From contig CAMFGY010000002.1 of the NCBI GenBank assembly GCA_945952065.1, forward strand, positions 1 to 64,000: DNA of 64,000 nt. The letters are read 5' to 3'. This stretch comes from an uncultured Burkholderiales bacterium (GTDB lineage: Bacteria > Pseudomonadota > Gammaproteobacteria > Burkholderiales > Burkholderiaceae_C). The notes below the pieces were generated by a model, which was given only the letters and a program-made list of their open reading frames with translations, ran no database searches and was not told the DNA's origin. The first letter of the stretch is position 1. The number at the start of each line of letters is the position of its first letter. Shown in pieces: positions 1 to 64,000 of the stretch. The position numbers and the translations under genes were made by a program.

Positions 1-306
1 CGGCCCGGCAAATTCGAGCACCGCAGCGAACCCGAAGGGCCATGCAGCAGGGGCGGCTTCTTTGCCTTCTTTCTTGGGCGCCCAAGAAAGAAGGTCGCCC
101 GCCGGGGCGAAATCCCGGCATCGTCCCAGTAGAGCAAAGGTCTCAAGCGATAGCGACAAACAAAGACCGCTCCGGGCACATGGCCGACACTGAGTCAGTT
201 GGATTGCCCTGTAGCAATTCTTCTTTAGCGTGCCTAGGTGCTTGCGCAAGCCGCTACCATCGGCGCCATTGCAGCTTTTCCCCGCGGGACACGCCAGCCC
301 CAGCCC
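1..306. other. Non-coding leader upstream of gspA
   Basis: No convincing gene lies here. An open frame starts at position 42 but reads through the palindrome at 65-94 and has arginine-rich composition typical of a shadow frame. The stretch probably holds the promoter of the gspA/gspB pair, but no clear -35/-10 pair was identified by eye. Confidence 0.5.
65..94. repeat. Perfect 30-bp palindrome (intergenic hairpin repeat)
   Basis: Two 15-nt arms (CCTTCTTTCTTGGGC and its exact reverse complement) abut with no loop. It resembles pyrimidine/purine-armed intergenic palindromes that I recall as common in Burkholderiales genomes (from memory, not searched). It could act as a bidirectional terminator or a REP-like element. 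No T-run follows it directly. Confidence 0.7.
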
Positions 307-2055
307 ATGTACGCGAACTTTTTCGGCCTCAAGCAAGAGCCTTTTTCCATCGCACCGGACCCGCATTACCTCTATATGAGCGAGCGGCATCGCGAGGCGC
401 TGGCGCATTTGCTGTATGGCCTGCGCGGGGCCGGTGGCTTTGTGCTCTTGACCGGGGAAATCGGCACCGGCAAGACCACGGTCTGCCGCGCCTTCTTGGC
501 GCAAACGCCCAAGCGCTGCAATGTGGCCTATATCTTCAACCCCAAACTCAGCGTGAGTGAGTTGCTGCACACGGTGTGCGAGGAATACGGCATCCAGCAC
601 CACCAGCCGCTGCCCACGCAGGGCGAGGCCAGTGGCTCGGTCAAACCCTTTGTCGATGCGCTCAATGAGTTCTTGTTGCGCACCCATGCAGTCGGGCAAA
701 ACAATATTCTGATCATCGACGAGGCACAAAACCTCTCGGCCGAGGTGCTGGAGCAATTGCGCCTGTTGACCAACCTCGAAACCCACGAACGCAAGCTGCT
801 GCAAATCATCTTGATCGGTCAGCCGGAATTGCGCGATATGTTGGCGCGGCCCGAGTTGGAGCAGCTCTCGCAGCGGGTGATTGCGCGGTTTCATTTGCCG
901 GCACTGTCGGAGGCCGAGACCGCCCACTATGTGCGCCATCGCATGGGCGTGGCCGGTTTCAGCGCCGCCCTGCCTTTCGATGCCAAGGCGCTCAAAAAAG
1001 TGCATCAACTCGCGCGCGGTGTGCCGCGCCGCATCAATGTGCTGTGTGATCGCGCGCTGCTGGGCGCTTACGCGCAAGGCCGCGCACAGATCGATGCGCG
1101 CATCGTCGAGCGGGCCGCCGCCGAGGTGTTTGGCCAAGAGAGCCTGCCGCGCCCCTGGCGCCAAAACCCGACGGCACGCTGGGGCCTGTTCGGTCTGCTG
1201 AGCCTGTCGCTGATGGGCGCCGCAGCCGGCGGCGCCTGGGTTTGGCAATCGCGCAGCGACCTCGCATCGGCCAGTCCCAAGGGTAAAGCGCCCCTCACCC
1301 CTCTGCCGCCGGCCTTGCATGCGCTGCCTGCAAAGACCGAATCCGCCAGCAGCAGTGCCAGCGCCACTGCGGCCAGCCCAGGCGCAGCAGAACCCAGCAT
1401 GGACATCAGCCGCAGCGCACCGGCCGCAGCCCTGAGCCTGGGGCTGCGCAAAGAAAACGAAGCCTGGCAGGCCTTGGCCAAACTCTGGGGCGCCGAGGCG
1501 CCGGATACAGATCCATGCGCCGCTTTGGCGAAACAGCAGCTGCAGTGCTTTCGCAGCAGCAGCAATAACAAAGGACTGGCCAACGAAGGCCATGGCCTGA
1601 GCCTCTTGCGCCTGCTCAATCGCCCGGCGCTGCTGAGTTTGCGTGATGAAGCGGGCCAGCCCTTTTATGTGCTCTTGCTGCGCCTGGACGATCAAACCGC
1701 CACCCTGAGCCTGGGCGCACAAACACAGCGCATCTCGCTGTTGGCGCTCAGTCAGCAATGGAGCGGCGAGTTCAACACCTTGTGGCGCGCCCCGGCGGGC
1801 TACAGCACGCGAGGGCCCAACCGTGCCTTGCAGCCCTGGATCAACACCCAGTTAGACCGCGCGTTTGGCGAGGCTGCGCCCTCGAATGCTCAAGACCTCA
1901 AGACGCGACTGGCCGCCTTCCAGCGCGCCCAAGGCTTGCGCGGCGACGGTCAAATTGGCCCCGTCAGCTTGATGCTGCTGAATGCACAAGCCGGCGTCGA
2001 GGAACCGCGTTTGCAAGCCGCCCCCAGCAAGCCCGCCAAAGCGCCCAGCCCCTGA
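307..2055 (+). CDS. gspA: ExeA/GspA-family AAA ATPase of type II secretion
   Basis: The protein is an inner-membrane ATPase that, with GspB, helps place the type II secretion outer-membrane secretin through the peptidoglycan (known for the ExeAB family). The 582-residue protein has an N-terminal AAA domain with Walker A GEIGTGKTT at about residues 50-58 and Walker B ILIIDEAQ at about 134-141. One membrane segment follows at about 292-313, then a proline/alanine-rich periplasmic linker. Near residues 530-562 is a peptidoglycan-binding-like repeat (AAFQRAQGLRGDGQIGP). The start at 307 was chosen because MYANFFGLKQEPF is the family's usual N-terminus; an in-frame GTG at 238 would add 23 unlikely residues. 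gspB follows after 24 nt, so they are probably one operon. Confidence 0.9.
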   Translation: MYANFFGLKQEPFSIAPDPHYLYMSERHREALAHLLYGLRGAGGFVLLTGEIGTGKTTVCRAFLAQTPKRCNVAYIFNPKLSVSELLHTVCEEYGIQHHQPLPTQGEASGSVKPFVDALNEFLLRTHAVGQNNILIIDEAQNLSAEVLEQLRLLTNLETHERKLLQIILIGQPELRDMLARPELEQLSQRVIARFHLPALSEAETAHYVRHRMGVAGFSAALPFDAKALKKVHQLARGVPRRINVLCDRALLGAYAQGRAQIDARIVERAAAEVFGQESLPRPWRQNPTARWGLFGLLSLSLMGAAAGGAWVWQSRSDLASASPKGKAPLTPLPPALHALPAKTESASSSASATAASPGAAEPSMDISRSAPAAALSLGLRKENEAWQALAKLWGAEAPDTDPCAALAKQQLQCFRSSSNNKGLANEGHGLSLLRLLNRPALLSLRDEAGQPFYVLLLRLDDQTATLSLGAQTQRISLLALSQQWSGEFNTLWRAPAGYSTRGPNRALQPWINTQLDRAFGEAAPSNAQDLKTRLAAFQRAQGLRGDGQIGPVSLMLLNAQAGVEEPRLQAAPSKPAKAPSP

Positions 2056-2079
2056 GCCCTCGCCCACCTTCATCGCGCC

Positions 2080-2829
2080 ATGTCCTACATTCTTGAAGCC
2101 CTGAAACGCGCCGAAGCCGAACGCGAGCGCGGCAGTTTGCCCACGCTGATGAGCCAAACCGTGGCCGTCGAGACCCCAGCAGCCAAGAGCCCGGCGCCGA
2201 CGTCCCCACAAGGCCTGAAGCTGGCACTGGGCCTCGCCGCCTTGCTGGGTGTTTTGGGCTTGGGCATTTGGTTGGGCGGCGGGCCCGCCGCGCCTGAAGC
2301 CACGGCGCAGAGCCCGGAGCCCACGCTTGCCGCTGCGCCCCCGGCTGCACCTGCCGCGCCGCGCCCTCCCGCCCCAGCGCCTGGCGTCCAAGCGAGCACC
2401 GAAGCCCCAGTGCCACCACTGGCCAGCCGGGTGATTCCGCCCGCCCCGCTGCCCAGCCCCAGCCCAGCCAGCACGCCCAATCCCGCCGGCGCGAACCCAA
2501 GACCCAGCGGGCCGACAACGACGCTGGTACGCGAAGCCGCCAAGCCGGCTTTGGCCGAGGTGCCGACGCCATCGATAGCCACTCCGACCGCCACCCCGGC
2601 CCCAATCCCCGCGCTGAAAGACCTGCCCGAGGCATTGCGCCGCGAGCTGCCCCCACTCAGCGCCAGCGGCGCCATGTACTCCGACACGCCCTCCAAACGC
2701 ATGCTCATCATCAACGGTCAGCTGCTGCAGGAAGGGGCACGGGTCGCGCCTGACTTGGTACTGGAGCAGATCGAACTGAAGAGCGCGGTGCTGTCCTACA
2801 AAGGCCAGCGCTTTCGCATCAGCTATTGA
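2080..2829 (+). CDS. gspB: GspB (general secretion pathway protein B)
   Basis: This is the partner of the upstream GspA ATPase. The 249-residue protein starts with the family signature MSYILEALKRAEAERE, which lies in the cytoplasm. A single membrane helix follows at about residues 46-66. A long Pro/Ala-rich periplasmic spacer runs from about 70 to 185, and the conserved C-terminal GspB domain from about 190 to 249 (LPPLSASGAMYSD, RMLIINGQLLQEG). It ends just before a strong hairpin at 2857-2884. No other type II secretion genes are in the window. Confidence 0.88.
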   Translation: MSYILEALKRAEAERERGSLPTLMSQTVAVETPAAKSPAPTSPQGLKLALGLAALLGVLGLGIWLGGGPAAPEATAQSPEPTLAAAPPAAPAAPRPPAPAPGVQASTEAPVPPLASRVIPPAPLPSPSPASTPNPAGANPRPSGPTTTLVREAAKPALAEVPTPSIATPTATPAPIPALKDLPEALRRELPPLSASGAMYSDTPSKRMLIINGQLLQEGARVAPDLVLEQIELKSAVLSYKGQRFRISY

Positions 2830-2856
2830 GTAGCCCCAGCCGCGCCGACAAAAAGC

Positions 2857-2884
2857 AAACGGGCCTCGATGACGAGGCCCGTTT
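2857..2884. terminator. Bidirectional hairpin terminator between gspB and the cstA operon
   Basis: A perfect 12-bp stem, AAACGGGCCTCG and its complement, closes a 4-nt ATGA loop. A-runs flank the left side and T-runs the right, so it can work for convergent transcripts from both sides. Confidence 0.85.
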
Positions 2885-2903
2885 CAGTTTGGCTTGGGCG
2901 CGT

Positions 2904-3146
2904 TCAGCAGCAACGGCTCATGCGCCCATCGGCGCCGCCGTAGCGCGCCGCCTGGCGTTCGCGGAAGAACTGCTCGTAAGTCATGGCCGGCTGGTCCGGA
3001 TGTTGGCGGGCCATGTGTTCGCGGTAGGTGTCGAAGTCGGGAAAGCCGACCATCAGGCGCAAGCCCTGCGCCAGATAGCGGCCGGCTTGACCGACGCGCT
3101 CGCGCAGCTCACGCGCTTGGCCGATCACCTCTTCAGCGGCGCTCAT
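2904..3146 (-). CDS. YbdD/YjiX family protein (DUF466), CstA partner
   Basis: This is an 80-residue protein with the family pattern seen downstream of CstA/BtsT permeases: LMVGFPDFDTYREHM in the centre and the PAMTYEQFFRERQAARYG segment near the C-terminus. Family members are small soluble proteins encoded beside cstA; E. coli has ybdD next to cstA and yjiX next to btsT. Their biochemical role is not established. It starts 14 nt after the cstA stop, so it is cotranscribed. The start at 3146 (MSAAEEVIGQ) fits family length better than longer in-frame options. Confidence 0.85.
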   Translation of the reverse strand: MSAAEEVIGQARELRERVGQAGRYLAQGLRLMVGFPDFDTYREHMARQHPDQPAMTYEQFFRERQAARYGGADGRMSRCC

Positions 3147-3160
3147 GCGGGGGCCCCGAC

Positions 3161-5230
3161 TCAGCGGCTCGCAGCAGCGGCCAGCGCCACAAAAGGCGTT
3201 TCCTGCGCCGTGGGCTTGGCCGCGGCGCGCGCCGCCAGAATGGCGCGCACGCTGTAGATCAACACACTGACCACCACGAACATGAAGAGCACGCACAGGG
3301 CGGCGTCCAGGCGGTCATTGAAGATCACGCGGCTCATGGCCTCGGGCGTTTTGGCCGGGGCCAGCAGCTGGCCTTCGGCCAGTGCCTTGCTGTACTTGCT
3401 GGCGTGCGCCAGGAAGCCCACCTTGGCCTCGGACGAGAAGATCTTCAAATAGCCCGCGGTCATGGTGCAGATCAGCAGCCACAGTGCCGGCAGCGCCGTC
3501 ACCCAGGCGTAACGCTGCTTCTTCATCTTGAACAGCACCACGGTGCCCAGCATCAAAGCCACGGCCGCCAGCATCTGGTTGGCGATGCCGAACAGCGGCC
3601 ACAAGGTGTTGATGCCGCCCAGCGGATCGACCACGCCTTGGTAAAGGAAGTAACCCCAAGCAGCCACGCACAAGGCGGTGGCGATCAGATTGGCGGGCAG
3701 CGAGTCGGTGCGTTTGAGCGCGGGCACAAAGCTGCCCAGCAGGTCTTGCAGCATGAAGCGGCCTGCGCGGGTGCCGGCGTCCACGGCGGTCAGGATGAAA
3801 AGCGCTTCAAACAGAATGGCGAAGTGGTACCAGAAGGCCATCATGGCCTTGCCGCCAATGGCTTGATGCAGGATCTGCGCCATGCCCACGGCCAGGGTCG
3901 GTGCACCGCCGGCGCGCGCCAGGATGGTGTTCTCGCCCACGTCCTTTGCGGTTTGCACCAGCATCTCCGGCGTGATCACAAAGCCCCAGGTCGAGAGCGT
4001 GGCGGCCACGGCCTCGGGCGTCTTGCCCACCAGAGCGGCCGGGCTGTTCATCGCGAAGTACACGCCCGGTTCAATGCAAGAGGCAGCCACCAAGGCCATC
4101 ACCGCTACAAAGCTTTCGGCCAACATGCCGCCGTAGCCGATGAAGCGGGCGTGGGTTTCGTTCTCCAGCATCTTGGGCGTGGTGCCCGAAGAGATCAGCG
4201 CATGGAAGCCCGAGACCGCACCGCAAGCGATGGTGATGAACAGGAAGGGGAAGAGATCACCCGACCAAACCGGGCCATTGCCGGCGGCGAACTGCGTGAT
4301 GGCCGGCATCTGCAGCGTCGGTGCAACGAAGACGATGCCGATGGCCAGGGCCACGATGGTGCCGATCTTCAAGAAAGTCGACAGATAGTCACGCGGCGCC
4401 AGCAGCAGCCACACCGGAATCGAGGCGGCGACGAAACCGTAGCCGATCAACATCCAGGTCAGCGTCGTGCCTTCGAAGGTGAACATCGGGCCCCAGACCG
4501 GGCTCTCATGCACCCACTGGCCGCCGATGATGGACAGCATCAAGAGCACAAAGCCGATGATGGAAATCTCGCCGATGCGGCCGGGGCGCAGATAGCGCAG
4601 ATAGACGCCCATGAACAGCGCCACGGGGATGGTGGCCGCCACGGTGAAGGTACCCCAAGGCGAATGCGCCAGGGCCTTGACCACAATCAGCGCCAGCACC
4701 GCCAAGATGATGATCATGATCATGAAGGCGCCAAACAGCGCGATCAGACCGGGCACCAATCCCATCTCTTGTTTGACCAGATCGCCCAGCGAGCGGCCGT
4801 CGCGGCGGGTGCTGATGAAAAGAACGATGAAGTCCTGCACCGCACCGGCAAACACCACACCGGCCAGCAGCCACAGCAGGCCGGGCAGATAGCCCATCTG
4901 CGCGGCCAGCACCGGGCCGACCAGCGGGCCGGCGCCCGCAATCGCGGCGAAGTGGTGGCCGTAGAGCACGTATTTGTTGGTCGGCACATAGTCCAAGCCG
5001 TCGTTGTGCCGCCAGGCGGGGGTTTGGCGGCGCGGGTCCAGCTCCAGCACGCGGCTGGCGATGAATAGGCTGTAATAACGGTAGGCGATCAAGTAGACGC
5101 AGATTGCGGCCACCACCACCCACAGAGCGCTGACCGCTTCACCGCGGCCCAAGGCCACAGTGGCCAGCGCAAAAGCGCCCAGCACCGCGACCAGTAGCCA
5201 CCCCAGGTGGCGCTTGATGTTCGAGGACAT
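3161..5230 (-). CDS. cstA: CstA-family carbon starvation protein / peptide or pyruvate permease
   Basis: This is a 689-residue polytopic inner-membrane protein with many hydrophobic helices. It carries the CstA signature PTNKYVLYGHHFAAIAGAG at about residues 83-101 and the later GALWPLFGIANQ-like segment (TLWPLFGIANQMLAA). E. coli CstA and BtsT import peptides or pyruvate under starvation; the substrate here cannot be read from sequence. The start at 5230 was chosen because GGATCAGGAGAC sits about 9 nt upstream; an upstream in-frame start adds 14 polar residues. Its neighbours are a YbdD-like gene downstream and a Cache sensor/LuxR regulator upstream on the same strand. Confidence 0.92.
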   Translation of the reverse strand: MSSNIKRHLGWLLVAVLGAFALATVALGRGEAVSALWVVVAAICVYLIAYRYYSLFIASRVLELDPRRQTPAWRHNDGLDYVPTNKYVLYGHHFAAIAGAGPLVGPVLAAQMGYLPGLLWLLAGVVFAGAVQDFIVLFISTRRDGRSLGDLVKQEMGLVPGLIALFGAFMIMIIILAVLALIVVKALAHSPWGTFTVAATIPVALFMGVYLRYLRPGRIGEISIIGFVLLMLSIIGGQWVHESPVWGPMFTFEGTTLTWMLIGYGFVAASIPVWLLLAPRDYLSTFLKIGTIVALAIGIVFVAPTLQMPAITQFAAGNGPVWSGDLFPFLFITIACGAVSGFHALISSGTTPKMLENETHARFIGYGGMLAESFVAVMALVAASCIEPGVYFAMNSPAALVGKTPEAVAATLSTWGFVITPEMLVQTAKDVGENTILARAGGAPTLAVGMAQILHQAIGGKAMMAFWYHFAILFEALFILTAVDAGTRAGRFMLQDLLGSFVPALKRTDSLPANLIATALCVAAWGYFLYQGVVDPLGGINTLWPLFGIANQMLAAVALMLGTVVLFKMKKQRYAWVTALPALWLLICTMTAGYLKIFSSEAKVGFLAHASKYSKALAEGQLLAPAKTPEAMSRVIFNDRLDAALCVLFMFVVVSVLIYSVRAILAARAAAKPTAQETPFVALAAAASR

Positions 5231-5395
5231 GAGTTTTGTCTCCTGATCCGCGCGGTCTTGGCTGTTGGACAAGGGAGGAAGAAACGCTCAACAAGACGCT
5301 GAACGTTCGGGGACCGCGACGTGGGTCGCAGTCTCGGCCAGGCGCCGGCGGCGCGCATCCGTCAGACCACGTGCACCAGCGCGCGGGAGTACTTA

Positions 5396-5407
5396 AGGGT
5401 CAACCCT
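5396..5407. promoter_or_regulatory. Putative operator: inverted repeat upstream of cstA
   Basis: AGGGT-CA-ACCCT is a 5-bp inverted repeat with a 2-nt spacer in the 189-bp gap between the response regulator and cstA, about 165 nt upstream of the cstA start. Binding by the adjacent LuxR-type regulator is an inference. Confidence 0.3.
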
Positions 5408-5419
5408 AGGGGCGCCGAT

Positions 5420-6058
5420 TCAGTGTTGGCCGGCGTGCTCGACGGCGTACTTGATCAGCTCGGCCTGCCCTTCCAGATTCAGCTTGCGCTTGATGTTCTG
5501 GCGGTGCGCTTCCACGGTGCGCACACTCAGGTCCATGGCGCTGGCAATCTGCTTGCTCGACTCGCCACGACCCAAGGCCGCCAGCACTTCACTTTCGCGC
5601 GGTGAGAGCAAGGGCCGAGGCGCCTGCGCGCGGAACAAGCGCCGCGAGATGGCCGGGCTCAAAAAAGTGCCGCCCCCGGCCACCGCTTGAATGGCCGCGA
5701 CGATTTCGCTGGCCGGCGCGTCTTTCAGCACATAGCCCTGCGCGCCGGCTTGCAAAGCGCGTTGCACATACTCCGGGTTGTCGTACATGCTGAGCATCAG
5801 GACGCGCAAGCCGGCATGGCGCTGCAAGAGAGCGGCGGCCAATTCAATGCCGCTGATCTCTTTCATGCCCACGTCCATCAAGACGATGTCCACCGCGGTG
5901 TGCGCCAGCAAGGCCAAGGCCTCGCGCGCATCGCCAGCCTCGCCCACCACCGCAAACTCGGGCACCGCCCCCAGACGCAGGCGCAAGCCATCGCGCACCA
6001 GCGGGTGGTCGTCCACCAGGGCGAGTCGAATGGGCGGCAATGCGGCAGCGGAGTTCAT
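5420..6058 (-). CDS. NarL/LuxR-type response regulator
   Basis: The 212-residue regulator has a receiver domain with the acidic pair D16/D17, phosphoacceptor D62 (IVLMDVGM) and the conserved lysine K112 (YVLKD). A LuxR-type DNA-binding domain lies at about 148-210 (LSPRESEVLAAL...SVRTVEAHRQNIKRKL). The gene start overlaps the stop of the upstream kinase gene by 4 nt (ATGA), so the two are translationally coupled and form one two-component system. Its position directly upstream of cstA on the same strand suggests cstA as a target; this is inferred. Confidence 0.9.
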   Translation of the reverse strand: MNSAAALPPIRLALVDDHPLVRDGLRLRLGAVPEFAVVGEAGDAREALALLAHTAVDIVLMDVGMKEISGIELAAALLQRHAGLRVLMLSMYDNPEYVQRALQAGAQGYVLKDAPASEIVAAIQAVAGGGTFLSPAISRRLFRAQAPRPLLSPRESEVLAALGRGESSKQIASAMDLSVRTVEAHRQNIKRKLNLEGQAELIKYAVEHAGQH

Positions 6059-7434
6059 GCGTTGGCGGCAATCAAAATATTGATGGACAGCGGCACCTCG
6101 GCCAGGACCTCGGTGCCCGCACCGGGCTGCGAGCGGATTTGCAAACGCCCGCCGATGGAGGCCAAACGTTCGCGCATATTGCGCAAACCAATGCCTTGGC
6201 GCGGATGCTCTTGCACGGCGGCTTCATCGAAGCCCGCGCCATCATCGCTGATCTGCAAACGCACCCGCCCCGGCTCAAAGCTCAGACTCAGCAACAAGTG
6301 GCGAGCGGCGGCATGCTTGGCGGCATTGGTGAGCGCTTCTTGAGCCACCCGAAACAGCACTGTCTTGACCAACTCGGGCAACTCCACCGGCGCGCCTTGC
6401 ACCCGCACCTCCACCTGCTCGGCACCGCCATCGTCTTCGAACTCGCGTCCCAGGGTTTCGAGGGCGGCGGGCAGGCCCAGGCTGTCCAACAAGGCCGGGC
6501 GCAAGCGGTGCGAAATGCGCCGCACCTCGTCCAAGCTGGCCTTGAGCCGCTCCAGCGCGGTGGCCAGCACCCGCGCGGGCAGGGGCCGCCCGGCCTCCAG
6601 AGCATCCACGGCGGACTCCACCAAGAGCTTGGTCGCCACCAAGGTTTGGCTGGTGCCGTCGTGCAGCTCGCGGGCCAGATGGGCGCGCTCGTCTTCTTGC
6701 GACTGCACCACCTGATGCGCCAGGAGCCGCAGCTTGGCATCGGCCACCCGCTGCTCGCTGACATTCAGCAGCAAACTGGTGCTGCTGATCAAGGCCACGC
6801 CAAACACCGCGATGCCGGCGATCCACAGCAGGGTGGTGGCGATATTGCTGCTGGCTTGCGCATCCAGCTGCGCCATGGTGGCCTGGATATCGCCCAGATA
6901 AAGCCCGGTGCCAATCATCCAGCCCCAACGCTCCAGCGGCACCACATAACCCAGCTTCGCCTCAACCTGCCCATTGGACGGGCGCCGCCAGAGGTAATCG
7001 ACAAAGCCGCCTCCTTGGCGCGCCTGGGCAATCAGCTGCTGAATGGTGGGCTGCCCGCGCGGGTCGCGCAGGTCCCACAGATTGCGCCCGACCAGCTCGG
7101 GCTGGCGCGAATGCATCAGCGAATGGCCCTGCAAGTCGTAAACAAAAAAGTAGCCGTCCGGCCCATAGTCCAGCGAGGCCAGTTGCTTCAGCGCCTGGGC
7201 TCGCAGTTGCTGCGGATCGCCCGGCGCCTCGTAAAGCGGCTTGACCGTACTGACCGCCAGCGCCACATAGGCTTTCAGCTCAGCGCGGCGCGCCTCCATA
7301 TAGGCCCGCTCCACCAAAGCATGTTCGCGCTGCACCAGCTCGCGCTCTTGATGGCGCACCGCCAGGGCGATCAAGATCAGGCTGACCACCAAGGGCAAAA
7401 CGGCAAGAAGAATGAATTTGGCGCGCAACTGCAT
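6055..7434 (-). CDS. Cache-domain sensor histidine kinase
   Basis: The 459-residue membrane kinase has TM1 at about residues 7-27. A periplasmic single-Cache domain spans about 35-195 (DYGPDGYFFVYDLQGHSLMH, VVPLERWGWMIGTGLYLGDI). TM2 is at about 200-224. A HisKA_3 dimerisation domain carries the phosphoacceptor H258 (ARELHDGTSQ), and an ATPase domain follows (NAAKHA, DDGAGF, GIGLRNMRERL). Single-Cache domains of this type often sense small carboxylates, which would suit a carbon-starvation permease; the ligand is inferred. The start at 7434 places the first helix at the N-terminus; a longer in-frame start adds 46 unrelated residues. Confidence 0.9.
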   Translation of the reverse strand: MQLRAKFILLAVLPLVVSLILIALAVRHQERELVQREHALVERAYMEARRAELKAYVALAVSTVKPLYEAPGDPQQLRAQALKQLASLDYGPDGYFFVYDLQGHSLMHSRQPELVGRNLWDLRDPRGQPTIQQLIAQARQGGGFVDYLWRRPSNGQVEAKLGYVVPLERWGWMIGTGLYLGDIQATMAQLDAQASSNIATTLLWIAGIAVFGVALISSTSLLLNVSEQRVADAKLRLLAHQVVQSQEDERAHLARELHDGTSQTLVATKLLVESAVDALEAGRPLPARVLATALERLKASLDEVRRISHRLRPALLDSLGLPAALETLGREFEDDGGAEQVEVRVQGAPVELPELVKTVLFRVAQEALTNAAKHAAARHLLLSLSFEPGRVRLQISDDGAGFDEAAVQEHPRQGIGLRNMRERLASIGGRLQIRSQPGAGTEVLAEVPLSINILIAANA

Positions 7435-7602
7435 GGGGGGCAAGGATAGCGCCAGGTCCACGCTGCACGTTGCGCTCAGCCCCTGTATGCAGTGCACCGG
7501 CTTTTGGGCACCTTCTGCACCACCATTTGAAGCGAGCCTCAGAGCGGCGCCAAGCAGATCATGCTGCGGCACCGCTCATCCAAGATTCACCAACCCCAGA
7601 CA

Positions 7603-8157
7603 TCAAAGCTTGGATTTGGCCGTCACCTGCGGGAAGTCGATGTCGGTCGCCACCACATTGTTCACATAGTTGGTCAAGACGTTCAAAGCGACGTTCAGCA
7701 CGATCTCGACCACCTGGGCTTCGTCAAAATTGGCCGCGCGCAAAGCCGCAAGATCGGCATCAGCGATCTGGCCGCGGCGTTCGGCCACGCGTCGGGCGAA
7801 TTGCAAGGCCGCGGCGCTGCGGGCGTCTTCCGACTGAGCGGCCCGAGCCGCCTCCACCTCCGCGGCGCTGAGCTTGGCCACATGGGTGGCCAAATAGCTG
7901 TGCGCCGACAGGCAATAGTCGCAACCATTGAACTCGGCCACCGTCAACGCAATGCGCTCGCGCAGCTGCGCGCTCAGCTTGCCCTTGGCCAGGGCGCCAC
8001 TCAAGGACAAATAGCCTTCCAAGGCCGCCGGGCTGTGCCCGATCACCTTCATCAAATTGGGCACCACGCCCAATTGCTGCTGCACCGCCGCCAACAAGGG
8101 CTTGGCCGCTTCATGCGAGCTTTCAACGCTGGGAATACTGAGACGGGACAGGGTCAA
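7603..8157 (-). CDS. AhpD-like carboxymuconolactone decarboxylase family protein
   Basis: This is an all-helical AhpD-fold protein of about 184 residues with the redox motif CDYCLSAHSY (C79, C82, H86). The motif is typical of alkylhydroperoxidase-like peroxidase/disulfide reductases. The start is uncertain. The family's usual N-terminus (LSRLSIPSVES...) has no ATG; a TTG at 8157 fits length but has poor spacing to GGAG, and a GTG at 8250 would add 31 residues that do not look like the family. The divergent LysR gene starts at 8297, so the short version leaves room for a shared promoter and suggests that the LysR protein controls it. Confidence 0.8.
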   Translation of the reverse strand: MTLSRLSIPSVESSHEAAKPLLAAVQQQLGVVPNLMKVIGHSPAALEGYLSLSGALAKGKLSAQLRERIALTVAEFNGCDYCLSAHSYLATHVAKLSAAEVEAARAAQSEDARSAAALQFARRVAERRGQIADADLAALRAANFDEAQVVEIVLNVALNVLTNYVNNVVATDIDFPQVTAKSKL

Positions 8158-8296
8158 ACTCCGGTGTTCTTGAGACCTGCAGGCAGCGGCCTCGGTTGCG
8201 TTCGCCCAGGATTTGTCGAATGCCTGCACTGTCCTTGAATCTGCGCGCACTTAGAATTCCCTGCAAAACCAATTCACCATTGCGCAAGGAGAAACA

Positions 8297-9202
8297 ATGG
8301 ATCGATTGCATCTGATCAATGTCTTTGTTGCGGTGGTGGACGCCCAGGGCTTTGCCGGGGCGGCACGCAAGCTCAATATCTCGCCTCCGGCGGTGACACG
8401 GGCCGTCAGCGAGTTGGAGTCGCACCTGGGCGTGCGCTTGCTGACCCGTACCACCCGGGTGGTGCGGGTGACCGAAGCCGGTGCTCGGTATGTGGAAGAC
8501 TGCCGGCGCATCTTGGCCGATTTGGCCGAGGCCGACGAGTCGGTCAGTGGCCTGCACGGGGCGCCGCGCGGGCGCTTGACACTGACCGCACCGGTGCTGT
8601 TCGGCGCCTTGCACATCACGCCCATCGTGACCGAGTACTTGCAGCGTTACCCTGAAGTAAACGTGTCTTGTTGGTTCCTTGACCGCATCGTGAACATGAT
8701 GGACGAGGGCGTGGACATCGCCCTGCGCATTGGCACCCTGCCCGACTCGTCCATGCAAGCCATCCGCGTGGGCCAGGTGCGACGGGTCATTTGCGCCTCG
8801 CCAGACTACCTGGCACGCCACGGCAGCCCCCAAACCCCCGATGATCTGGCCGCACACACGCTGATTTCAGCCAATAGCGTGACGCCTACGCCCGAGTGGC
8901 GACTGCAAGAAAACGGTGCCCCCAGAACGGTGACCATACACCCTCGCATGAGCACCACCACCAACGATTCGGCCTTGGCCGCCGCGGTTTCAGGCTTTGG
9001 CCTGACGCGCCTGATGTCCTACCAAGTGGCCGACCTCTTGCGGGAGGGGCGGCTCGAAACCGTGTTGGGCGCCTATGAGAGCGAGCCGCTGCCCGTGCAT
9101 CTCTTGCACCGCGAAGGCCGCCATGCGTCCAAAAAGGCGCGCGCCTTTCTGGACCTGGCGATCGAGCGGCTGCGGGCCTGCGAGGCCTTGAACCCAGCTT
9201 AG
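8297..9202 (+). CDS. LysR-family transcriptional regulator
   Basis: The 301-residue protein has an N-terminal winged HTH (about residues 1-60: MDRLHLINVFVAVVDAQGFAGAARKL, ISPPAVTRAVSELESHLGVRLL). A LysR substrate-binding domain follows from about 88 to 293. AAGGAGA sits 6 nt before the ATG and supports the start. It is transcribed divergently from the AhpD-like gene, the classic arrangement for a LysR regulator and its target. The inducer is unknown. Confidence 0.9.
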   Translation: MDRLHLINVFVAVVDAQGFAGAARKLNISPPAVTRAVSELESHLGVRLLTRTTRVVRVTEAGARYVEDCRRILADLAEADESVSGLHGAPRGRLTLTAPVLFGALHITPIVTEYLQRYPEVNVSCWFLDRIVNMMDEGVDIALRIGTLPDSSMQAIRVGQVRRVICASPDYLARHGSPQTPDDLAAHTLISANSVTPTPEWRLQENGAPRTVTIHPRMSTTTNDSALAAAVSGFGLTRLMSYQVADLLREGRLETVLGAYESEPLPVHLLHREGRHASKKARAFLDLAIERLRACEALNPA

Positions 9203-9366
9203 CGCGCCGTACACAGCGGGGGTCGGCCCGGCCGGGATTGTTCCGCCGGCTGAATCGGTGAATTGAGCGCGGCACGGCTTCTCAGAGCCGCACCTCGGGG
9301 GCACAGTGGCAAGCCATGGCGAATCTTGATCGCCATGCACCACCCCAACACCCCGAGGAGACCCAT

Positions 9367-10809
9367 ATGCGTGAACACCAAGTCGATGTGGCCATCATTG
9401 GCAGTGGCACAGCGGGCATGTCGGCCTACCGGGCGGCCTTGGCCCACAGCTCCCGTATCCTGGCCATCGAAGGCGGTCCTTACGGGACCACCTGCGCCCG
9501 CGTCGGCTGCATGCCCAGCAAACTGCTGATCGCCGCCGCCGAAGCCGCCCATGCGGCCACCAGCGCAGCACGCTTTGGCATCCAGTGGGACACACCGCCC
9601 CGCATCGATGGTGCCGCCGTGATGGCCCGGGTGCGCAGTGAGCGTGACCGCTTTGTGGGCTTTGTGACCGAGGCCGTCGAGCATTGGGCGACGCAGCATC
9701 GCCTGCAGGGTTGGGCGCGCTTCATTGCCCCGCAAACCCTGGAGGTGGCCGGGCACGATGGGCAAATGCACCGGGTGCAGGCGCAGCGCATCGTGATCGC
9801 CACCGGCTCCGAGCCGCATGTCGAAGCCGCTTGGTCCGCTGCCCTGGGGGATCGCTTGATCCGCAATGACGAGCTCTTTGATTGGCCGACCCTGCCAAAG
9901 GCGGTGTTGGTGCTGGGCACGGGTGTGATCGCACTGGAGTTGGCTCAAGCCCTGCACCGCCTGGGCGTGCGCGTGCGCGTGCTGGGGCGCAGCCAGCGGG
10001 TTGGCCCGCTCACCGACCCGGCGCTGCAAGCCCTCAGCCGCCAACTGTTCAGCGAAGAGCTTTCACTGCAACTGGACACGCCCAACCCCAAGCTGCGGCG
10101 CGAAGGCGATGAAGTGCTGCTGGAACTGCAGGGGCAGACCGAGCGCTTTGACTATGCCCTGGCCGCCGCAGGGCGCCGCCCCCGCCTCCATGGTTTGGGG
10201 CTGGAGCACAGCGGCCTGCCCCTCCAAGCCGATGGGCGCTTGGCCTACGACCGGCATACCGGCCAGGTCGGCAACAGCCCGGTCTTCATCGCCGGTGACG
10301 CCAACGGCGAACGCGAGCTGCTGCATGAGGCCGCCGACGAGGGCCGCATCGCTGGCGACAATGCCGGCCGCTGGCCCGATGTGCGCGTGCGCCCCCGCCG
10401 CGCACCTTTGGCGGTGGTGTTCAGCGACCCGCAAATGGTCATTGCCGGGCACAGCCATGCTGAGTTGCAAAGCGCGGGCCAGGCCTTTTTGGTCGGCCAG
10501 GTGTCATTTGAGGACCAGGGGCGCAGCCGCGTCATGGGCCTGAACCGCGGCGCCCTGCATGTGTATGCCGAACCCGGCACTGGCCGCCTGCTGGGTGCAG
10601 AAATGCTGGGCCCGCGCGCCGAGCACCTCGGCCATCTGCTGGCCTGGTCAGTACAGCGCGGCGACACCATTCAGCAAATGCTGGACAGCCCGTTTTATCA
10701 CCCCGTCATTGAAGAAGGGCTGCGCACCGCACTGCGCCAATTGCAGCGCGATCTGCGCATGGGCCCGCCCCCGGTCGAGCGCTGTTTGGACTGCGGCCCT
10801 GGTGCGTGA
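9367..10809 (+). CDS. Dihydrolipoyl dehydrogenase-like flavoprotein disulfide reductase
   Basis: The 480-residue protein is a class I pyridine nucleotide-disulfide oxidoreductase. It has an N-terminal FAD motif (AIIGSGTAGMSA), the redox-active disulfide C43-x4-C48 (TTCARVGCMPSK) and a second Rossmann motif (VLGTGVIALELA). The second FAD contact is VFIAGDAN, and the C-terminal dimerisation domain has an HP-containing segment (FYHPVIEEGL). No 2-oxoacid dehydrogenase genes are nearby, so it is not shown to be the E3 of a complex; a stand-alone reductase is equally possible. GAGGAGAC upstream supports the start at 9367 over an ATG/GTG 51 nt earlier. Confidence 0.82.
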   Translation: MREHQVDVAIIGSGTAGMSAYRAALAHSSRILAIEGGPYGTTCARVGCMPSKLLIAAAEAAHAATSAARFGIQWDTPPRIDGAAVMARVRSERDRFVGFVTEAVEHWATQHRLQGWARFIAPQTLEVAGHDGQMHRVQAQRIVIATGSEPHVEAAWSAALGDRLIRNDELFDWPTLPKAVLVLGTGVIALELAQALHRLGVRVRVLGRSQRVGPLTDPALQALSRQLFSEELSLQLDTPNPKLRREGDEVLLELQGQTERFDYALAAAGRRPRLHGLGLEHSGLPLQADGRLAYDRHTGQVGNSPVFIAGDANGERELLHEAADEGRIAGDNAGRWPDVRVRPRRAPLAVVFSDPQMVIAGHSHAELQSAGQAFLVGQVSFEDQGRSRVMGLNRGALHVYAEPGTGRLLGAEMLGPRAEHLGHLLAWSVQRGDTIQQMLDSPFYHPVIEEGLRTALRQLQRDLRMGPPPVERCLDCGPGA

Positions 10810-10859
10810 TTCACGCTTGCGTCCCGCTTGACTCTCCCTTGCCCTGAAAAGGCCAGCCC

Positions 10860-11474
10860 ATGATTGATGTCTACTTCGCCCCCACCCCCAACGGGATCAA
10901 GATTCCCATCGCCCTGGAAGAACTGGGGGCGCCCTACCGCTTGCGCCCGGTGGACCTGGGGCGCCTGGAGCAAAAGCAACCCGAATTCCTGGCCCTCAAC
11001 CCCAATGGCCGCATCCCAGTGATCGTCGATCACGAGGGCCCCGATGGAGAGCCGGTGTCGGTGTTCGAATCCGGCGCCATCTTGCTGTACCTGGCCGAGA
11101 AGTTCGGGGGTTTGCTGCCAAGCGCGCCCCGCGAGCGCATCCGCGCCATGGAATACCTGTTCTTCCAAGTCGCTGGGGTGGGCCCGATGTTTGGCCAAGC
11201 CGGTTGGTTCATGCGTCAGGCCGAGCCCATCCCCTTGGCCATCGAACGCTACCAAAGCGAATCACGCCGCCTGAGTGCTGTGTTGGAGTCGCGTCTGCAA
11301 GAAGCGCCTTGGCTGGCCGGGGCCAGCTACTCGGTGGCCGATATTGCCCATTTCGGCTGGCTGCGGGTGGCCGACTATGCAGGCGTCAAGCTCGAGGAGT
11401 TCCCGGCATTGCAAGACTGGCTTCAACGCATCCATGCGCGCCCCGCAGTCCAGCGAGCGCTGCTCAAACGCTGA
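10860..11474 (+). CDS. Glutathione S-transferase (YfcG/YghU-like)
   Basis: This is a 204-residue two-domain protein. The thioredoxin-like N-terminal domain starts [15 protein letters not shown], where the Thr-Pro-Asn motif is the glutathione/disulfide-interacting element of nu-class enzymes such as YfcG. Conserved NPNGRIPVI and [15 protein letters not shown] segments follow, then an all-helical C-terminal domain ([12 protein letters not shown]). YfcG-type enzymes act as GSH-dependent disulfide reductases rather than classical transferases. It lies 50 nt after the disulfide reductase gene and may be cotranscribed with it, a plausible thiol-redox pairing. Confidence 0.88.
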
Positions 11475-11559
11475 GCGCCTTGGGCCGCCTGAACCACTCG
11501 CGATCCTTCGCCAAGCCCCCCCCAATCATCCACAGCCTCCACCCGAAAGAGAACCCACC

Positions 11560-12045
11560 ATGAACACCCCAAGCCCTGAAGCCGCGCGCCCACCTCTGCC
11601 CCCTTTCACCCAAGAAAGTGCTCGCCAAAAGGTTCGGGCCGCCGAAGACGCCTGGAACACTCGCGATGCCCAACGCGTGGCCATGGCCTACACGCCGGAC
11701 AGCCGCTGGCGCAACCGCGCTGAAATCTTCCAAGGCCGCGAAGCCATCCAGTCCTTCTTGGAGCGCAAATGGGCCAAGGAGAAAGAGTACCGTTTGATCA
11801 AAGAGTTATGGGCTGTGAATGAGAACCGCATTGCCGTGCGCTTCGCCTATGAATGGCAAGACGAGGCGGGCCAGTGGTTTCGCGCTTATGGCAATGAAAA
11901 CTGGGAGTTCGATGCCGCGGGCTTTATGGCGGTGCGACATGCCAGCATCAACGATTTAGCCATCCAGCCCGAGGAGCGCAAATTCCATTGGCCACAAGGC
12001 CGCCGCCCCGATGATCACCCCTCGCTGAGTGAGTTGGGCCTCTGA
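11560..12045 (+). CDS. NTF2-like family protein (DUF1348)
   Basis: The 161-residue cytoplasmic protein has an NTF2/SnoaL-like cone fold signature ([34 protein letters not shown]). The C-terminal segment [18 protein letters not shown] is characteristic of DUF1348. Function is unknown. It is the last gene before a strong terminator at 12131-12161. The start at 11560 follows GAAAGAGAACC. Confidence 0.85.
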
Positions 12046-12130
12046 GTTTTTCGCAGCCCCGGAAACGCTGGTGAAGGTGCTGATCGCGCCCTGATCTGGC
12101 CCTGCAGGCCGTCGCCCCGAAGCCTTGCCC

Positions 12131-12161
12131 AAGAGCCGCAGTCCCTGCGGCTCTTTTTTTT
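12131..12161 (+). terminator. Rho-independent terminator after the DUF1348 gene
   Basis: An 11-bp stem (AAGAGCCGCAG / CTGCGGCTCTT) with a 3-nt loop is followed by a T-run to 12161. The rest of the 12046-12437 gap holds no gene and presumably carries the promoter of the YHS/bufferin operon. Confidence 0.92.
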
Positions 12162-12437
12162 ATCCGCATGCGGTCATTGAACTTGAGACGCTGAGTCAAG
12201 CGCATGAGACGCAAGGTCGCCCGCTCCAGGGCGTCGATCCCTAAAGTTCAAGTCATGCACTCGGGGCCCTTGGCACAAGCAAGTAACGCCAAATCCCCAT
12301 GCAGTGATATCGAGCCCAAGCGCCGCCACTGAAGGCAGCGCGGCCAGCGATGTCAGACCGATTGGCTTGTTTCCAGGGGTTGGCCTGAGACAAGCCCAGC
12401 AAACCCTCCAACCATGACGCCCAAAGAAAGGCACATC

Positions 12438-12941
12438 ATGTCCAAGCGCTATTTCCGTGTTTCCCTGTTGGCTGTGGCCGCTGCCGCCACATTGACCCTG
12501 GGTCTGGCCCCCTCGCTGAGCTTTGCCTACGATGAAAATTCGACGGCCGCTGTCAATGTCGACAGCAAGGGCGTCGGCCTGCGCGGCCACGATCCGGTGG
12601 CCTACCACACGGTGGGCGCCCCCACCGCGGGCAAGGCCGAGTTCTCAGCCAAGCACAAAGGCGTGACCTATTTGTTCGCCAGTGCTGCCAATCGTGACGC
12701 TTTCAATGCCAACCCCAACAAGTACGAGCCGGCCTACGGTGGCTTTTGCGCCATGGGCGTGGCGCTGGAGAAGAAGCTCGACGGGGACCCAGAGGCCTGG
12801 AAGCTGGTCGACGGCAAGCTGCATCTGAACGTGAACAAAGACGTGCAGAAGAAGTGGCTGGAAGACGTGCCTGGCAACAACAAGAAGGCGGACGCCAACT
12901 GGCCGTCGATCAAGGCCAAGACCCCCAAGTCCCTGGCCTAA
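12438..12941 (+). CDS. Exported YHS-domain protein
   Basis: The 167-residue protein has a signal peptide (residues 1 to about 31, ending LSFA) and a YHS domain: KGVGLRGHDPVAYHTVG, then EFSAKHKGVTYLFAS and EPAYGGFCAMGVA. YHS domains occur in metal-handling proteins and often bind or sense transition metals. This one is directly upstream of a bufferin operon on the same strand (70-nt gap), so a periplasmic metal-binding role is plausible but inferred. The start at 12438 follows AAAGG and fits the signal peptide. Confidence 0.85.
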   Translation: MSKRYFRVSLLAVAAAATLTLGLAPSLSFAYDENSTAAVNVDSKGVGLRGHDPVAYHTVGAPTAGKAEFSAKHKGVTYLFASAANRDAFNANPNKYEPAYGGFCAMGVALEKKLDGDPEAWKLVDGKLHLNVNKDVQKKWLEDVPGNNKKADANWPSIKAKTPKSLA

Positions 12942-13011
12942 GACACAGCGGGCGCACGCCGCTTGACCGCGCAGTGCGCCCTTTTCTGAGCTCCAGCGAA
13001 AGACCCGCATC

Positions 13012-13299
13012 ATGAGCACCCGACGACAACTCATTTCCTTCTTGGCGCTGGCCGCCGCCGTGCAGGGCGCGGCCCTGGCGGCCGAGACCCAGCCCCGCGC
13101 CAACAAGGTGCCGATGGAGAAGTGCTATGGCATCTCTCTGGCGGGGCAGAACGACTGCGCAGCCGGGCCCGGCACCAGCTGCGCCGGAACCTCCAAGACC
13201 GACTACCAAGGCAATGCCTGGAAGAAGGTGCCCGCGGGCACTTGCGTCAGCACTAAAACGCCCAAGGGTCACGGTTCACTGACCCCACTGAAAGCCTGA
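13012..13299 (+). CDS. bufA1: BufA1-type bufferin precursor (DUF2282)
   Basis: This is the precursor of a ribosomally made, post-translationally modified metallophore. It has 95 residues: a signal peptide (about 1-24, ending ALAA) and a short core with four cysteines at 38, 49, 57 and 78 in the DUF2282 pattern [14 protein letters not shown]...SCAGTS...PAGTC. Bufferins are secreted to the periplasm, have cysteines modified by an MNIO enzyme and sequester copper (known for Caulobacter bufferins). The next genes are the maturase (bufB) and partner (bufC), so the assignment rests on sequence and context. Confidence 0.9.
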
Positions 13300-13346
13300 G
13301 CGCGATTGCGCTCAGCCCGCCTCGCCAACAAAACCAGCGTGACACC

Positions 13347-14180
13347 GTGCCAACAACTCTAGGCTTGGGCTTCAAGCCACAGCATTTTCAAGCCGCCATG
13401 CAGGCCCAAGCCGAGGGCTTGTGGTTCGAAGTTCATCCCGAGAACTACATGGCCGATGGCGGCCCGCGTCCCCGCATGCTGGCCGCCTTGGCGGGTCGCC
13501 ATCCGGTGTCGTTGCACAGCGTTTCGCTGTCCTTGGCGGGGCCGGATGCTCTGGATCTGGCTCATCTGCGCCGGCTGCGCCAATTGGTCGACACCGTCAA
13601 GCCCATCCGCTTGTCGGAGCATTTGGCTTGGTCTCGCCTGGGCTCGCGCTATGTGCCCGATTTGCTGCCGGTGCCGCGCACGGCCTCGATGCTGGACCGT
13701 GTGGTCGCCCATGTGGATCAGGTGCAGCAATTCACCGGCATGCGCTTGGCTTTGGAAAACCCCAGCCACTACCTTCGGCTGCAAGGCCACGAGTTCAGCG
13801 AGCCACATTTTTTGAATGAAGTGGTGCGACGCACGGCCTGCGCCTTGCTGGTGGATGTCAACAACCTCGCAGTGAGCGCCGCCAATATCGATCAAAGAGC
13901 CAGCGATTGGCTGGCTGAAATCAATGTGGAGGCCATCACCGAAATCCATCTGGCCGGCCACAGCGAAGACCCGAACTGGGGTGCCCAACTGCTCATCGAT
14001 TCCCATGACCGGCCGGTCTCCGACGCTGTGTTGGACCTCTACACGGCCCTGTGCCGGCGCATCGGTCCGCGCCCAACTTTGATCGAATGGGACGGGGATG
14101 TGCCGGACTTTGACCGCCTCTTGCAAGAGCGAGAGCGGGTCTTGGCGGCCACCCCCATGTGGAGCATGGCCCATGACTGA
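13347..14180 (+). CDS. bufB: BufB: MNIO-family (DUF692) multinuclear non-heme iron maturase
   Basis: The 277-residue TIM-barrel protein is of the MNIO/DUF692 family, which modifies cysteines of peptide precursors using a multi-iron centre. Candidate metal ligands are H57 (SLHSVSLSL), E91/H92 (LSEHLAWS), E137/N138 (ENPSHYL), D170/N172 (DVNNL), H201/H205 (EIHLAGH), D218/H220 and E247 (IEWDGD). It uses a GTG start at 13347. Its expected substrate is the BufA1 peptide encoded 47 nt upstream. The last codons overlap bufC by 8 nt, indicating coupled translation. Confidence 0.92.
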   Translation: MPTTLGLGFKPQHFQAAMQAQAEGLWFEVHPENYMADGGPRPRMLAALAGRHPVSLHSVSLSLAGPDALDLAHLRRLRQLVDTVKPIRLSEHLAWSRLGSRYVPDLLPVPRTASMLDRVVAHVDQVQQFTGMRLALENPSHYLRLQGHEFSEPHFLNEVVRRTACALLVDVNNLAVSAANIDQRASDWLAEINVEAITEIHLAGHSEDPNWGAQLLIDSHDRPVSDAVLDLYTALCRRIGPRPTLIEWDGDVPDFDRLLQERERVLAATPMWSMAHD

Positions 14181-14982
14181 TGACTTGCATTTCTACGCAC
14201 AGTTCCTGCAGCACATCGACCAGGGACACGCGCATCCGGCCCCACACCCTGCCCCTCACACTGCCCCACACAAACAGACAAATCCCACAGCCCCGGACGC
14301 ATGGGCGGTGTACGCCAACACCGGCTTGCGTGCGGCGATGGACGCCTTGGCCGCAAACTTCCCCAGCGTCGTTCACGCCCTGGGTGGCCCAGCGTTTGAA
14401 CCTTTGGCACGGACCTTTGCACAAACCCATCCCCCGTACGAGGGTCGTTTGTTTCTCTACGGCCAGGGCTTCCCGGAATTTCTGGCCTCACGGGAGGTTG
14501 CTTCTCTTCACGTCGAAGTGAGCGAGCTGGCGTGCATCGATGGGATGGTTCTGCAAGCCCATGCAGCGGCGGATCATCTGCCACTGAATGCGGCGCACTT
14601 GAGCGCCATGCCCGCCGAAGCGCTGCCCGAGCTGCAGTTGCAAGTCGCGCCTTCGACCCACTGGCGAGTCTTGTCCAAGGGAGCTGTGCTCGACCGTTGG
14701 CACCAGGCCCGCGGGAGCGAAGCCGACTTGTCACTGAGCCCCGAATCAAGCATTGGATTGTTGGTGACGCGGCCCGAGGACAGCGTGGGCGTGCATGAGG
14801 TTCCTCTTGGCAGCCTGCGCCTGCTGGACGCCTTGGCGGCGGGGCAAGCCCTGGCCGAAGCGGCCACCCAAGCCCGCGAACTCAATGCATCACCGGAAGC
14901 CTTCAATTTGCAGGCCGCGCTCGGCGCCTTGCTGGCCCATGGCGCGCTAAAAGCGGCCCCTGAACACTACGTGAACCGCTAA
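14173..14982 (+). CDS. bufC: BufC: DUF2063-family partner protein
   Basis: The 269-residue protein has an N-terminal DUF2063 region (FYAQFLQHIDQG, WAVYANTGLRAAMDALAANFPSVVHALGGPAFEPLARTF, with HPP and YGQGFPEFL) and a beta-rich C-terminal half. DUF2063 proteins pair with DUF692 enzymes and are thought to present the precursor peptide. A short His-rich tract (HAHPAPHPAPH) near residues 17-30 is unusual and could bind metal. The start at 14173 overlaps the bufB stop by 8 nt; upstream in-frame starts lie inside bufB. Confidence 0.87.
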   Translation: MTDDLHFYAQFLQHIDQGHAHPAPHPAPHTAPHKQTNPTAPDAWAVYANTGLRAAMDALAANFPSVVHALGGPAFEPLARTFAQTHPPYEGRLFLYGQGFPEFLASREVASLHVEVSELACIDGMVLQAHAAADHLPLNAAHLSAMPAEALPELQLQVAPSTHWRVLSKGAVLDRWHQARGSEADLSLSPESSIGLLVTRPEDSVGVHEVPLGSLRLLDALAAGQALAEAATQARELNASPEAFNLQAALGALLAHGALKAAPEHYVNR

Positions 14983-15033
14983 GCCCTCTGCGCCCCCCCA
15001 AAAAACCAGCTCAACTTATCGGAGTCATTTGTT

Positions 15034-15504
15034 GTGAAGACCTTCTCCCATGTCCTTCTCAATGCGCACATCGCCGCTCGTGCTTGGGTGCAGCGCTTGT
15101 TTTCTGACAGCGTCTTGTTGCTGATGGCCCGTCTGGCCTTGGCGGGCATTTTTTGGCGCTCGGGCCGGACCAAGGTCGAGGGCTGGTTCACCCTCAGTGA
15201 TAGCGCCGTCGCCCTGTTCGCTGAAGAGTACCAACTGCCCTTGCTGGACCCCGCTTGGGCTGCAGCGTTGGCCGCCTTGGCCGAGCATCTGCTGCCCGTG
15301 CTCTTGGTGCTGGGCCTGGCCACACCCTACGCGGCCAGCGGCTTGCTGCTGATGAGCCTGGTGATCCAGGTCTTTGTCTACCCGGATGCCTGGCCCACTC
15401 ATCTCAGCTGGATGGCCCTGGCCGCTTTGCTGGTGGTCAAAGGTGGCGGTGGTCTGGCCCTCGATGCGCCCCTGTCCCAGCGATTGTTTCGCGCTGCGCA
15501 ATAA
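15034..15504 (+). CDS. DoxX-family membrane protein
   Basis: The 156-residue protein has about four membrane helices and the DoxX pattern LLMARLALAGIFWRSGRTKVEGW near the N-terminus. DoxX proteins are frequent fourth members of bufferin operons; their role there is not established, with redox coupling to the quinone pool or thiol chemistry being one idea. The start is a GTG at 15034 with GGAG upstream. The gap to bufC is 51 nt, consistent with one operon. Confidence 0.85.
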   Translation: MKTFSHVLLNAHIAARAWVQRLFSDSVLLLMARLALAGIFWRSGRTKVEGWFTLSDSAVALFAEEYQLPLLDPAWAAALAALAEHLLPVLLVLGLATPYAASGLLLMSLVIQVFVYPDAWPTHLSWMALAALLVVKGGGGLALDAPLSQRLFRAAQ

Positions 15505-15586
15505 GCCATTGCGCCGCACACGGCTTGGCAGCACAAGTCTCGGCGTTCGATGATGCAGGCACTTCAAGGCAAGGGGCCGAGCAATC

Positions 15587-16453
15587 ATGACAGACGAAGT
15601 CAACAGCTTGTTGGCACGCTTCGAACTCAAGTCGCGGGTGTTCTTTTCAGGGCAGCTCTGCGGCATCGCGCAATTCGACGAAGCCCAGGGCGTGGGCCAT
15701 TTGCATCTGTTGCGGCAGGGACACCTCGAGGTGTTGATGCCCGATGGTTCGTCTCGCCAAGTGACAGCGCCTGCGGCCATCTTCTTCCCACGCACCACAG
15801 CGCACCGGCTGCGCGCACCCGAGCCCGAAGGCAGCGATTTGGTGTGCGCATCAGTCGCCTATGGCGCCCCTTTGGCCCGCCATCTGATGGCCGAGCTGCC
15901 GGCCATATTGGTGGTACCGCTGGATGCACAGCCCGGTCTGCAACTGAGCCTGCAACTTTTGTTTGAGGAGGCTTTTGCCAAACGCCCGGGCCGGGAGGCG
16001 GCCCTGGATCGCCTGAGCGAGTTGGTGCTGATCCATTTGTTGCGCGAAGTCTTGGCGCAAGCGCATTTGAAGTCTGGCGTGCTGGGAGGCCTGGCAGACC
16101 CTCGTTTGGCGCGCGCTTTGCACGCGATCCACACCGACGCGGCGCGAGCTTGGAGTTTGGAGCAACTCGCCATCGTGGCAGGCATGTCGCGGGCCCGCTT
16201 CGCCGCGCAATTCACGCAAGTGGTGGGCCAGTCGCCCGGTGACTACCTGGCCAGTTGGCGCATCGGCCTGGCCCAAGGCCTGCTCAGCAAGGGACGGCAA
16301 GTCAAGCAAGTGGCCGACGAGGTGGGCTATGGCAGCGCCTCGGCGCTGACGCGCGCATTTGTGCTCAAGACCGGCATGCCTCCCCGGGATTGGCTGGCCC
16401 ACCGCAGCGCCCGAACAGCAGCCGGCGCGCAAGCACAAACAGCGTCGCATTGA
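15587..16453 (+). CDS. AraC-family transcriptional regulator (cupin_6)
   Basis: The 288-residue protein has an N-terminal cupin-like sensing domain (about residues 15-175, including LHLLRQGHLEVLMPDG). A C-terminal AraC double HTH lies at about 185-280 (SLEQLAIVAGMSRARFAAQFTQVVGQSPGDYL, VKQVADEVGYGSASALTRAF). It is co-directional with the bufferin/DoxX genes, 82 nt after doxX, and could regulate them. Bufferin clusters are often under ECF sigma control, so an AraC member here would be a variation; this is inferred from position only. Confidence 0.87.
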   Translation: MTDEVNSLLARFELKSRVFFSGQLCGIAQFDEAQGVGHLHLLRQGHLEVLMPDGSSRQVTAPAAIFFPRTTAHRLRAPEPEGSDLVCASVAYGAPLARHLMAELPAILVVPLDAQPGLQLSLQLLFEEAFAKRPGREAALDRLSELVLIHLLREVLAQAHLKSGVLGGLADPRLARALHAIHTDAARAWSLEQLAIVAGMSRARFAAQFTQVVGQSPGDYLASWRIGLAQGLLSKGRQVKQVADEVGYGSASALTRAFVLKTGMPPRDWLAHRSARTAAGAQAQTASH

Positions 16454-16783
16454 AGCCCTCGCGGTGGGCCATGGCCCTAGATCGCCACATGGCGAGTTCG
16501 TCAAAAGATCGGCCTCAGTTCGCAAGGCGTTCCCGTGACGGCAGGGTGGTGACACTGCCTTTGTGTTTGATGGTCGCGATTGGCTGCTTCGTCGCAATTA
16601 ACAGTCGGAAACAAGGGCCGCGGCACAGTGGCGCCAATGCCATCACTGCCACACGGAGGCCGTATGACCCCAGCACTTCATCCCATCTGGCGCACCTTGC
16701 GCTACTGGAAATTGCTCGCCAACCTCGCAGTTCAACAAGCCCATCAAGCCCAGGGCTATCGGGCAAAGCTGCGCCTGTGGTCG

Positions 16784-17071
16784 CTGCTCATGCGGATGGG
16801 CGTCGGCGTACTCAACAAATGCTGTCTGTTGTTCCCTCACACCTTCTGGAACGAGCGCATCGACTGGCTGAATCTACTGCCCAAACAAGGTCGAGCCGGG
16901 CAATGGGGGGAATGGGTCAGCTTTGCCCGTCCCACAGGTCGACCGGTGCTGATGGGCTTCAATGCGGCAGACTTTGGGCGCAAGCTCGAGGCCCTGGATG
17001 ACAAGGCCATCGTGCAGGGGGCGATGGGCGCGCTACGAACGATGTTCGGTCCCAACATCCCTTCCCCCGTG
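16784..17071 (+). pseudogene. Remnant of a flavin monoamine oxidase (C-terminal half)
   Basis: About 96 codons resemble the substrate-domain part of flavin amine oxidases: MGVGVLNKCCLLFP, TFWNERIDWL, EWVSFARPTGRPVLMGFNAADFG and the segment ending FGPNIPSPV. The FAD-binding N-terminus and the C-terminal FAD contact are missing. The open frame continues by chance into the following response-regulator gene in the same frame. I read it as a dead fragment, not as a functional fusion. The preceding 16454-16783 holds no recognisable gene. Confidence 0.65.
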
Positions 17072-17152
17072 GATGGGCGAAGGCTGCCGCCTGACTTTGC
17101 GCTGGCGCTGGTCGGCGCCGGGCATGGCGCAGGAACTGACAGGAGCACCGAC

Positions 17153-17794
17153 ATGATTTCCGTCCTTATCTGTGACGACCATGCCCTCGTTCGCTATGGC
17201 ATTGCGGCCGTGCTGGAGGCGCACGGCGAGTTTCGCCTGGTGGGTGCGGTAGGAGACGGTGAACGAGCCATTGACCTCGCTGCTCGTGAGCACCCGGATG
17301 TGGTGCTGATGGATTTGCTGATGCCTGGAACGAGCGGCGTGACGGCGACCCGAGAGATCCGGCGCGTGAGCCCCGTCAGCTAGGTTCTGGTGCTGACGAG
17401 CCATGAGGGCGAGGAGGCCGCTCTCGAGGCCTTGCAAGCTGGTGCGATTTCCTACCTCCTGAAAGATACGCCACCGGCAGAGTTGGTGCTGGCGATCGAA
17501 CGCGCCGCTCGGGGTGAGGCCACACTACATCCGCGAGTGGCCGCAGCGATGGTCCGCTCATTGAGTCAGCCCCGCGCCGGGATGCCGGGTGGCCTGAGCG
17601 AGCGCGAGAGCGAGGTGCTGCAACTGGTAGCGGACGGACTTAGCAATGCCCAGATCGCGACCCGGCTATCGCTGGCCGAGAAAACGGTGAAGAACCATGT
17701 CTCCAATTTGCTGGCCAAGCTGCAGCTGGAGGATCGCACGCAGGCGGCGGTCTACGCTTGGAGGCAGGGTTTGAAGACGACGTGGCGAGAGTGA
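17153..17794 (+). pseudogene. LuxR-type response regulator interrupted by an in-frame amber codon
   Basis: The reading frame encodes a normal NarL-type regulator of about 213 residues. The receiver has ICDDHALVRYG and VVLMDLLMPG, then YLLKD; the LuxR HTH is LSERESEVLQLVADGLS...TVKNHVSNLLAKL. Codon 77 is TAG (17381-17383), with the same frame open on both sides. The residue before VLVLTSH in this family is usually a polar one such as Q, so a CAG-to-TAG change is the simplest cause. A GTG at 17390 could restart translation but would give a protein without the phosphoacceptor half. No cognate kinase is adjacent. AGGAGC supports the start at 17153. Confidence 0.85.
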
Positions 17795-18161
17795 TTGCTG
17801 ATGAAGGATCGTGGACCTGCCACGCCGCTCGACTCCTTGGGCAACGTGCCGCTGGTGGTGGTCAAACCCAGGGTGTTCAGCCAGGAAGTCTTTACTTCTG
17901 GACTGTCCACTTGACGGGGGAACTTACGGACTAGCGGTACTCCGGGGCTGCTGTTTACGACTTTTGAGCGACAGCGCATCGATTCGCCAAGCAGCTGGAC
18001 CGCATGGAACCACACTCTGCGTTTACGACTTTAATTGCCAGGAACACTCCTACTCGGGCGATTCGCGCTTGCTTCGGTCTCAGCTGTGGGGTGGCCATCT
18101 TGTCGATGGCACCCGCTGCGCAAAAGCAATGGGCGATGCTGCTTGCTGGATCGCCGCGCCG
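17795..18161. other. Non-coding junction with two IS-end-like motifs
   Basis: No gene is recognisable between the broken regulator and the broken czcC. Two copies of TTTACGACTTT lie at 17954-17964 and 18022-18032. Both resemble the terminus of the IS5-family element at 33957 (GTTTACGATCTTTGAG), the first over more bases. They may be scars of lost IS copies; this is inferred from short matches. Confidence 0.35.
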
Positions 18162-19379
18162 GTACTGGGACCGTGCCTGGAAGAGCGTTCGCTGCGCGTC
18201 CAGAACGTCAAGGAAGCCGATTGCCCAGCTCGAACCCTTTGCTGGCGGCGTCATAGGCCGCCTGGGCGCTTGGCAGCAGGTCCTGGCGCAGGGTCTCAAC
18301 CTCAAGCCGATTCGTACTCAGCAGTTCCCGCGCCTGCAGCGCGTCGGCGTACAGGCGGGTCTGGGTCGCCGCGAGCTCCTCCTGAGCTTTTTCATACTGC
18401 TTCAAGGCTTGCAGCTGATTGCCCGCATTGCTGTCGAACAGGGGGATGGGCATCGAAACGCCCAGGAGGATCTGGTTGCGCCCCAGCTCCTGCGAGCGCT
18501 TGACGCCCAGACTGAGTGTCGGGTCGGGCAGCCGGCGCGCGCGCTCCAAGTCGGCCAGTGCGCGGCGGCGCTGCACCTCGATCTGGGCACGCTTGAGCCC
18601 CGGGGCATTTGCGAGCCTCTGGTCAACGTTGGGCAATGACGGGACGACGGGTAAAACCTCAGCGGAGCCATCGGCCATGTCGAATCGAGGCGACGGGTCC
18701 CCCCAAATGGCCCCGAGGCGCTGCCGCGCCGAACGGAGTTCGCCCTGTGCTTGCGCCAGCTCCAGCCGTGCACGCGACTCCGCGACCTGGGCCTTGGTTT
18801 CCTCAACCGGCGAAATCTTGCCCGCTGCCACCCGTTTGCCGGCCGCCTCGCCGGCGCGGTGCGCCAATTCGACCGTGTCCTGGGCCAGCCGGATCCGCTC
18901 TTGCGCGGTCAGGAGTTCATAGAACGCGCTGCTGACCTGCGCGCGAATTTCCGCCCGGCGCGCGTTCAGATCGTTGGCCGCGGCCTCGCGCCCCTGCTCA
19001 GCGGCATCGACACGCGCTGCGCGTTTGCGCCGATCTCGATCGCTTGATTCACCTGAACGGTGGTGGTCCGGGTGGCTTGGCGCGTGTCTTCGAGCAGATA
19101 GGACAGCTCGGGGTTGGGCCGAGCCCGCCCTTGCTGCAACGCACCTTCGGAAGCCTCCAGCTCACGTTGAGCCGCGGCGATGTCCGAATTGCGTGACAAG
19201 GCCAGGTCGATGGCCGACGCCAACGTGAGCCGGGCCGGAACGACGACGCCGGACAGCGCGAGCGCGGGTGGCGAAACCGCACTCAAATCCTGCGCGAACG
19301 CAGCTTGAGCAAATGAAAACGAAATAGCGACTGCCAGCGTGAGCGGCAGAAATGGTGTGACGTAAGCACGCACGCGCAT
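18162..19379 (-). pseudogene. czcC: Broken czcC-like TolC-family outer-membrane factor
   Basis: The N-terminal part (19379 to about 19030) has a signal peptide and the OMF start LTLASAIDLALSRNSDIAAAQRELEASEGALQQG. Frame is lost near 19028, where one G of an expected GGCGGCAAA is missing (AIEIG then out of frame). It continues in another frame with a good CzcC match (RVDAAEQGREAAANDLNARR onward). A second lesion, a 2-nt loss near 18220, shifts GFELG into the FLDVLDAQRTLFQARSQY frame. Similarity stops at 18162, so the 3' end is also truncated. It lies downstream of czcI on the same strand as in czcICBA operons, but czcB and czcA are absent here. Confidence 0.87.
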
Positions 19380-19516
19380 TGAAATCCCCTTGGTGTCGCT
19401 TCGCTGCAATGGCCAGCGAAATGCCAGGATCAAAGAGATTCAGCGCGGGAGGCGTCTACGGAAGAAGTCCGTAGATCCAAGGGCTCAGTCGTGGAACGTG
19501 GGCTGGCCGCGCCGAA

Positions 19517-19879
19517 TCAGTGCGCGGGGCGCCATTTGGGGCGCTCAGGTTCATCAGCCAGCAGGGAACCGAACAGCGGCAGCGTCGCAACACGGTGCGA
19601 CGCATCAGCGAGCGCCGAGGCGGGGGCCAGTGAAGGTGCCGACGGCTCGGCGACAAGCAAATGGCCGTATGCGCAGTCCGCATCGATGCCGACGCCTGGG
19701 TTCTTGGACTCGGCGGACGTCTTGCCCGCCTTGACAGCCTTTGCATCGTGCTCATGGCTGTGATGCCCAAAGTGTTGGGCATCCTTGCCCGTTTCGTGCT
19801 CGCAAATGCCTCCGGCCACCGCCCAGGACCACTGGAAAGGCATGGCTATCAACAAAAATACGATTACAAGGCGACGCAT
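19517..19879 (-). CDS. czcI: CzcI-like exported metal-response protein
   Basis: The 120-residue protein has a signal peptide (MRRLVIVFLLIAMPFQWSWA) and a His-rich segment typical of CzcI: GICEHETGKDAQHFGHHSHEHDAK near residues 25-48. Later residues are A/P-rich. CzcI is a small periplasmic protein linked to control of czcCBA efflux. It is transcribed toward the broken czcC and divergently from the metal-response regulator at 20154, the typical czc arrangement. The start at 19879 was chosen because the longer frame adds 17 residues before the signal peptide. Confidence 0.85.
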   Translation of the reverse strand: MRRLVIVFLLIAMPFQWSWAVAGGICEHETGKDAQHFGHHSHEHDAKAVKAGKTSAESKNPGVGIDADCAYGHLLVAEPSAPSLAPASALADASHRVATLPLFGSLLADEPERPKWRPAH

Positions 19880-20102
19880 GGTTTGGAGTTTAGCTTGCAG
19901 CGCAGCCGCAGGGACCAGAACAAGTTCCACAAAGCCCGATGGGCCGTGCCTGAAGAGGTAATTGAGAATAGCTGACCAAGGTCTTTGCGTGCGATATAGC
20001 TCGGAGGCAGGAGCGTGGGATTAGGTAAATCCGCGGTTTGCGTGCTCAATCCGCAGACTGCCACCTTACCCGCCGACGGCCGTCAGCCATCGGTCCGCCA
20101 GA

Positions 20103-20117
20103 TGACAAATTCGTAAT
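20103..20117. promoter_or_regulatory. CusR/CopR-type box between czcI and the regulator gene
   Basis: TGACAAATTCGTAAT matches the 15-bp box found elsewhere in the island. Here the position 31 nt downstream falls on the ATG of the regulator (CGTATATG at 20149-20156), so the standard -10 placement does not work simply for that gene. It may serve autoregulation or the czcI side. Confidence 0.6.
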
Positions 20118-20153
20118 CGAGTTTCATCGCCATGCAAGCAACAATTGCCGTAT

Positions 20154-20840
20154 ATGAAACTACTGGTCATTGAAGACGAAGCCAAGCTTGCGGAGTATCT
20201 GCGCAAGGGATTGTCGGAGGAAGGCTACACGGTCGATGTGGCGCACAACGGCATCGATGGGCTGCACCTGGCGATTGAGGTCGACTACGACTTGCTTGTG
20301 CTGGACGGCATGCTGCCGGGCATCGACGGCCTTGCCGTCCTTGCCGCATTGCGACTGAGCAAGCAGACGCCCGTGCTGATGTTGACGGCGCGCGGACAGG
20401 TCGAGGACCGGGTCAAGGGGCTGCAAAGTGGCGCGGATGACTATCTGCTGAAACCATTTGCGTACTCTGAATTGGTCGCGCGCATCCAAGTTCTGCTGCG
20501 CCGGGCGAACCCCGCGCGCGGCTCGTCCGAACCCACCGTACTGATGCTGGCCGATCTTGAGATGGACTTGCTTCGGCGCAAGGCTGTTCGGGCCGGACAG
20601 CGTCTGGATCTGACAGCCAAGGAGTTCAGTTTGTTGAGTCTGATGCTGCGCCGGCAAGGAGAGGTGCTGTCGCGCACGGAACTCGCTGAGCAGGTCTGGG
20701 ACATGAATTTCGACAGCGAGACCAATGTGGTCGAAGTGGCAATTCGTCGCCTGCGAGGCAAGCTGGATGCACCGTTCGAGCGACCTTTGCTGCACACCGT
20801 CCGAGGCATGGGCTACGTCTTGGAGGCTCGGGATTCATGA
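20154..20840 (+). CDS. OmpR/CusR-type heavy-metal response regulator
   Basis: The 228-residue protein has a receiver domain ([20 protein letters not shown]; phosphoacceptor D51 in [13 protein letters not shown] lysine) and a winged-helix DNA-binding domain ([42 protein letters not shown]). It belongs to the CzcR/CopR/CusR group, which activates metal efflux genes. The ATG at 20154 matches family start MKLLVIED; a TTG 9 nt upstream is less likely. It overlaps the kinase gene by 4 nt (ATGA). Metal specificity, copper or zinc/cadmium, cannot be read from sequence; flanking czcI/czcE-type genes are noted. Confidence 0.9.
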
Positions 20841-22225
20841 AGCGAGCGGCCTCGGGAGGCTCACTGGGCCATCGTTTGTCCTGGTGGTTGGCGACGCAGA
20901 CCTTCATTGGCCTCGGGCTCGTTTGCCTGGCCGTCTATTTCGTGACGGCCATGACGCTGTCCCAGCGGCAGGACGAGACCCTCGATCAAAAGACCACCAT
21001 GATCAGGCACTTGCTGTCCGAGGCCCGTGCTGCGCCGGACATTGACGCCCTGCGACATCAGCTCAACGACTTCCTGGCTGGTCACGAAGAATTGGCGCTG
21101 CAGCTGAGATCACCAGACGGGCGCACGGTCTATGCGTCGTCGACCACGCACCCATCGCTGCCCCCACCCGTCAAGCAACGCGTGTTTGAGGTGGCGTCCT
21201 CCATGTACTTTTCCGGGCCTGCCAGCGCCACGCTGACGCTCGGGACACAGGAAGATGCCAGTCTGCTTCGCCGGCTCGGATGGACGCTGACCGCCGCCGC
21301 GATCGTCGGATCGCTGGCGGTTTCGGTATGCGGCTTTTGGCTCGTCCGGCTGGCGCTGGCGCCGGTTCACCAACTGGTCGAGCAGACCCGGAGATTGACC
21401 GCGAGCCAGTTGGAAAAACGCCTGGATGGTTCTGCTCAACCACGGGAACTGCAACCGTTGATCGGGCAGTTCAATGCGCTGCTCGATCGTCTGAGCAGCG
21501 CCTACACGCAGATGGAAGGCTTCAACGCCGATGTCGCTCACGAACTGAATACGCCGCTGGCCACGCTCATCAGTGCCTGCGAGCTGAGTCTCAGAAAGTC
21601 GCGGGACATTGACGACATGCGCGATGTGCTGGCCTCCAATCTCGAGGAACTCCGGCGCATGTCGGGCATCGTCAACGACATGCTCTTTCTGTCACAGGCT
21701 GATCGGGGCGCTGGCGCCCGCCGCGTGAATGTCGGCAGCCTCGCGGCCCTTGCCGGCGAAGTGATCGAGTTCCATGAAGCGGCCATGCAGGAAGCGACGT
21801 TGACGGCTGAGATCCTGGGCGACGCCGCCGGTCGCTTTGACGCGCGACTGCTGCGCCGCGCGCTCTCCAACTTGCTCGGCAATGCAACGCGCTATGCACG
21901 AGCAGGGTCTGCCGTGATGGTGAGAATCGAGACACATCCTGGTGGAGACGTCTCGATCGCAGTGCACAACACCGGGCCGACGATTGAGCCCGAAGATTTA
22001 CCCCGATTGTTTGATCGGTTCTACCGCGTCGATCCCGCACGCGCGCACGCGGATCTGAACCACGGACTGGGTTTATCCATCGTGGACGCGATCGCGCGCA
22101 TGCATGGCGGGAGCGTCTTCGCGGGCTCCGATCAAGGCATCACCCGAATTGGACTGCTCCTGCCCTCTTCCGCAAGCCCCCTCGGACGACCCGCCAGGCA
22201 AGAGCACCTGAGTGATGTGTCGTAA
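20837..22225 (+). CDS. Heavy-metal sensor histidine kinase (CzcS/CusS family)
   Basis: The 462-residue inner-membrane kinase has TM1 at about residues 18-40 and a periplasmic metal-sensing loop from about 41 to 147. TM2 is at about 150-172, followed by a HAMP region. The HisKA box has H235 ([12 protein letters not shown]), and the ATPase domain follows ([42 protein letters not shown]). It is coupled to the regulator by a 4-nt overlap. It converges with czcE downstream with only 16 nt between them. Confidence 0.9.
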
Positions 22226-22241
22226 CGCTGGATTGTCCCAA

Positions 22242-22589
22242 TCAGGTCCGTTCAGCATCGTTGCGGCTCACGTACACCATCAAGGGTTGCTTGGTGAACC
22301 CGGCTGGCGCGATCTTCTGCAGATCGACGGCGCGATGCCCGGCCACGTCGAACTTCCATGTGAAGGTCTTGTCGCCACTGCGGAAGGTGATGGTGTCACC
22401 ACACTTGATGTTGGCGAACTTGGTGTTTGCAACGTCCAGCACCTTGGACTCGGCACCCTGGCTGGCCGGAACACCATAGATGGACCGGCCATTGGCATAG
22501 GTTTCATCGCTGGCGGCGAAGACGCCGGTGGCGCTGAGCGCTGCAGCGCTGGTCAATGCAACTGAGGTCAAGACTTTGGCAATGCGCAT
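22242..22589 (-). CDS. czcE: CzcE-family periplasmic metal-binding protein
   Basis: This is a 115-residue protein with a signal peptide (ending VFAA near residue 26) and the CzcE-family fold markers YGVPASQG, ADIKCGDTITF-like (ANIKCGDTITFRSG), TFTWKFDV and the C-terminal MVYVSRNDAE. CzcE of C. metallidurans is a periplasmic copper-binding dimer. AGGAGATCACC supports the start. A copper-type box with the island's standard 31-nt spacing lies at 22659-22712 in the same orientation, so copper induction is likely. Confidence 0.87.
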   Translation of the reverse strand: MRIAKVLTSVALTSAAALSATGVFAASDETYANGRSIYGVPASQGAESKVLDVANTKFANIKCGDTITFRSGDKTFTWKFDVAGHRAVDLQKIAPAGFTKQPLMVYVSRNDAERT

Positions 22590-22658
22590 GGTGATCTCCT
22601 GTTTGATGGGATGGGCGACAAGGTCATCAAGTCGCTCCGTTGATTCATCCCAGGGATC

Positions 22659-22712
22659 ACTTTAGAAAGGCAGCAGCGACGGAACTTGGTCACCGAAATG
22701 ACATTTCCGTCA
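22659..22712 (-). promoter_or_regulatory. CusR-type box plus -10 for czcE
   Basis: Read on the minus strand: TGACGGAAATGTCAT at 22712-22698, exactly 31 nt, then TCTAAAGT at 22666-22659 (-10 TAAAGT). The czcE start is at 22589, giving a leader of about 60 nt. The layout matches four other promoters in the island. The 22590-22819 gap holds nothing else recognisable. Confidence 0.75.
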
Positions 22713-22819
22713 TGCGCGGGTTACTTCTCCGCGAGTCTTGCCGAGATCGCCGAAGCCCTTTTCACCCCGAGCAAAACGTTCGGCCTAGATGCCGCTGCGT
22801 CGGGTGTAGTTGGGCACCG

Positions 22820-25168
22820 TCAGTCGCGTCGCAAGCGCAAGGCGTTGGCGATGACCGAGGCAGAGCTCAGGCTCATGGCCAGCGCCGCGATCATCGGCGA
22901 CAGCACCCAGCCGGTGAACGGATACAGCAGGCCGGCCGCAATCGGGATGCCCAGGGCGTTGTAGAGGAAGGCGAACATCAGGTTCTGCTTCATATTGCCG
23001 ACCGTCGCCTCGGACAGCGCCCGTGCCGTCGAGATGCCGCGCAGGTCGCCCTTGACCAGGGTCACCTGGGCGCTGTTCATCGCCACGTCGGTGCCCGTGC
23101 CCATGGCCACGCCGACATCGGCCTTGGCCAGGGCCGGTGCGTCGTTGATGCCGTCGCCCGCCATGGCCACGATCCGCCCCTCGGACTGCAGCCGCGACAC
23201 CAGCTCGAGCTTGTCCGCCGGTTTGACCTCGCCATGCACCTCGGCTATGCCCAGCCGGGCGCCGACGGCCTTGGCCGTCGTGAGGCCGTCGCCGGTGGCC
23301 ATGATGATCCGGATGCCGGCCGCCCGCAGCGAGGCCAGGGCCTCCGGCGTGCTGGCCTTGATCGGGTCCGAGACGGCCAGCAGTCCGAGCAGGTGGCCAT
23401 CGGCGGCCAGGTACATCACGCTGGCCCCTTCCGCGCGCAGCGACTCGGCCTCGCTCAGCAGTGCATCCACGGAAACGCCTGCCTGTTGCATCAGCGCCGT
23501 GTTGCCCAGCGCAAGCTTGCGCCCGGCCACGACACCGTTCACACCGATGCCGGTGCTGGACTCGAAGCTCTCGGGCTTGGCTAGCGGCAAACCGCGCTCG
23601 CGCGCCGCCTTGACGATGGCCTCGGCCAAGGGATGCTCGCTGCCCTGGTCCAGGCTGGCGGCCAGGCGGAGCACCTCATCAACCTCGACGCCGGGCGCCG
23701 GGACCACACGGTCGAACACCGGACGGCCCTCGGTCAGGGTACCGGTCTTGTCAACGATCAGCGTATCCACCTTGCGCAGGTTCTCGATCGCTGCGGCGTC
23801 GCGGAACAGCACCCCGCTGGTCGCACCGCGGCCGGTGGCCACCATGATGGACATCGGCGTAGCCAGGCCCAGCGCACAGGGGCAGGCAATGATGAGCACG
23901 GCCACGGCGTTCACCAGGCCATAGACCCAGCTGGGCTCGGGACCGAAGATGCCCCATGCCAGCAGCGTCAGCAGCGCGACGCCCACGACAGCCACGACGA
24001 AGTAGCCCGCGACCTGGTCGGCCATGCGCTGCATAGGCGCACGTGAACGCTGGGCTTGGGCGACCATCTGGACGATCTGCGCCAGCATCGTCGCCGATCC
24101 GACCCGCTCGGAACGCATGACCAGGGCACCATTGGTATTCAGCGTCGCGCCGATCAGCTTGTCTCCGGGGCTCTTGACGATGGGGACGGGCTCGCCGGTC
24201 AGCATCGCTTCGTCGACCGCGCTGCGGCCCTCGACGACGACGCCATCGACCGGCACCTTCTCGCCGGGACGCACACGCAGCAGATCGCCGACATGCACAT
24301 GGGACAGCGGCACATCGCTTTCCTGGCCGCTCTCATCGATGCGCCTTGCCGTCTTGGGTGCCAGGCCCAGCAGTGACTTGATCGCCGCCGAGGTCTGCGA
24401 GCGTGCCTTCAACTCCAGAATCTGACCCAGCAGGGTCAGCGAGATGATGACGGCCGCCGCCTCGAAATAGACCGCCACGCGGCCCATCGCCTGAAAGGAC
24501 GCCGGGAATAGCTGCGGTGCGACTGTGGCAATCACGCTGTAGACAAAGGCCGCGCCAGTGCCCAGGCCGATCAAAGTCCACATATTCGGGCTGCGGTTCA
24601 GCACCGACTGAGCGCCGCGCTGGAAGAACGGCAAGCCGGCCCACAGCACCACCGGCAGCGTCAAGGTCAGCTCGATCCAGCTCTGCGTGCCCATCTCGAA
24701 CCACTGCAACCGGTGGCCGACCATGGCCAGCATGGTGACGATCACGGTCAGCGGCAGGGTCCACCAGAAGCGCCGCTGAAAATCGCGCAACTCGGGGTTC
24801 TCTTCGGCCTCCAGTTCAGGCAGCAGGGGCTCCAGCGTCATGCCGCATTTGGGGCAGTTGCCGGGATGGTCCAGGCGGATCTCCGGATGCATCGGGCAGG
24901 TGTAGATCGTTGGCGCACCGGCTGCGGGTGCTGGTGCAGAAGCAGCAAGGTCTGGCATTGGCGCGTGGGCATGGTGCCCATGCTCCTGCGGTGCGCTCCC
25001 CGCCTGATGGTGCGCGTGACCCGCGTGAGCCCCCTGCTTCGCCTCGCCCTCAGGCACCAGATTCATCCCGCACTCGGGGCACCGGCCCGGCTGAGTCTGC
25101 CGAACATGAGGATGCATAGGGCAGACATAGACCATCGCCGCGACGGGCACTTCGACATCTTGTTTCAT
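22820..25168 (-). CDS. copF: Cu(I)-exporting P1B-type ATPase with two N-terminal CPMHP metal-binding domains
   Basis: The 782-residue ATPase pumps Cu(I) out of the cytoplasm. Two heavy-metal-binding domains sit at the N-terminus, each with a CPMHP and a CPxCGM motif (about residues 16-35 and 91-110), joined by a His-rich linker ([17 protein letters not shown]). No ferredoxin-like HMA domain is visible. Catalytic motifs are TGEP (about 324), the membrane CPC (about 429-431), phosphorylated D473 in DKTGT, and GDGINDAP. The last helices carry YN and MSLSS, the P1B-1 copper signature. The symbol copF follows Cupriavidus naming and is tentative. The start at 25168 has GAGAG upstream; a longer frame adds 71 unlikely residues. 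Confidence 0.92.
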
Positions 25169-25244
25169 GCGACTCTCACTTTGCGTCCGTTGACTTGCCA
25201 CCGGCAAGGCTAACCACAGCATCAGCCTTGCCACGGTGACAAGG

Positions 25245-25907
25245 TCAAGCCTCCCGACTGGGAGGGATGGCGTTCGCCGACAAGCGCGGCAGAAAGCGGG
25301 GCGTCCTCTCGGCGTAGCGCAGGTACTCGGCACCGAACTGACGCTCCATGTCGCGCTCTTCGTTGACCGCGAGGCGACCATACATCACGAGCAGGATAGG
25401 AAACATCAGCAGCGTCAGCAGCGTCGGCCATTGAACGAGGAAGCCCAGCAGTATCAGCACGAAGGCCACGTACTGCGGATGCCGGATGCGGGCATAGGGC
25501 CCGACCGTCGCCAGGCCATGGCGACGCTGCGCGTGGTACAGCACATGCCAGGCGCTCGACAGCAGCCAGAAGCCACCGCCCAGCAGGATGTAGCTGGCAA
25601 TGTGCAGAGCACCAAAGTGTGGATCGCCCTTCTCGCCCAGCAGCGTGGCCCACAGATGGCCGGAGTTGTGGCTCAACAGGTCGAGCCCCGGATAGCGCGT
25701 CTGCAGCCAGCCGGACATCAGGTAGATGGTCAGCGGAAAACCGTACATCTCGACGAACAGCGCCACGATGAAGGCGGCAAAGGCGCTGAAGCTGCGCCAA
25801 TCCCGCGCCGACTGCGGTTTGAAGAAGCTGAACGCGAACATCAGGAATACGGCCGAGTTCAGAATCACCAGGGACCAGAGGCCATAGGCCGGTGCGTCGT
25901 GCGTCAT
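25245..25907 (-). CDS. Isoprenylcysteine carboxylmethyltransferase-family membrane protein
   Basis: The 220-residue protein has about five membrane helices. It has the ICMT/phospholipid methyltransferase C-terminal pattern [23 protein letters not shown], then [26 protein letters not shown]. Bacterial members of this family are common beside copper P-type ATPases, but their substrate is unknown. The gene precedes copF by 76 nt on the same strand and overlaps the upstream DUF2933 gene by 4 nt, so all are probably one leftward operon. Confidence 0.85.
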
Positions 25908-26170
25908 GGCCGGTCTCCTTCATTGCGGTCATTGCGATGGCGATGGTGCTCCCCGCCATGGTGGTGCCCACGATGCATGAACACATGCATCAAAGGGCAG
26001 GCCAGCAGGAACGCATAGGGCAAGAAACCCAGCAGATGAGCGCGGTGTTCTTCCCAGAGGAACCAGCCGGTCACGGCGGCCAGGACGATCCAGCCGATGC
26101 CGAAACGCGAGCGCCAGAACGACGGCTGTTCTGGCGGATGCTCTGGTTGGTGCTTTGAGTCGTGATCCAT
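25904..26170 (-). CDS. DUF2933 small membrane protein
   Basis: The 88-residue protein has an acidic/His-bearing N-terminus (MDHDSKHQPEHPPEQ) and two hydrophobic helices (WIVLAAVTGWFLW and LPYAFLLACPLMHVFMH). The C-terminal tail is His-rich (HRGHHHGGEHHRHRN). Proteins of this type recur in copper and multi-metal resistance clusters. The histidine tail suggests metal binding; the role is unknown. It overlaps the next gene by 4 nt. Confidence 0.85.
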   Translation of the reverse strand: MDHDSKHQPEHPPEQPSFWRSRFGIGWIVLAAVTGWFLWEEHRAHLLGFLPYAFLLACPLMHVFMHRGHHHGGEHHRHRNDRNEGDRP

Positions 26171-26197
26171 GACGATCTCCCGATGGTGGTGAACGAC

Positions 26198-26659
26198 TTA
26201 CTTGCTGCCCTGTGCGGGTGCTGCCGGCATCCGGTCCATCATCATTTCCATCATGGTCTGCATCATGTCCATGCGCTGTTCCATGGCCTCCATGCGGGCC
26301 TTGGGATCGGCCGCCATGCCCTTCATGCCAGGAGCACCACCTCCCTTGCCGGACATCTGCTTCATCATGCCCATGCTGCCCTGCATGGCCTTCATGTGCT
26401 CGCCCATCAGCGCCTGGCGCTCCTCGGGCGTCTTCGCGTCCATCATCTTCTGGTGCATGTCCTGCATCGCCTTCATCTTGACGGCCATGTCGGCTTCCTT
26501 TGCTGGAGCCACAGCGGCGGCCTTTGCGGGCGCCTTGGCCGGCGGCGCCGAGGCAGCGCCCTCGGGGTGGTGAGCCGTGTGGTCCTGATCTTTGGGCTGA
26601 GCCGCGGCGAGACCGGTGGCAACAAGCAATGCGAGGGTTGTCATGACGATCTTGTTCAT
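26198..26659 (-). CDS. Exported Met/His-rich putative copper-binding protein
   Basis: The 153-residue protein has a signal peptide (MNKIVMTTLALLVATGLAAA) and an Ala/Lys/Pro-rich spacer. Its C-terminal half is very rich in methionine (HQKMMDAKTPEERQALMGEH, MEQRMDMMQTMMEMMMDRM). Met clusters bind Cu(I) in oxidising compartments, so periplasmic copper buffering is likely but inferred. GGAGAACTCC precedes the start at 26659; upstream codons are not signal-like. It belongs to the leftward copF operon. Confidence 0.8.
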   Translation of the reverse strand: MNKIVMTTLALLVATGLAAAQPKDQDHTAHHPEGAASAPPAKAPAKAAAVAPAKEADMAVKMKAMQDMHQKMMDAKTPEERQALMGEHMKAMQGSMGMMKQMSGKGGGAPGMKGMAADPKARMEAMEQRMDMMQTMMEMMMDRMPAAPAQGSK

Positions 26660-26807
26660 GGAGTTCTCCGATAGATTGCGGCAGGGAGGTACGACCAGGG
26701 AATTGGTCGAAGGCACGCGTGCTGCCCCGCCATCCAGCACGCGCTGTGTCAGGCGTGCAGATGCGGCGCCAACCGGAGCACGGGCTCCGGGGCGCTGGTG
26801 CAGGCGG

Positions 26808-27260
26808 CTAGATCGTCAGCCGCAGGAAGCGGATGGGGATAGGCGGACCGGTTTCGCGAACCGGAACCGGGGCGTTGGAGGACTCCACCGCCCGGTCGTC
26901 TCCCGACGTCCAGGCCAAGGTGGTGGGCTGCAGCAGCAACACCGGCAGCATATCGGCGGCGCTGCCCAGATCCTTGATGGGCAGATTCAGCGTCGAGCGC
27001 TCGTCGTCGCAAAATTTCTGACAGGCGGCGTCCGGCACGCCAGGGGATGGCGCCACGTCACCCGAGGGCGCACCGGCATGGAACTGCTCTTTCGTCGCCT
27101 CGTCGTGGCGATGCTCAGCCACCGCCAGCAGCACGGCACCGCCATGAGCTTGACCAGAGGCACAGGCGTTGGCGATGCCGACAGCCAATGCGAAGATCCA
27201 GACGAACAACATCACAGCGGCAAAACGTCGCCTGGATGTTGGTCGAAGAATCATGGTCAT
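26808..27260 (-). CDS. Hypothetical exported protein of the copF operon
   Basis: The 150-residue protein has an N-terminal hydrophobic segment (FAAVMLFVWIFALAVGIANAC) that may be a signal peptide. A Cys/His region follows (CASGQAHGG, EHRHDEATKEQFHAG, ACQKFCDDER). I do not recognise a named family. Its layout (short positive N-terminus, hydrophobic helix, cysteine pair, no further domain) resembles the protein at 39324-39767. The start at 27260 was chosen for GGAAG 5 nt upstream; ATG at 27254 is also possible. It would be the first gene of the leftward copF operon. Confidence 0.65.
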   Translation of the reverse strand: MTMILRPTSRRRFAAVMLFVWIFALAVGIANACASGQAHGGAVLLAVAEHRHDEATKEQFHAGAPSGDVAPSPGVPDAACQKFCDDERSTLNLPIKDLGSAADMLPVLLLQPTTLAWTSGDDRAVESSNAPVPVRETGPPIPIRFLRLTI

Positions 27261-27484
27261 GGAAGCTTCCAATGCTCAGCCCGCTGCGTGAGTCTAGGAG
27301 CCGATGTTCAGACTTCGAGGTGTCGTGAGACTTGATCCCCATCAAACAATCGCGCGATCCCGTGGCTTGCTGGCTGACGGCATCGACTGACCTGCCCATC
27401 GGCAGTAAATCGGTAGCCACGGAAACACTGACACGCAACAGCACCGTCAAGCGTGCACAGGACGATCTCATCGCCGCTGGCAGA

Positions 27485-27538
27485 TGACAAAACCGTAATG
27501 TCGGGGTCGGCCTTCTGTCCAGCCGAGATTCCTACAGT
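27485..27538 (+). promoter_or_regulatory. CusR-type box plus -10 for the DUF4148/OMF/oxidase operon
   Basis: TGACAAAACCGTAAT at 27485-27499, exactly 31 nt, then CCTACAGT at 27531-27538 (-10 TACAGT). The DUF4148 start is at 27612. The same arrangement occurs before the second DUF4148 gene. The divergent 27261-27484 segment must hold the promoter of the copF operon, but no second box was seen there. Confidence 0.8.
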
Positions 27539-27611
27539 CACTCCCATGGCGCAACCACTGCGCCTCAGCAGTCCAGTCAGTTTGCTGTCAATTCAACCGT
27601 AGGAGTTCTTC

Positions 27612-28067
27612 ATGCCCCGCTTCAATGTCATTGCTTCCGTTCTGTTCGCTGCGACTCTCGCAGCGCCCGCCTTTGCAGGCAACGGCTTCACGCCCGCCAA
27701 CAACGACTCTGGCGGCAGCTATCACGCCATGCCCGGAGGCAAGACCCGTGCCGAGGTCAAGGCAGAACTGGCCGCAGCCATCAAGGATGGCTCGCTGGCC
27801 AAGATGAACAGCGAAGCCGGGTACGCCCCCGAATTTGAAACGCGCAGGGCGTCGCCGCTCACCCGCGCGGAAGTGCTGAGCGAACTGAAGCGCGCCCGCG
27901 ACGACGGCTCGCTTGCCAAGATGAGCCGCAACCATTCGTACACGCCTGACACTTCGACAACAGCGCGCAGCAGCCTGAGCCGTGAGCAAGTGTTGAGCGA
28001 TCTGCAGCAGGCGCGTGATGATGGCAGCCTGCAATGCTTGAACAGCAACCAAGCTCGCAACTGCTGA
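27612..28067 (+). CDS. DUF4148 repeat protein, copper-island copy 1
   Basis: The 151-residue exported protein has a signal peptide ending AFAG (about residue 23). A conserved block NGFTPANNDSGGSYHAMPGG follows, then three copies of a short repeat, TRAEVxxELxxAxxDGSLAKM, at about 44-65, 83-104 and 122-142. Such repeats are typical of DUF4148, a common Burkholderiales family without known function. It is the first gene behind a CusR-type promoter, which implies induction by copper. A paralogue with the same promoter is at 47979. Two cysteines lie near the C-terminus. Confidence 0.87.
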   Translation: MPRFNVIASVLFAATLAAPAFAGNGFTPANNDSGGSYHAMPGGKTRAEVKAELAAAIKDGSLAKMNSEAGYAPEFETRRASPLTRAEVLSELKRARDDGSLAKMSRNHSYTPDTSTTARSSLSREQVLSDLQQARDDGSLQCLNSNQARNC

Positions 28068-28092
28068 ACGCCGATTGCCGTACACTTTGACG

Positions 28093-28518
28093 ATGAGCAA
28101 GTTTTCGCGGATCGTGTTGGCATGGCTGCTTGCCGTTGCGCTGCCCATTCAAGGGTACGCGGCGCAAGCCATGCTGATGTGCGGTCCTGCTCATCACGAG
28201 AGCGCGGCCATTCACGATCACGCATCTCATGATCACGGCGATCTTGCGGCGGATCCGGTCGTTTCTGTGCCCTCGCACAGCGATGTCAAAGGTTCACCGG
28301 ATGCCTCGCTCAAACACCATGCCAAGATGGCCAAACCGGGGCACGCCACCAAGTGCAGTGCTTGTTCCTCTTGCTGCAGCGCAGCGGCCATCACGGCATC
28401 CGTACATGCCGTTGAAGTGATCCGGCAGCATGTGCCTGTAGTGGCAACGATTCCGGTGGGCAACGCCGTTGACACCATCGGCGGCCTCGAGCGCCCGCCG
28501 CGACCCCTCCTCGCCTGA
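28093..28518 (+). CDS. Hypothetical exported His/Cys-rich protein
   Basis: The 141-residue protein has a signal peptide (MSKFSRIVLAWLLAVALPIQGYAAQ). The mature part is rich in histidine (HHESAAIHDHASHDHGD) with a compact cysteine cluster (KCSACSSCCSAAA). These features suit periplasmic metal binding. I do not recognise a named family. It lies 25 nt after DUF4148 and is probably cotranscribed. The start at 28093 avoids six residues before the signal peptide. Confidence 0.72.
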   Translation: MSKFSRIVLAWLLAVALPIQGYAAQAMLMCGPAHHESAAIHDHASHDHGDLAADPVVSVPSHSDVKGSPDASLKHHAKMAKPGHATKCSACSSCCSAAAITASVHAVEVIRQHVPVVATIPVGNAVDTIGGLERPPRPLLA

Positions 28519-28631
28519 CCTGCGGCGGCGCACCCACAGCGCCCGGCCGCAGCCAAGAGCCGCTCGCCGAACCCGTGCACGAACGCACGAAGCTTCGGTG
28601 ACCGCCGTTCGTGTCTGCTTGCGAGATATCT

Positions 28632-29009
28632 ATGCAATTCGTCCTCAATGGCGTGGCGCTCATGGCCGCGTCCGCAGCCCTGGCGTTGCCTGTGTTTGCC
28701 CAAAACCAGCCCTCTGCTGCCCAGCCATCCGCCTCGCCGTCAAAGCGTGCGGATGCGGCAGATCCCAAGGCGGCTGTGCCGCCGCTCGTCTACAGCTCGG
28801 TGCTGCAAGGCTATCGCCCCAATGTCGAAGTCGAGGTGGGCCCCTGGAAGGACGCCAACGACAACGTCGGACGCATTGGTGGTTGGCGCGTTTACGCCAA
28901 AGAAGCCCGTCAGCCCGATGTCGCCGCGCCCGGCACTGGCGCTTCGGCTCCAGCCAGCCCCGATGCCAAGACGATGCCGGCGGGCCATGCTGGTCACAAG
29001 ATGAACTGA
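28632..29009 (+). CDS. Hypothetical exported protein preceding the outer-membrane factor
   Basis: The 125-residue protein has a signal peptide (about residues 1-24, ending PVFAQ) and a Pro/Ala/Ser-rich linker. A conserved-looking middle follows (PLVYSSVLQGYRPNVEVEVGPWKDANDNVGRIGGWRVYAKE), with the terminal residues HAGHKMN. I recognise the pattern only as a recurrent gene next to copper OMF genes; its function is unknown. It stops 9 nt before the OMF start, so the pair is co-translated. The start at 28632 is chosen to place the signal peptide at the N-terminus. Confidence 0.75.
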   Translation: MQFVLNGVALMAASAALALPVFAQNQPSAAQPSASPSKRADAADPKAAVPPLVYSSVLQGYRPNVEVEVGPWKDANDNVGRIGGWRVYAKEARQPDVAAPGTGASAPASPDAKTMPAGHAGHKMN

Positions 29010-29018
29010 GGGCATCGC

Positions 29019-30455
29019 ATGACAACAAAGACATTTGAGTACCGGCGACCGGCCGCGTTGCGGCTGCGCACTTTAGGCTTGGCGACCCTGCCGCTGGTTC
29101 TCGCCGGTTGCGCCAGCCTGGGCGGCGACGGCGGCTTCAAGCCGGTCCAACAGGCGGCCGAACAGCATCTGGGCAAGACCGTCCAGTTGGTGAAATCCGA
29201 GGCCGACCAGGACGTCGTGGGCGACCGAGTCGATGAGTTGCTGGCAAAGCCGCTCAGCGCCGACGCCGCCGTGCAGATCGCGCTGCTGAACAACCGTGGG
29301 TTGCAAGCCAGCTTCCAGGAACTCGGCATCGCCGAAGCCGAACTGGTGCAGGCCAGCCGTCTGCCCAATCCGGGATTCTCGATCGCGAAGCTTCGACGCG
29401 GTGACGAGCGTGAAATCGAGCGCTCGTTCAGCTTCGACTTGGCGCACCTGATCGCTCTGCCCCTGACCCGGCAGCTTGAGAACCGGCGATTTGCCGCCGT
29501 TCAACGCAGCGTCTCCATGGAGATGCTATCTCTGGCTGCCGAGTCTCGCAAAGCGTATTACGCCGCGGTGGCTGCCGAACAGACAGCTCGCTACATGCGT
29601 GATGTTCGCGGCACTGCAGACGCGGGCGCCGAACTTGCCAAGCGTTTGGCGCAGGCGGGCAACTGGACCAAGCTGCAGCAGGCGCGCGAACATGGCTTTT
29701 TCTCCGAGGCTGTGCTCAATGCCGCGCGAGCCGAAGCAACGCGTGTCTCTACGCGCGAGCGCCTGACCCGGCTGTTGGGTCTGTGGGGCCAGCAAACCCG
29801 GTTCACCTTGCCAGATCGGCTGCCCGATTTGCCGCAAGAGCCCCAGGATCGCCCCGACGTGGAGCAACAAGCCATGGCCCAGCGCCTGGACGTTCAAGCG
29901 GCCAAGCAGCAGACGGAGGCGATGGCCAAGAGTCTCGGGCTCAGCAAGATCACTCGGTTCGTGAACGTGTTGGATCTCAGCTATCGGCGCAACGGCTCCA
30001 ACGAGTTGCCACGCCAGACGGGTTACGAAATCAGTTTCGAAATTCCCCTGTTCGACTGGGGGGACGCGCGGATCGCCAAGGCCGAGGCCCTCTATATGCA
30101 GAGTGTGCAGCGAGCAGCGCAAGTTGCCGTCGAGGCGCGCTCCGAGGTGCGCGAAGCCTATCTGGGCTATCGATCGTCCTATGACATCGCCAAGCACTAT
30201 CGCGACGACATCGTGCCCACCGCCAAGCGCATTTCGGACGAAAACGTGCTTCGCTACAACGGCATGTTCATCAGCGTGTTCGAGTTGCTGGCCGATGCTC
30301 GCGCGCAGATCAGCGCGGTCAACGCCTCCATCGAAGCCTTGCGCAATTTCTGGGTGGCACAAGCGGATCTGGATATGGCGCTGATTGGCAAGCCCCGCTT
30401 GTCCGGCGGCACAGCACCCGCAATAGCAACCGGCGGCGCCGGCCCCGCTCACTGA
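29019..30455 (+). CDS. TolC-family outer-membrane factor lipoprotein
   Basis: This is a 478-residue outer-membrane channel of the TolC/CusC family. It has a lipoprotein signal (LPLVLAGC, lipidated C31) followed by two long coiled-coil OMF repeats (AVQIALLNNRGLQASFQELGIAEAELVQASRLPNPGFS; later SYDIAKHYRDDIVPTAKR). No RND pump or adaptor lies next to it; instead it is followed 15 nt later by a multicopper oxidase. In this operon it may substitute for the PcoB/CopB outer-membrane role; inferred. Confidence 0.88.
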   Translation: MTTKTFEYRRPAALRLRTLGLATLPLVLAGCASLGGDGGFKPVQQAAEQHLGKTVQLVKSEADQDVVGDRVDELLAKPLSADAAVQIALLNNRGLQASFQELGIAEAELVQASRLPNPGFSIAKLRRGDEREIERSFSFDLAHLIALPLTRQLENRRFAAVQRSVSMEMLSLAAESRKAYYAAVAAEQTARYMRDVRGTADAGAELAKRLAQAGNWTKLQQAREHGFFSEAVLNAARAEATRVSTRERLTRLLGLWGQQTRFTLPDRLPDLPQEPQDRPDVEQQAMAQRLDVQAAKQQTEAMAKSLGLSKITRFVNVLDLSYRRNGSNELPRQTGYEISFEIPLFDWGDARIAKAEALYMQSVQRAAQVAVEARSEVREAYLGYRSSYDIAKHYRDDIVPTAKRISDENVLRYNGMFISVFELLADARAQISAVNASIEALRNFWVAQADLDMALIGKPRLSGGTAPAIATGGAGPAH

Positions 30456-30470
30456 TTCAGGAACAAGAAC

Positions 30471-31883
30471 ATGGTTTCTCGACGTAGTTTCTTCCAAGGT
30501 GCCGGCGCCCTGACCGCGGCGGTGTCGGCCGCAGCCGTCAGCCGAGTGGCGATGGCCGCGCTGCCCGAACCGGTCATGCAGTCCAAACCGGACACCATGC
30601 CTCCGCTGGTCCCCAGCAGTGGCCGGCCCTACAACCCGGTCGTTACTCTGAACGGCTGGACCTTGCCCTGGCGCATGAACCAGGGCGTCAAGGAATTCCA
30701 CTTGGTGGCCGAGCCGGTGGTGCGTGAACTCGCGCCCGGCATGAATGCGCATCTGTGGGGCTACAACGGCCAGTCACCCGGGCCGACCATCGAAGTGGTG
30801 GAAGGTGACCGCGTGCGCATCTTCGTCACCAACAAGCTTCCGGAACACACGAGCATTCACTGGCATGGCCAGCGGCTGCCCAATGGCATGGACGGCGTTG
30901 CCGGTTTGAACCAGCCCAGCATCAAACCAGGCAAGACCTATGTCTACGAGTTTGTGGCTCGCCGTCCGGGCACCTTCATGTACCACCCTCATGCGGACGA
31001 GATGACGCAGATGGCGATGGGCATGATGGGCCTGTGGATCACGCACCCGAAGGCCAAGCATCCGCTGATCGACGAGGTAGACCGCGACTTCTGCTTCCTG
31101 CTCAATGCCTACGACATCGACCCCGGCGTAGCCACGCCCAAGATCATGACGATGCTGGACTTCAACCTGTGGTGCTGGAACAGCCGCATCTTCCCCGGCA
31201 TCGACACACTGAATGTGCGCAAGGGCGACAAGGTGCGCATTCGCGTTGGCAACCTGACAATGACCAACCACCCGATCCATTTGCACGGTCACGAGTTCAT
31301 GGTCACCGGCACCGATGGCGGTCCGACCTCCAAGACCAGCCGCTGGCCCGAAGTGACGACCGACGTGGCCGTGGGCCAGATGCGCCAAGTCGACTTCCTG
31401 GCCGATGAGGAAGGCGACTGGGCCTTCCACTGCCACAAGAGCCACCACACGATGAACGCGATGGGCCACGATGTGCCGACGATGATCGGCGTTGATCATC
31501 GCCAGGTCGCCAAGCAGATCACCAAGCTCGTACCCGACTACATGGTGATGGGCGAGCGCGGCATGGCCGATATGGCCGAGATGGAGATGCCCCTGCCCGA
31601 CAACACCGTGCCGATGATGACCGGCAAGGGTCCGTTCGGCGGCGTCGAGATGGGCGGCATGTTCTCCATCCTGAAGGTGCGCAAGGACCAGAAACCGGGC
31701 GACTACAGCGACCCAGGTTGGTACAAGCACCCGAAGGGTGAAGTCGCCTTCGAATGGACCGGCGCCTTGCCCGAGCCTGCCCGCTTTGCGGCCGAAGGTG
31801 GCCAGTCGATGCCGCGCCAGCAAGCCCCGGGCAAGACGACCGAAGTCACCGTCCGCAAGCCCACCGGTCATTCCGGCCACTGA
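30471..31883 (+). CDS. Periplasmic multicopper oxidase, Tat-exported
   Basis: The 470-residue enzyme likely oxidises Cu(I) to the less toxic Cu(II) in the periplasm. It has a twin-arginine signal (SRRSFFQGAGAL). The four copper-ligand clusters are present: HWHGQ (H130, H132), HPHAD (H172, H174), HPIHLHGH (about 267-274) and HCHKSHH (H320, C321, H322) with a following Met as likely axial ligand. It is shorter than CopA/PcoA (about 600 residues) and lacks their Met-rich central repeats, although the tail has several Met pairs (MGERGMADMAEMEMP). It lies between the OMF and a cupredoxin in one operon. Confidence 0.9.
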   Translation: MVSRRSFFQGAGALTAAVSAAAVSRVAMAALPEPVMQSKPDTMPPLVPSSGRPYNPVVTLNGWTLPWRMNQGVKEFHLVAEPVVRELAPGMNAHLWGYNGQSPGPTIEVVEGDRVRIFVTNKLPEHTSIHWHGQRLPNGMDGVAGLNQPSIKPGKTYVYEFVARRPGTFMYHPHADEMTQMAMGMMGLWITHPKAKHPLIDEVDRDFCFLLNAYDIDPGVATPKIMTMLDFNLWCWNSRIFPGIDTLNVRKGDKVRIRVGNLTMTNHPIHLHGHEFMVTGTDGGPTSKTSRWPEVTTDVAVGQMRQVDFLADEEGDWAFHCHKSHHTMNAMGHDVPTMIGVDHRQVAKQITKLVPDYMVMGERGMADMAEMEMPLPDNTVPMMTGKGPFGGVEMGGMFSILKVRKDQKPGDYSDPGWYKHPKGEVAFEWTGALPEPARFAAEGGQSMPRQQAPGKTTEVTVRKPTGHSGH

Positions 31884-31935
31884 AGTTCCATCAACACCCC
31901 CGTCCGCCACTGCGCGACATCAGAAAGGATCCCCA

Positions 31936-32472
31936 ATGAAAACCCTACACACACGCAGCGCACGCGTTGCATTCGTCGCCCTGACAACGGTGTTGCTGTC
32001 CTCCATGGCACTGGCAAGCGGCAATCACGCCGGCGGCCATGACGATGAAGCCATCGGCAAGCCGGGCGTAGCCGCGAAGGCCAACCGAACGGTGCAAATC
32101 GACATGACCGATGCGATGCGGTTCTCGCCGTCCGGCCTGAATGTCAAGCAAGGCGAAACCGTTCGCTTCGTCGTGAAGAACTCAGGCAAGGTGAAACACG
32201 AGATGGTGCTCGGCACCGAGAAGGAACTCAAAGAGCACTACGAGGTCATGAAGAAGAACCCCGAGATGGAGCACGCCGACGCGAACATGGTGACGGTGGC
32301 GCCCGGCAAGACTGGCGAGATCATTTGGCAGTTCACCAAGGCCGGCAAGATCGACTTTGCCTGCTTGCAGCCCGGCCACTATGACGCCGGCATGAAGGGC
32401 GCCGTCGTGGTGGCCGGCGCAAGCGGTACGGCAACCAAGAAGGCAGATGGCCATGGCGACCACAAGCATTGA
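31936..32472 (+). CDS. Cupredoxin-family copper protein
   Basis: The 178-residue periplasmic protein has a signal peptide (ending MALA near residue 31) and a plastocyanin/azurin-like fold. The signature ligands are a His in KHEMVLG and the C-terminal loop C-x4-H-x4-M (FACLQPGHYDAGM). Flexible His-containing tails (GNHAGGHDDE, GHGDHKH) flank the fold. It may pass copper or electrons to the multicopper oxidase encoded upstream. The start at 31936 follows AAAGGATC; upstream in-frame codons lie inside the oxidase gene. Confidence 0.9.
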   Translation: MKTLHTRSARVAFVALTTVLLSSMALASGNHAGGHDDEAIGKPGVAAKANRTVQIDMTDAMRFSPSGLNVKQGETVRFVVKNSGKVKHEMVLGTEKELKEHYEVMKKNPEMEHADANMVTVAPGKTGEIIWQFTKAGKIDFACLQPGHYDAGMKGAVVVAGASGTATKKADGHGDHKH

Positions 32473-32488
32473 GATGCTGAAGGCGCCC

Positions 32489-32959
32489 ATGCATCGCCGC
32501 AGCGTTATTGCCGGGGCAGCCAGCTTGCTGCTGACACCCGCCGCCCTGCTCGCCAAGACCCAGCCGCCAACACAACCCGGCCCGCTGGTGCAGGTTTGGA
32601 AGGGCCCAAGTTGTGGTTGCTGCAAGGACTGGCTCAAGCATCTGGAGGCCAATGGTTTCCAGACGCGGGTTGAGGACACAGGCAATACCGATGCGCGGCT
32701 GAAGCTTGGCGTCGATGTTCGCTACGGCTCATGCCATACCGCTTTGGTCGGAGGCTATGCCGTCGAGGGCCATGTGCCGGCGCGCGAGATTCACCGGCTG
32801 CTCAAGGAACGCCCCGCGGCCGTTGGCTTGGCTGTGCCGTCCATGCCCGTGGGATCGCCCGGCATGGACGGGCCCAGCTACTCGGGCCGCAAAGACCCCT
32901 ATGACGTGCTGTTGCTGGCCAAGGATGGCAGCTCGCGCGTATTTCAAACCTACCGTTAA
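32489..32959 (+). CDS. copG: CopG-like DUF411 protein, copy 1
   Basis: The 156-residue exported protein of thioredoxin-like DUF411 fold has a signal peptide (MHRRSVIAGAASLLLTPAALLA). The CxCC motif is in SCGCCKDWLKHLEANGF. Further ligands are GSCHTA and GHVPA, with the family tail MPVGSPGMDGPSY. V. cholerae CopG of this family binds a cysteine-bridged copper cluster. A paralogue with nearly the same core is at 46758. The start at 32489 was chosen over 32474 because AAGG is 5 nt upstream and it matches the paralogue's length. Confidence 0.87.
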   Translation: MHRRSVIAGAASLLLTPAALLAKTQPPTQPGPLVQVWKGPSCGCCKDWLKHLEANGFQTRVEDTGNTDARLKLGVDVRYGSCHTALVGGYAVEGHVPAREIHRLLKERPAAVGLAVPSMPVGSPGMDGPSYSGRKDPYDVLLLAKDGSSRVFQTYR

Positions 32960-32970
32960 AGGAAACTGTG

Positions 32971-33336
32971 ATGATGAACCTGATCAAGAACCTGACTCTC
33001 GCCAAGTTGGCCGCAACCCTGGCCATGGCAACCGGCCTTGCTGGAACCGCCCTGGCACAGACGGCTCCTGCGGGCAAGACTACAACGCCGGCAGCAGCAC
33101 CAGCGACTGCCGCCGACATGACCGACGGAGAAATCAAGAAGGTCGACAAGTCCACGAAGAAAATCACCATCAAGCATGGCGAAATCAAAAACCTCGACAT
33201 GCCAGGTATGACCATGGTGTTCCAGGTCAAGGACCCGGCCATGCTGGACTTGGTCAAGGCGGGAGATAAGGTGAAGTTCAAGGTCGAAAAGACCGATGGC
33301 GCCATCGTCGTGACCGAGATGCAAGTCGCGAAATGA
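32971..33336 (+). CDS. CusF-like copper-binding protein, copy 1
   Basis: The 121-residue periplasmic protein has a signal peptide ending TALAQ and a CusF/EcfA OB-fold domain. The domain contains the Cu(I) site pattern ITIKHGEIKNLDMPGMTMVF: a His and two Met ligands plus an aromatic. Such proteins hand copper to RND adaptors or buffer it. It lies 11 nt downstream of copG. Similar domains occur at 36191, 47260 and fused to CusB at 41220. Confidence 0.9.
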   Translation: MMNLIKNLTLAKLAATLAMATGLAGTALAQTAPAGKTTTPAAAPATAADMTDGEIKKVDKSTKKITIKHGEIKNLDMPGMTMVFQVKDPAMLDLVKAGDKVKFKVEKTDGAIVVTEMQVAK

Positions 33337-33482
33337 GCCCGGCATAGGGCCCTCGGGTCTTGGCCGAGAAGATGGGAGGCGGGAGGCCGTGGCTGCCGTC
33401 CCCCGTGATTGCCATTCCGATCATTGGCCTGTGTCAGCGTCCCTGATCACCAACGCACTGCGCCTGCGCAAAGCCTCCTGAT

Positions 33483-33860
33483 ATGAAAACTCTTCCTCAC
33501 ACGCCTTTCCTGATCTCGATGCTTCTGGGCGCCGCCAGCGCCCATGCCGAGCTGATCGACATCCAATGGGATACCAACGGCCGCTTCGAAAAAGCGACGA
33601 CCGTCGAGCCGGGCAAGTTTGCCGAGATCTGCAGCCAGTTGACGAAGGGCCAGACGATTGCCTGGGTCTTCAAGGCCGAGACCCCCATGAACTTCAACAT
33701 CCACTATCACGAGGGCAAGAAAGTGGAATTCCCGGCCAAGGTCGATGGGGCGCTCGTCGCCGAAGGCAAGCTGGCCGTGCCGGCGGATCAGCACTATTGC
33801 TGGATGTGGGCCAACAAGACAGACAAGGCGAGCCAGTTGACGCTGACCGTACAAAAATAG
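33483..33860 (+). CDS. Hypothetical periplasmic protein
   Basis: The 125-residue protein has a signal peptide (MKTLPHTPFLISMLLGAASAHA). The mature part is beta-rich: ELIDIQWDTNGRFEKATTVEPGKFAEIC, then WVFKAETPMNFNIHYHEGKKVEF, and HYCWMWANKT near the end. The HYH and HYCWMW segments hold His, Cys and Met residues that could bind copper. No named family is recognised. It is 146 nt after the CusF gene and ends about 95 nt before the IS5 insertion. Confidence 0.7.
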   Translation: MKTLPHTPFLISMLLGAASAHAELIDIQWDTNGRFEKATTVEPGKFAEICSQLTKGQTIAWVFKAETPMNFNIHYHEGKKVEFPAKVDGALVAEGKLAVPADQHYCWMWANKTDKASQLTLTVQK

Positions 33861-33956
33861 TCGCCGCTTCCTCTGCCATGCTGAGCCGGGCCGAGGTCGC
33901 CACAGGCCGGCGCTCTCCAGAGCCTCCGAACTGGGATTGCCTCCGCCATTGTCTTA

Positions 33957-34802
33957 GAGCGCGTTTACGATCTTTGAGGCAACGACAATAGGCGGGTGAG
34001 AAGAAAGCCCTACGCCAGCGATATCAGCCGCGAGAAGTTTGCAGAGATAGAGCCGCTGCTACGCAGCGTGCGTCGATGCACCAAGCCCACGACGGTGGAC
34101 CTGTACGAAGTGTTCTGTGCCGTGCTGTACGTGCTGAGGACAGGCTGCCAGTGGAGATTCCTGCCCAGTGATTGGCCCAAATGGCAGACGGTATATGCCT
34201 ACTTTGCCAAATGGAGCGAGCCCGACCAGCACGGTGTGAGCGTGCTGGAGCAGGCACTCAAAAAATCAGGTTGGCGCGGCCCGCGAGAAACTGGGGCGCA
34301 AGCCCTGCAGCGCGTTCTTGATCATCGACGCGCAGAGCGTGAAGAACACAGACACGGCAGCGTGCAAGGGCTATGACGCGGGCAAGAAGGTCTCGGGGAT
34401 CAAGCGGCACATTGCGGTGGATACCCAGGGATTGCCGCATGCGGTGGCAGTTACCACCGCCGAGGTCACGGATCGCAAAGGCGCTTTGCAGACGCTCAAG
34501 CGTTGCAAGCCATCTCTGACGCAAGTACAACGCTTGCTGGCCGATGCAGGCTATGTCGGCAAGCCCTTCGCGCAGGGCGTGCGCGAGCTACTGGGTGAGC
34601 CTGTGACGGTGCAGATCGCCAAACGCAGCGAACTGCATACCTTCAAGGTCATGCCCAAGCGCTGGATCGTCGAGCGCAGCTTCGCCTGGCTGGACAAGAA
34701 CAGGCGGCTGTGGAAGAACTGCGAGCGCCTGCTCAACAGCAGCCTGCAGTTCGTCCACTTGGCCTTCTTGGCTCTGATACTCAGGAGATCGTAAACACGC
34801 TC
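33957..34802 (+). mobile_element. IS5-family insertion sequence (846 bp) with TTA target duplication
   Basis: Terminal inverted repeats are GAGCGCGTTTACGATCT at the left and its near complement (GAGCGTGTTTACGATCT read inward) at the right. The 3-bp direct repeat TTA flanks it at 33954-33956 and 34803-34805. Length, TNA target and two-frame transposase fit the IS427/IS1031-type groups of IS5. It lies between a hypothetical periplasmic gene and copK. Confidence 0.9.
33996..34794 (+). CDS. IS5-family transposase in two overlapping frames
   Basis: The first frame (33996-34376) encodes the N-terminal part (AEIEPLLRSVRRCTKPTTVDLYEVFCAVLYVLRTGCQWRFLP). The DDE catalytic part lies in the +1 frame to 34794: IIDAQSVKNTD (D), LADAGYVG (D) and VERSFAWLDKNRRL (E plus Y/R-type context). 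Reading continuous homology, the shift falls at a run of six A at 34260-34265 (LEQALK then NQVGAAREKLGRKPCSAFL). This supports programmed slippage rather than a dead gene, since the element is otherwise intact. Confidence 0.87.
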
Positions 34803-34958
34803 TTAGGGGCGGAGTAGTGCTCTTCCGCCTTGCTCGCGTGAATGGTCTGAAAGTACAGTGGATCTACCAACTCTGACGAGGGATGTGCCCACGACCAATC
34901 ATCAGGGATCAGGCAGGGTGTTCCGCTCAGCGCCGTCCCAGTGGAAGAATTCGAGGCA

Positions 34959-35252
34959 TCAGCCGCGGTGACCATCGTTGAGCAGTCCGTCGAGCCGCGC
35001 GCTTTCGTTGCCGACCGCTTTGATCTGCTGGCCGTCCTTGGCAGTCAGAACTTCGCCGGGCTTGAGGGTTACGGCGTGCCCGTAAGCATCCTCCTTGGCC
35101 ATCTTTCCATCCTTGAAGATGTAGAGGGTGGAGCCGTCCCGGAGTTCTACGGTGGCCTTGACCGCACGATCGAGCGCATCGCGCGCAAAGACAGGCGCGG
35201 CAGCGCCGACGAGGGCAGCCGTGAGCGCGATTGCAGTGGCGAGTGATTTCAT
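34959..35252 (-). CDS. copK: CopK-family periplasmic copper-binding protein
   Basis: The 97-residue protein has a signal peptide (MKSLATAIALTAALVGAAAPVFA) and the CopK beta-sandwich pattern: VKATVELRDGSTLYIFKDGKMAKED, then GEVLTAKDGQQIKAVGNE and a C-terminal His. C. metallidurans CopK binds Cu(I) and Cu(II) cooperatively through Met residues; this copy has few Met, so its affinity may differ. GGAAGGGGAAG supports the start at 35252. A standard CusR-type promoter lies upstream. The 153 bp between the IS and the stop hold nothing clear. Confidence 0.85.
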   Translation of the reverse strand: MKSLATAIALTAALVGAAAPVFARDALDRAVKATVELRDGSTLYIFKDGKMAKEDAYGHAVTLKPGEVLTAKDGQQIKAVGNESARLDGLLNDGHRG

Positions 35253-35309
35253 AATCTTCCCCTTCCATTGAGTCCTGTGGATTGACGTTGTGCTGGTGGG
35301 CACAGCTGA

Positions 35310-35363
35310 ACTCTAGGAATGGGGCGTCGTCACCAAGCCATCGGCAGTATTACAAATTTGTCA
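35310..35363 (-). promoter_or_regulatory. CusR-type box plus -10 for copK
   Basis: Read on the minus strand: TGACAAATTTGTAAT at 35363-35349, a nearly perfect palindrome, then exactly 31 nt, then CCTAGAGT at 35317-35310. The copK start is at 35252. Confidence 0.8.
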
Positions 35364-35512
35364 TGTATGCCGTAACGCTCAAAGCGTTGTGAAGATTTCG
35401 ATCAGCGGCTGCCGCACTGAGTCAAAGCGACCAATGACCAAGCGGAGGGCGCGCCTTCCCCAAAAGACAGCTAGCGACGCCGATGCCAGCAGCGCGGACC
35501 GCCCGCGGATGC

Positions 35513-35827
35513 TCATTTCTTCGCATCCATGCAGGCGCTCATCTGCGCCGCATAGCGATCCCTGCGCAACTGATTCTGATAGGGCGTCGTCTGCGCCCGT
35601 GGGCCGTGATCCAAGCCCATCACCGGCGCCTGCTGAGGGCACTTGGGTGAACTGGCCGCAGTGGGTGGCAAGTTGGCATAGAAGTCGCGTTGGGGCTGAG
35701 TCTGCGCCTGGGTTGCCAGCTGGCCCTTGTGATCGCGGTCCAGAGCCATGAGGTCTGGACCAGCGCACGCGGACAGGAGGACGCCCAGGGTCAGGCCGCC
35801 GGCAAGTTTGATCAGGAACCTTGTCAT
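35513..35827 (-). CDS. Small lipoprotein with an LDHGPRAQ motif
   Basis: The 104-residue protein has a lipoprotein signal (LTLGVLLSAC, lipidated Cys near residue 21). Its C-terminal part MGLDHGPRAQTTPYQNQLRRDRY shares LDHGPRAQ-S/T-TP with the protein at 46465-46761. The family is unknown to me. GGAGAAC precedes the start at 35827. A CusR-type half-match box (36017-36031) lies upstream in the same orientation, suggesting copper control. Confidence 0.75.
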   Translation of the reverse strand: MTRFLIKLAGGLTLGVLLSACAGPDLMALDRDHKGQLATQAQTQPQRDFYANLPPTAASSPKCPQQAPVMGLDHGPRAQTTPYQNQLRRDRYAAQMSACMDAKK

Positions 35828-36016
35828 GATGTTCTCCTCGGTACCGAGAATCCTCCAGGCGACTTGGTCCGCCGAGAGTGCCCTTGGGCCTCCGGTGCTA
35901 TGCAAGGCACACCGCTCACGCTCAATACCTGAGGCAACGTCTCGCGCCTCTGGGTTCAGCGGGAGGCCCTGAGAAGTAGACTGCAAGGCAGACGCTGACC
36001 CCATGCGAGCAGGTTC

Positions 36017-36031
36017 ATTACAGATTTGAAA
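36017..36031 (-). promoter_or_regulatory. CusR-type box upstream of the LDHGPRAQ lipoprotein
   Basis: The minus strand reads TTTCAAATCTGTAAT. The sequence 31 nt downstream is not a good -10, so the spacing rule of the other promoters is not met. It lies back to back with the box at 36070-36084. Confidence 0.5.
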
Positions 36032-36069
36032 GATTTGTCCCGGCCGGATCATCGGACGCGGGGACGGCC

Positions 36070-36084
36070 TTTCAAAACCGTAAT
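36070..36084 (+). promoter_or_regulatory. CusR-type box upstream of a CusF-like gene
   Basis: TTTCAAAACCGTAAT shares the CAAAACCGTAAT core with two other boxes. At the standard 31-nt spacing stands a weak TCGAGACT; a better-looking CCTACAAC begins 39 nt downstream. Confidence 0.6.
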
Positions 36085-36190
36085 CCATCCGCCAGCCATT
36101 CGAAGGCTGTGGCGGTCGAGACTCCTACAACGCTGTTGCAGGTGGGCTGCCAGCCCATGTTCAAGGGCTCTGGATGAAGGTACGGAACCG

Positions 36191-36517
36191 GTGTTGCAAC
36201 TGATAGTGCTGATACTTTTTCTGCAAGCTGCGCCATCGAAGGCTGCGGATATGGCATCGGCGCCAAGTGGACGGGTCGCCGCGATGGGGCAAGTGGTCGG
36301 CGATGCTGAAGGGATTGTGATCAGCGTCGACGTTGAGCGGGGGCGGGTGACCTTGAAGCACGGCGCCATCCAGGCGCTCGGCATGCCCGCAATGACGATG
36401 GTGTTTCGAGCGGCCGATTCAGCGATGCTGGCCAATGTCAAGCCGGGCGACGCCATCAGGTTCAAGGTCGTTCGAGCCGAAAATCACTTCACCGTGACCC
36501 AGTTGGCTCCCCGCTGA
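36191..36517 (+). CDS. CusF-like copper-binding protein, copy 2
   Basis: The 108-residue protein has a hydrophobic leader (VLQLIVLILFLQAAPSKA). It has a CusF-type domain with GRVTLKHGAIQALGMPAMTMVF and the C-terminal FKVVRAENHFTVTQL. There is no ATG in a suitable place; GTG at 36191 (or TTG at 36194) gives a sensible signal peptide, with GAAGG about 10 nt upstream. It converges with the histidine kinase gene, 10 nt apart. A CusR-type box lies about 107 nt upstream. Confidence 0.8.
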   Translation: MLQLIVLILFLQAAPSKAADMASAPSGRVAAMGQVVGDAEGIVISVDVERGRVTLKHGAIQALGMPAMTMVFRAADSAMLANVKPGDAIRFKVVRAENHFTVTQLAPR

Positions 36518-36527
36518 GCGCTGCCCG

Positions 36528-37955
36528 TCAGCCCGGTGAGGCCTCGCCTCGGTCCCGGTTGGCAGCCCGCGCCACTGGAAAATGCAGCGTGAAGCGCGTT
36601 TCCCCGGCCGGCGTGCAACTCGCCTCCACGCGCCCGCCATGCAGCTTCATGATCGTCGCTACGATCGCCAGGCCGAGTCCGGAGCCACCGAGATCACGGG
36701 CTCGCGAACCGTCGACACGGTAGAACCGGTCGAACAGTCGCGTGAGGTGTTCCGGCGCGATCGGCGCGCCCTGATTCACCACATCCAGACAAACTGCCTG
36801 CCCGCGATCCTCGATGACCACCATCACCTCGGTCCCCGGCCTGCAATGGCGGAGCGCGTTGGACAGCAGGTTCGTGATCGCACGCTCGACCTGTCCCGGG
36901 TCGGCAAGAATCGTCCCGGTGCCGCGCACGACGACAGCGACATCGCGCTCCTCCGCTAGCGGCTCCAGGTAGTCGACCACCTTCGCGGCCGCGTCGTGCA
37001 GAGCCAGCGGACTCGCCTGCACGGAACTCTCGGCATGCTCCGCCTGCGCCAGGAACAGCATGTCGCTGACGAGTCGGGACATGCGCTGCAGCTCATCGAC
37101 GTTGCCTTCGAGCACGTCGAGCAGTTGCTCCCTGGTGCGTGGCTGGGACAGCGCCACCTGCGTCCGCCCCAACAAGGTGGCCAGCGGGGTGCGCATTTCG
37201 TGCGCCAGGTCGCTCGAAAACTGTCCCAGGCGCGTCACCCCATCGTCGAGCCGGTCCAACATCGCGTTGAAGGCCGCGCCCACGGCGCGGAGTTCCTCGG
37301 GCATCTGCCCCAGATCGAGCCGCGTCGACAAAGATTGGGTCGAGATGGCCGCAGCGGTCGTGCGCAGCCGCTTCAAGGGTCGAAGCCCCAGGCTGACGAT
37401 GAGGGTTGCGCTGCCCAGCACCAGGGCCAGAGCGAAAGGCGCGACGGTTGCGGAGGTCACGAGCAGGCTGCGCAGCAGGCGCTGGTCCTCGCTTCGATCC
37501 ACCGTGACGACGATCTCCAGCGGACGGGCGTCGCGGGTTTCGGCGGCCGCGGCAATGGACAACATTCGCCTGCCGTCCTCCGGGACGCGCCACTCGAGAA
37601 AGGCATCCGTGTCGAACACGTCGCTCTTCAAGCGCTCCAGCGAGGCCATCGCGTCGCGGCTGAACGCGACATAAGCCTGGGTCGAGTTGGGTTCACCCAC
37701 CGCCAGGTGGAGTTCGGCGTGGCCGGTGACGAGTTCCACCAGCCGAAAAGCGTTGGCGCGCACCGCAGTGGCGTCCTGCATGTCGGCGAGCAGCAGACGT
37801 GCCTGATCGGCTTTGTCGCGCAGCACGACGCGGCGCTGGGTGTCGAGTTCGTGCTCGAGCACGCCGTAGGTGAACAACAACACGCCGGCCGCCAGCAGCA
37901 GCCCGAGCACGGTGACCGCCAGGCCCAGCCGCAACGCCAGGCTGTGCGATGTCAT
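36528..37955 (-). CDS. Heavy-metal sensor histidine kinase (CusS family), second system
   Basis: The 475-residue kinase has TM1 at about residues 8-30 and a periplasmic sensor loop to about 160. TM2 is at about 165-190. The HAMP region is followed by the HisKA box with H252 ([15 protein letters not shown]) and the ATPase motifs [27 protein letters not shown] and [18 protein letters not shown]. It overlaps the response-regulator gene by 4 nt. Together with the regulator it is the best candidate controller of the CusCBA operon that starts on the other side of the divergent region. Confidence 0.9.
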
Positions 37956-38626
37956 GCCCGCCGCTCCAGCACATAGCCCACGCCGCGCACGGTGTGGATC
38001 AGCTTTTCCTCGAACGGATCGTCTACTTTGGCCCGCAGGCGCCGGATAGCGACCTCGACCACATTGGTGTCGGAATCGAAATTGATGTCCCAGACCATGG
38101 ACGCGATCTGCGTGCGCGACAGCACCTGGCCGGTCTTGCGCACCAGCAGCACCAGCAGGGCGAACTCCTTGGCCGACAGGTCGATGCGCTGGCCGGCGCG
38201 CAAGGCGCGGTGTTTCACCGGATCGATCTCCAGGTCGCCGATCCGCAGGTCCTCGACCTCGGGTGATCGGTTTCCGCGCTTGAGCAAGGCCCGCACCCGG
38301 GCCAGCAGCTCCGGGAACTCGAAAGGCTTGACCAGGTAGTCGTCGGCCCCCAGCTCGAAGCCTTTCACCTTGTCGTCGGTGCGGCCGCGCGCGGTGAGCA
38401 TGAGCACCGGGGTTTGCTTGGAGGTGCGCAGGGCGGACAGCACCGCGAAGCCGTCCACCCCCGGCAGCATCACGTCCAGGATGACGAGGTCGTGGTCGCC
38501 GGTGGCGGCCGCGTGCAGCCCGTCGGGGCCGGTGTGGGCCAGCTCGACCGTATAGCCGTGTTCGCTCAGGCCCTGTGAGAGGTAGGCCGCGGCGCGTGTC
38601 TCGTCTTCGACGATCAGGAGTTTCAT
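37952..38626 (-). CDS. CusR/CopR-type response regulator, second system
   Basis: The 224-residue OmpR-family regulator has the receiver [21 protein letters not shown]51 in VILDVMLPG and YLVKPFEF. The winged helix is [45 protein letters not shown]. It is close in type to the regulator at 20154, so both may recognise the same box. The box at 38660-38674 lies in the divergent region upstream. Confidence 0.9.
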
Positions 38627-38659
38627 GCTGATGAGGGCCTCGATGCGGGGCTTGAATAC

Positions 38660-38713
38660 TTACGAAACCGTAATGAAGTGGTCAGCACCACCGCTGGCCC
38701 CGAAATCAAGAAT
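38660..38713 (+). promoter_or_regulatory. CusR-type box plus -10 in the divergent regulator/exported-protein region
   Basis: TTACGAAACCGTAAT at 38660-38674, then 31 nt, then TCAAGAAT at 38706-38713 (-10 AAGAAT). It is positioned for the rightward gene at 38790. The box also lies 33 nt from the start codon of the leftward regulator, so it could serve autoregulation. Confidence 0.7.
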
Positions 38714-38789
38714 AAACCCATCACGCCACCCCATGAGCCGAATCCGGCATTCCGCCAGGTCCTGCGTATCCACTTCAGAAGGAATCGTC

Positions 38790-39131
38790 ATGAACAAGAA
38801 AATTGCCCTGTTGTCCAGCATTGTCCTGGCTATAACGGCGCTTGTTTCCGCGCCGGCAAGCGCGCAGGCCAACGCGCAGGCCGAGGCTTCGGACGCGACC
38901 AGCACCAGCTACTACTGGCTGCACCCCAAGCTCGGCTACGTCAAGGTCGATCGCGCGACGAACACGATGCTGCGCCCGGTTCAGGCCAGCCATGAGTCTA
39001 TCGACGCGAACGCGCCAGCGGCGCCGCGCAAGTATTGGCTCGACCCGAAGGGGAATATGCGTGTCCTGAATCCAGTGAATCCGGTCAAGCCAACGACCGG
39101 CAATGACGGCCCGACCGAAACGCGCCGCTGA
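38790..39131 (+). CDS. Hypothetical exported protein under a CusR-type promoter
   Basis: The 113-residue protein has a signal peptide (MNKKIALLSSIVLAITALVSAPASA). The mature part contains two related short motifs, YYWLHPKLGYVKVD and KYWLDPKGNMRVLNP. No named family is recognised. AGAAGGAATC precedes the ATG. Its place behind a standard copper box and ahead of the cus genes suggests a periplasmic copper role; inferred. Confidence 0.72.
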   Translation: MNKKIALLSSIVLAITALVSAPASAQANAQAEASDATSTSYYWLHPKLGYVKVDRATNTMLRPVQASHESIDANAPAAPRKYWLDPKGNMRVLNPVNPVKPTTGNDGPTETRR

Positions 39132-39323
39132 TGCCCGAAAACCTGCTGAATCCGACAACGTGCGATTTCGCTTCGATATACTGGAAAGAATGGCCTCCCC
39201 CAATTTCTCAGGCAAGCGTTTGACCGGCGCACCTAGCGTCAGTGGCTTGCCATGGGAGATTCCGGTCGCCACGACCGCAGCAGCGGGTCGGGTTCGCTGT
39301 CAGCCGGTTCCGGCGAGGCGGTC

Positions 39324-39767
39324 ATGACGCGGGGTCTGCTGCGCTGGCTGGCGCGGATCATGATCGGCACGCTGCTGCTGTCGCAGCTGGCCGTGACCGC
39401 TCATGCCTGCTCGAAGACGTTGCCATCCGCTGCCGCGGTGGGGATGTCGGCGAAAGCCGAAACGCCGATGCTGGCAACCGAAGCGCCCCCTGAAGCGCAA
39501 TCTGATCTGGCATCCTCGGACTGTGCCGACATGGCCATGCCCACCGAAGCGGCGCCGAGCAAGGTCTGCTTCGAGCATTGCCACTATGGCCAGCAAAGCG
39601 ATCACGCGCCAACGATCACCGTGCCGGTGGTGCTGATGACGGCGCTCTACGCCATCCCGTCGGCGCCTGAGGTGGCTTCGCCAACTTGCATGGCGGCCGA
39701 AGCGCTGGATGCCTTGGTTGCGGCCTCCCCGCCGCACACCGTGCTGCATTGCGTCTACCGAATCTGA
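39324..39767 (+). CDS. Hypothetical exported Cys/His-containing protein before cusCBA
   Basis: The 147-residue protein has an N-terminal hydrophobic helix (RIMIGTLLLSQLAVTAHAC), probably a signal peptide. Cysteine/His/Met motifs follow (SDCADMAMP, VCFEHCHYGQQSDHA, TCMAAEAL, LHCVYRI). The arrangement recalls the protein at 26808-27260. Function is unknown; position suggests copper binding. The ATG at 39324 is preferred, since upstream in-frame codons are polar and not signal-like. Confidence 0.7.
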   Translation: MTRGLLRWLARIMIGTLLLSQLAVTAHACSKTLPSAAAVGMSAKAETPMLATEAPPEAQSDLASSDCADMAMPTEAAPSKVCFEHCHYGQQSDHAPTITVPVVLMTALYAIPSAPEVASPTCMAAEALDALVAASPPHTVLHCVYRI

Positions 39768-39903
39768 TCTTCCAAACGACGTTGCACTGACGACCGCCCA
39801 GGTCGTCTCGGTGCATAGCTTGCGCTGGCCTTCCGCCTGCGAGCTTGGTTCGCATCGGTAACGCGAGCCTGATACCTGCCCCGGTACGTTGTCTGGAGAA
39901 TCC

Positions 39904-41223
39904 ATGTTCACTGTTTCATCTCGGCCATCGCCGCGTCGCTGGGCGGCTGTCCTGACCCTGTGCGCGGCCGCCATCGGCCTGAATGCCCATGCCCAGCCCC
40001 TGCTGACCCTTGACGAGGCGTTGCGCCTTGCCCAGCAGAGGTCAAGGCAGTTACCGGCCGAAGACTTGGCGGCCACGGCGGCGCGCGAAATGGCCGTTGC
40101 CGCAGGTCAGTTGCCCGATCCGACGCTGAAGGCCGGCATCAACAACCTGCCGATCAATGGGGCCGACCGTTTCAGCCTGACGCGCGACTTCATGACCATG
40201 CGCTCGATTGGCGTGATGCAAGAGCTCACGCGCGACGACAAGCGCAAGGCCCGATCGGCTCGTTTCACCCGTGAGGCAGAAACGGCCGAAGCCAGCCGGA
40301 CGCTGGCGCTGGCCAATCTGCGCCGCGATACCGCCCTGGCCTGGTTCGACCGCCACTACCAGGAGCGTATGCGTGAGCTGCTGCACGCGCAGCGCGCCGA
40401 GACCACACTGCAGATCGAGGCGGCCGAGGCCGCCTATCGCGGAGGGCGAGGCTCGCAGGCCGACGTGTTCGCCGCGCGTTCGGCCGTGGCGCAGGTCGAT
40501 GATCGCCTCCGCCTGGCCGAGCGCCAGATCGCCACCGCGAAGACCCGGCTCGCGCGCTGGGTCGGGGACGCTGCCGAGCAAGCGCTTGGGCTGCCGCCCG
40601 ATCTGGCCTCGATGCGCCTGGATGCCGCCAGCCTGGCGACCCAACTCGACCACCACCCCCAGATCGCGCTCATGGCCAGGCAGGAAGCCATGGTGCTTGC
40701 GGACGCCGACATCGCACGGAGCAACAAGCGCTCGGACTGGAGCGTCGAGCTGATGCTCAGCCAGCGCGGTTCGGCCTATTCAAACATGGTGTCGGTGAAC
40801 GTTTCGATCCCGCTGCAATGGGACCAGAAGAACCGCCAGGATCGCGAGTTGACGGCCAAGCTGGCGACCGCCGAGCAGATGCGCGCCCAGCGCGAGGAAG
40901 TCACGCGCGAGCACCTTGCCGAAACCCGCAGTTGGCTGCAGCAGTGGCAGAGCAACCGGGATCGCATGGCGCAGTACGACAGCGCGCTGATCCCGCTCGC
41001 TTCCGACCGCACCCGTGCAGCGATCGCCGCCTATCGGGGCGGAGGCGCTCCGCTCACCTCCGTTCTGGAAGCGCGGCGCATGGAGATCGATACCCGCATG
41101 GAGCGCCTGCGCCTGGAGATGGAGACCGCGGGACTGTGGGCACAGCTTGAATATCTGATTCCGACCGAACACCAGGCGTCCGCGTCGGGCCGCCCGACTG
41201 CCGCCAAGGAGCAACAACGATGA
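39904..41223 (+). CDS. cusC: CusC-type TolC-family outer-membrane factor
   Basis: The 439-residue OMF has a Sec signal peptide ending HAQP (about residue 31). OMF repeats follow (LTLDEALRLAQQRSRQLPAEDLAATAAREMAVAAGQLPDPTLKAG; later TRAAIAAYRGGGAPLTSVLEARR). It is the outer-membrane channel of the tripartite copper pump whose adaptor and RND subunits follow directly; it overlaps cusB by 4 nt. No lipobox cysteine is visible, unlike E. coli CusC. TCTGGAGAATCC supports the start at 39904. Confidence 0.88.
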   Translation: MFTVSSRPSPRRWAAVLTLCAAAIGLNAHAQPLLTLDEALRLAQQRSRQLPAEDLAATAAREMAVAAGQLPDPTLKAGINNLPINGADRFSLTRDFMTMRSIGVMQELTRDDKRKARSARFTREAETAEASRTLALANLRRDTALAWFDRHYQERMRELLHAQRAETTLQIEAAEAAYRGGRGSQADVFAARSAVAQVDDRLRLAERQIATAKTRLARWVGDAAEQALGLPPDLASMRLDAASLATQLDHHPQIALMARQEAMVLADADIARSNKRSDWSVELMLSQRGSAYSNMVSVNVSIPLQWDQKNRQDRELTAKLATAEQMRAQREEVTREHLAETRSWLQQWQSNRDRMAQYDSALIPLASDRTRAAIAAYRGGGAPLTSVLEARRMEIDTRMERLRLEMETAGLWAQLEYLIPTEHQASASGRPTAAKEQQR

Positions 41224-42875
41224 AACTCAAACCCCTCCTGGCCGGGCTGGTCGCCGCGGCGGTACTCGGCGCCGCTGGCTACGGCCTCTACACCATGGGC
41301 ATGCATCGTGGCGTGGGCATGGCCTCGGGGACCGCGCCCGAGCAAGGCGGCGCTGCGTCGGTGGCCGCGCCCGGCGGAACTCCCTCCAATGAGTCAGGCG
41401 AAGACGCCACGCGCCGGCACATCGCAGCGGGCCTGAAGGCCGGGGACACCGACCCGGCCACAGGCAGGAAGATCCTCTACTACCACGACCCCATGGTGCC
41501 GGCGAACAAGTTCGACAAGCCGGCCAAGTCCCCGTTCATGGACATGATGATGTCGCCGGTCTACGCCGATGGCGACAACGACGGCAGTAAGGTCACGGTC
41601 AGCCCTCGCATTCAGCAGAACCTGGGCATCCGCACCGCGCCGGTGGTCGAGGGAACGCTGGCACCGCAGGTGGCGGCGGTGGGCAGCATCGCCTTCAACG
41701 AACGCGACCAAGTCATCGTGCAGGCGCGCGCAACCGGCTATGTCGAACGCCTTCACGTGCGCGCCACGCTGGACCGTGTCGCCAAGGGGCAGGCGCTGGC
41801 CGAGATGTACGTGCCGGACTGGATTGCGGCGCAGGAGGAGTTCCTGTCGGTGCGGCGGATGCAGGGCACCGAGCTCGCCGGGCTCATCGATGGCGCCCGC
41901 CAGCGCATGCGCCAGGTCGGCATGAGCGAAGCCCAGATAACGCTAGTGGAAAGCACCGGCCGCACGCAGCCGCGCATCACCCTGCTTGCGCCGATCGGCG
42001 GGGTCATCACGGAACTGACGGCGCGTGAGGGCATGACGATGATGTCCGGCGCAACGCTGTTCCGCATCAATGGCCTCGCCACCGTCTGGGCCAATGCCGA
42101 GGTGCCGGAAAGCCAATCCGCGCTGCTGCGGGTCGGCGCCAAGGTCCAGGCACGCAGCCCCGCCGCACCGGGAGCCCTCTTCGACGGCAAGGTCCAAGCG
42201 ATCCTGCCCGAGGTCAACGCGACCACACGGACGCTGAAGGCACGGCTCGAAATCTCGAACCCGCAAGGCGCGCTGGCGCCCGGCATGTTCGTGCAGATGC
42301 AATTCATGGACATGCACGCCGGCAAGGCGCTGCTGATCCCGACGGAGGCGGTGATCCAGACCGGCAAGCGCACGGTCGTGATGCTGGCCGAGGGGGATGG
42401 CACGAGCGGGCGCTTCCGCCCGGTCGAGGTCGAGATCGGCATCGAGACAGGCGGCCAGACCGAGGTCAAGCGCGGCCTCCAGGCCGGCCAGCGCGTGGTG
42501 GTGTCCTCGCAGTTCCTGATCGATTCGGAGGCCAGCCTGAAGGGCGTCGAAGCACGCCTGAATGTGGAGCCCAAACCGGACACGGCCAACACAGCCCAGC
42601 GGCATACCGGCGAAGCCAAGATCGAAGCGGTCGGGCGCGACGGGGTCACGCTGTCGCACGGCCCGATCGCATCCCTCAAGTGGGGCGCGATGACCATGGA
42701 CTTCAAGCTGCCCAAGAACAGCCCTTCCGGTCTGCCGCGCGGCATCGACGTCGGTGACCGGGTGGACTTCGAGTTCTACATGGATGCCGAAAACCAGCCG
42801 CAGCTCACCCGCATGACACTGCAGAACCCGGTGCCCAAGGCCTCGGCCCCCGTCGCTTCCGGGAGCAAGCCATGA
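41220..42875 (+). CDS. cusB: CusB-type RND adaptor with fused C-terminal CusF domain
   Basis: The 551-residue membrane-fusion protein has an N-terminal anchor/signal ([21 protein letters not shown]) and a heavy-metal-binding segment [27 protein letters not shown] at about residues 81-110. Barrel-sandwich and hairpin domains follow. The C-terminus, from about 460 to 535, is a CusF-like domain ([24 protein letters not shown]). In E. coli CusF is a separate protein; here it is tethered to the adaptor. It overlaps cusC and cusA by 4 nt each, so the three pump genes are translationally coupled. Confidence 0.92.
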
Positions 42876-45800
42876 TTGCCAAGCTGATCCGCTGGTCGAT
42901 CGTCAATCGCTTCCTGGTGTTGCTGGCCACGCTGATGATCAGCGCCTGGGGCGTCTACGCCCTGCTGCGCACGCCGCTGGATGCGCTGCCCGACCTGTCG
43001 GACGTGCAGGTCATCATCCGCACCACCTATCCGGGCCAGGCACCGCGCATCGTCGAGAATCAGATCACCTACCCGCTGACGACGACGATGCTGTCGGTGC
43101 CGGGGGCGAAGACGGTGCGCGGCTACTCGTTCTTCGGCGACAGCTTCGTCTACGTGCTGTTCGAGGACGGGACCGACCTGTACTGGGCGCGCTCGCGGGT
43201 GCTGGAATACCTGAACCAGGTGCAGGCGCGGCTGCCGCCCGGCGCGACGGCTTCGCTGGGACCGGACGCCACCGGCGTGGGCTGGATTTATCAGTATGCG
43301 CTGATCGATCGCAGCGGCAAGATGGATGCGGGCCAGCTGCGTGCGCTGCAGGACTGGTTCCTCAAGTACGAGCTGAAGACCGTGGCCAACGTCGCCGAGG
43401 TGGCCACCGTGGGCGGCATGGTGCGCCAGTACCAAGTCTTGCTCGACCCGGACAGGCTCGCGGCCTACGCGATACCGCACACCAAGGTCGTCGAGGCGAT
43501 CCGCAGGTCCAATCAGGAGAGCGGTGGCTCGGTGCTCGAGCTCGGCGAGGCCGAATACATGGTGCGCGCCTCCGGCTATCTCCAGTCGCTCGACGATTTC
43601 CGCAAAATCCCTCTGGTGAGCACCGACGCTGGCGTGTCGGTGCGGCTGGGCGACGTGGCACGCATCCAGGTCGGCCCCGAGATGCGTCGTGGCATCGGTG
43701 AGCTCGATGGCGAGGGCGAAGCCGCCGGCGGCGTGATCGTGATGCGCTCGGGCAAGAACGCGCTGGAAACGATCGCCGCCGTGAAGGCCAAGCTGCAGCA
43801 ACTGCAAGGCAGCCTGCCCAAGGGGGTCGAGATCGTGCCGACCTACGACCGCTCGGGCCTGATCGAGCGCGCGGTGGAGAACCTCGGCTTCAAGCTGCTC
43901 GAAGAATTCATCGTCGTCGCGGTGGTGTGCTTTGTCTTCCTGTTCCACCTGCGCTCGGCCTTCGTCGCCATCGTCTCGCTGCCGCTGGGCATCCTGATGG
44001 CCTTCATCGTGATGCACTATCAGGGTGTCAACGCCAACATCATGTCGCTGGGCGGCATTGCGATCGCGATCGGTGCGATGGTGGACGCAGCGGTCGTGAT
44101 GATCGAAAACGCCCACAAGCATCTCGAACATTGGAGCCACGATCATCCGGACCAAAAACTCGAAGGCGAAGAGCGCTGGAGAGTGATCGGCGATTCGGCG
44201 GCCGAGGTCGGGCCGGCGCTATTCTTCTCGCTGCTGATCATCACGCTGTCCTTCATCCCGGTCTTCACGCTGGAGGCGCAGGAGGGCCGTTTGTTCTCCC
44301 CGCTGGCCTTCACCAAGACCTATGCGATGGCGGCGGCCGCTGGACTGTCAGCCACGCTGATCCCGGTGCTGATGGGCTACCTGATCCGGGGGCGCATCCC
44401 GGACGAGAAAACCAACCCGCTGAATCGCTTCCTGATCGCGGTCTACCGCCCGCTGCTGAACGCCGTGCTGCGGGCGCCCAAGCTCACGCTGGCCGCTGCC
44501 GCGCTCGTCTTGCTGGCAAGCCTCTGGCCGCTGCAGCACATCGGCGGCGAATTCATGCCGCGGCTCGACGAGGGCGACCTGCTGTACATGCCGTCGGCGC
44601 TGCCGGGGCTGAGTGCGGGCAAGGCCGCCGAGCTGCTGCAGCAGACGGACCGCCTGATCAAGACCGTGCCCGAGGTCGCCAGCGTCTACGGCAAGGCCGG
44701 TCGGGCCGAGACGGCCACCGACCCGGCGCCACTGGAAATGTTCGAGACCACGATCCAATTCAAGCCCAAGAGCCAGTGGCGAGCCGGCATGACGCAGGAC
44801 AAGCTGGTCGATGAGCTTGACCGCATCGTCAAGGTGCCTGGCCTGGCCAACATCTGGGTGCCGCCGATCCGCAACCGCATCGACATGCTGGCCACCGGCA
44901 TCAAGAGCCCGGTGGGCGTCAAGGTCGCGGGAACCGACTTGAGTGTGATCGACCGCGTGGCTGGCGAGATCGAGAAAGCGTTGAAGGACGTGCCCGGCGT
45001 CAGCAGCGCACTCGCCGAACGCCTCACCGGCGGGCGCTACGTGGACGTGACCATCAACCGCGATGCCGCCGCGCGCTTCGGCATGAACATCGCCGACGTG
45101 CAGTCCGTCATCAGCTCGGCGGTGGGCGGCGACAACGTCGGCGAGACGGTCGAGGGTCTGCAGCGCTTCCCGATCAATGTCCGCTACCCCAGGGAGACAC
45201 GCGACTCGCTCGATAAGCTGCGCAAGCTGCCCATCGTCAGCGAGCGCGGTGCGCGGCTCGTGCTGTCCGACGTGGCCGACATCCGCATCACCGACGGTCC
45301 GCCGATGCTGCGCAGCGAGAACGCGCGCCTGTCGGGCTGGGTGTATGTGGACATTCGCGGCCGCGACCTGAGGTCTGCGGTGCAGGATATGCAGCGCGTC
45401 GTCGGCGAGAAGGTGCAGCTGCCGCCGGGCTACTCGATCTCATGGTCGGGGCAGTTCGAATTCCTGGAGCGCGCGACCGCAAAGCTGAAGGTGGTGGTGC
45501 CATTCACGCTGCTGATCATCTTCGTGCTGCTGTACCTGACCTTCAAGCGCTTCGACGAGGCGTTGCTGATCATGGCGACCTTGCCCTTCGCGTTGGTGGG
45601 AGGCATCTGGCTGCTCTACCTGCTGAGCTACAACCTGTCGGTCGCCGGGGCGGTGGGGTTCATTGCACTGGCGGGCGTGTCGGCCGAGTTCGGCGTGATC
45701 ATGCTGCTGTATCTGAAGCAGGCCTGGGACGCGCGCCTCGCGCAAGGCAAGACAAGCAACGCCGATCTGCTCGACGCCATCCGCGAAGGCGCCGTGCTGC

Positions 45801-46042
45801 GGGTTCGCCCCAAGGCGATGACGGTGGCGGTGATCCTGGCCGGCCTGTTCCCGATCATGTGGGGCACCGGCACCGGTTCGGAGGTGATGCAGCGCATCGC
45901 CGCGCCGATGGTCGGCGGCATGATCACGGCGCCGCTGCTGTCCATGTTCGTGATTCCGGCGGCTTACTTGCTGATGCGCCGCGCGCGCGAGCGGCAGGCC
46001 CCAGGGCCTGCGTTCTGGAGGAGGCGTCGTGCGCCGGTCTGA
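42872..46042 (+). CDS. cusA: CusA-type heavy-metal efflux RND transporter
   Basis: The 1056-residue inner-membrane proton-driven pump has 12 TM helices. CusA-specific signatures are [22 protein letters not shown] near residue 40 and [24 protein letters not shown] near 85. Also seen are [23 protein letters not shown] around 395 and the Met-bearing periplasmic loop [19 protein letters not shown]. The length is standard. It works with CusB and CusC encoded just upstream to expel Cu(I)/Ag(I) from the periplasm and cytoplasm. Its stop is overlapped by the next small gene. Confidence 0.94.
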
Positions 46043-46397
46043 GCAACATTGGCGGCTGCTCGCGTGCATTGGCGCCTGGCTGTGTCTGACGCTCGCGGCG
46101 GGCGGAGTCCGGGCGATGGTCCCGCCGCTGCCGGATGGGCAGGCCACGAGGTTGGTGTCGCCGATACCCGCAACATCGACTCCGCTCCAGCAGATCCTGG
46201 ACTCCATGCCCTGCGCCCGTTGCTACGTCGCCCCCCTACCCATCGACCAGGGGCCATACGAGGAGCCTGGGCGGCAGGGCAATCCCGTCCTCTGCGTACA
46301 CGATGCAGTGCCGCCGTCATCCCTCGGTTCCGCGGCCCTCGCAGCCGGTCCTCCACGCCCGTGCGCGTGTATCGCCTTCTGTCGGTGGCTGGATTGA
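46029..46397 (+). CDS. Hypothetical exported Cys-containing protein overlapping cusA
   Basis: The 122-residue protein starts at a GTG inside the last codons of cusA (14-nt overlap). It has a signal peptide ([20 protein letters not shown]), then [12 protein letters not shown] and the terminal [11 protein letters not shown]. From memory, small proteins ending in a similar CRWLD tail occur after cus-type pumps in other Burkholderiales; I cannot name a family. The cysteine pairs could bind Cu(I). Coupled translation with cusA is likely. Confidence 0.65.
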
Positions 46398-46464
46398 TCA
46401 ATCGAAGCAGCGCCCCACGCGCGTTCGAGTCCCGCGAGATCAACCCACACCATTGGAGTCCGTC

Positions 46465-46761
46465 ATGAAGAAGCTGCACATCACCGTGGTCGGCAGCATT
46501 GCATTGGGGGCCTTGCTGCCGGTGTTCGCCGGCCCCGACTGGCAGGCCATCGAGTCGGCGCGTAAGAACCACCGCGCCCAGGTTGCACGAATGGAAAAAC
46601 TCAGCCCCGAGGAGAAATGCGCCGCCAAGCGGCTCGCGCTGCCGCTTGATCATGGGCCACGCGCGCAATCGACGCCCGACCTGAACGAGAAGCGCAGGGA
46701 GAGCTTCGAGGCCGAACTGAAGGCCTGCAAGGAAGCCGCCGCCAAGGAGGCCGTGCAATGA
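46465..46761 (+). CDS. Small exported protein with an LDHGPRAQ motif
   Basis: The 98-residue protein has a signal peptide (MKKLHITVVGSIALGALLPVFAG) and a charged helical body (PDWQAIESARKNHRAQVARMEKL). It shares LPLDHGPRAQSTPDLNEKRR with the lipoprotein at 35513-35827. Function is unknown. TTGGAGTCC supports the start at 46465. It overlaps the DUF411 gene by 4 nt, suggesting joint expression with copG copy 2. Confidence 0.8.
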   Translation: MKKLHITVVGSIALGALLPVFAGPDWQAIESARKNHRAQVARMEKLSPEEKCAAKRLALPLDHGPRAQSTPDLNEKRRESFEAELKACKEAAAKEAVQ

Positions 46762-47216
46762 AGCCGCATCGCAGAAATTTCAGCGTGCTGGTGCTCGTCG
46801 CCCTGGTCGGCCGCCCCTTGCTGGCCAGGGCGGCGCCGCCGCTGGTCGAAGTTTGGAAATCGCCCACCTGCGGCTGCTGCAAGGACTGGGTCAAGCATCT
46901 GGAGGCCAATGGCTTCACGGTCAAGACGCATGACACCGGCAACACCGATGTGCGCGCCCGGCTTGGCATGCCGATCAGGTATGGCTCATGTCATACGGCG
47001 CAGGTGGCCGGCTACGCGCTCGAGGGCCATGTGCCTGCAAGTGAGGTGTTGCGCCTGCTGAAACAGCGTCCCGAAGCCGTCGGGCTGGCCGTTCCCGCGA
47101 TGCCCAGAGGCTCGCCCGGCATGGATGGACCCGCCTACCGCGGGCATCGCGACCCTTTCGACGTCTTGCTGGTGAAGCGTGACGGCAGCGCCAGCCCTTA
47201 TCAGTCTTACCGCTAG
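46758..47216 (+). CDS. copG: CopG-like DUF411 protein, copy 2
   Basis: This 152-residue exported protein is paralogous to the one at 32489. It has the same CxCC motif (TCGCCKDWVKHLEANGF), the same DTGNTD, YGSCHTA and LEGHVPA segments, and the GSPGMDGPAYRGHRDPFDVLLV tail. The signal peptide is residues 1 to about 27 (VLVALVGRPLLARA). It overlaps the LDHGPRAQ gene by 4 nt and is followed by CusF copy 3 after 43 nt, repeating the copG-cusF order of the first operon. Confidence 0.88.
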   Translation: MKPHRRNFSVLVLVALVGRPLLARAAPPLVEVWKSPTCGCCKDWVKHLEANGFTVKTHDTGNTDVRARLGMPIRYGSCHTAQVAGYALEGHVPASEVLRLLKQRPEAVGLAVPAMPRGSPGMDGPAYRGHRDPFDVLLVKRDGSASPYQSYR

Positions 47217-47259
47217 AGCGCCGGTTGCGCTCAACTCAAGCTCACCAAAGGAAATCGAC

Positions 47260-47607
47260 ATGAAGAACTCTGCACGCACCTCCCTGCTTCTGGCCCTGCT
47301 GCTCTCCACCGGGTCGGCCATGGCTCAGGCCAAGATGGACGAGATGAAGGGCATGGACATGGCCAAGAAACCGTCCGCCGGCGTGTCAGCAAAGCACATG
47401 GCCACGGGCTTGGTCAAGAAAGTGGATGCGAAGACAGGGGTGGTGACCCTTGCGCACGAGCCGGTCAAGACCCTGAACTGGCCCGCGATGACAATGGGCT
47501 TCAAGGTCAAGGACAAGATGCTGATGGACAAGCTCGGCGAGGGTAAGAAGGTCGCTTTCGAATTCATGCAGGATGGCAGCGACTACGTCATTACCGCTGT
47601 GAAGTGA
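47260..47607 (+). CDS. CusF-like copper-binding protein, copy 3
   Basis: The 115-residue periplasmic protein has a signal peptide (LLLALLLSTGSAMAQ) and the CusF domain VTLAHEPVKTLNWPAMTMGF. It retains the tryptophan next to the Met site as in E. coli CusF (cation-pi contact to Cu(I)), whereas copies 1 and 2 have D-M-P or G-M-P there. The extended Met segment MDEMKGMDMAK precedes the domain. AAAGGAAATC supports the start. Confidence 0.9.
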   Translation: MKNSARTSLLLALLLSTGSAMAQAKMDEMKGMDMAKKPSAGVSAKHMATGLVKKVDAKTGVVTLAHEPVKTLNWPAMTMGFKVKDKMLMDKLGEGKKVAFEFMQDGSDYVITAVK

Positions 47608-47847
47608 GCTGTACCGGATCCCGGCGCGATTCGGAATTCCTTGGCCCATTCGCAAGCGGCCGGTGACGGCCCTGTCGGCAATGCCGGCTTCACGGCCATC
47701 GCAGGCAGCGTCGATCACCCGTACGCTGCGCGCCAAACTCGGTCACGCACCGGGCCACCCGCCCGTCGGTGCCAGGCCCGCGCCCACCGCGATCAGAGCC
47801 AGAAGCCTGATGAAGGTTGAGGCCATACGCCGGCGGCCCTTGGTTTC

Positions 47848-47901
47848 TTGCAAAACCGTAATCCTCTGGACAGCTCAGCGTCGGGCCTCGATTTCTACAG
47901 T
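47848..47901 (+). promoter_or_regulatory. CusR-type box plus -10 for the second DUF4148 gene
   Basis: TTGCAAAACCGTAAT at 47848-47862, exactly 31 nt, then TCTACAGT at 47894-47901. The DUF4148 start is at 47979. The arrangement is the same as at 27485-27538. Confidence 0.8.
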
Positions 47902-47978
47902 GCAGTCATGACGCATCGGTTGCGTCTTGCCGCCAGGCTCTCGCCTGACGGCTTGGTTCAACGCACAAGGGGTTCATC

Positions 47979-48395
47979 ATGTCTCGCCTCTCTTCACTCG
48001 CCACCGCCACGCTGCTAGTCACCGCGTTTGCAACGCCCGCCTTTGCCAACAGCGGCTTCACCGCCTCGAACACGGACAGCGGCGGGTCCTATCACGCCAT
48101 GCCCGGCGGCAAGACCCGCGAGGAGGTCAAGGCCGAACTGGCCGCGGCCATCAAGGATGGATCCATGGCCAAGATGAGGCGCAATCAGTCGTACGTGCCG
48201 GGATATGAAACGAGCATGCACCCGGTCATGAGCGCTCAAGTCTCGGCCAAGGAAACGCAGCTGGCAGGCAAGGACGCCATCACCTTTGAAGCGCCAGCGG
48301 CAGGCGGCAAGACGCGCGCCGAGGTGTTGCAGGAGTTGGAGCAGGCTCGCAAGGACGGCTCACTTCGCCGCATGAATACCAACCGTGGCTATTGA
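47979..48395 (+). CDS. DUF4148 repeat protein, copper-island copy 2
   Basis: The 138-residue exported protein has a signal peptide ending AFAN. The block SGFTASNTDSGGSYHAMPGG is nearly identical to copy 1 at 27612. It has two repeats of the KTRxEVxxELxxAxxDGS type (about 45-66 and 111-132), where copy 1 has three. Function is unknown. AAGGGG precedes the start. It stands alone behind its own CusR-type promoter at the right end of the copper island. The following 48396-48598 holds no recognisable gene. Confidence 0.87.
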   Translation: MSRLSSLATATLLVTAFATPAFANSGFTASNTDSGGSYHAMPGGKTREEVKAELAAAIKDGSMAKMRRNQSYVPGYETSMHPVMSAQVSAKETQLAGKDAITFEAPAAGGKTRAEVLQELEQARKDGSLRRMNTNRGY

Positions 48396-48598
48396 CGATG
48401 GGTGCGGACGGCATCGGCACAAAGCAGTGCCCGGAGGCATGCATTGCGACCAACGGCGAGTCGCTGCAGCCGCTCAGTTTGCGGCACTGTGTTTCCCCTG
48501 GCCACCGTCCGCCTCAGCAAGGCCGCCAACATCGTTTGGACGTATCGGCGCTGGTTGGAAGCTGCTCCGACCAAGGTGCTGAGCGCCGAGCCGGGTTC

Positions 48599-49066
48599 TC
48601 AGGGTTGGGTGCGAAAACTCTTGTGGCAGGCATTGCAGACATCCCGCGTCTGAGTGAACGCCTTCTTGAGTTGTACCAAGTCTCCACCCGCCGCGACGCG
48701 GCTCAGTTCAATGGTCTGCCTCTGCAAATCCTGAGCCAGTTGCTTGAATCGATCTTCTTCAAGCCAGATGTCGTCCTTGGCTCGAGTCTCCCCGCGTTCG
48801 GTGCCAGGGGCAAATCCCTCCCAAGGTAGCCGACTCAGCATCTCCACCGTTTTGGCGTCAGCAGCGACCTGCTTGGCATCGAATGGCCGGTCGCCATCAA
48901 CGGTTTGCAGCAAACGGCTGAAGTAGGTGCTCATCAAGGTGAACGCCGCGCGCCGATGTTTGATGGCCTGCTCGGCCTTTCGATCCTGGGCCTGAGCTGC
49001 CCCGAAGCCGTTCATCACGGTCAGCAGTACGGCAGCAGCACAGAGCGAGCAAATGATTCGCCTCAT
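48599..49066 (-). CDS. Cytochrome c' (c-prime) family protein
   Basis: The 155-residue periplasmic protein has a signal peptide (MRRIICSLCAAAVLLTVMNGFGAAQA) and a four-helix-bundle pattern. The haem-binding motif CNACH lies only a few residues from the C-terminus (VCNACHKSFR), as in cytochrome c'. These proteins bind NO or act in redox defence. It is the last gene of the leftward chromate operon, overlapping the ChrB-like gene by 4 nt; a link to chromate-derived oxidative stress is inferred. Confidence 0.87.
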   Translation of the reverse strand: MRRIICSLCAAAVLLTVMNGFGAAQAQDRKAEQAIKHRRAAFTLMSTYFSRLLQTVDGDRPFDAKQVAADAKTVEMLSRLPWEGFAPGTERGETRAKDDIWLEEDRFKQLAQDLQRQTIELSRVAAGGDLVQLKKAFTQTRDVCNACHKSFRTQP

Positions 49067-49515
49067 GATTTGGGCGGCCAGTTGTGGGTCTCTGCCTGGC
49101 AGGACTTGCACCAGGCGTACAGCGCGTCATACATCACCATGCCGTGCCGCAGCATCTCGTGGTCGTCGCTGAACTGTGCGGACAAGCCCAGCGAGATGGC
49201 ATAAAGCCCGGCCGACTGCGGCGTCAGGCCCAGCCGCGAGGTGTCGGCACCGCGAACGATCAAGGCCAGTTGCTGCAGCGCCGGCTCATCCAATTTGTAC
49301 TTCGCCAGAAAAGCATCGAAGCTACACAACTCGCCCACATGCGTCATCTCGACACCAGGTATGTCATAGGGCACGGCACCGGTCTTCTCAGCCATCTCCA
49401 GCACGCGGCTCGCTGACACGTAGAGGAACTCCGGCTCCTTGTCGATGAAGCGCGCAATCAGCCAGGGGCAGGCAATACGATCGATCTTGGGGCGTTCGCG
49501 GGTGATCCACTTCAT
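49063..49515 (-). CDS. Stand-alone ChrB C-terminal domain protein
   Basis: The 150-residue cytoplasmic protein corresponds to the C-terminal domain of ChrB: KWITRERPKIDRIACPWLIARFIDKEPEFLYV, then MTHVGELCSFDAFLAKY and LIVRGADTSRL. The full-length ChrB at 52280 carries the related segment WVDRLASAWLIRRFIDPDAKFLW. The operon therefore encodes this domain twice. Function is unknown; it may act in chromate sensing or reduction. CCAGGAGACTC supports the start. Confidence 0.87.
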   Translation of the reverse strand: MKWITRERPKIDRIACPWLIARFIDKEPEFLYVSASRVLEMAEKTGAVPYDIPGVEMTHVGELCSFDAFLAKYKLDEPALQQLALIVRGADTSRLGLTPQSAGLYAISLGLSAQFSDDHEMLRHGMVMYDALYAWCKSCQAETHNWPPKS

Positions 49516-49535
49516 GAGAGTCTCCTGGTGGCGTG

Positions 49536-50159
49536 CTATTTGCCGGCGGCGCCGAACGCGAAATCATGGAAGGCGGTGACGCTGTCGGCCTTGGTCCAAA
49601 CCCCCACCGAGCCCGCGCCGCCGATGTGCGCATCGTCCACCTCGATGTAGCGCTTGCCATCGAGCCAGACCTGGATGCGCGGGCCGACGAACTCGACCCG
49701 CAAGCGGTGCCAGATGTTGGCCACCACAGGAGCATCGACATACTTCAGCGTACGGCGCGAACCGTGCTCCGTGTAGTACAGCGAGACATTGTTTTCGAGG
49801 GCGTTGGCTCGCGCTACGTAGTAGTTGTCGCCATCCTTCCAGCGCCAGACCACGCCGCCCGCCTGATCCTCTCGTCCGGCCATGGGCTTGAACTTCACCT
49901 CGACGAAGCCATCAAGGACCGAAGCGCCGTTCTTGACGCACCAGGGGTAGTTGCCACTGCCCGACTGAACGAGCACATGGGGCTTACTCGGCGCATCCGC
50001 CGCAGCCTCGACCTTCCAGACCGGCTTGCCAGCGCCCGTCACGCCACAGGTCCACCCAGCCGGCGCCGCACCTATCGCGTCGGCGTCGAAGTTGGCGCTT
50101 TGCGACCAAGCGGTGGAGAGCATCAGGGAGGCCACGACCGCGGTAGATACCTGCTTCAT
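49536..50159 (-). CDS. Exported LamG/DUF1080-like protein in the chromate operon
   Basis: The 207-residue protein has a signal peptide (MKQVSTAVVASLMLSTAWSQ). A concanavalin-like beta-sandwich pattern follows: GFVEVKFKPMAGREDQAGGVVWRWKDGDNYYVARANALENNVSLYY, IWHRLRVEFVGPRIQVWLDGKRYIEVDD and GSVGVWTKADSVTAFHDF. It resembles 3-keto-disaccharide-hydrolase-like (DUF1080) domains, but no catalytic function is implied. It is 22 nt after chrA and co-directional, so probably part of the chromate operon. Confidence 0.78.
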   Translation of the reverse strand: MKQVSTAVVASLMLSTAWSQSANFDADAIGAAPAGWTCGVTGAGKPVWKVEAAADAPSKPHVLVQSGSGNYPWCVKNGASVLDGFVEVKFKPMAGREDQAGGVVWRWKDGDNYYVARANALENNVSLYYTEHGSRRTLKYVDAPVVANIWHRLRVEFVGPRIQVWLDGKRYIEVDDAHIGGAGSVGVWTKADSVTAFHDFAFGAAGK

Positions 50160-50181
50160 GAGGGATGCTCCGGTGAAGGTT

Positions 50182-51366
50182 TCAAGCTGCCTGCATCAAC
50201 GGATGCACGACCAAGCCAACCAGTGCGGCAATCAGCACGATGAGAGGTTCTGGAATCTTCTTGAATCGCCACAGCACGGCGACGGTGACCAGGGCCAGTG
50301 CTGCCGTCACCCAGTCGGTGATCGAGCGTTGACCGATGACGATGACGGCGCCCGTGATGGCACCAATGGCCGCCGCCGTTACACCATCGACGAAGGCGAC
50401 GATGGCGGGGCGCTTGCCATGCTTCTTGAAATACGGCGCCGGCAGGATCGTGAACAAGTAGCAAGGCACGAAGGTGCCCAGGGCCGCCACGACCGACCCC
50501 CAGAAGCCGGCGACCAGATAGCCGATGAAGCCCGTCGTGATGACGACCGGGCCTGGCGTGATCATGGCCACCGCCACCGCATCGACGAACTGGCGGTCGT
50601 TAAGCCAGTGGTGCTCTTGGACCACTCCGCTGTAGAGGAAGGGCACGATGGCCAGGCCGCTGCCGAAAACGAAGCTGCCGGCATAGGCGAAGAAGGCGCC
50701 GATCTCGACCAGTTGGGGCCAGTCCACAGTGCTAAGCAGGGCTGCGCCGGCGATGGGCGCGGAGGCCGCAATGCCATTGAGTCGGCCGGTGAACTTCGGT
50801 GGCACACGCACCATCCAGACCAACAGACCGGCCCCCAGGAACAGCCAGACGACCTCCGACTTGGTGACCACCGTGACGGCGGCGCTGGCTAGGAAGATCG
50901 CCCACAGCAGCTTGTCCTTGCCGATGTTCTTGGTGGTCAGCTTGTAGGCGCTCATCGCAATGATGCCGATGACGGCCGCGCCAACGCCGTAGAAAACCGC
51001 CTGCATCCAGCCGATACCGCCGAAGGTCACGTACAAGGCGCCCAGCGCCACCACCATGAAGAACGAGGGCAGCACGAAGGCCAGGCCGGCCAGCGTGGCT
51101 CCGATGATGCGGAAGTGCACGTAGCCGAGATAGATGGCCAGTTGCGCCGCCAGCGGCCCCGGCATCAGCTGGGCCAGGGCCATGCCCTCCTTGTAGTCGG
51201 CCTCGGAAATCCATTGCCGCCGCTCGACCAGGTCGCGGTACATGAAGCCTACCAGGGCCACCGGCCCGCCGAAGCCCCAGGTGCCTAGGCCCAGCATGTA
51301 GGCGACCAGTTGCCATAACGTGTAGCGTGGCGCCAGCTCCGCGCCGGCCTGCTGCTGCTCGCTCAT
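50182..51366 (-). CDS. chrA: Chromate efflux transporter ChrA
   Basis: The 394-residue inner-membrane CHR transporter exports chromate. It has two homologous halves, each starting with a CHR domain: WQLVAYMLGLGTWGFGGPVALVGFMYRDLVERRQWISEADYKEGMALAQLMPGPLAAQ, and the second GAFFAYAGSFVFGSGLAIVPFLYSGVVQEHHWLNDRQFVDAVAVAMITPGPVVI. The start overlaps the dismutase-rhodanese stop by 4 nt. Confidence 0.93.
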   Translation of the reverse strand: MSEQQQAGAELAPRYTLWQLVAYMLGLGTWGFGGPVALVGFMYRDLVERRQWISEADYKEGMALAQLMPGPLAAQLAIYLGYVHFRIIGATLAGLAFVLPSFFMVVALGALYVTFGGIGWMQAVFYGVGAAVIGIIAMSAYKLTTKNIGKDKLLWAIFLASAAVTVVTKSEVVWLFLGAGLLVWMVRVPPKFTGRLNGIAASAPIAGAALLSTVDWPQLVEIGAFFAYAGSFVFGSGLAIVPFLYSGVVQEHHWLNDRQFVDAVAVAMITPGPVVITTGFIGYLVAGFWGSVVAALGTFVPCYLFTILPAPYFKKHGKRPAIVAFVDGVTAAAIGAITGAVIVIGQRSITDWVTAALALVTVAVLWRFKKIPEPLIVLIAALVGLVVHPLMQAA

Positions 51367-52283
51367 GGCTGCCCCTCCTTGGCTTGCACGGGCTTGCCCG
51401 CAGCGGCCCAGGCGTCGATGCCGCCGGGCAGATAGCTGGCCTTAATACCCAAGGAGCGCAGCTTCATCGCGGTAGAGCGGCCGACTTCGTGGCCGTAGAT
51501 GCAATAGACCAGCACCTCGCTGTCGGCCGGCAGTTCTGCCGCCCAGTCAGCCACCTTGGCCGGATCGCGCCAGCATGCGCCGGGCAGCATGATCTGCGCC
51601 TGCTCGAACATGGCATCCCTCCTCACGTCGATGACTACCAGCCGGCTCAGCTCAAGCTGCGCCAGATCGGCTGCACAGCCTTCGCTGGCGGCATGAACGG
51701 CCTGCTGGTAACGCTCATAAACCTTGTTCCAGTCAATATGGGCCATGAAGGCATCGACATAGGCGCCGGCAGCAGCGCCGTGGTCCAGGTGATAGGCATG
51801 CTCGTACATGTCCAGCGCCAGGATGGCCGTACCGCCCGCCAGCGCATGGGTGTGATCGGCCGCCCATTGGTTGACCAAGCTGCCCTCGCGCGGCTGGAAG
51901 CTCAGCAGCACCCAGCCCGAGCCGCCACCCAGGGCATTGCCCATGGCGACGAACTCCTCGCGCCAGCGCTCGACGCTGCCGAAGCTGCCGGCCAGCGCCA
52001 GGGCCATGGCCGGCGCCATATCCCGGGAGGAACTGGCCAGGCTGTCGAAATACAACTCATGCAGCAGCATCGAGTTGGTGGCGATCAGCTCTTCGCGCTT
52101 CAGGCCGTTCAACTCGAAGCCAGGCATGGCGCCGGGCTGGCTCTGTCGCAGCTCGGAGCGAATGGCATTGAGACGCTTGACCGCGCCGCCGTAGTTGTTC
52201 TGATGGTGGCTGCGCAGCAGCTTCTCGGAAAGGCCTTGAAGCTGGCTGGGGTCGAAGGGCAGATCTTTGGGAATCGCATTCAT
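51363..52283 (-). CDS. chrC: ChrC-type superoxide dismutase fused to a rhodanese domain
   Basis: The 306-residue protein has an Fe/Mn superoxide dismutase domain at residues 1 to about 195. Candidate metal ligands are H27 (RSHHQNNYGG), H75 (LLHELYF), D158 and H162 (DMYEHAYHLD). A rhodanese domain from about 205 to 300 has active-site C261 (VYCIYGHEVGRS). ChrC of C. metallidurans is a dismutase; the added sulfurtransferase domain is a fusion. It overlaps chrB upstream and chrA downstream by 4 nt each. It likely counters superoxide made during chromate reduction; the rhodanese role is open. Confidence 0.88.
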   Translation of the reverse strand: MNAIPKDLPFDPSQLQGLSEKLLRSHHQNNYGGAVKRLNAIRSELRQSQPGAMPGFELNGLKREELIATNSMLLHELYFDSLASSSRDMAPAMALALAGSFGSVERWREEFVAMGNALGGGSGWVLLSFQPREGSLVNQWAADHTHALAGGTAILALDMYEHAYHLDHGAAAGAYVDAFMAHIDWNKVYERYQQAVHAASEGCAADLAQLELSRLVVIDVRRDAMFEQAQIMLPGACWRDPAKVADWAAELPADSEVLVYCIYGHEVGRSTAMKLRSLGIKASYLPGGIDAWAAAGKPVQAKEGQP

Positions 52284-53215
52284 GACTTGTCCGTTGAATG
52301 TTGAAAAGCGGTCAGTAGCCCTTCGAAGACACCGGCTGCCACGAGCAGCAATTGGTCGTCATCAGTGATGGCTTCGCGCATGCCCGCGAGCACGCGCTCC
52401 ACGCCGGCAGCTTCAAGCGGCTGGACGCCGCCGACGTCCAGGCTGTGCACAAGCAGGCCCAGGCGCAACAGCGGCGGAGTTTCCAACCCGAAGCTGGCCA
52501 GCAGGGTCTCGAAGGTCACGCGCATGCCCACATGGGTGAAGGTGGCGCCGTCGAAATCGAAGCCCAACGCCTTCTTGGGGCAATCAGCCGGCGCCTTGAG
52601 CCAGAGAAACTTGGCGTCAGGATCGATGAAGCGGCGAATCAGCCAGGCGCTGGCGAGGCGATCCACCCAAGGGCGGCTTCGGGTTGCCCACGTACGGCCA
52701 CGGTAGTCCGCGACATCGAGCTGCGCGATGCCCTGCTCCGTGGCGTGGGGCTCGTTCGGTGACAGCACGCGGTTGGCGTCGAGCTCTAGCGCTTGCAAGG
52801 CGGCTTCGGCCTGCCGCTGGGCTTCGCCTGGGAAGAAGTCGACTGCGACCAACTGCTCCAGGCTTTTGCGCAACTTGCGGCATTGCTTGAGAACGTCGAG
52901 CGCGCTGTCCTCCCGCAGTTCAACTCGGCAGGCAGCAATCAGGTTGAAGAGCTCACCAAACTCGACGGTGCGGTCGAAGAGCGTCTTGAAGTCCGGTTCA
53001 TCGCTTTGCGTCGGCAACAGGTGTGCCGTGCCGGCGTTGCTGCGCAGGTCTGCGGCAATGGCCGCCAGGGTGGCCGCGTTTCCGCCCAGATCGGGCAGCA
53101 GATAGACCCCGTCGCGCAGCACGGCCGCGCCGCAGGACTTCAGCGCGCGCCAGCAGCGCATGCGCGCGGTGGCGTTCTCTGTAGGAAGCGAGAGGATCAG
53201 TAGCAACCATTTCAT
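52280..53215 (-). CDS. chrB: ChrB chromate-sensing regulator
   Basis: The 311-residue protein has the ChrB N-terminal winged-helix region (MKWLLLILSLPTENATARMRCWRAL, CGAAVLRDGVYLLPD). The C-terminal ChrB domain (about 170-300) contains RPWVDRLASAWLIRRFIDPDAKFLW and FTHVGMRVTFETLLASFGL. ChrB represses or senses chromate for the chr operon. It is the first gene of the operon and overlaps chrC by 4 nt. Its ATG lies only 7 nt past a strong -10, so the transcript is probably leaderless. Confidence 0.9.
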   Translation of the reverse strand: MKWLLLILSLPTENATARMRCWRALKSCGAAVLRDGVYLLPDLGGNAATLAAIAADLRSNAGTAHLLPTQSDEPDFKTLFDRTVEFGELFNLIAACRVELREDSALDVLKQCRKLRKSLEQLVAVDFFPGEAQRQAEAALQALELDANRVLSPNEPHATEQGIAQLDVADYRGRTWATRSRPWVDRLASAWLIRRFIDPDAKFLWLKAPADCPKKALGFDFDGATFTHVGMRVTFETLLASFGLETPPLLRLGLLVHSLDVGGVQPLEAAGVERVLAGMREAITDDDQLLLVAAGVFEGLLTAFQHSTDKS

Positions 53216-53222
53216 TTAGTAG

Positions 53223-53250
53223 ATATTACTACTTGATGAAGCAATGTCAA
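53223..53250 (-). promoter_or_regulatory. Sigma70-type promoter of the chromate operon
   Basis: On the minus strand: TTGACA at 53250-53245, a 16-nt spacer and TAATAT at 53228-53223. The chrB ATG begins at 53215. The -10 lies inside an inverted repeat TAGTA-N5-TACTA (53217-53231), which could be a ChrB operator. The rest of 53251-53522 holds no recognisable gene. Confidence 0.8.
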
Positions 53251-53522
53251 CAAATTGGATAATTGGTACGGCCCGGGGAGGCCCAGAGAGCGGAGTGCCG
53301 GCCGGCCTAGGCGCTTCGCGTCAGCACGTCGCGGCCGAGGCTCGAGTCACGGACTGCGCCCTGCCACGGATAGCTCCACGACATGCGACAGTGCCCAGGG
53401 CACTCCTGCATCCCTAACATTGATGTCGCCGACTGCTTGACCAAGCCATAGAGTCTCGGAAGCCGTAGCTGTATCGCCCCGATGAGGCGAAGGCTTCGTG
53501 CTTTTTCCCGATGGGAGGCATC

Positions 53523-54287
53523 ATGGGAATGATCAGCGACGCTGAAGTTAGCGACATCCTGGCCAAGCTCGCGGGGCAGTTGTTCCCGCTGGAGCGCTGG
53601 CTCAAGGACGGCCAGAAATACATCCCGCCCAATGCGAATGCTCTGCCCTGGCGGCGTGCCAATGCTGCGCTGTCGATCTCATCGCTCCGGACAATCGAGC
53701 GCCTGCAAAGGTTGATCGACGGCAGCGGTGGCGATGAGCACCTCCGCGCGCGTTGGAACAAGATCATGGCCGCGCCGCTCTGGATGGAGCCAAGCCTGAC
53801 CCGCCCCGCGGATTGGCGGACCCAGCGCAAGCTTGATGACCTGGCAGTCTTCGCGCCGGTCGACTCCGACAACTTCGTGATCGCCACGGACGACCCGAAG
53901 ACCAAGGTCAAGCGGCCCCGCGCAAGAGCTGAGTTCTACGCGGTCTGTTGGCCATTGCTCAAGGCGGCGCAAGCCGAGTGCCTGTTTCCCGATGACGCCA
54001 GCTGGTTCGACTTCGCGAAGAATCTCTACGCCGACGCGCTGTCGGCATGGCCGCCGACCGGGGCTGTGAAGTCCTCCGATTTCATCAGGCGCTTTGCCAA
54101 AGACGTGGCGATTTGCCTGCTCGATATGGAGAACCCCTTCTTTGCCGCCGATGACGAAGGCGACCTGTGGCAACGGGCCGTTCTGATCGAAGCAGGCGAG
54201 CATCGACATCGGCACAACGCCTACACGACAGAACAGGTGAAGACGGCCGTCAATCAGTTCGACGCCAAACTCACATCGTTGCTCTGA
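53523..54287 (+). CDS. Protein of unknown function preceding a GMC oxidoreductase
   Basis: The 254-residue cytoplasmic-looking protein has no signal peptide or membrane segment. Visible segments include MGMISDAEVSDILAKLAGQLFPLERWL, SSLRTIERLQRLIDG, WFDFAKNLYADALSAWPPTG and IRRFAKDVAICLLDMENPFF. I do not recognise a family. A small-subunit role for the GMC enzyme encoded 10 nt downstream, by analogy to gluconate 2-dehydrogenase subunit 3, is conceivable but not supported by a clear motif. GGGAGGCATC precedes the start at 53523; ATG at 53511 is also possible. Confidence 0.75.
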   Translation: MGMISDAEVSDILAKLAGQLFPLERWLKDGQKYIPPNANALPWRRANAALSISSLRTIERLQRLIDGSGGDEHLRARWNKIMAAPLWMEPSLTRPADWRTQRKLDDLAVFAPVDSDNFVIATDDPKTKVKRPRARAEFYAVCWPLLKAAQAECLFPDDASWFDFAKNLYADALSAWPPTGAVKSSDFIRRFAKDVAICLLDMENPFFAADDEGDLWQRAVLIEAGEHRHRHNAYTTEQVKTAVNQFDAKLTSLL

Positions 54288-54297
54288 AGGAGCCCCC

Positions 54298-56238
54298 ATG
54301 AGTCAACAACCGAACTTCGTGGTGGTGGGTTCAGGCGGCGGCGGCGGAACCATTGCGTGGCTGCTCGCCAAGGCCGGCTACAGCGTTACGCTGCTTGAAC
54401 AAGGGCCCGACATCACAAAGGATTTTGAAGGACGCCCGGGCCACTCAAAGGATCCCGACGGGTTCAATTCTTCGACCCACGTGGAAGAGTATTTCCGGCT
54501 GCGCCGGCCGGACCCAAAGCGCCGGCTGCGAGGTGACTACACGACCTTTCGGCGGACCGCAGAGGAGCCAGCGAAGCCCTTCGTGAACGGCTGGACAGGT
54601 TCGGTTCTCGGCGGGGGCACCACCATTTGGGGCACATGGTCGTACCGGCCGCTGCCGGTTGACTTCAAGCTCCGCACCCATTTCGCGCAGACAGGACAGC
54701 TCGCTCGGCTGGATCAGGAGGGTTATCAGGTCGTGGATTGGCCGGTCGACTACGCGGAGATGCTGCCCTACTATCGGGTGGCCGAGGCCTTGATGGGCGT
54801 GAGCGGCGATCGTGCTGCGATGAACCAGGCCCTGACCGAGAGTGCCTGGTACAAGTCCTTTGGGCATCCCTCGTACTTTGGCGACAAGGGGCTGTGGTTC
54901 GACGAGATGCCGCTGCCCTGCGGCCCTTACCCCATCACGCCCGTCGGCCAGTTCGCGTACCTTGGGATGGCGGCAGCCGGCATGCGACCCGTTTCACTGC
55001 CATGCGCCATCGTTCAACCCGGCAGTGCGCCGTATCAGACCCGAGAGAAGATCGCCTCAGTGCTGGCTGCATGGTCGTCCGGCGATCGTCCGGAGTTCTG
55101 GCGGCAGAAGGCGGAGGAGATCTGGAGCGATGCGAAGCGCAATGCCTGCAATATGTGTGGCTTCTGCGGCGAATACATCTGCTGGGGGAAGGAAGAAGCA
55201 CCGAAATTTGGCACACGTGTCACGACGCTGCGCGAACTGGCCAATCTGCATTCCCACGGCAAGGTGCACATGCTTTGCAATGCCAAAGCCGTCGAGGTGA
55301 TTTACGACCAGGCGGCGGCGCGTGCGACCGGTGTACGCTACCTCGACATCACCGACCCCGACCATCCAGTCGCCAAGGTTCAGCTGGCTGACAACGTGAT
55401 CGTATCGTGTGGGGCCATTCAAACCACGCGGCTGCTGCGCATGTCGGGGCCGCCCGAAGGTCTGGGCAATCGCGGCGATCAGCTTGGCAGGAATGCGACA
55501 TTCCATCTGTTCGGCCTGGGGGCCAAGATCACGCTCGACAAGGCCTTTCAGGGCATGGTGCACGGCGAATTTGGGCCGACAGGTAACGTCACGAGCTTTG
55601 AGCCCTATTTCCTGCAGGACCCGGCCAGCAAGGACTGGATCAAGGCAGGCACCTTGACCAGCACGGCAAAGAAGAATCCGTTGGAGAACGCGGCGGGCTA
55701 CTTTGACGGCGCTGCCGGCGCCGCGCTTGAGCCGCTCAAGACAATCGAGAAATACGCTCGATCGTTGGAGTTGCGGCTGACGGCCGACGATCTGCCGATG
55801 CCGCGAAATCGCGTCGACCTGGATCCTAAGTATGTTGATGAGTATGGCATCGCCACTGCTCGTGTAACGCGCGATCTTGGTCCGAATGAGTGGCGGATGT
55901 ACGGTCTGGCTCGACCGATGTTCGAAAGTGCGGTGGCCAAATTCCGCAAGAATGGCAACAAGAAGATCATCGAGTCGTTCGAGGTGTCACCAGCCATCAT
56001 CAATCTGATCGGTGATCACCAGATGGGGGCCTGCCGGATGGGGCCGGACGACGACACATCAGCTCATTCGGTGCTCGACTCGCATTGCCGCTTGCACGAC
56101 GCGAAGAACGTGTTCGTTGTGGACTCCAGCTTCATGCCCACAGGCTTTGGCTTGAACCCGATGCTGACGGTCGTCGCCAACGCGCTGAGGGTCGGTTCAT
56201 GGATCGTGCAGCAAGAGCGGCGCGGTCTGCTGACATAG
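54298..56238 (+). CDS. GMC-family FAD oxidoreductase with a Cys-rich insert
   Basis: The 646-residue flavoprotein has an N-terminal FAD motif (FVVVGSGGGGGTIAWLLAKAGYSVTLLEQG) and FAD-contact GWTGSVLGGGTTIWG. The C-terminal GMC signature has H in GDHQMGACRMG and N in GFGLNPMLTVVANALR, the usual catalytic His/Asn pair. Around residues 282-293 it has CNMCGFCGEYIC, like the cysteine cluster that binds a 3Fe-4S centre in membrane sugar dehydrogenases of this family. No signal peptide is visible. Substrate is unknown; an alcohol or sugar is typical. The gene is 10 nt after the unknown protein and 8 nt before the EEP gene, forming one operon. Confidence 0.85.
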   Translation: MSQQPNFVVVGSGGGGGTIAWLLAKAGYSVTLLEQGPDITKDFEGRPGHSKDPDGFNSSTHVEEYFRLRRPDPKRRLRGDYTTFRRTAEEPAKPFVNGWTGSVLGGGTTIWGTWSYRPLPVDFKLRTHFAQTGQLARLDQEGYQVVDWPVDYAEMLPYYRVAEALMGVSGDRAAMNQALTESAWYKSFGHPSYFGDKGLWFDEMPLPCGPYPITPVGQFAYLGMAAAGMRPVSLPCAIVQPGSAPYQTREKIASVLAAWSSGDRPEFWRQKAEEIWSDAKRNACNMCGFCGEYICWGKEEAPKFGTRVTTLRELANLHSHGKVHMLCNAKAVEVIYDQAAARATGVRYLDITDPDHPVAKVQLADNVIVSCGAIQTTRLLRMSGPPEGLGNRGDQLGRNATFHLFGLGAKITLDKAFQGMVHGEFGPTGNVTSFEPYFLQDPASKDWIKAGTLTSTAKKNPLENAAGYFDGAAGAALEPLKTIEKYARSLELRLTADDLPMPRNRVDLDPKYVDEYGIATARVTRDLGPNEWRMYGLARPMFESAVAKFRKNGNKKIIESFEVSPAIINLIGDHQMGACRMGPDDDTSAHSVLDSHCRLHDAKNVFVVDSSFMPTGFGLNPMLTVVANALRVGSWIVQQERRGLLT

Positions 56239-56246
56239 GAGCTTCC

Positions 56247-57347
56247 ATGAATTTGCGCATCGCGACCTTTAACGTCGAGAACCTGTTCACCCGCCCCAGG
56301 GCCATGATGGGCGATATGGGCCAAGCAGGTCAGGACGCCATCAATGCCAACGCTGAGTTGAACCACATCGTCAGCAAATCTGCCTACGATGCAGTCGACA
56401 AGGCCCGCTTGATCGAACTGGATCAGACCTACGGATTCAGCGCGTTGAACGCGCCGCCCAATGCGCTCGTCGTGCTGAACAAGATTCGCGGGCAGTTGTT
56501 TTCACGCTCCCAGGCCGGCGTGGTCACGGTGGTGGCAACAGGACGCAGCGATTGGACCGGATGGTTCTTTCTGCGGTCAGATGATGTGACTTGGGAGGCG
56601 ACATACAACACCGGCCGCGTGATCGCCGAGGTGGATGCGCACATCCAGATCTGTGTCGAGGTTGAAGACAGGCCGACCTTGCTCCGCTTCAACGAGCAGG
56701 TGCTGGCGGCCAAGTTCGACAAGGCCTTTCCGCACGTGATGCTGATCGACGGCAACGACGAGCGTGGCATTGATGTGGGGATCATGAGCCGTTATCCGAT
56801 CCGTTCAATCAGGAGCCATGTCGACGATGTGAATGCAAATGGCGACCGCACGTTTTCGAGAGACTGCCCGGAATATCTGATCGAGCTCCCAGGACAGCGT
56901 AAGGTCTTGATCCTGCCAAACCACTTCAAGTCAAAGCGGGGCGGCAATTCGCCATCGGCGCAAGTTCGACGGAAAGCGCAAGCCGACCGTGCGCACGCGA
57001 TCGCCAAAGCGGCCCTGGCGCAGACGCCATTGGTGCTCATCGCCGGCGATCTGAACGACACGCCAGACACGCCGCTCTTTTCATCGCTGTGGCAAGACGG
57101 ATTCGTGGACGTCCGTGACCATCCGTCTTATCCGACAGATCGACCCGGCACATTTGACACCGGGACCGCTGCGAACAAGATCGACTATCTGATCATGTCA
57201 CCCCAACTCAGATCCAAGCTCACGAACACCGGGATCGAGCGGCGAGGCTCCTATCACCCCCACACATGGGTCCCGTTTGATACGGTGACGAAGAAGGCCG
57301 ACGAGGCGTCGGACCATCACGCGGTATGGGCAGAGTTTTCGCTTTAG
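56247..57347 (+). CDS. Endonuclease/exonuclease/phosphatase-fold protein
   Basis: The 366-residue protein has the EEP-fold motifs MNLRIATFNVENLF (Asn and Glu for metal binding), VGIMSRYPI, LPNHFKS, IAGDLNDTPDTPLF and the terminal SDHHAVWAEF (catalytic Asp-His). No signal peptide is seen. The family includes nucleases, phosphodiesterases and lipid phosphatases, so the substrate is open. It is the third gene of the GMC operon. TAGGAGCTTCC supports the start at 56247. Confidence 0.85.
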   Translation: MNLRIATFNVENLFTRPRAMMGDMGQAGQDAINANAELNHIVSKSAYDAVDKARLIELDQTYGFSALNAPPNALVVLNKIRGQLFSRSQAGVVTVVATGRSDWTGWFFLRSDDVTWEATYNTGRVIAEVDAHIQICVEVEDRPTLLRFNEQVLAAKFDKAFPHVMLIDGNDERGIDVGIMSRYPIRSIRSHVDDVNANGDRTFSRDCPEYLIELPGQRKVLILPNHFKSKRGGNSPSAQVRRKAQADRAHAIAKAALAQTPLVLIAGDLNDTPDTPLFSSLWQDGFVDVRDHPSYPTDRPGTFDTGTAANKIDYLIMSPQLRSKLTNTGIERRGSYHPHTWVPFDTVTKKADEASDHHAVWAEFSL

Positions 57348-58082
57348 CTGGTGGTTTCTAAGACGCCGAACACCCGATCAACCTCGGGCACCGGTCGAAT
57401 TCATCTGGTTGTTGGTCTGCCGCAGCCCGATCATTCGCCTTCGTCCTGGAAAACCTGGTGAGCCTTAGAGCCCGGCAGGCACCGGCCACCGCTTGCTGCC
57501 GAGTTTATGAGAGGCGGATGGCTCGTTTCCATGGGCCGCCATCCAGCGCGGTTGCGCTCACTCTGCTTCGGCGCCGATGATAGCCTCCGGCTCCTGGCGA
57601 ACAGTTGACCTTCCTGCGGCCACGCCGCGCCCGCGGGCAGGCGCAACAACACCGCGACCGATCACCTCCTTTTGTTCGCGATCCACGGGGGCGTCAGTTG
57701 GCTGACCCGCGACGCATCGTGCAAACGCGTAGGTGGTTGCACGCCAGCCAGCAGGTTCAGTACCTCAACTGGGACGAAGGCAAGATGCGAGCGGCACGCG
57801 TCGTCGCCATGAAGGACCGTCGCATGATGGTGGCCATTGATCGCGCGCGTACTAACACTGCGAAGCCGCTCCGTTGCCCGGTGCTGCGCTGTCAAAGGGT
57901 CAAATTGCGCCCACCCAAAGTAGCCTCAACGGCCCTGGACGAGTGCTTCTTCCGGTAGATTGAACGCTGTTGGTTGTGTAATTTTTTCGAAGACTCGAAG
58001 CCATGAGTCTTTGCGATGGCAGCGTCCAACTACGCAGGCAGCAGTGCCTCTGGGTTACCGTGATATTGGTCGGGAAATAGAA
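57348..58082. other. Non-coding 0.7-kb stretch
   Basis: No gene is supported. Short frames on both strands (such as 57431-57652 and 57605-57958) have no recognisable domain or ribosome-binding site. The composition changes toward lower GC near 57960. It may be decayed mobile or gene DNA; nothing specific is identifiable by eye. Confidence 0.5.
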
Positions 58083-59309
58083 ATGAAGCTTTTGATCTAC
58101 CGCAGCCTGGTTCACATGCCCCATGCTGCCTCTATCCCCTTGGTGGGAATGTGCATTGCTCTATCACCGTGTATGTTGACCTACGCGCAGACTGCGCCAG
58201 CAGATTCGGCAAAGCCCCATGTGATCAGAAGCACCATTCCCGCGGACCAGGCCCGCGCTAATCTGGAGTTTGAGGTGGCGGCAAATGGTGGCTCTGGCAG
58301 CAAGCGGGAGAACATCTTGAGCTTTTCTTCGCTGCGGAGCACCGCTAGCATTTCGATGGTTAGCTTGATTGATCCTCTGCAGCGCGTGATATGGCGCAAG
58401 ACGCCAGAGGAGTTGGGCATCATTTCCCGGGATGTCTCTAGCCATCCTGAGTTAGGCGATGCCATCCTGTTGCCTGAGCTACGAGACGCGACACCAGGAC
58501 GCTGGCATTTGAGTCTTGAGCGCAATCTTCGCTCCACAGGAATTGTTCAAATTCTGTTTTCTTATCGACTGCTCCCCCGGTTCCAGCTGAGCATGGCGAA
58601 ATTGGATGCCAGTGTCGCTGCAGGCCAACCGTTTCTGATTGAGCTTAGGCCGACTGACTATGGCGCCCCGGTTGTAGGCTTGGGGAAAATCGAACTGAAC
58701 GTTTTCGATGCCAACGGGGCGCGGGTTGCTACACACGAAGCGCAGGAAAATGCGCGTTCACCGACAGGCATCCGGATCAACACGGAATCGGGGGTCTACA
58801 TTTCTCGCGTCAGCCTCGCCAAGGCTGGGGACTACCGGCTCGCAGCCCAACAGAACTTTCGAGGACGGTATGGGCCACTGAGTGCCTCCGCCGCAATGGG
58901 TTTGAAGACAGGTCTCAGCGGCGGCGCGGTGGCACTCAGCGATGTCCGACTTGAGACTCGGCCTGGAACCCCGGGGAGGGCCACGGCAACATGCGTCAGT
59001 GCAGTCATTTTTGACTTTGCGGTTGACGTGGCGTCTGCGGGCAATTACGTCAGCAATGTGGCACTGACGGCACAAGGCTCGACTGTGCACCGATTTGTCA
59101 GTGCATCCGCCCAACTTCCTGTTGGATCGGGCCAAATTTCGGTCAAGGCAAATGCAGCCACCTTGCTTGCCTTGGGGGCACCATTGACGCAACTGAGCCA
59201 GGTCGGGCTGATCCGCTATGGCGAAAACGGTGGGTTGATCGCAGAAGCAAAAGATGTACCCTTGACTGCGGCACAAAAAGACACATTGGCGCAAGTCTGC
59301 AAAGAGTAG
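58083..59309 (+). CDS. Unknown secreted protein
   Basis: The 408-residue protein has a signal peptide (about 1-35, ending LTYAQ). The rest is beta-rich: FEVAANGGSGSKRENILSF, GRWHLSLERNLRSTGIVQILFSYRLLPRFQLS, ESGVYISRVSLAKAGDYRL and SAGNYVSNVALTAQGS. It reads like repeated immunoglobulin-type sandwich domains of an exported protein, but no named family is recognised. Codon use is less GC-rich than its neighbours, hinting at separate ancestry. The ATG at 58083 starts the signal peptide. Confidence 0.7.
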   Translation: MKLLIYRSLVHMPHAASIPLVGMCIALSPCMLTYAQTAPADSAKPHVIRSTIPADQARANLEFEVAANGGSGSKRENILSFSSLRSTASISMVSLIDPLQRVIWRKTPEELGIISRDVSSHPELGDAILLPELRDATPGRWHLSLERNLRSTGIVQILFSYRLLPRFQLSMAKLDASVAAGQPFLIELRPTDYGAPVVGLGKIELNVFDANGARVATHEAQENARSPTGIRINTESGVYISRVSLAKAGDYRLAAQQNFRGRYGPLSASAAMGLKTGLSGGAVALSDVRLETRPGTPGRATATCVSAVIFDFAVDVASAGNYVSNVALTAQGSTVHRFVSASAQLPVGSGQISVKANAATLLALGAPLTQLSQVGLIRYGENGGLIAEAKDVPLTAAQKDTLAQVCKE

Positions 59310-59478
59310 GTTTCCAGGCTGAGATCAGTTCGCCGCGCATCCTCGTCAATGGCCAACGCAAAGGCAAGGGCTCCAAGACCCTCACGGGCTTCAAGCTCCA
59401 TCAGGGGATCCGACATGGCTACTGGCTTTGGTGCCAAAACGTTGAAGCAATCAGGCCTGCAGCGCGCTCATGCTTGAG

Positions 59479-59781
59479 CTAACGCTTTGCGAAACCTGTC
59501 TTCACGGTCGCACCGTCGTGCCCCTCATTGAGAAACTGCTGAGCCAAGGCAACTCCTTCCGGTGTGCCGTCCAGCACCCAGGTGTCGTGCTCGCAGGCTT
59601 CGCAATGCGCACCTCCTGCCAAGCGCATGCCAGGCATGCCTCGAACATCCATTGGGTGGATTTCTGTGAGTTCTGCCTGACAGTTATTGCAGGTTACCGA
59701 CGCGGGAAAAAGCGCGCGCTGCGCCGCTTGTGCTTCTGACTGTCGCTGCGAGGCAGAGCCTCGCCGTTTTGCTTCTCCCAT
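59479..59781 (-). CDS. MGEAKRR-type small protein with zinc-ribbon cysteines
   Basis: The 100-residue protein starts MGEAKRRGSASQRQ, a signature of a small conserved proteobacterial group. Two CxxC pairs follow (CNNC near residue 31 and CEAC near 60), suggesting a zinc ribbon. Function is unknown. It stands alone on the minus strand, converging with the unknown secreted protein. Confidence 0.75.
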   Translation of the reverse strand: MGEAKRRGSASQRQSEAQAAQRALFPASVTCNNCQAELTEIHPMDVRGMPGMRLAGGAHCEACEHDTWVLDGTPEGVALAQQFLNEGHDGATVKTGFAKR

Positions 59782-59911
59782 GAATCCGCCTCACACACCT
59801 GATTGATTTCCCCCGATTCTGACCCATAGCTGAACGCTTGAACGAGGCGGTCCCACCGCCCATCACTGATTCGGTCGCGCGATCGAAGTGACGGGGTGCA
59901 CCGCTCACGTG

Positions 59912-60310
59912 TCAGCCGCTCTCCCTGGACGTCCACCAATACCACGCGCCCCAACACGCCGCGAGCCAAAGCAGAACGATGAGCGCTGCACCTACCTTGC
60001 TGGTCGGCTTAGCCCCTTTGGACGCCATCCAATCGTCTGCCTGGCTGCGGCACTCCGCGAGGACGTCCGCCGGCAATAGCTTGATGGTCACCCATATCAA
60101 GCCCGGTAAAAGCAAGACATCGTCGACATAGCCCAACACCGGTATGAAGTCAGGAATCAGGTCAATGGGGCTGAGCGCGTACGCGACCACAAACACGCCG
60201 AGGGCCTTTGCGTACCACGGAGTGCGCGGATGCTTGCCCGCAAGCCATAGCGTCACGCCATCGCGCTTGATTCGCTTGGCCCAGGTCCTCAAACTGCTGC
60301 TGATACTCAT
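59912..60310 (-). CDS. YkvA-family membrane protein (DUF1232)
   Basis: The 132-residue protein has the DUF1232 core TPWYAKALGVFVVAYALSPIDLIPDFIPVLGYVDDVLLLPGLIWVTIKLLP. A second hydrophobic helix lies near the C-terminus (VGAALIVLLWLAACWGAWYWW). The role is unknown. The start at 60310 (MSISSSLRTWAKRIKRD) matches the family N-terminus; ATG at 60322 would add four residues. Confidence 0.87.
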   Translation of the reverse strand: MSISSSLRTWAKRIKRDGVTLWLAGKHPRTPWYAKALGVFVVAYALSPIDLIPDFIPVLGYVDDVLLLPGLIWVTIKLLPADVLAECRSQADDWMASKGAKPTSKVGAALIVLLWLAACWGAWYWWTSRESG

Positions 60311-61140
60311 GGGCCGTAGCATGCCATGACCTGTCTGCCTCAGGCCTGCACGCAGGCGCGGTGTCCGCTCGTGGGAGCGTCCGCCTCGTCAAGATGCCAT
60401 CGCTGGACGCCTACCTTCGAAAAGCTGCTTGCGTACAGCAAGGTCTCCATTTTCGTCCATGTCACCTACAGCTTTCGAGACGCGCCGCTCGCGGAGATGT
60501 TCGATGCCGTGGAGAGAGTTGCTCGCGATCCGGACGGGGCTGACTATGCAATTGATCGCAGATTCGATGCAGAAAGTGCCCGCCCTGCAGGAATCTATGG
60601 CCGCTACTGGCGCGACGGCGAATTCATCACTGTCTTCTTCGTCGTCATCGACATGCGGCTGGCCGGGCTTCGACGGGCCGTCAGCGCCCCTCAGATCTCG
60701 GTCTAATGGGCTGCCAACTCCTAGGCCACACTTACCCTGAGCACGTCCCAGGCTGACGGGCTGCCACGATCTTCGAGGCCCATTCGCCGTATCTTTCCGT
60801 CGCGTCTTGATGTGCTGCAGCGCGGCGAGCATGCACGTCTTGTTCCGAAGCGGTCATCTGCTCAGCAACCCTGGCCCACTTGGCGAAGGTCGATAGCGTC
60901 GAAACACCTTGCGCGTGTCCGCTGCTGGTCTGCCTCGGCACCATCACGACGCAATCGACTCGAGTAGCGATTGGGAACGCCACCACCACGGTTCCAGTTT
61001 TGATCATCATGCCCTGTGGAGCAAACCCCGCGTTGACTGTGGCGAACACCTGTGAGGAGAACAGGAGCCTCGCTACTGTTCTCCCACTGTAGGCATCGGT
61101 GACGTGCGCAGCCTCAACCTCAGACCCAGCCCATGCCTGA
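60311..61140. other. Region of 0.8 kb without a confident gene
   Basis: Open frames exist on both strands (for example 60326-60706 on plus and 60732-61205 on minus) but none shows a recognisable domain or a good ribosome-binding site. The minus-strand frame contains a plausible hydrophobic segment (GTVVVAFPIATRVDCVVMVP) and could be a small unknown protein or a decayed gene. Confidence 0.4.
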
Positions 61141-62217
61141 TCAGCGGCGGCGCCTCCACCACAGATAGATCCCACTTCCACACAACCCTGCAAGCGCGAG
61201 TCCAAGCAGGCCGTTCAGCACGGTATGCCCAAGACCGCCGAGTTCGCCGGTATGCAGGGGATAGATCACGCTGTAGGCACGCGCGCCAGGATCGAGTTCG
61301 TCCCAGCGATGCGTGGCCAGCACCTCACCGCTGCCCGGATGGAGCCATACCGAGCTCAAGCCGTTCGGATGCGGATCGTCAGCCAGCATCAGGCGCACGC
61401 GGATCGGCTTGCTCGAGCCGACCGGCACTTGCACATAGCCCACCGATGCACCGCCGAAACGCTCGCGCGCAGCATCGACCATGGCATCCAACGACGAGCC
61501 CTGCACCGGTGCCGGTGCCGCCAACCTCGGTACATGCGGGGGTGCCTTGGTCGGCTGGCCCGACAAGACGGCAACGGTCTGCGACAACGGGCGCCAGGCC
61601 ATATAGGCGCCGCTCAGCACTGGCACGGCAATCAGCAGGCCGAGCAGGGCACCGCCGCCGCGGTGCAGATCGAACAGCGCGCGCAGCGCGCCGCGATCGA
61701 GCGTCAGCACCAGGGCCTGCCGCCAGCGTTTGGGCCACCAAAGCACGAGGCCGCCGATCAGCAGCGCGAGATAGGCGAGCGCCAGCAGCGCCAGCAGCGG
61801 CTTGCCCGTCTCGTTCAGCAGCAGCGAGCTGTGGATCTCGAACAGCAGATTGAACGCGCCCTCATGTTCGCCGCGCCGCCCGAGTTCGCGCGCGTCTCGG
61901 GGATCGAGATAGATCGCGCCATCCCAGGGGCCGCGCACCGCGACGCGCAGGCTTTCGTCGGCCAGACGCGGCGGCCGAAAGGTCAGCGCGGCGCTTGGAC
62001 CGAACTCGGCGACGAGCCGCTGCCGCACCCGCTCAAGCAGATCGGTTGCGGCCGGGCCCGGCGCAACGACGAACAGCTCGGCATGGAGCCAGTGATCGAC
62101 CGGCTTGAGTACCACCAAGACCGACCCGAGCAAGGCCACCACGGCCAGCGGCAGGCCTAGCGCAAGCGCCAGCCAACGATGCAGCCGCAGCCACCAGCGG
62201 CGAAGTCTGCTTCCCAT
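61141..62217 (-). CDS. PepSY-domain membrane protein, TonB-receptor partner
   Basis: The 358-residue inner-membrane protein has about four helices and PepSY-associated patterns: RWWLRLHRWLALALGLPLAVVALLGSVLVV at the N-terminus, then LLFEIHSSLLLNETGKPLLALLAL and a C-terminal YPLHTGELGGLGHTVLNGLLGLALAGL. Conserved His residues in the helices suggest haem/electron transfer, as in ferric-siderophore reductases of this group. It follows the TonB-dependent receptor gene by 7 nt on the same strand, so it probably acts on the metal or cofactor imported by that receptor. Confidence 0.88.
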   Translation of the reverse strand: MGSRLRRWWLRLHRWLALALGLPLAVVALLGSVLVVLKPVDHWLHAELFVVAPGPAATDLLERVRQRLVAEFGPSAALTFRPPRLADESLRVAVRGPWDGAIYLDPRDARELGRRGEHEGAFNLLFEIHSSLLLNETGKPLLALLALAYLALLIGGLVLWWPKRWRQALVLTLDRGALRALFDLHRGGGALLGLLIAVPVLSGAYMAWRPLSQTVAVLSGQPTKAPPHVPRLAAPAPVQGSSLDAMVDAARERFGGASVGYVQVPVGSSKPIRVRLMLADDPHPNGLSSVWLHPGSGEVLATHRWDELDPGARAYSVIYPLHTGELGGLGHTVLNGLLGLALAGLCGSGIYLWWRRRR

Positions 62218-62224
62218 GCCGATC

Positions 62225-64000
62225 TCAGAAGCTGCGGCGCCAGCTTACGGTTAGCGTACGGCCGCGGCCTGCGAACAGGTCGTCGTTGGTGCCGGCGGGG
62301 TTGGACTGCGCGTAGTAGCCGATGTACTGGCGGTTCAACAGATTCTCGACGCCAAGGCCGAACTCGCCCCAGCGCGTGCCGTAGCTCGCGCTGAAGTCGG
62401 CCAGGGTATAGCCCTCGAAATGCTCCTCAAGCTTGGCCGTGCCGACCGTGCGGCCCACATTGATGTCGCGCGACTGCAGCCGTGTGGCCTGCAACCTGGC
62501 CTGGCCGGTGGCGGCGAACTGCCAGGTGGCGGCCAGTACCAGCTTGTCGGGCCCCTGCGAACGCGCGCCGAGCGTGACGTCGAGTGGCGCACCGGCCTGC
62601 GCGGCCGTCGTGCCGCGCGTGCGCGCATAGCTGGCCGACAGCGTCCAGTCGCGCGCCGGCTTCAGCTCGCCGCTGAACTCGAAGCCCTCGACATCGACCG
62701 GCACGCGCAGCACCGAGCCGACGCCGGTCGCCGCATCGACGCGGATCTGCGAGCCCAGATCGGAATGCGAGCGATAGACCGAGGCCGAGAAGCTGCCGCG
62801 CGTGCCGCGCCAGGCCAGGCCAATCTCGCGGTTGTCGGTGATAACGGGCTCCAGCGAGATCAGCTTGTCGACCGACTGATTGGGCGTGTTGACCGCGCGC
62901 AGCACCAGGCCGACATCCGGCAATCCGAAGCCTTCGTTGTAGGACACAAAGCTCGACCAGCCACCGCCCAAGCGCCAGACCGCACCCAGGCTCTTGACCC
63001 ATTGGTCGAAGCTGCGCTGGCCACCCTGCACGGCCGTGTTCTTGTAGAAGGCCAGGGTCTGGTAGTTGTCGACGGCCAGCGTGGCGTTTTCATAGCGGGC
63101 GCCGCCGCGCACGGTGAAGACGCCAATTTCATACTCGAGCTGCGCGAACGGCGCCGTACTGCGGAACTTCAAGGGCGGCACCCAGTTGCGGCCGGTCAGC
63201 GCGAGGCGCTGCTGCGAGGTGTCGCTGAGCCAGTCCAGGCCGGTCGTCAGCTCAAGCCCGTCGGTGAACAGGTCGGGCCGCACCCAGCTCAGCTTGACGC
63301 CAGCCTTGTCGGCCACGACCTCGGATTGGTCGAACAGTTTGCCCAGCGGCGCGAGCCGGACATCCTGGAAGGTCGTCGCGGCGGTCGCCCCGTACAGCGC
63401 ACTGAAGTCCTGCTTATAGACCTGGGCACGCGCCTGGCCGCCGGCGAGATCGGCATGGGTCCAGTCGAGCGAGAGCGTGCGCACCTCGTTGCGCGGTGGC
63501 TGTCCCGGCGGCGTGCCCGGCGCGGCACCGGTCGGCTGGCCGGTCTTGCGGTCGCCTGCGACCGGTTTCCAGTCGCCTTCGCCCTCGATGCGGAACTTGT
63601 TCAGCGAGAGTTGCAGGCGCTGCGCGCCGAAATCGCGGCCGAGCTTGAGGAAGAGATCGCCGGCACGCGAATCCTGCGTATCGCCTTGGATCGCCTCCAG
63701 GCCCAGCCGCCGGCCGCTGCCATCGACGCCGACCCCGCGCAGGGTGCCGCCAACATGGAGCAGCGCGTCGAAATCTCCCCTGTGCTCGAGTGTGTAGCCG
63801 GCCTTCCACAGCGCGTCGTCGCCATGACCTTGAGTGCCGTATTTGAGTTCGACGCGCTGGTGCGTGCCGGACTCGCGCGGCGTGCGCGAAATGAAGTTGA
63901 TGATGCCGCCGGTGGCGCCGAGGCCCTGCACGGCCGAGGCGCCGCTGATCACCTCGATGCGCTCGATCAGCGACGGATCGGCGAAATAGCCCTCCCGTGC
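62225..64000 (-). CDS. TonB-dependent outer-membrane receptor (5' part outside window)
   Basis: About 591 C-terminal residues are present; the start lies beyond the right edge. The visible part begins in the plug domain (YFADPSLIERIEVISGASAVQGLGATGGIINFISRTP) and runs through the 22-strand barrel to the terminal motif GRGRTLTVSWRRSF. The ligand is unknown: siderophore, other metal chelate or cobalamin. Adjacency to a PepSY protein favours a metal chelate. An internal GTG near 63952 is not the true start, because plug homology continues upstream of it to position 64000. Confidence 0.93.
   Translation of the reverse strand, partial: AREGYFADPSLIERIEVISGASAVQGLGATGGIINFISRTPRESGTHQRVELKYGTQGHGDDALWKAGYTLEHRGDFDALLHVGGTLRGVGVDGSGRRLGLEAIQGDTQDSRAGDLFLKLGRDFGAQRLQLSLNKFRIEGEGDWKPVAGDRKTGQPTGAAPGTPPGQPPRNEVRTLSLDWTHADLAGGQARAQVYKQDFSALYGATAATTFQDVRLAPLGKLFDQSEVVADKAGVKLSWVRPDLFTDGLELTTGLDWLSDTSQQRLALTGRNWVPPLKFRSTAPFAQLEYEIGVFTVRGGARYENATLAVDNYQTLAFYKNTAVQGGQRSFDQWVKSLGAVWRLGGGWSSFVSYNEGFGLPDVGLVLRAVNTPNQSVDKLISLEPVITDNREIGLAWRGTRGSFSASVYRSHSDLGSQIRVDAATGVGSVLRVPVDVEGFEFSGELKPARDWTLSASYARTRGTTAAQAGAPLDVTLGARSQGPDKLVLAATWQFAATGQARLQATRLQSRDINVGRTVGTAKLEEHFEGYTLADFSASYGTRWGEFGLGVENLLNRQYIGYYAQSNPAGTNDDLFAGRGRTLTVSWRRSF

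Follow-up and report, generated by a model that had tools for sequence, protein, structure and literature searches.

The cop box of P. syringae CopR, said to go back to Mills in 1994, and the PcoR box, said to go back to Rouch and Brown in 1997, are reportedly inverted repeats within 16 bp at copper promoters, as are the sites described here; both are cited in PMC7380067, and Mills 1994 also in PMC7763554. Operators of the PhoB type are built from direct repeats of a TGTCA-like half-site with an 11-nt period. In E. coli the CusR box at cusC is arranged as ATGACAATTTTGTCAT-33 nt-TAAAGT with GTCA at +7; its 16-mer class, its 33 nt and its repeat are those of the sites reported below, while the genes served are different ones.

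AgrR of Cupriavidus metallidurans, a silver-resistance regulator that was active unphosphorylated in the mutant studied, has been footprinted and analyzed with mutants of its inverted and direct repeats (PMC7380067). It binds the czc and cop promoters, most activation was lost by mutants in the promoter-proximal direct repeat, and its interference map, confined to one face, took in three segments of the major groove (PMC7380067). In C. metallidurans CH34 a 37-bp MEME motif was located about 50 bp upstream of the primary starts of the cop cluster, and also at cusA, cupA, cupC, copB2 and silD; for copG, copK and copO MEME gave none (PMC7563307). The part of that account cited here does not say how far exactly the motif lies from the -10, does not resolve it into inverted and direct repeats and does not follow it into further genomes. 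In P. putida, where cop starts were mapped, no recognisable -10 or -35 was reported, and the CopR footprints were extended and held several TGACA-like motifs (PMC12428095). The operator, the regulon and the approximate position are already published. What is added here is the exact spacing rule, the 11-nt array and the gene membership across the family.

Materials and methods

The window was the whole 64,000-nt stretch analyzed, positions 1 to 64,000 of contig CAMFGY010000002.1 of an uncultured Burkholderiales bacterium. Box counts in it were compared with those in 50 dinucleotide-Markov sequences. Model R1 was built from 14 of 15 sites found near relatives of response regulator 2; the site omitted (L073) was an apparent chance match inside a coding gene. 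Model R2 was built from 26 of 30 other-genome sites, omitting three whose orientation had been chosen without the -10 (L111, L114 and L130) and one with no good box (L135). On the own genome (5.27 Mb), 150 of 815 (R1) and 150 of 1994 (R2) first-look candidates were scored.

A fixed-spacing matrix was made from 68 other-genome sites selected for a box with at most two mismatches and [TC]AnnnT at +33, leaving out 5 that shared 70% identity or more with one of the window sites. The looser hexamer (T/C)AnnnT was adopted after the sites of relatives had been viewed, and was then used for the gene-centred, repeat-offset, matrix and compensation counts. The gene-centred count for CopK judged all 23 loci, 22 of them from other genomes. 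The start of the window's CopK gene was picked from its translation, and response regulator 1 was scored as 20145-20840.

Results

Five boxes, 31-nt spacers and octamers had been listed in the initial annotation, and all were found in the window exactly as quoted. The true box is a 16-mer of the CopR/CusR/AgrR type (ATKACR-N4-YGTMAT, a 16-bp inverted repeat ATKACANNNNTGTMAT) from which the quoted 15-mer lacked the first base. The -10 hexamer begins exactly 33 nt after the box, that is, the annotated 31 nt plus two octamer bases. Mismatches to ATKACR-N4-YGTMAT numbered 0 at sites A, C, D and F, 1 at E and 2 at B. Like cusC and copA1, sites A, B, C, D and F have TAnnnT 33 nt after the box, and a conserved -35 hexamer is absent from the sites.

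Site A (27484-27499, plus strand; operator ATGACAAAACCGTAAT; -10 TACAGT at 27533-27538; R2 model E 5.6e-5; matrix score 54.7) sits upstream of a DUF4148 gene (27612-28067, plus; PF13663, 2.2e-21), with half-site-like repeats at 27506-27510 and 27517-27521. Site B (47847-47862, plus; CTTGCAAAACCGTAAT; TACAGT at 47896-47901; E 3.1e-4; matrix 41.9) precedes the other DUF4148 gene (47979-48395, plus; PF13663, 1.3e-17). Site C (35349-35364, minus; ATGACAAATTTGTAAT; TAGAGT at 35315-35310; E 2.2e-6; matrix 53.4) lies upstream of copK (34959-35252, minus; PF11525, 1.8e-23, 82.4 bits against a cut-off of 23.8). Site D (22698-22713, minus; ATGACGGAAATGTCAT; TAAAGT at 22664-22659; E 0.08; matrix 45.1), which was missed by the genome scan with R1, lies upstream of a CzcE-family gene (22242-22589, minus; PF16986, 3e-21, 75.8 bits against a cut-off of 30).

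Three sites had been overlooked. The strong one, F (20102-20117, minus; ATTACGAATTTGTCAT; TAAGGT at 20068-20063; E 0.012; matrix 40.3), points toward a gene at 19517-19879; the protein encoded there begins in a signal-like way and matches DUF2946 below threshold. On the opposite strand, the box of F is 36 nt upstream of the gene for the first response regulator. Site G (36069-36084, plus; CTTTCAAAACCGTAAT; slot GAGACT at 36118-36123; 4.0 bits; matrix 21.7) points toward a CusF-family gene (36191-36517), and site H (36017-36032, minus; CTTTCAAATCTGTAAT; slot CAGTCT at 35983-35978; 3.8 bits; matrix 22.3) toward a 104-aa ORF (35513-35827) with no Pfam match. Both are weaker, with 3 (G) and 2 (H) mismatches to the stricter AgrR form of the box and no TAnnnT 33 nt after it; the slot of H agrees with the looser (T/C)AnnnT of relatives.

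At site E (38659-38674, plus; CTTACGAAACCGTAAT; 2.7 bits; matrix 6.6) the box is good and the flank is conserved, with 1 change in 90 nt relative to genome G174. The slot of E is AAGAAT (38708-38713) rather than TAnnnT, its spacer scored -9.4, and neither R1 nor R2 found the site among the candidates scored genome-wide. Site E sits upstream of a gene for an exported-type protein (38790-39131, plus; signal-like start by eye, no Pfam match), which one further genome among the 199 sampled from the family was found to share; more distantly downstream, on the same strand, are the cus RND genes (39889-46042). Comparison of this protein with SilD gave no alignment, a search for relatives on plasmids gave no match, and support through L024 was rejected since the upstream regions are non-homologous.

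The window contains 4 boxes with at most one mismatch from the published AgrR consensus, where 0.16 would be expected; when three mismatches are allowed, 33 compare with 23.3 expected, so weak matches are mostly noise. ATKACR-N4-YGTMAT occurs exactly at 10 places in the own genome and with at most one mismatch at 88, so that the box alone is not specific enough. Each of the four exact window boxes (starting at 20102, 22698, 27484 and 35349) is followed in one orientation by TAnnnT at exactly +33, which none of the remaining six shows in either orientation. Exact boxes on contig C1 were rejected as copper promoters, having no -10 at the slot and matrix scores of at most -2.6.

Scans with these models placed the island sites at the top of the candidates scored in the own genome. 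R1 matched 4 of those candidates at E<=10, every one an island site (C, B, F and A), and the best five of R2 were C, A, B, F and D, the remaining nine being partial with E>0.5. In the window the matrix ranked A, C, D, B, F, H, G and E as the top eight; the ninth-best position scored 0.6. Twenty Markov windows reached a maximum of 9.4, so E is inseparable from chance by this matrix. Spacer scores were positive for A-D and F-H and negative for E. The common 54-nt architecture that had been proposed for five sites is shown to exceed chance for A, B, C and D, which is not shown for E. The genes czcE, copK and both DUF4148 genes are tied in firmly, the exported protein not firmly.

The spacer is not blank but carries direct repeats: usually two half-site-like repeats lie 11 and 22 nt past the proximal half-site (GWCRG in most relatives' sites). 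Of 73 non-redundant sites, 47 had GWC at +7 and 51 had it at +18, compared with 9 or fewer for any other offset, giving an 11-nt period after GTMAT. Repeat matrices from relatives, run on the window sites, peaked at +7 with a second peak at +18.

The spacing recurs in other genomes. Among relatives of regulator 2, boxes were found in 50 of 80 loci, and 15 of 97 non-redundant oriented boxes were followed by TAnnnT at +33 (background 0.56% per position; p 1.6e-17). The layout was present upstream of 14/22 CopK, 18/28 CzcE and 13/28 DUF4148 loci of other genomes and missing at the remaining 8, 10 and 15, respectively; when the full sets were shuffled, the counts were 0.34, 0.27 and 0.24. An R1 match at E<=0.05 was absent from 118 of 200 sampled family genomes, and an R2 match at E<=0.1 from 8 of 18 same-genus genomes. 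The spacing is family-wide rather than special to the island. The proposal of a single regulon with a common activation geometry is well supported by these scans, in which models derived from other genomes were run on the own genome and on 200 genomes sampled from the family.

On pMOL30, box and TAnnnT at +33 occurred together at just 4 of 16 gene starts examined, copK not among them. In CH34 the 33-nt rule holds at copA1 and at two genes that we take to be copH and copQ; the latter was rejected as a DUF4148 protein (no Pfam match; E 0.029 to a window protein). At copA1 the published start, 191,243, lies 8 nt past the hexamer found 33 nt from the box (PMC7563307). By this calibration the sites here would centre at about -55.5, 12 nt or about one helical turn further upstream than AgrR's own site, centred at -43.5 (PMC7380067).

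The window encodes two candidate regulators. Response regulator 1 (20154-20840, plus) and response regulator 2 (37952-38626, minus) scored 310.3 and 336.0 bits against the cz​tR_silR_copR subfamily model (TIGR01387, cut-off 279.2); their sensor kinases (20837-22225, plus, and 36528-37955, minus) scored 365.1 and 439.0 against TIGR01386 (cut-off 292.55). The regulators are 63% identical and both exceed the subfamily cut-off, so the sequence singles out neither. With 277.4 and 277.2 bits they stay below the cut-off of 420 for PRK09836, the E. coli copper/silver regulator equivalog; by these scores both belong to the subfamily of that protein and are not that equivalog. Promoters directed toward the two regulators were rejected, no TAnnnT lying within 90 nt of either box; this search also covered 60 of the 80 regulator loci of relatives.

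Discussion

Judged from the sequence, the box-to-minus-10 plan is confirmed in the window. The sites most probably represent class-II-type promoters, likely dependent on sigma-70, in one copper (or copper/silver) regulon whose activators are the island-encoded CopR/CusR-family regulators (probability about 0.85). The candidate regulator would first occupy the inverted repeat and continue in tandem over the direct repeats, covering about -63 to -26. The most likely mechanism is that this CopR protomer array stands in for the -35 element in activating RNA polymerase, the last protomers sitting around the missing element and touching sigma region 4 or alpha. A contiguous protomer array would also account for a spacing that does not vary. 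Points against this reading are the homologues and genomes that lack the layout, the poor fit of the slots at E, G and H, the few fitting gene starts on pMOL30, and the P. putida cop starts with no recognisable -10 or -35 (PMC12428095).

That box-like words were paired with convenient -10-like words, by chance or by the reader's selection, is highly improbable. Site E, failing the full matrix and both genome-wide models, speaks in its favour; for A, B, C, D and F a chance origin is already refuted by the R2 scan, the gene-centred count and the matrix, three out-of-sample tests whose loci partly overlap. It is rather unlikely that the regulator binds the 16-bp inverted repeat only, with the +7 and +18 repeats serving as sigma or alpha contacts and the spacing following from ordinary class II geometry. 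The box columns are indeed more informative than the repeats, though the sites were selected on the box, and the direct repeats are not stronger where the distal half-site is weak (rho -0.17, p 0.19), which leaves the tandem-array step without covariation support. Against such binding stand the proximal direct-repeat mutants and the three-groove interference map of AgrR (PMC7380067), and the extended P. putida CopR footprints with their TGACA-like motifs (PMC12428095).

The signal is a further point, and it is a lesser but real possibility that the sites serve a related metal regulator of the CzcR/AgrR/IrlR type (zinc, silver), or several that cross-talk, with copper not the sole signal. The island regulators closely resemble each other and their relatives CopR1 and CusR in a C-terminal stretch that is presumably the recognition region. 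In the closest relative of regulator 2 (L024, 80% identical) the upstream region is non-homologous, and none of the ORFs listed beside it at 8500-10100 is an obvious metal gene. In Pseudomonas, IrlR, MmnR and CzcR bind CusR's pcoA2-cusR site, and CopR, CusR and CzcR have further targets in common (PMC11195947); the binding of both czc and cop promoters by AgrR (PMC7380067) points the same way. Copper is favoured by the presence of copK among the genes served and by the same layout at cusC and copA.

With somewhat less than even odds, CopR-type promoters from Enterobacteria to Burkholderiales might be hybrids, in which a head-to-head pair is joined to a PhoB-like 11-nt array ending by the -35, the 33 nt being a three- or four-protomer footprint; the layout would then mark a copper-specific subset of DUF4148 genes. 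The question of how these regulators activate is reduced to simple spacer and repeat mutations in a laboratory promoter. The rule (16-bp box, GWCRG at +7 and +18, (T/C)AnnnT from +34) is specific enough to find copper-regulon genes in raw genomes, and it links the small periplasmic families DUF4148, CzcE and CopK to copper-type control in several genera. In the island the genes predicted to be served are those for CzcE, CopK, the two DUF4148 proteins and the small protein at F, probably with CusF (G), the ORF at H and the exported protein at E; read-through may add the multicopper oxidase and RND pump genes.

Operator and spacing

The five box, spacer and octamer sequences quoted in the initial annotation were each located in the window exactly as written. 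The 15-mer box was present, but the true operator was one base longer (ATKACR-N4-YGTMAT), and the reported 31 nt plus octamer amounted to a distance of 33 nt between the box and the start of the -10 hexamer. The operator is near the AgrR form of Cupriavidus metallidurans, ATKACANNNNTGTMAT, described as footprinted in the available text of PMC7380067, and near the E. coli CusR box as well; the same 33-nt spacing was present at E. coli cusC.

The window held 4 boxes that differed from the AgrR form at no more than one position, against 0.16 expected; with up to three mismatches allowed, there were 33 against 23.3. The window's genome (5,266,936 bases, 74 contigs) was scanned for the exact pattern, which occurred at 10 places, 4 of them within the window. 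Each of the 4 window boxes was followed, in one of its orientations, by TAnnnT at a distance of exactly 33 nt; this was the case for 0 of the 6 exact boxes elsewhere in the genome. The exact box at 20102 (minus-strand reading) was absent from the initial annotation and is an out-of-sample success. Four exact boxes outside the island, without the -10 geometry, lay on contig C1 (138219, 140524, 144685 and 144728; locus L017), two of them only 43 nt apart; they may be the property of another regulator.

Sites and genes served

Sites A (27484, plus) and B (47847, plus) lay upstream of two DUF4148 genes, the proteins of which were 49% identical over the aligned stretch. Site C (35364, minus) was upstream of the CopK gene (PF11525) and site D (22713, minus) upstream of a CzcE-family gene (PF16986). 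Three sites were added to the original five. Site F (20117, minus) was directed toward gene 19517-19879 and away from the first regulator gene (20154-20840, plus), with its box 36 nt from that regulator's ATG; the product of 19517-19879 matched DUF2946 under the cut-off and had a signal-like start. Sites G (36069, plus) and H (36032, minus), both with weak -10 slots, lay back to back; G preceded a CusF-family gene and H an ORF of 104 aa that had no Pfam match.

Site E (38659, plus) was situated between the second regulator gene (37952-38626, minus) and a gene for an exported-type protein, which had no Pfam match and recurred in 1 of 199 other sampled family genomes. It had a good box, the slot AAGAAT and a spacer score of -9.4. 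Around this site the window was 92% identical over 900 nt to G174, a genome of another genus of the same family. Positions 38659-38748 (90 nt) held 1 difference and the other 73 intergenic positions 13 (Fisher over 900 nt, p 0.007), the limits (box through slot plus 35 nt beyond) having been set after the alignment was seen. We read site E as a real control region with an uncertain start position. The G174 island (C1, about 1901000-1926200) was closely similar and carried CopK, CzcE and DUF4148 loci matching those of the window; this likeness, with the identity around site E, suggests recent transfer.

Models from other genomes

Eighty loci, each with a gene for a close relative of the second regulator, were taken, and boxes were present in 50. 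When no more than one mismatch was allowed, there were 149 oriented boxes; TAnnnT started 33 nt after the 16-bp box (+33) in 34 of them and at any other offset from 5 to 59 in at most 5; with redundancy removed it stood at +33 in 15 of 97 boxes (background 0.56% per position). A sequence-only promoter model, R1, was built from 14 of the relatives' non-redundant sites. On the window's genome (150 of 815 first-look candidates scored) it gave 4 matches at E ≤ 10 (C, B, F, A), all in the island. At E ≤ 0.05 it matched 82 of 200 sampled family genomes, the window's own counted in, and none of the remaining 118. A second model, R2, was built from 26 of 30 loci fetched from sampled family genomes, none from the window's genome. 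Its five best places found in the own genome (150 of 1994 candidates scored) were C, A, B, F and D (E 2.2e-6 to 0.08), and the remaining nine matches were partial (E > 0.5); at E ≤ 0.1 it matched 10 of 18 same-genus genomes, own counted in.

A fixed-spacing matrix was made from 68 other-genome sites chosen on box plus [TC]AnnnT, with 5 close to window sites removed. The window's eight top places were A, C, D, B, F, H, G and E, and the ninth scored 0.6. The maximum in 20 Markov control windows was 9.4; the score of site E (6.6) was within this control range.

In a gene-centred test, the 450 nt before each protein match were scanned and the best box was kept with no -10 condition; for DUF4148 the protein at site B served as the query. 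A box with at most three mismatches and (T/C)AnnnT exactly at +33 was present at 15/23 CopK, 19/29 CzcE and 15/30 DUF4148 loci (shuffles: 0.34, 0.27 and 0.24). Some rows were near copies of one another and four were from G174, so the counts do not represent independent events, and the shuffles ignore relatedness. Removal of the window's own four loci left 14/22, 18/28 and 13/28. The same picture was obtained with non-redundant sets of 73 and 63 sites.

Spacer repeats

Of the 73 non-redundant sites, 47 carried GWC in the spacer at +7 and 51 carried it at +18; any other offset had 9 or fewer. These repeats are of the same half-site kind as GTMAT, recurring at 11 and 22 nt. No conserved -35-like hexamer was found among the aligned columns of the 73 sites. 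Matrices from 14 relatives' repeats peaked at +7 in window sites A to F, with +18 second-best. The joint repeat score of these six sites was reached by 0 of 5000 shuffles and that of E. coli cusC by itself by about 6 of 5000.

A further selection required the proximal half-site to be exact and (T/C)AnAnT to stand at +33, leaving spacer and distal half unconstrained. All 63 resulting non-redundant sites had at most three distal-half mismatches, and repeat scores were near 4 of 5 versus 1.8 at control offsets. Scores were lower (3.2 and 3.7) in the 6 sites with three distal mismatches, and no anticorrelation of distal-half and repeat strength was found among the 63. The available portions of published work report that mutating the promoter-proximal direct repeat of AgrR abolished most activation (PMC7380067), and that CopR of Pseudomonas putida gives extended footprints containing several TGACA-like motifs (PMC12428095).

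Position relative to transcription start

The C. metallidurans copA1 start is placed at 191,243 on pMOL30, with 5' RACE validation for the copA start, according to the accessible part of PMC7563307. The published copA1 start lay 8 nt after TACTCT, which begins 33 nt after a 3-mismatch box. By this calibration the box would lie at about -63 to -48. One repeat would fall at about -41 to -37 and the other at about -30 to -26, so that the two flank the would-be -35 element position. On pMOL30, box plus TAnnnT at +33 was found at 4 of 16 gene starts examined (copA, a CzcE-family gene, a small gene and RMET_RS30545); copK was not among the four. We take the CzcE-family gene and the small gene to be copH and copQ.

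At five Pseudomonas loci (L043, L045, L048, L051, L064; 60 of 80 loci examined), one palindrome upstream of the regulator gene had two geometries: on the side facing the regulator TAnnnT stood at +26 or +27, and on the opposite side at +33. TAnnnT lay at the fixed distance from CopR-like boxes in L041, L045, L047, L051, L064 and L072. P. putida cop promoters are described, in the text available, as having no recognisable -10 at mapped starts, which the authors tentatively attribute to a sigma factor or mechanism as yet unknown (PMC12428095); fixed-distance TAnnnT may be a simpler answer.

The operator, its inverted repeats, direct repeats in some operators and class II-type activation are already known; in C. 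metallidurans, most cop starts are also known to be preceded by a motif at about 50 bp (PMC7563307, available text). As far as the accessible portions of the open-licence literature show, the following are new: conservation of the exact 33-nt rule, the presence in most sites of two repeats with an 11-nt period, the additional sites F, G and H, and, across the family, the tie of CzcE, CopK and DUF4148-subset genes to the layout. Titles and abstract starts of the nine listed open-licence papers mentioning DUF4148 contained no link to copper.

Regulators

Both window response regulators, of OmpR type, scored above the cztR_silR_copR subfamily cut-off and below the PRK09836 copper/silver equivalog cut-off. 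They were 63% identical to each other, and over one C-terminal stretch, presumably the recognition region, both closely resembled CopR1 of pMOL30 and CusR of E. coli. By sequence, each site may belong to either of them. P. putida has two CopRs that share binding sites yet produce different outcomes (PMC12428095), and targets common to CopR, CusR and CzcR are reported in Pseudomonas (PMC11195947), in the parts of these papers available. The closest relative of the second regulator (L024, 10001-10669) was 80% identical; since its upstream region was non-homologous and the ORFs listed at 8500-10100 included no obvious metal gene, its signal may be other than copper.

The gap between box and gene was 36 nt for the first regulator (20102-20154) and 32 nt for the second (38626-38674). 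If the regulator genes use these boxes, their mRNAs would be nearly leaderless.
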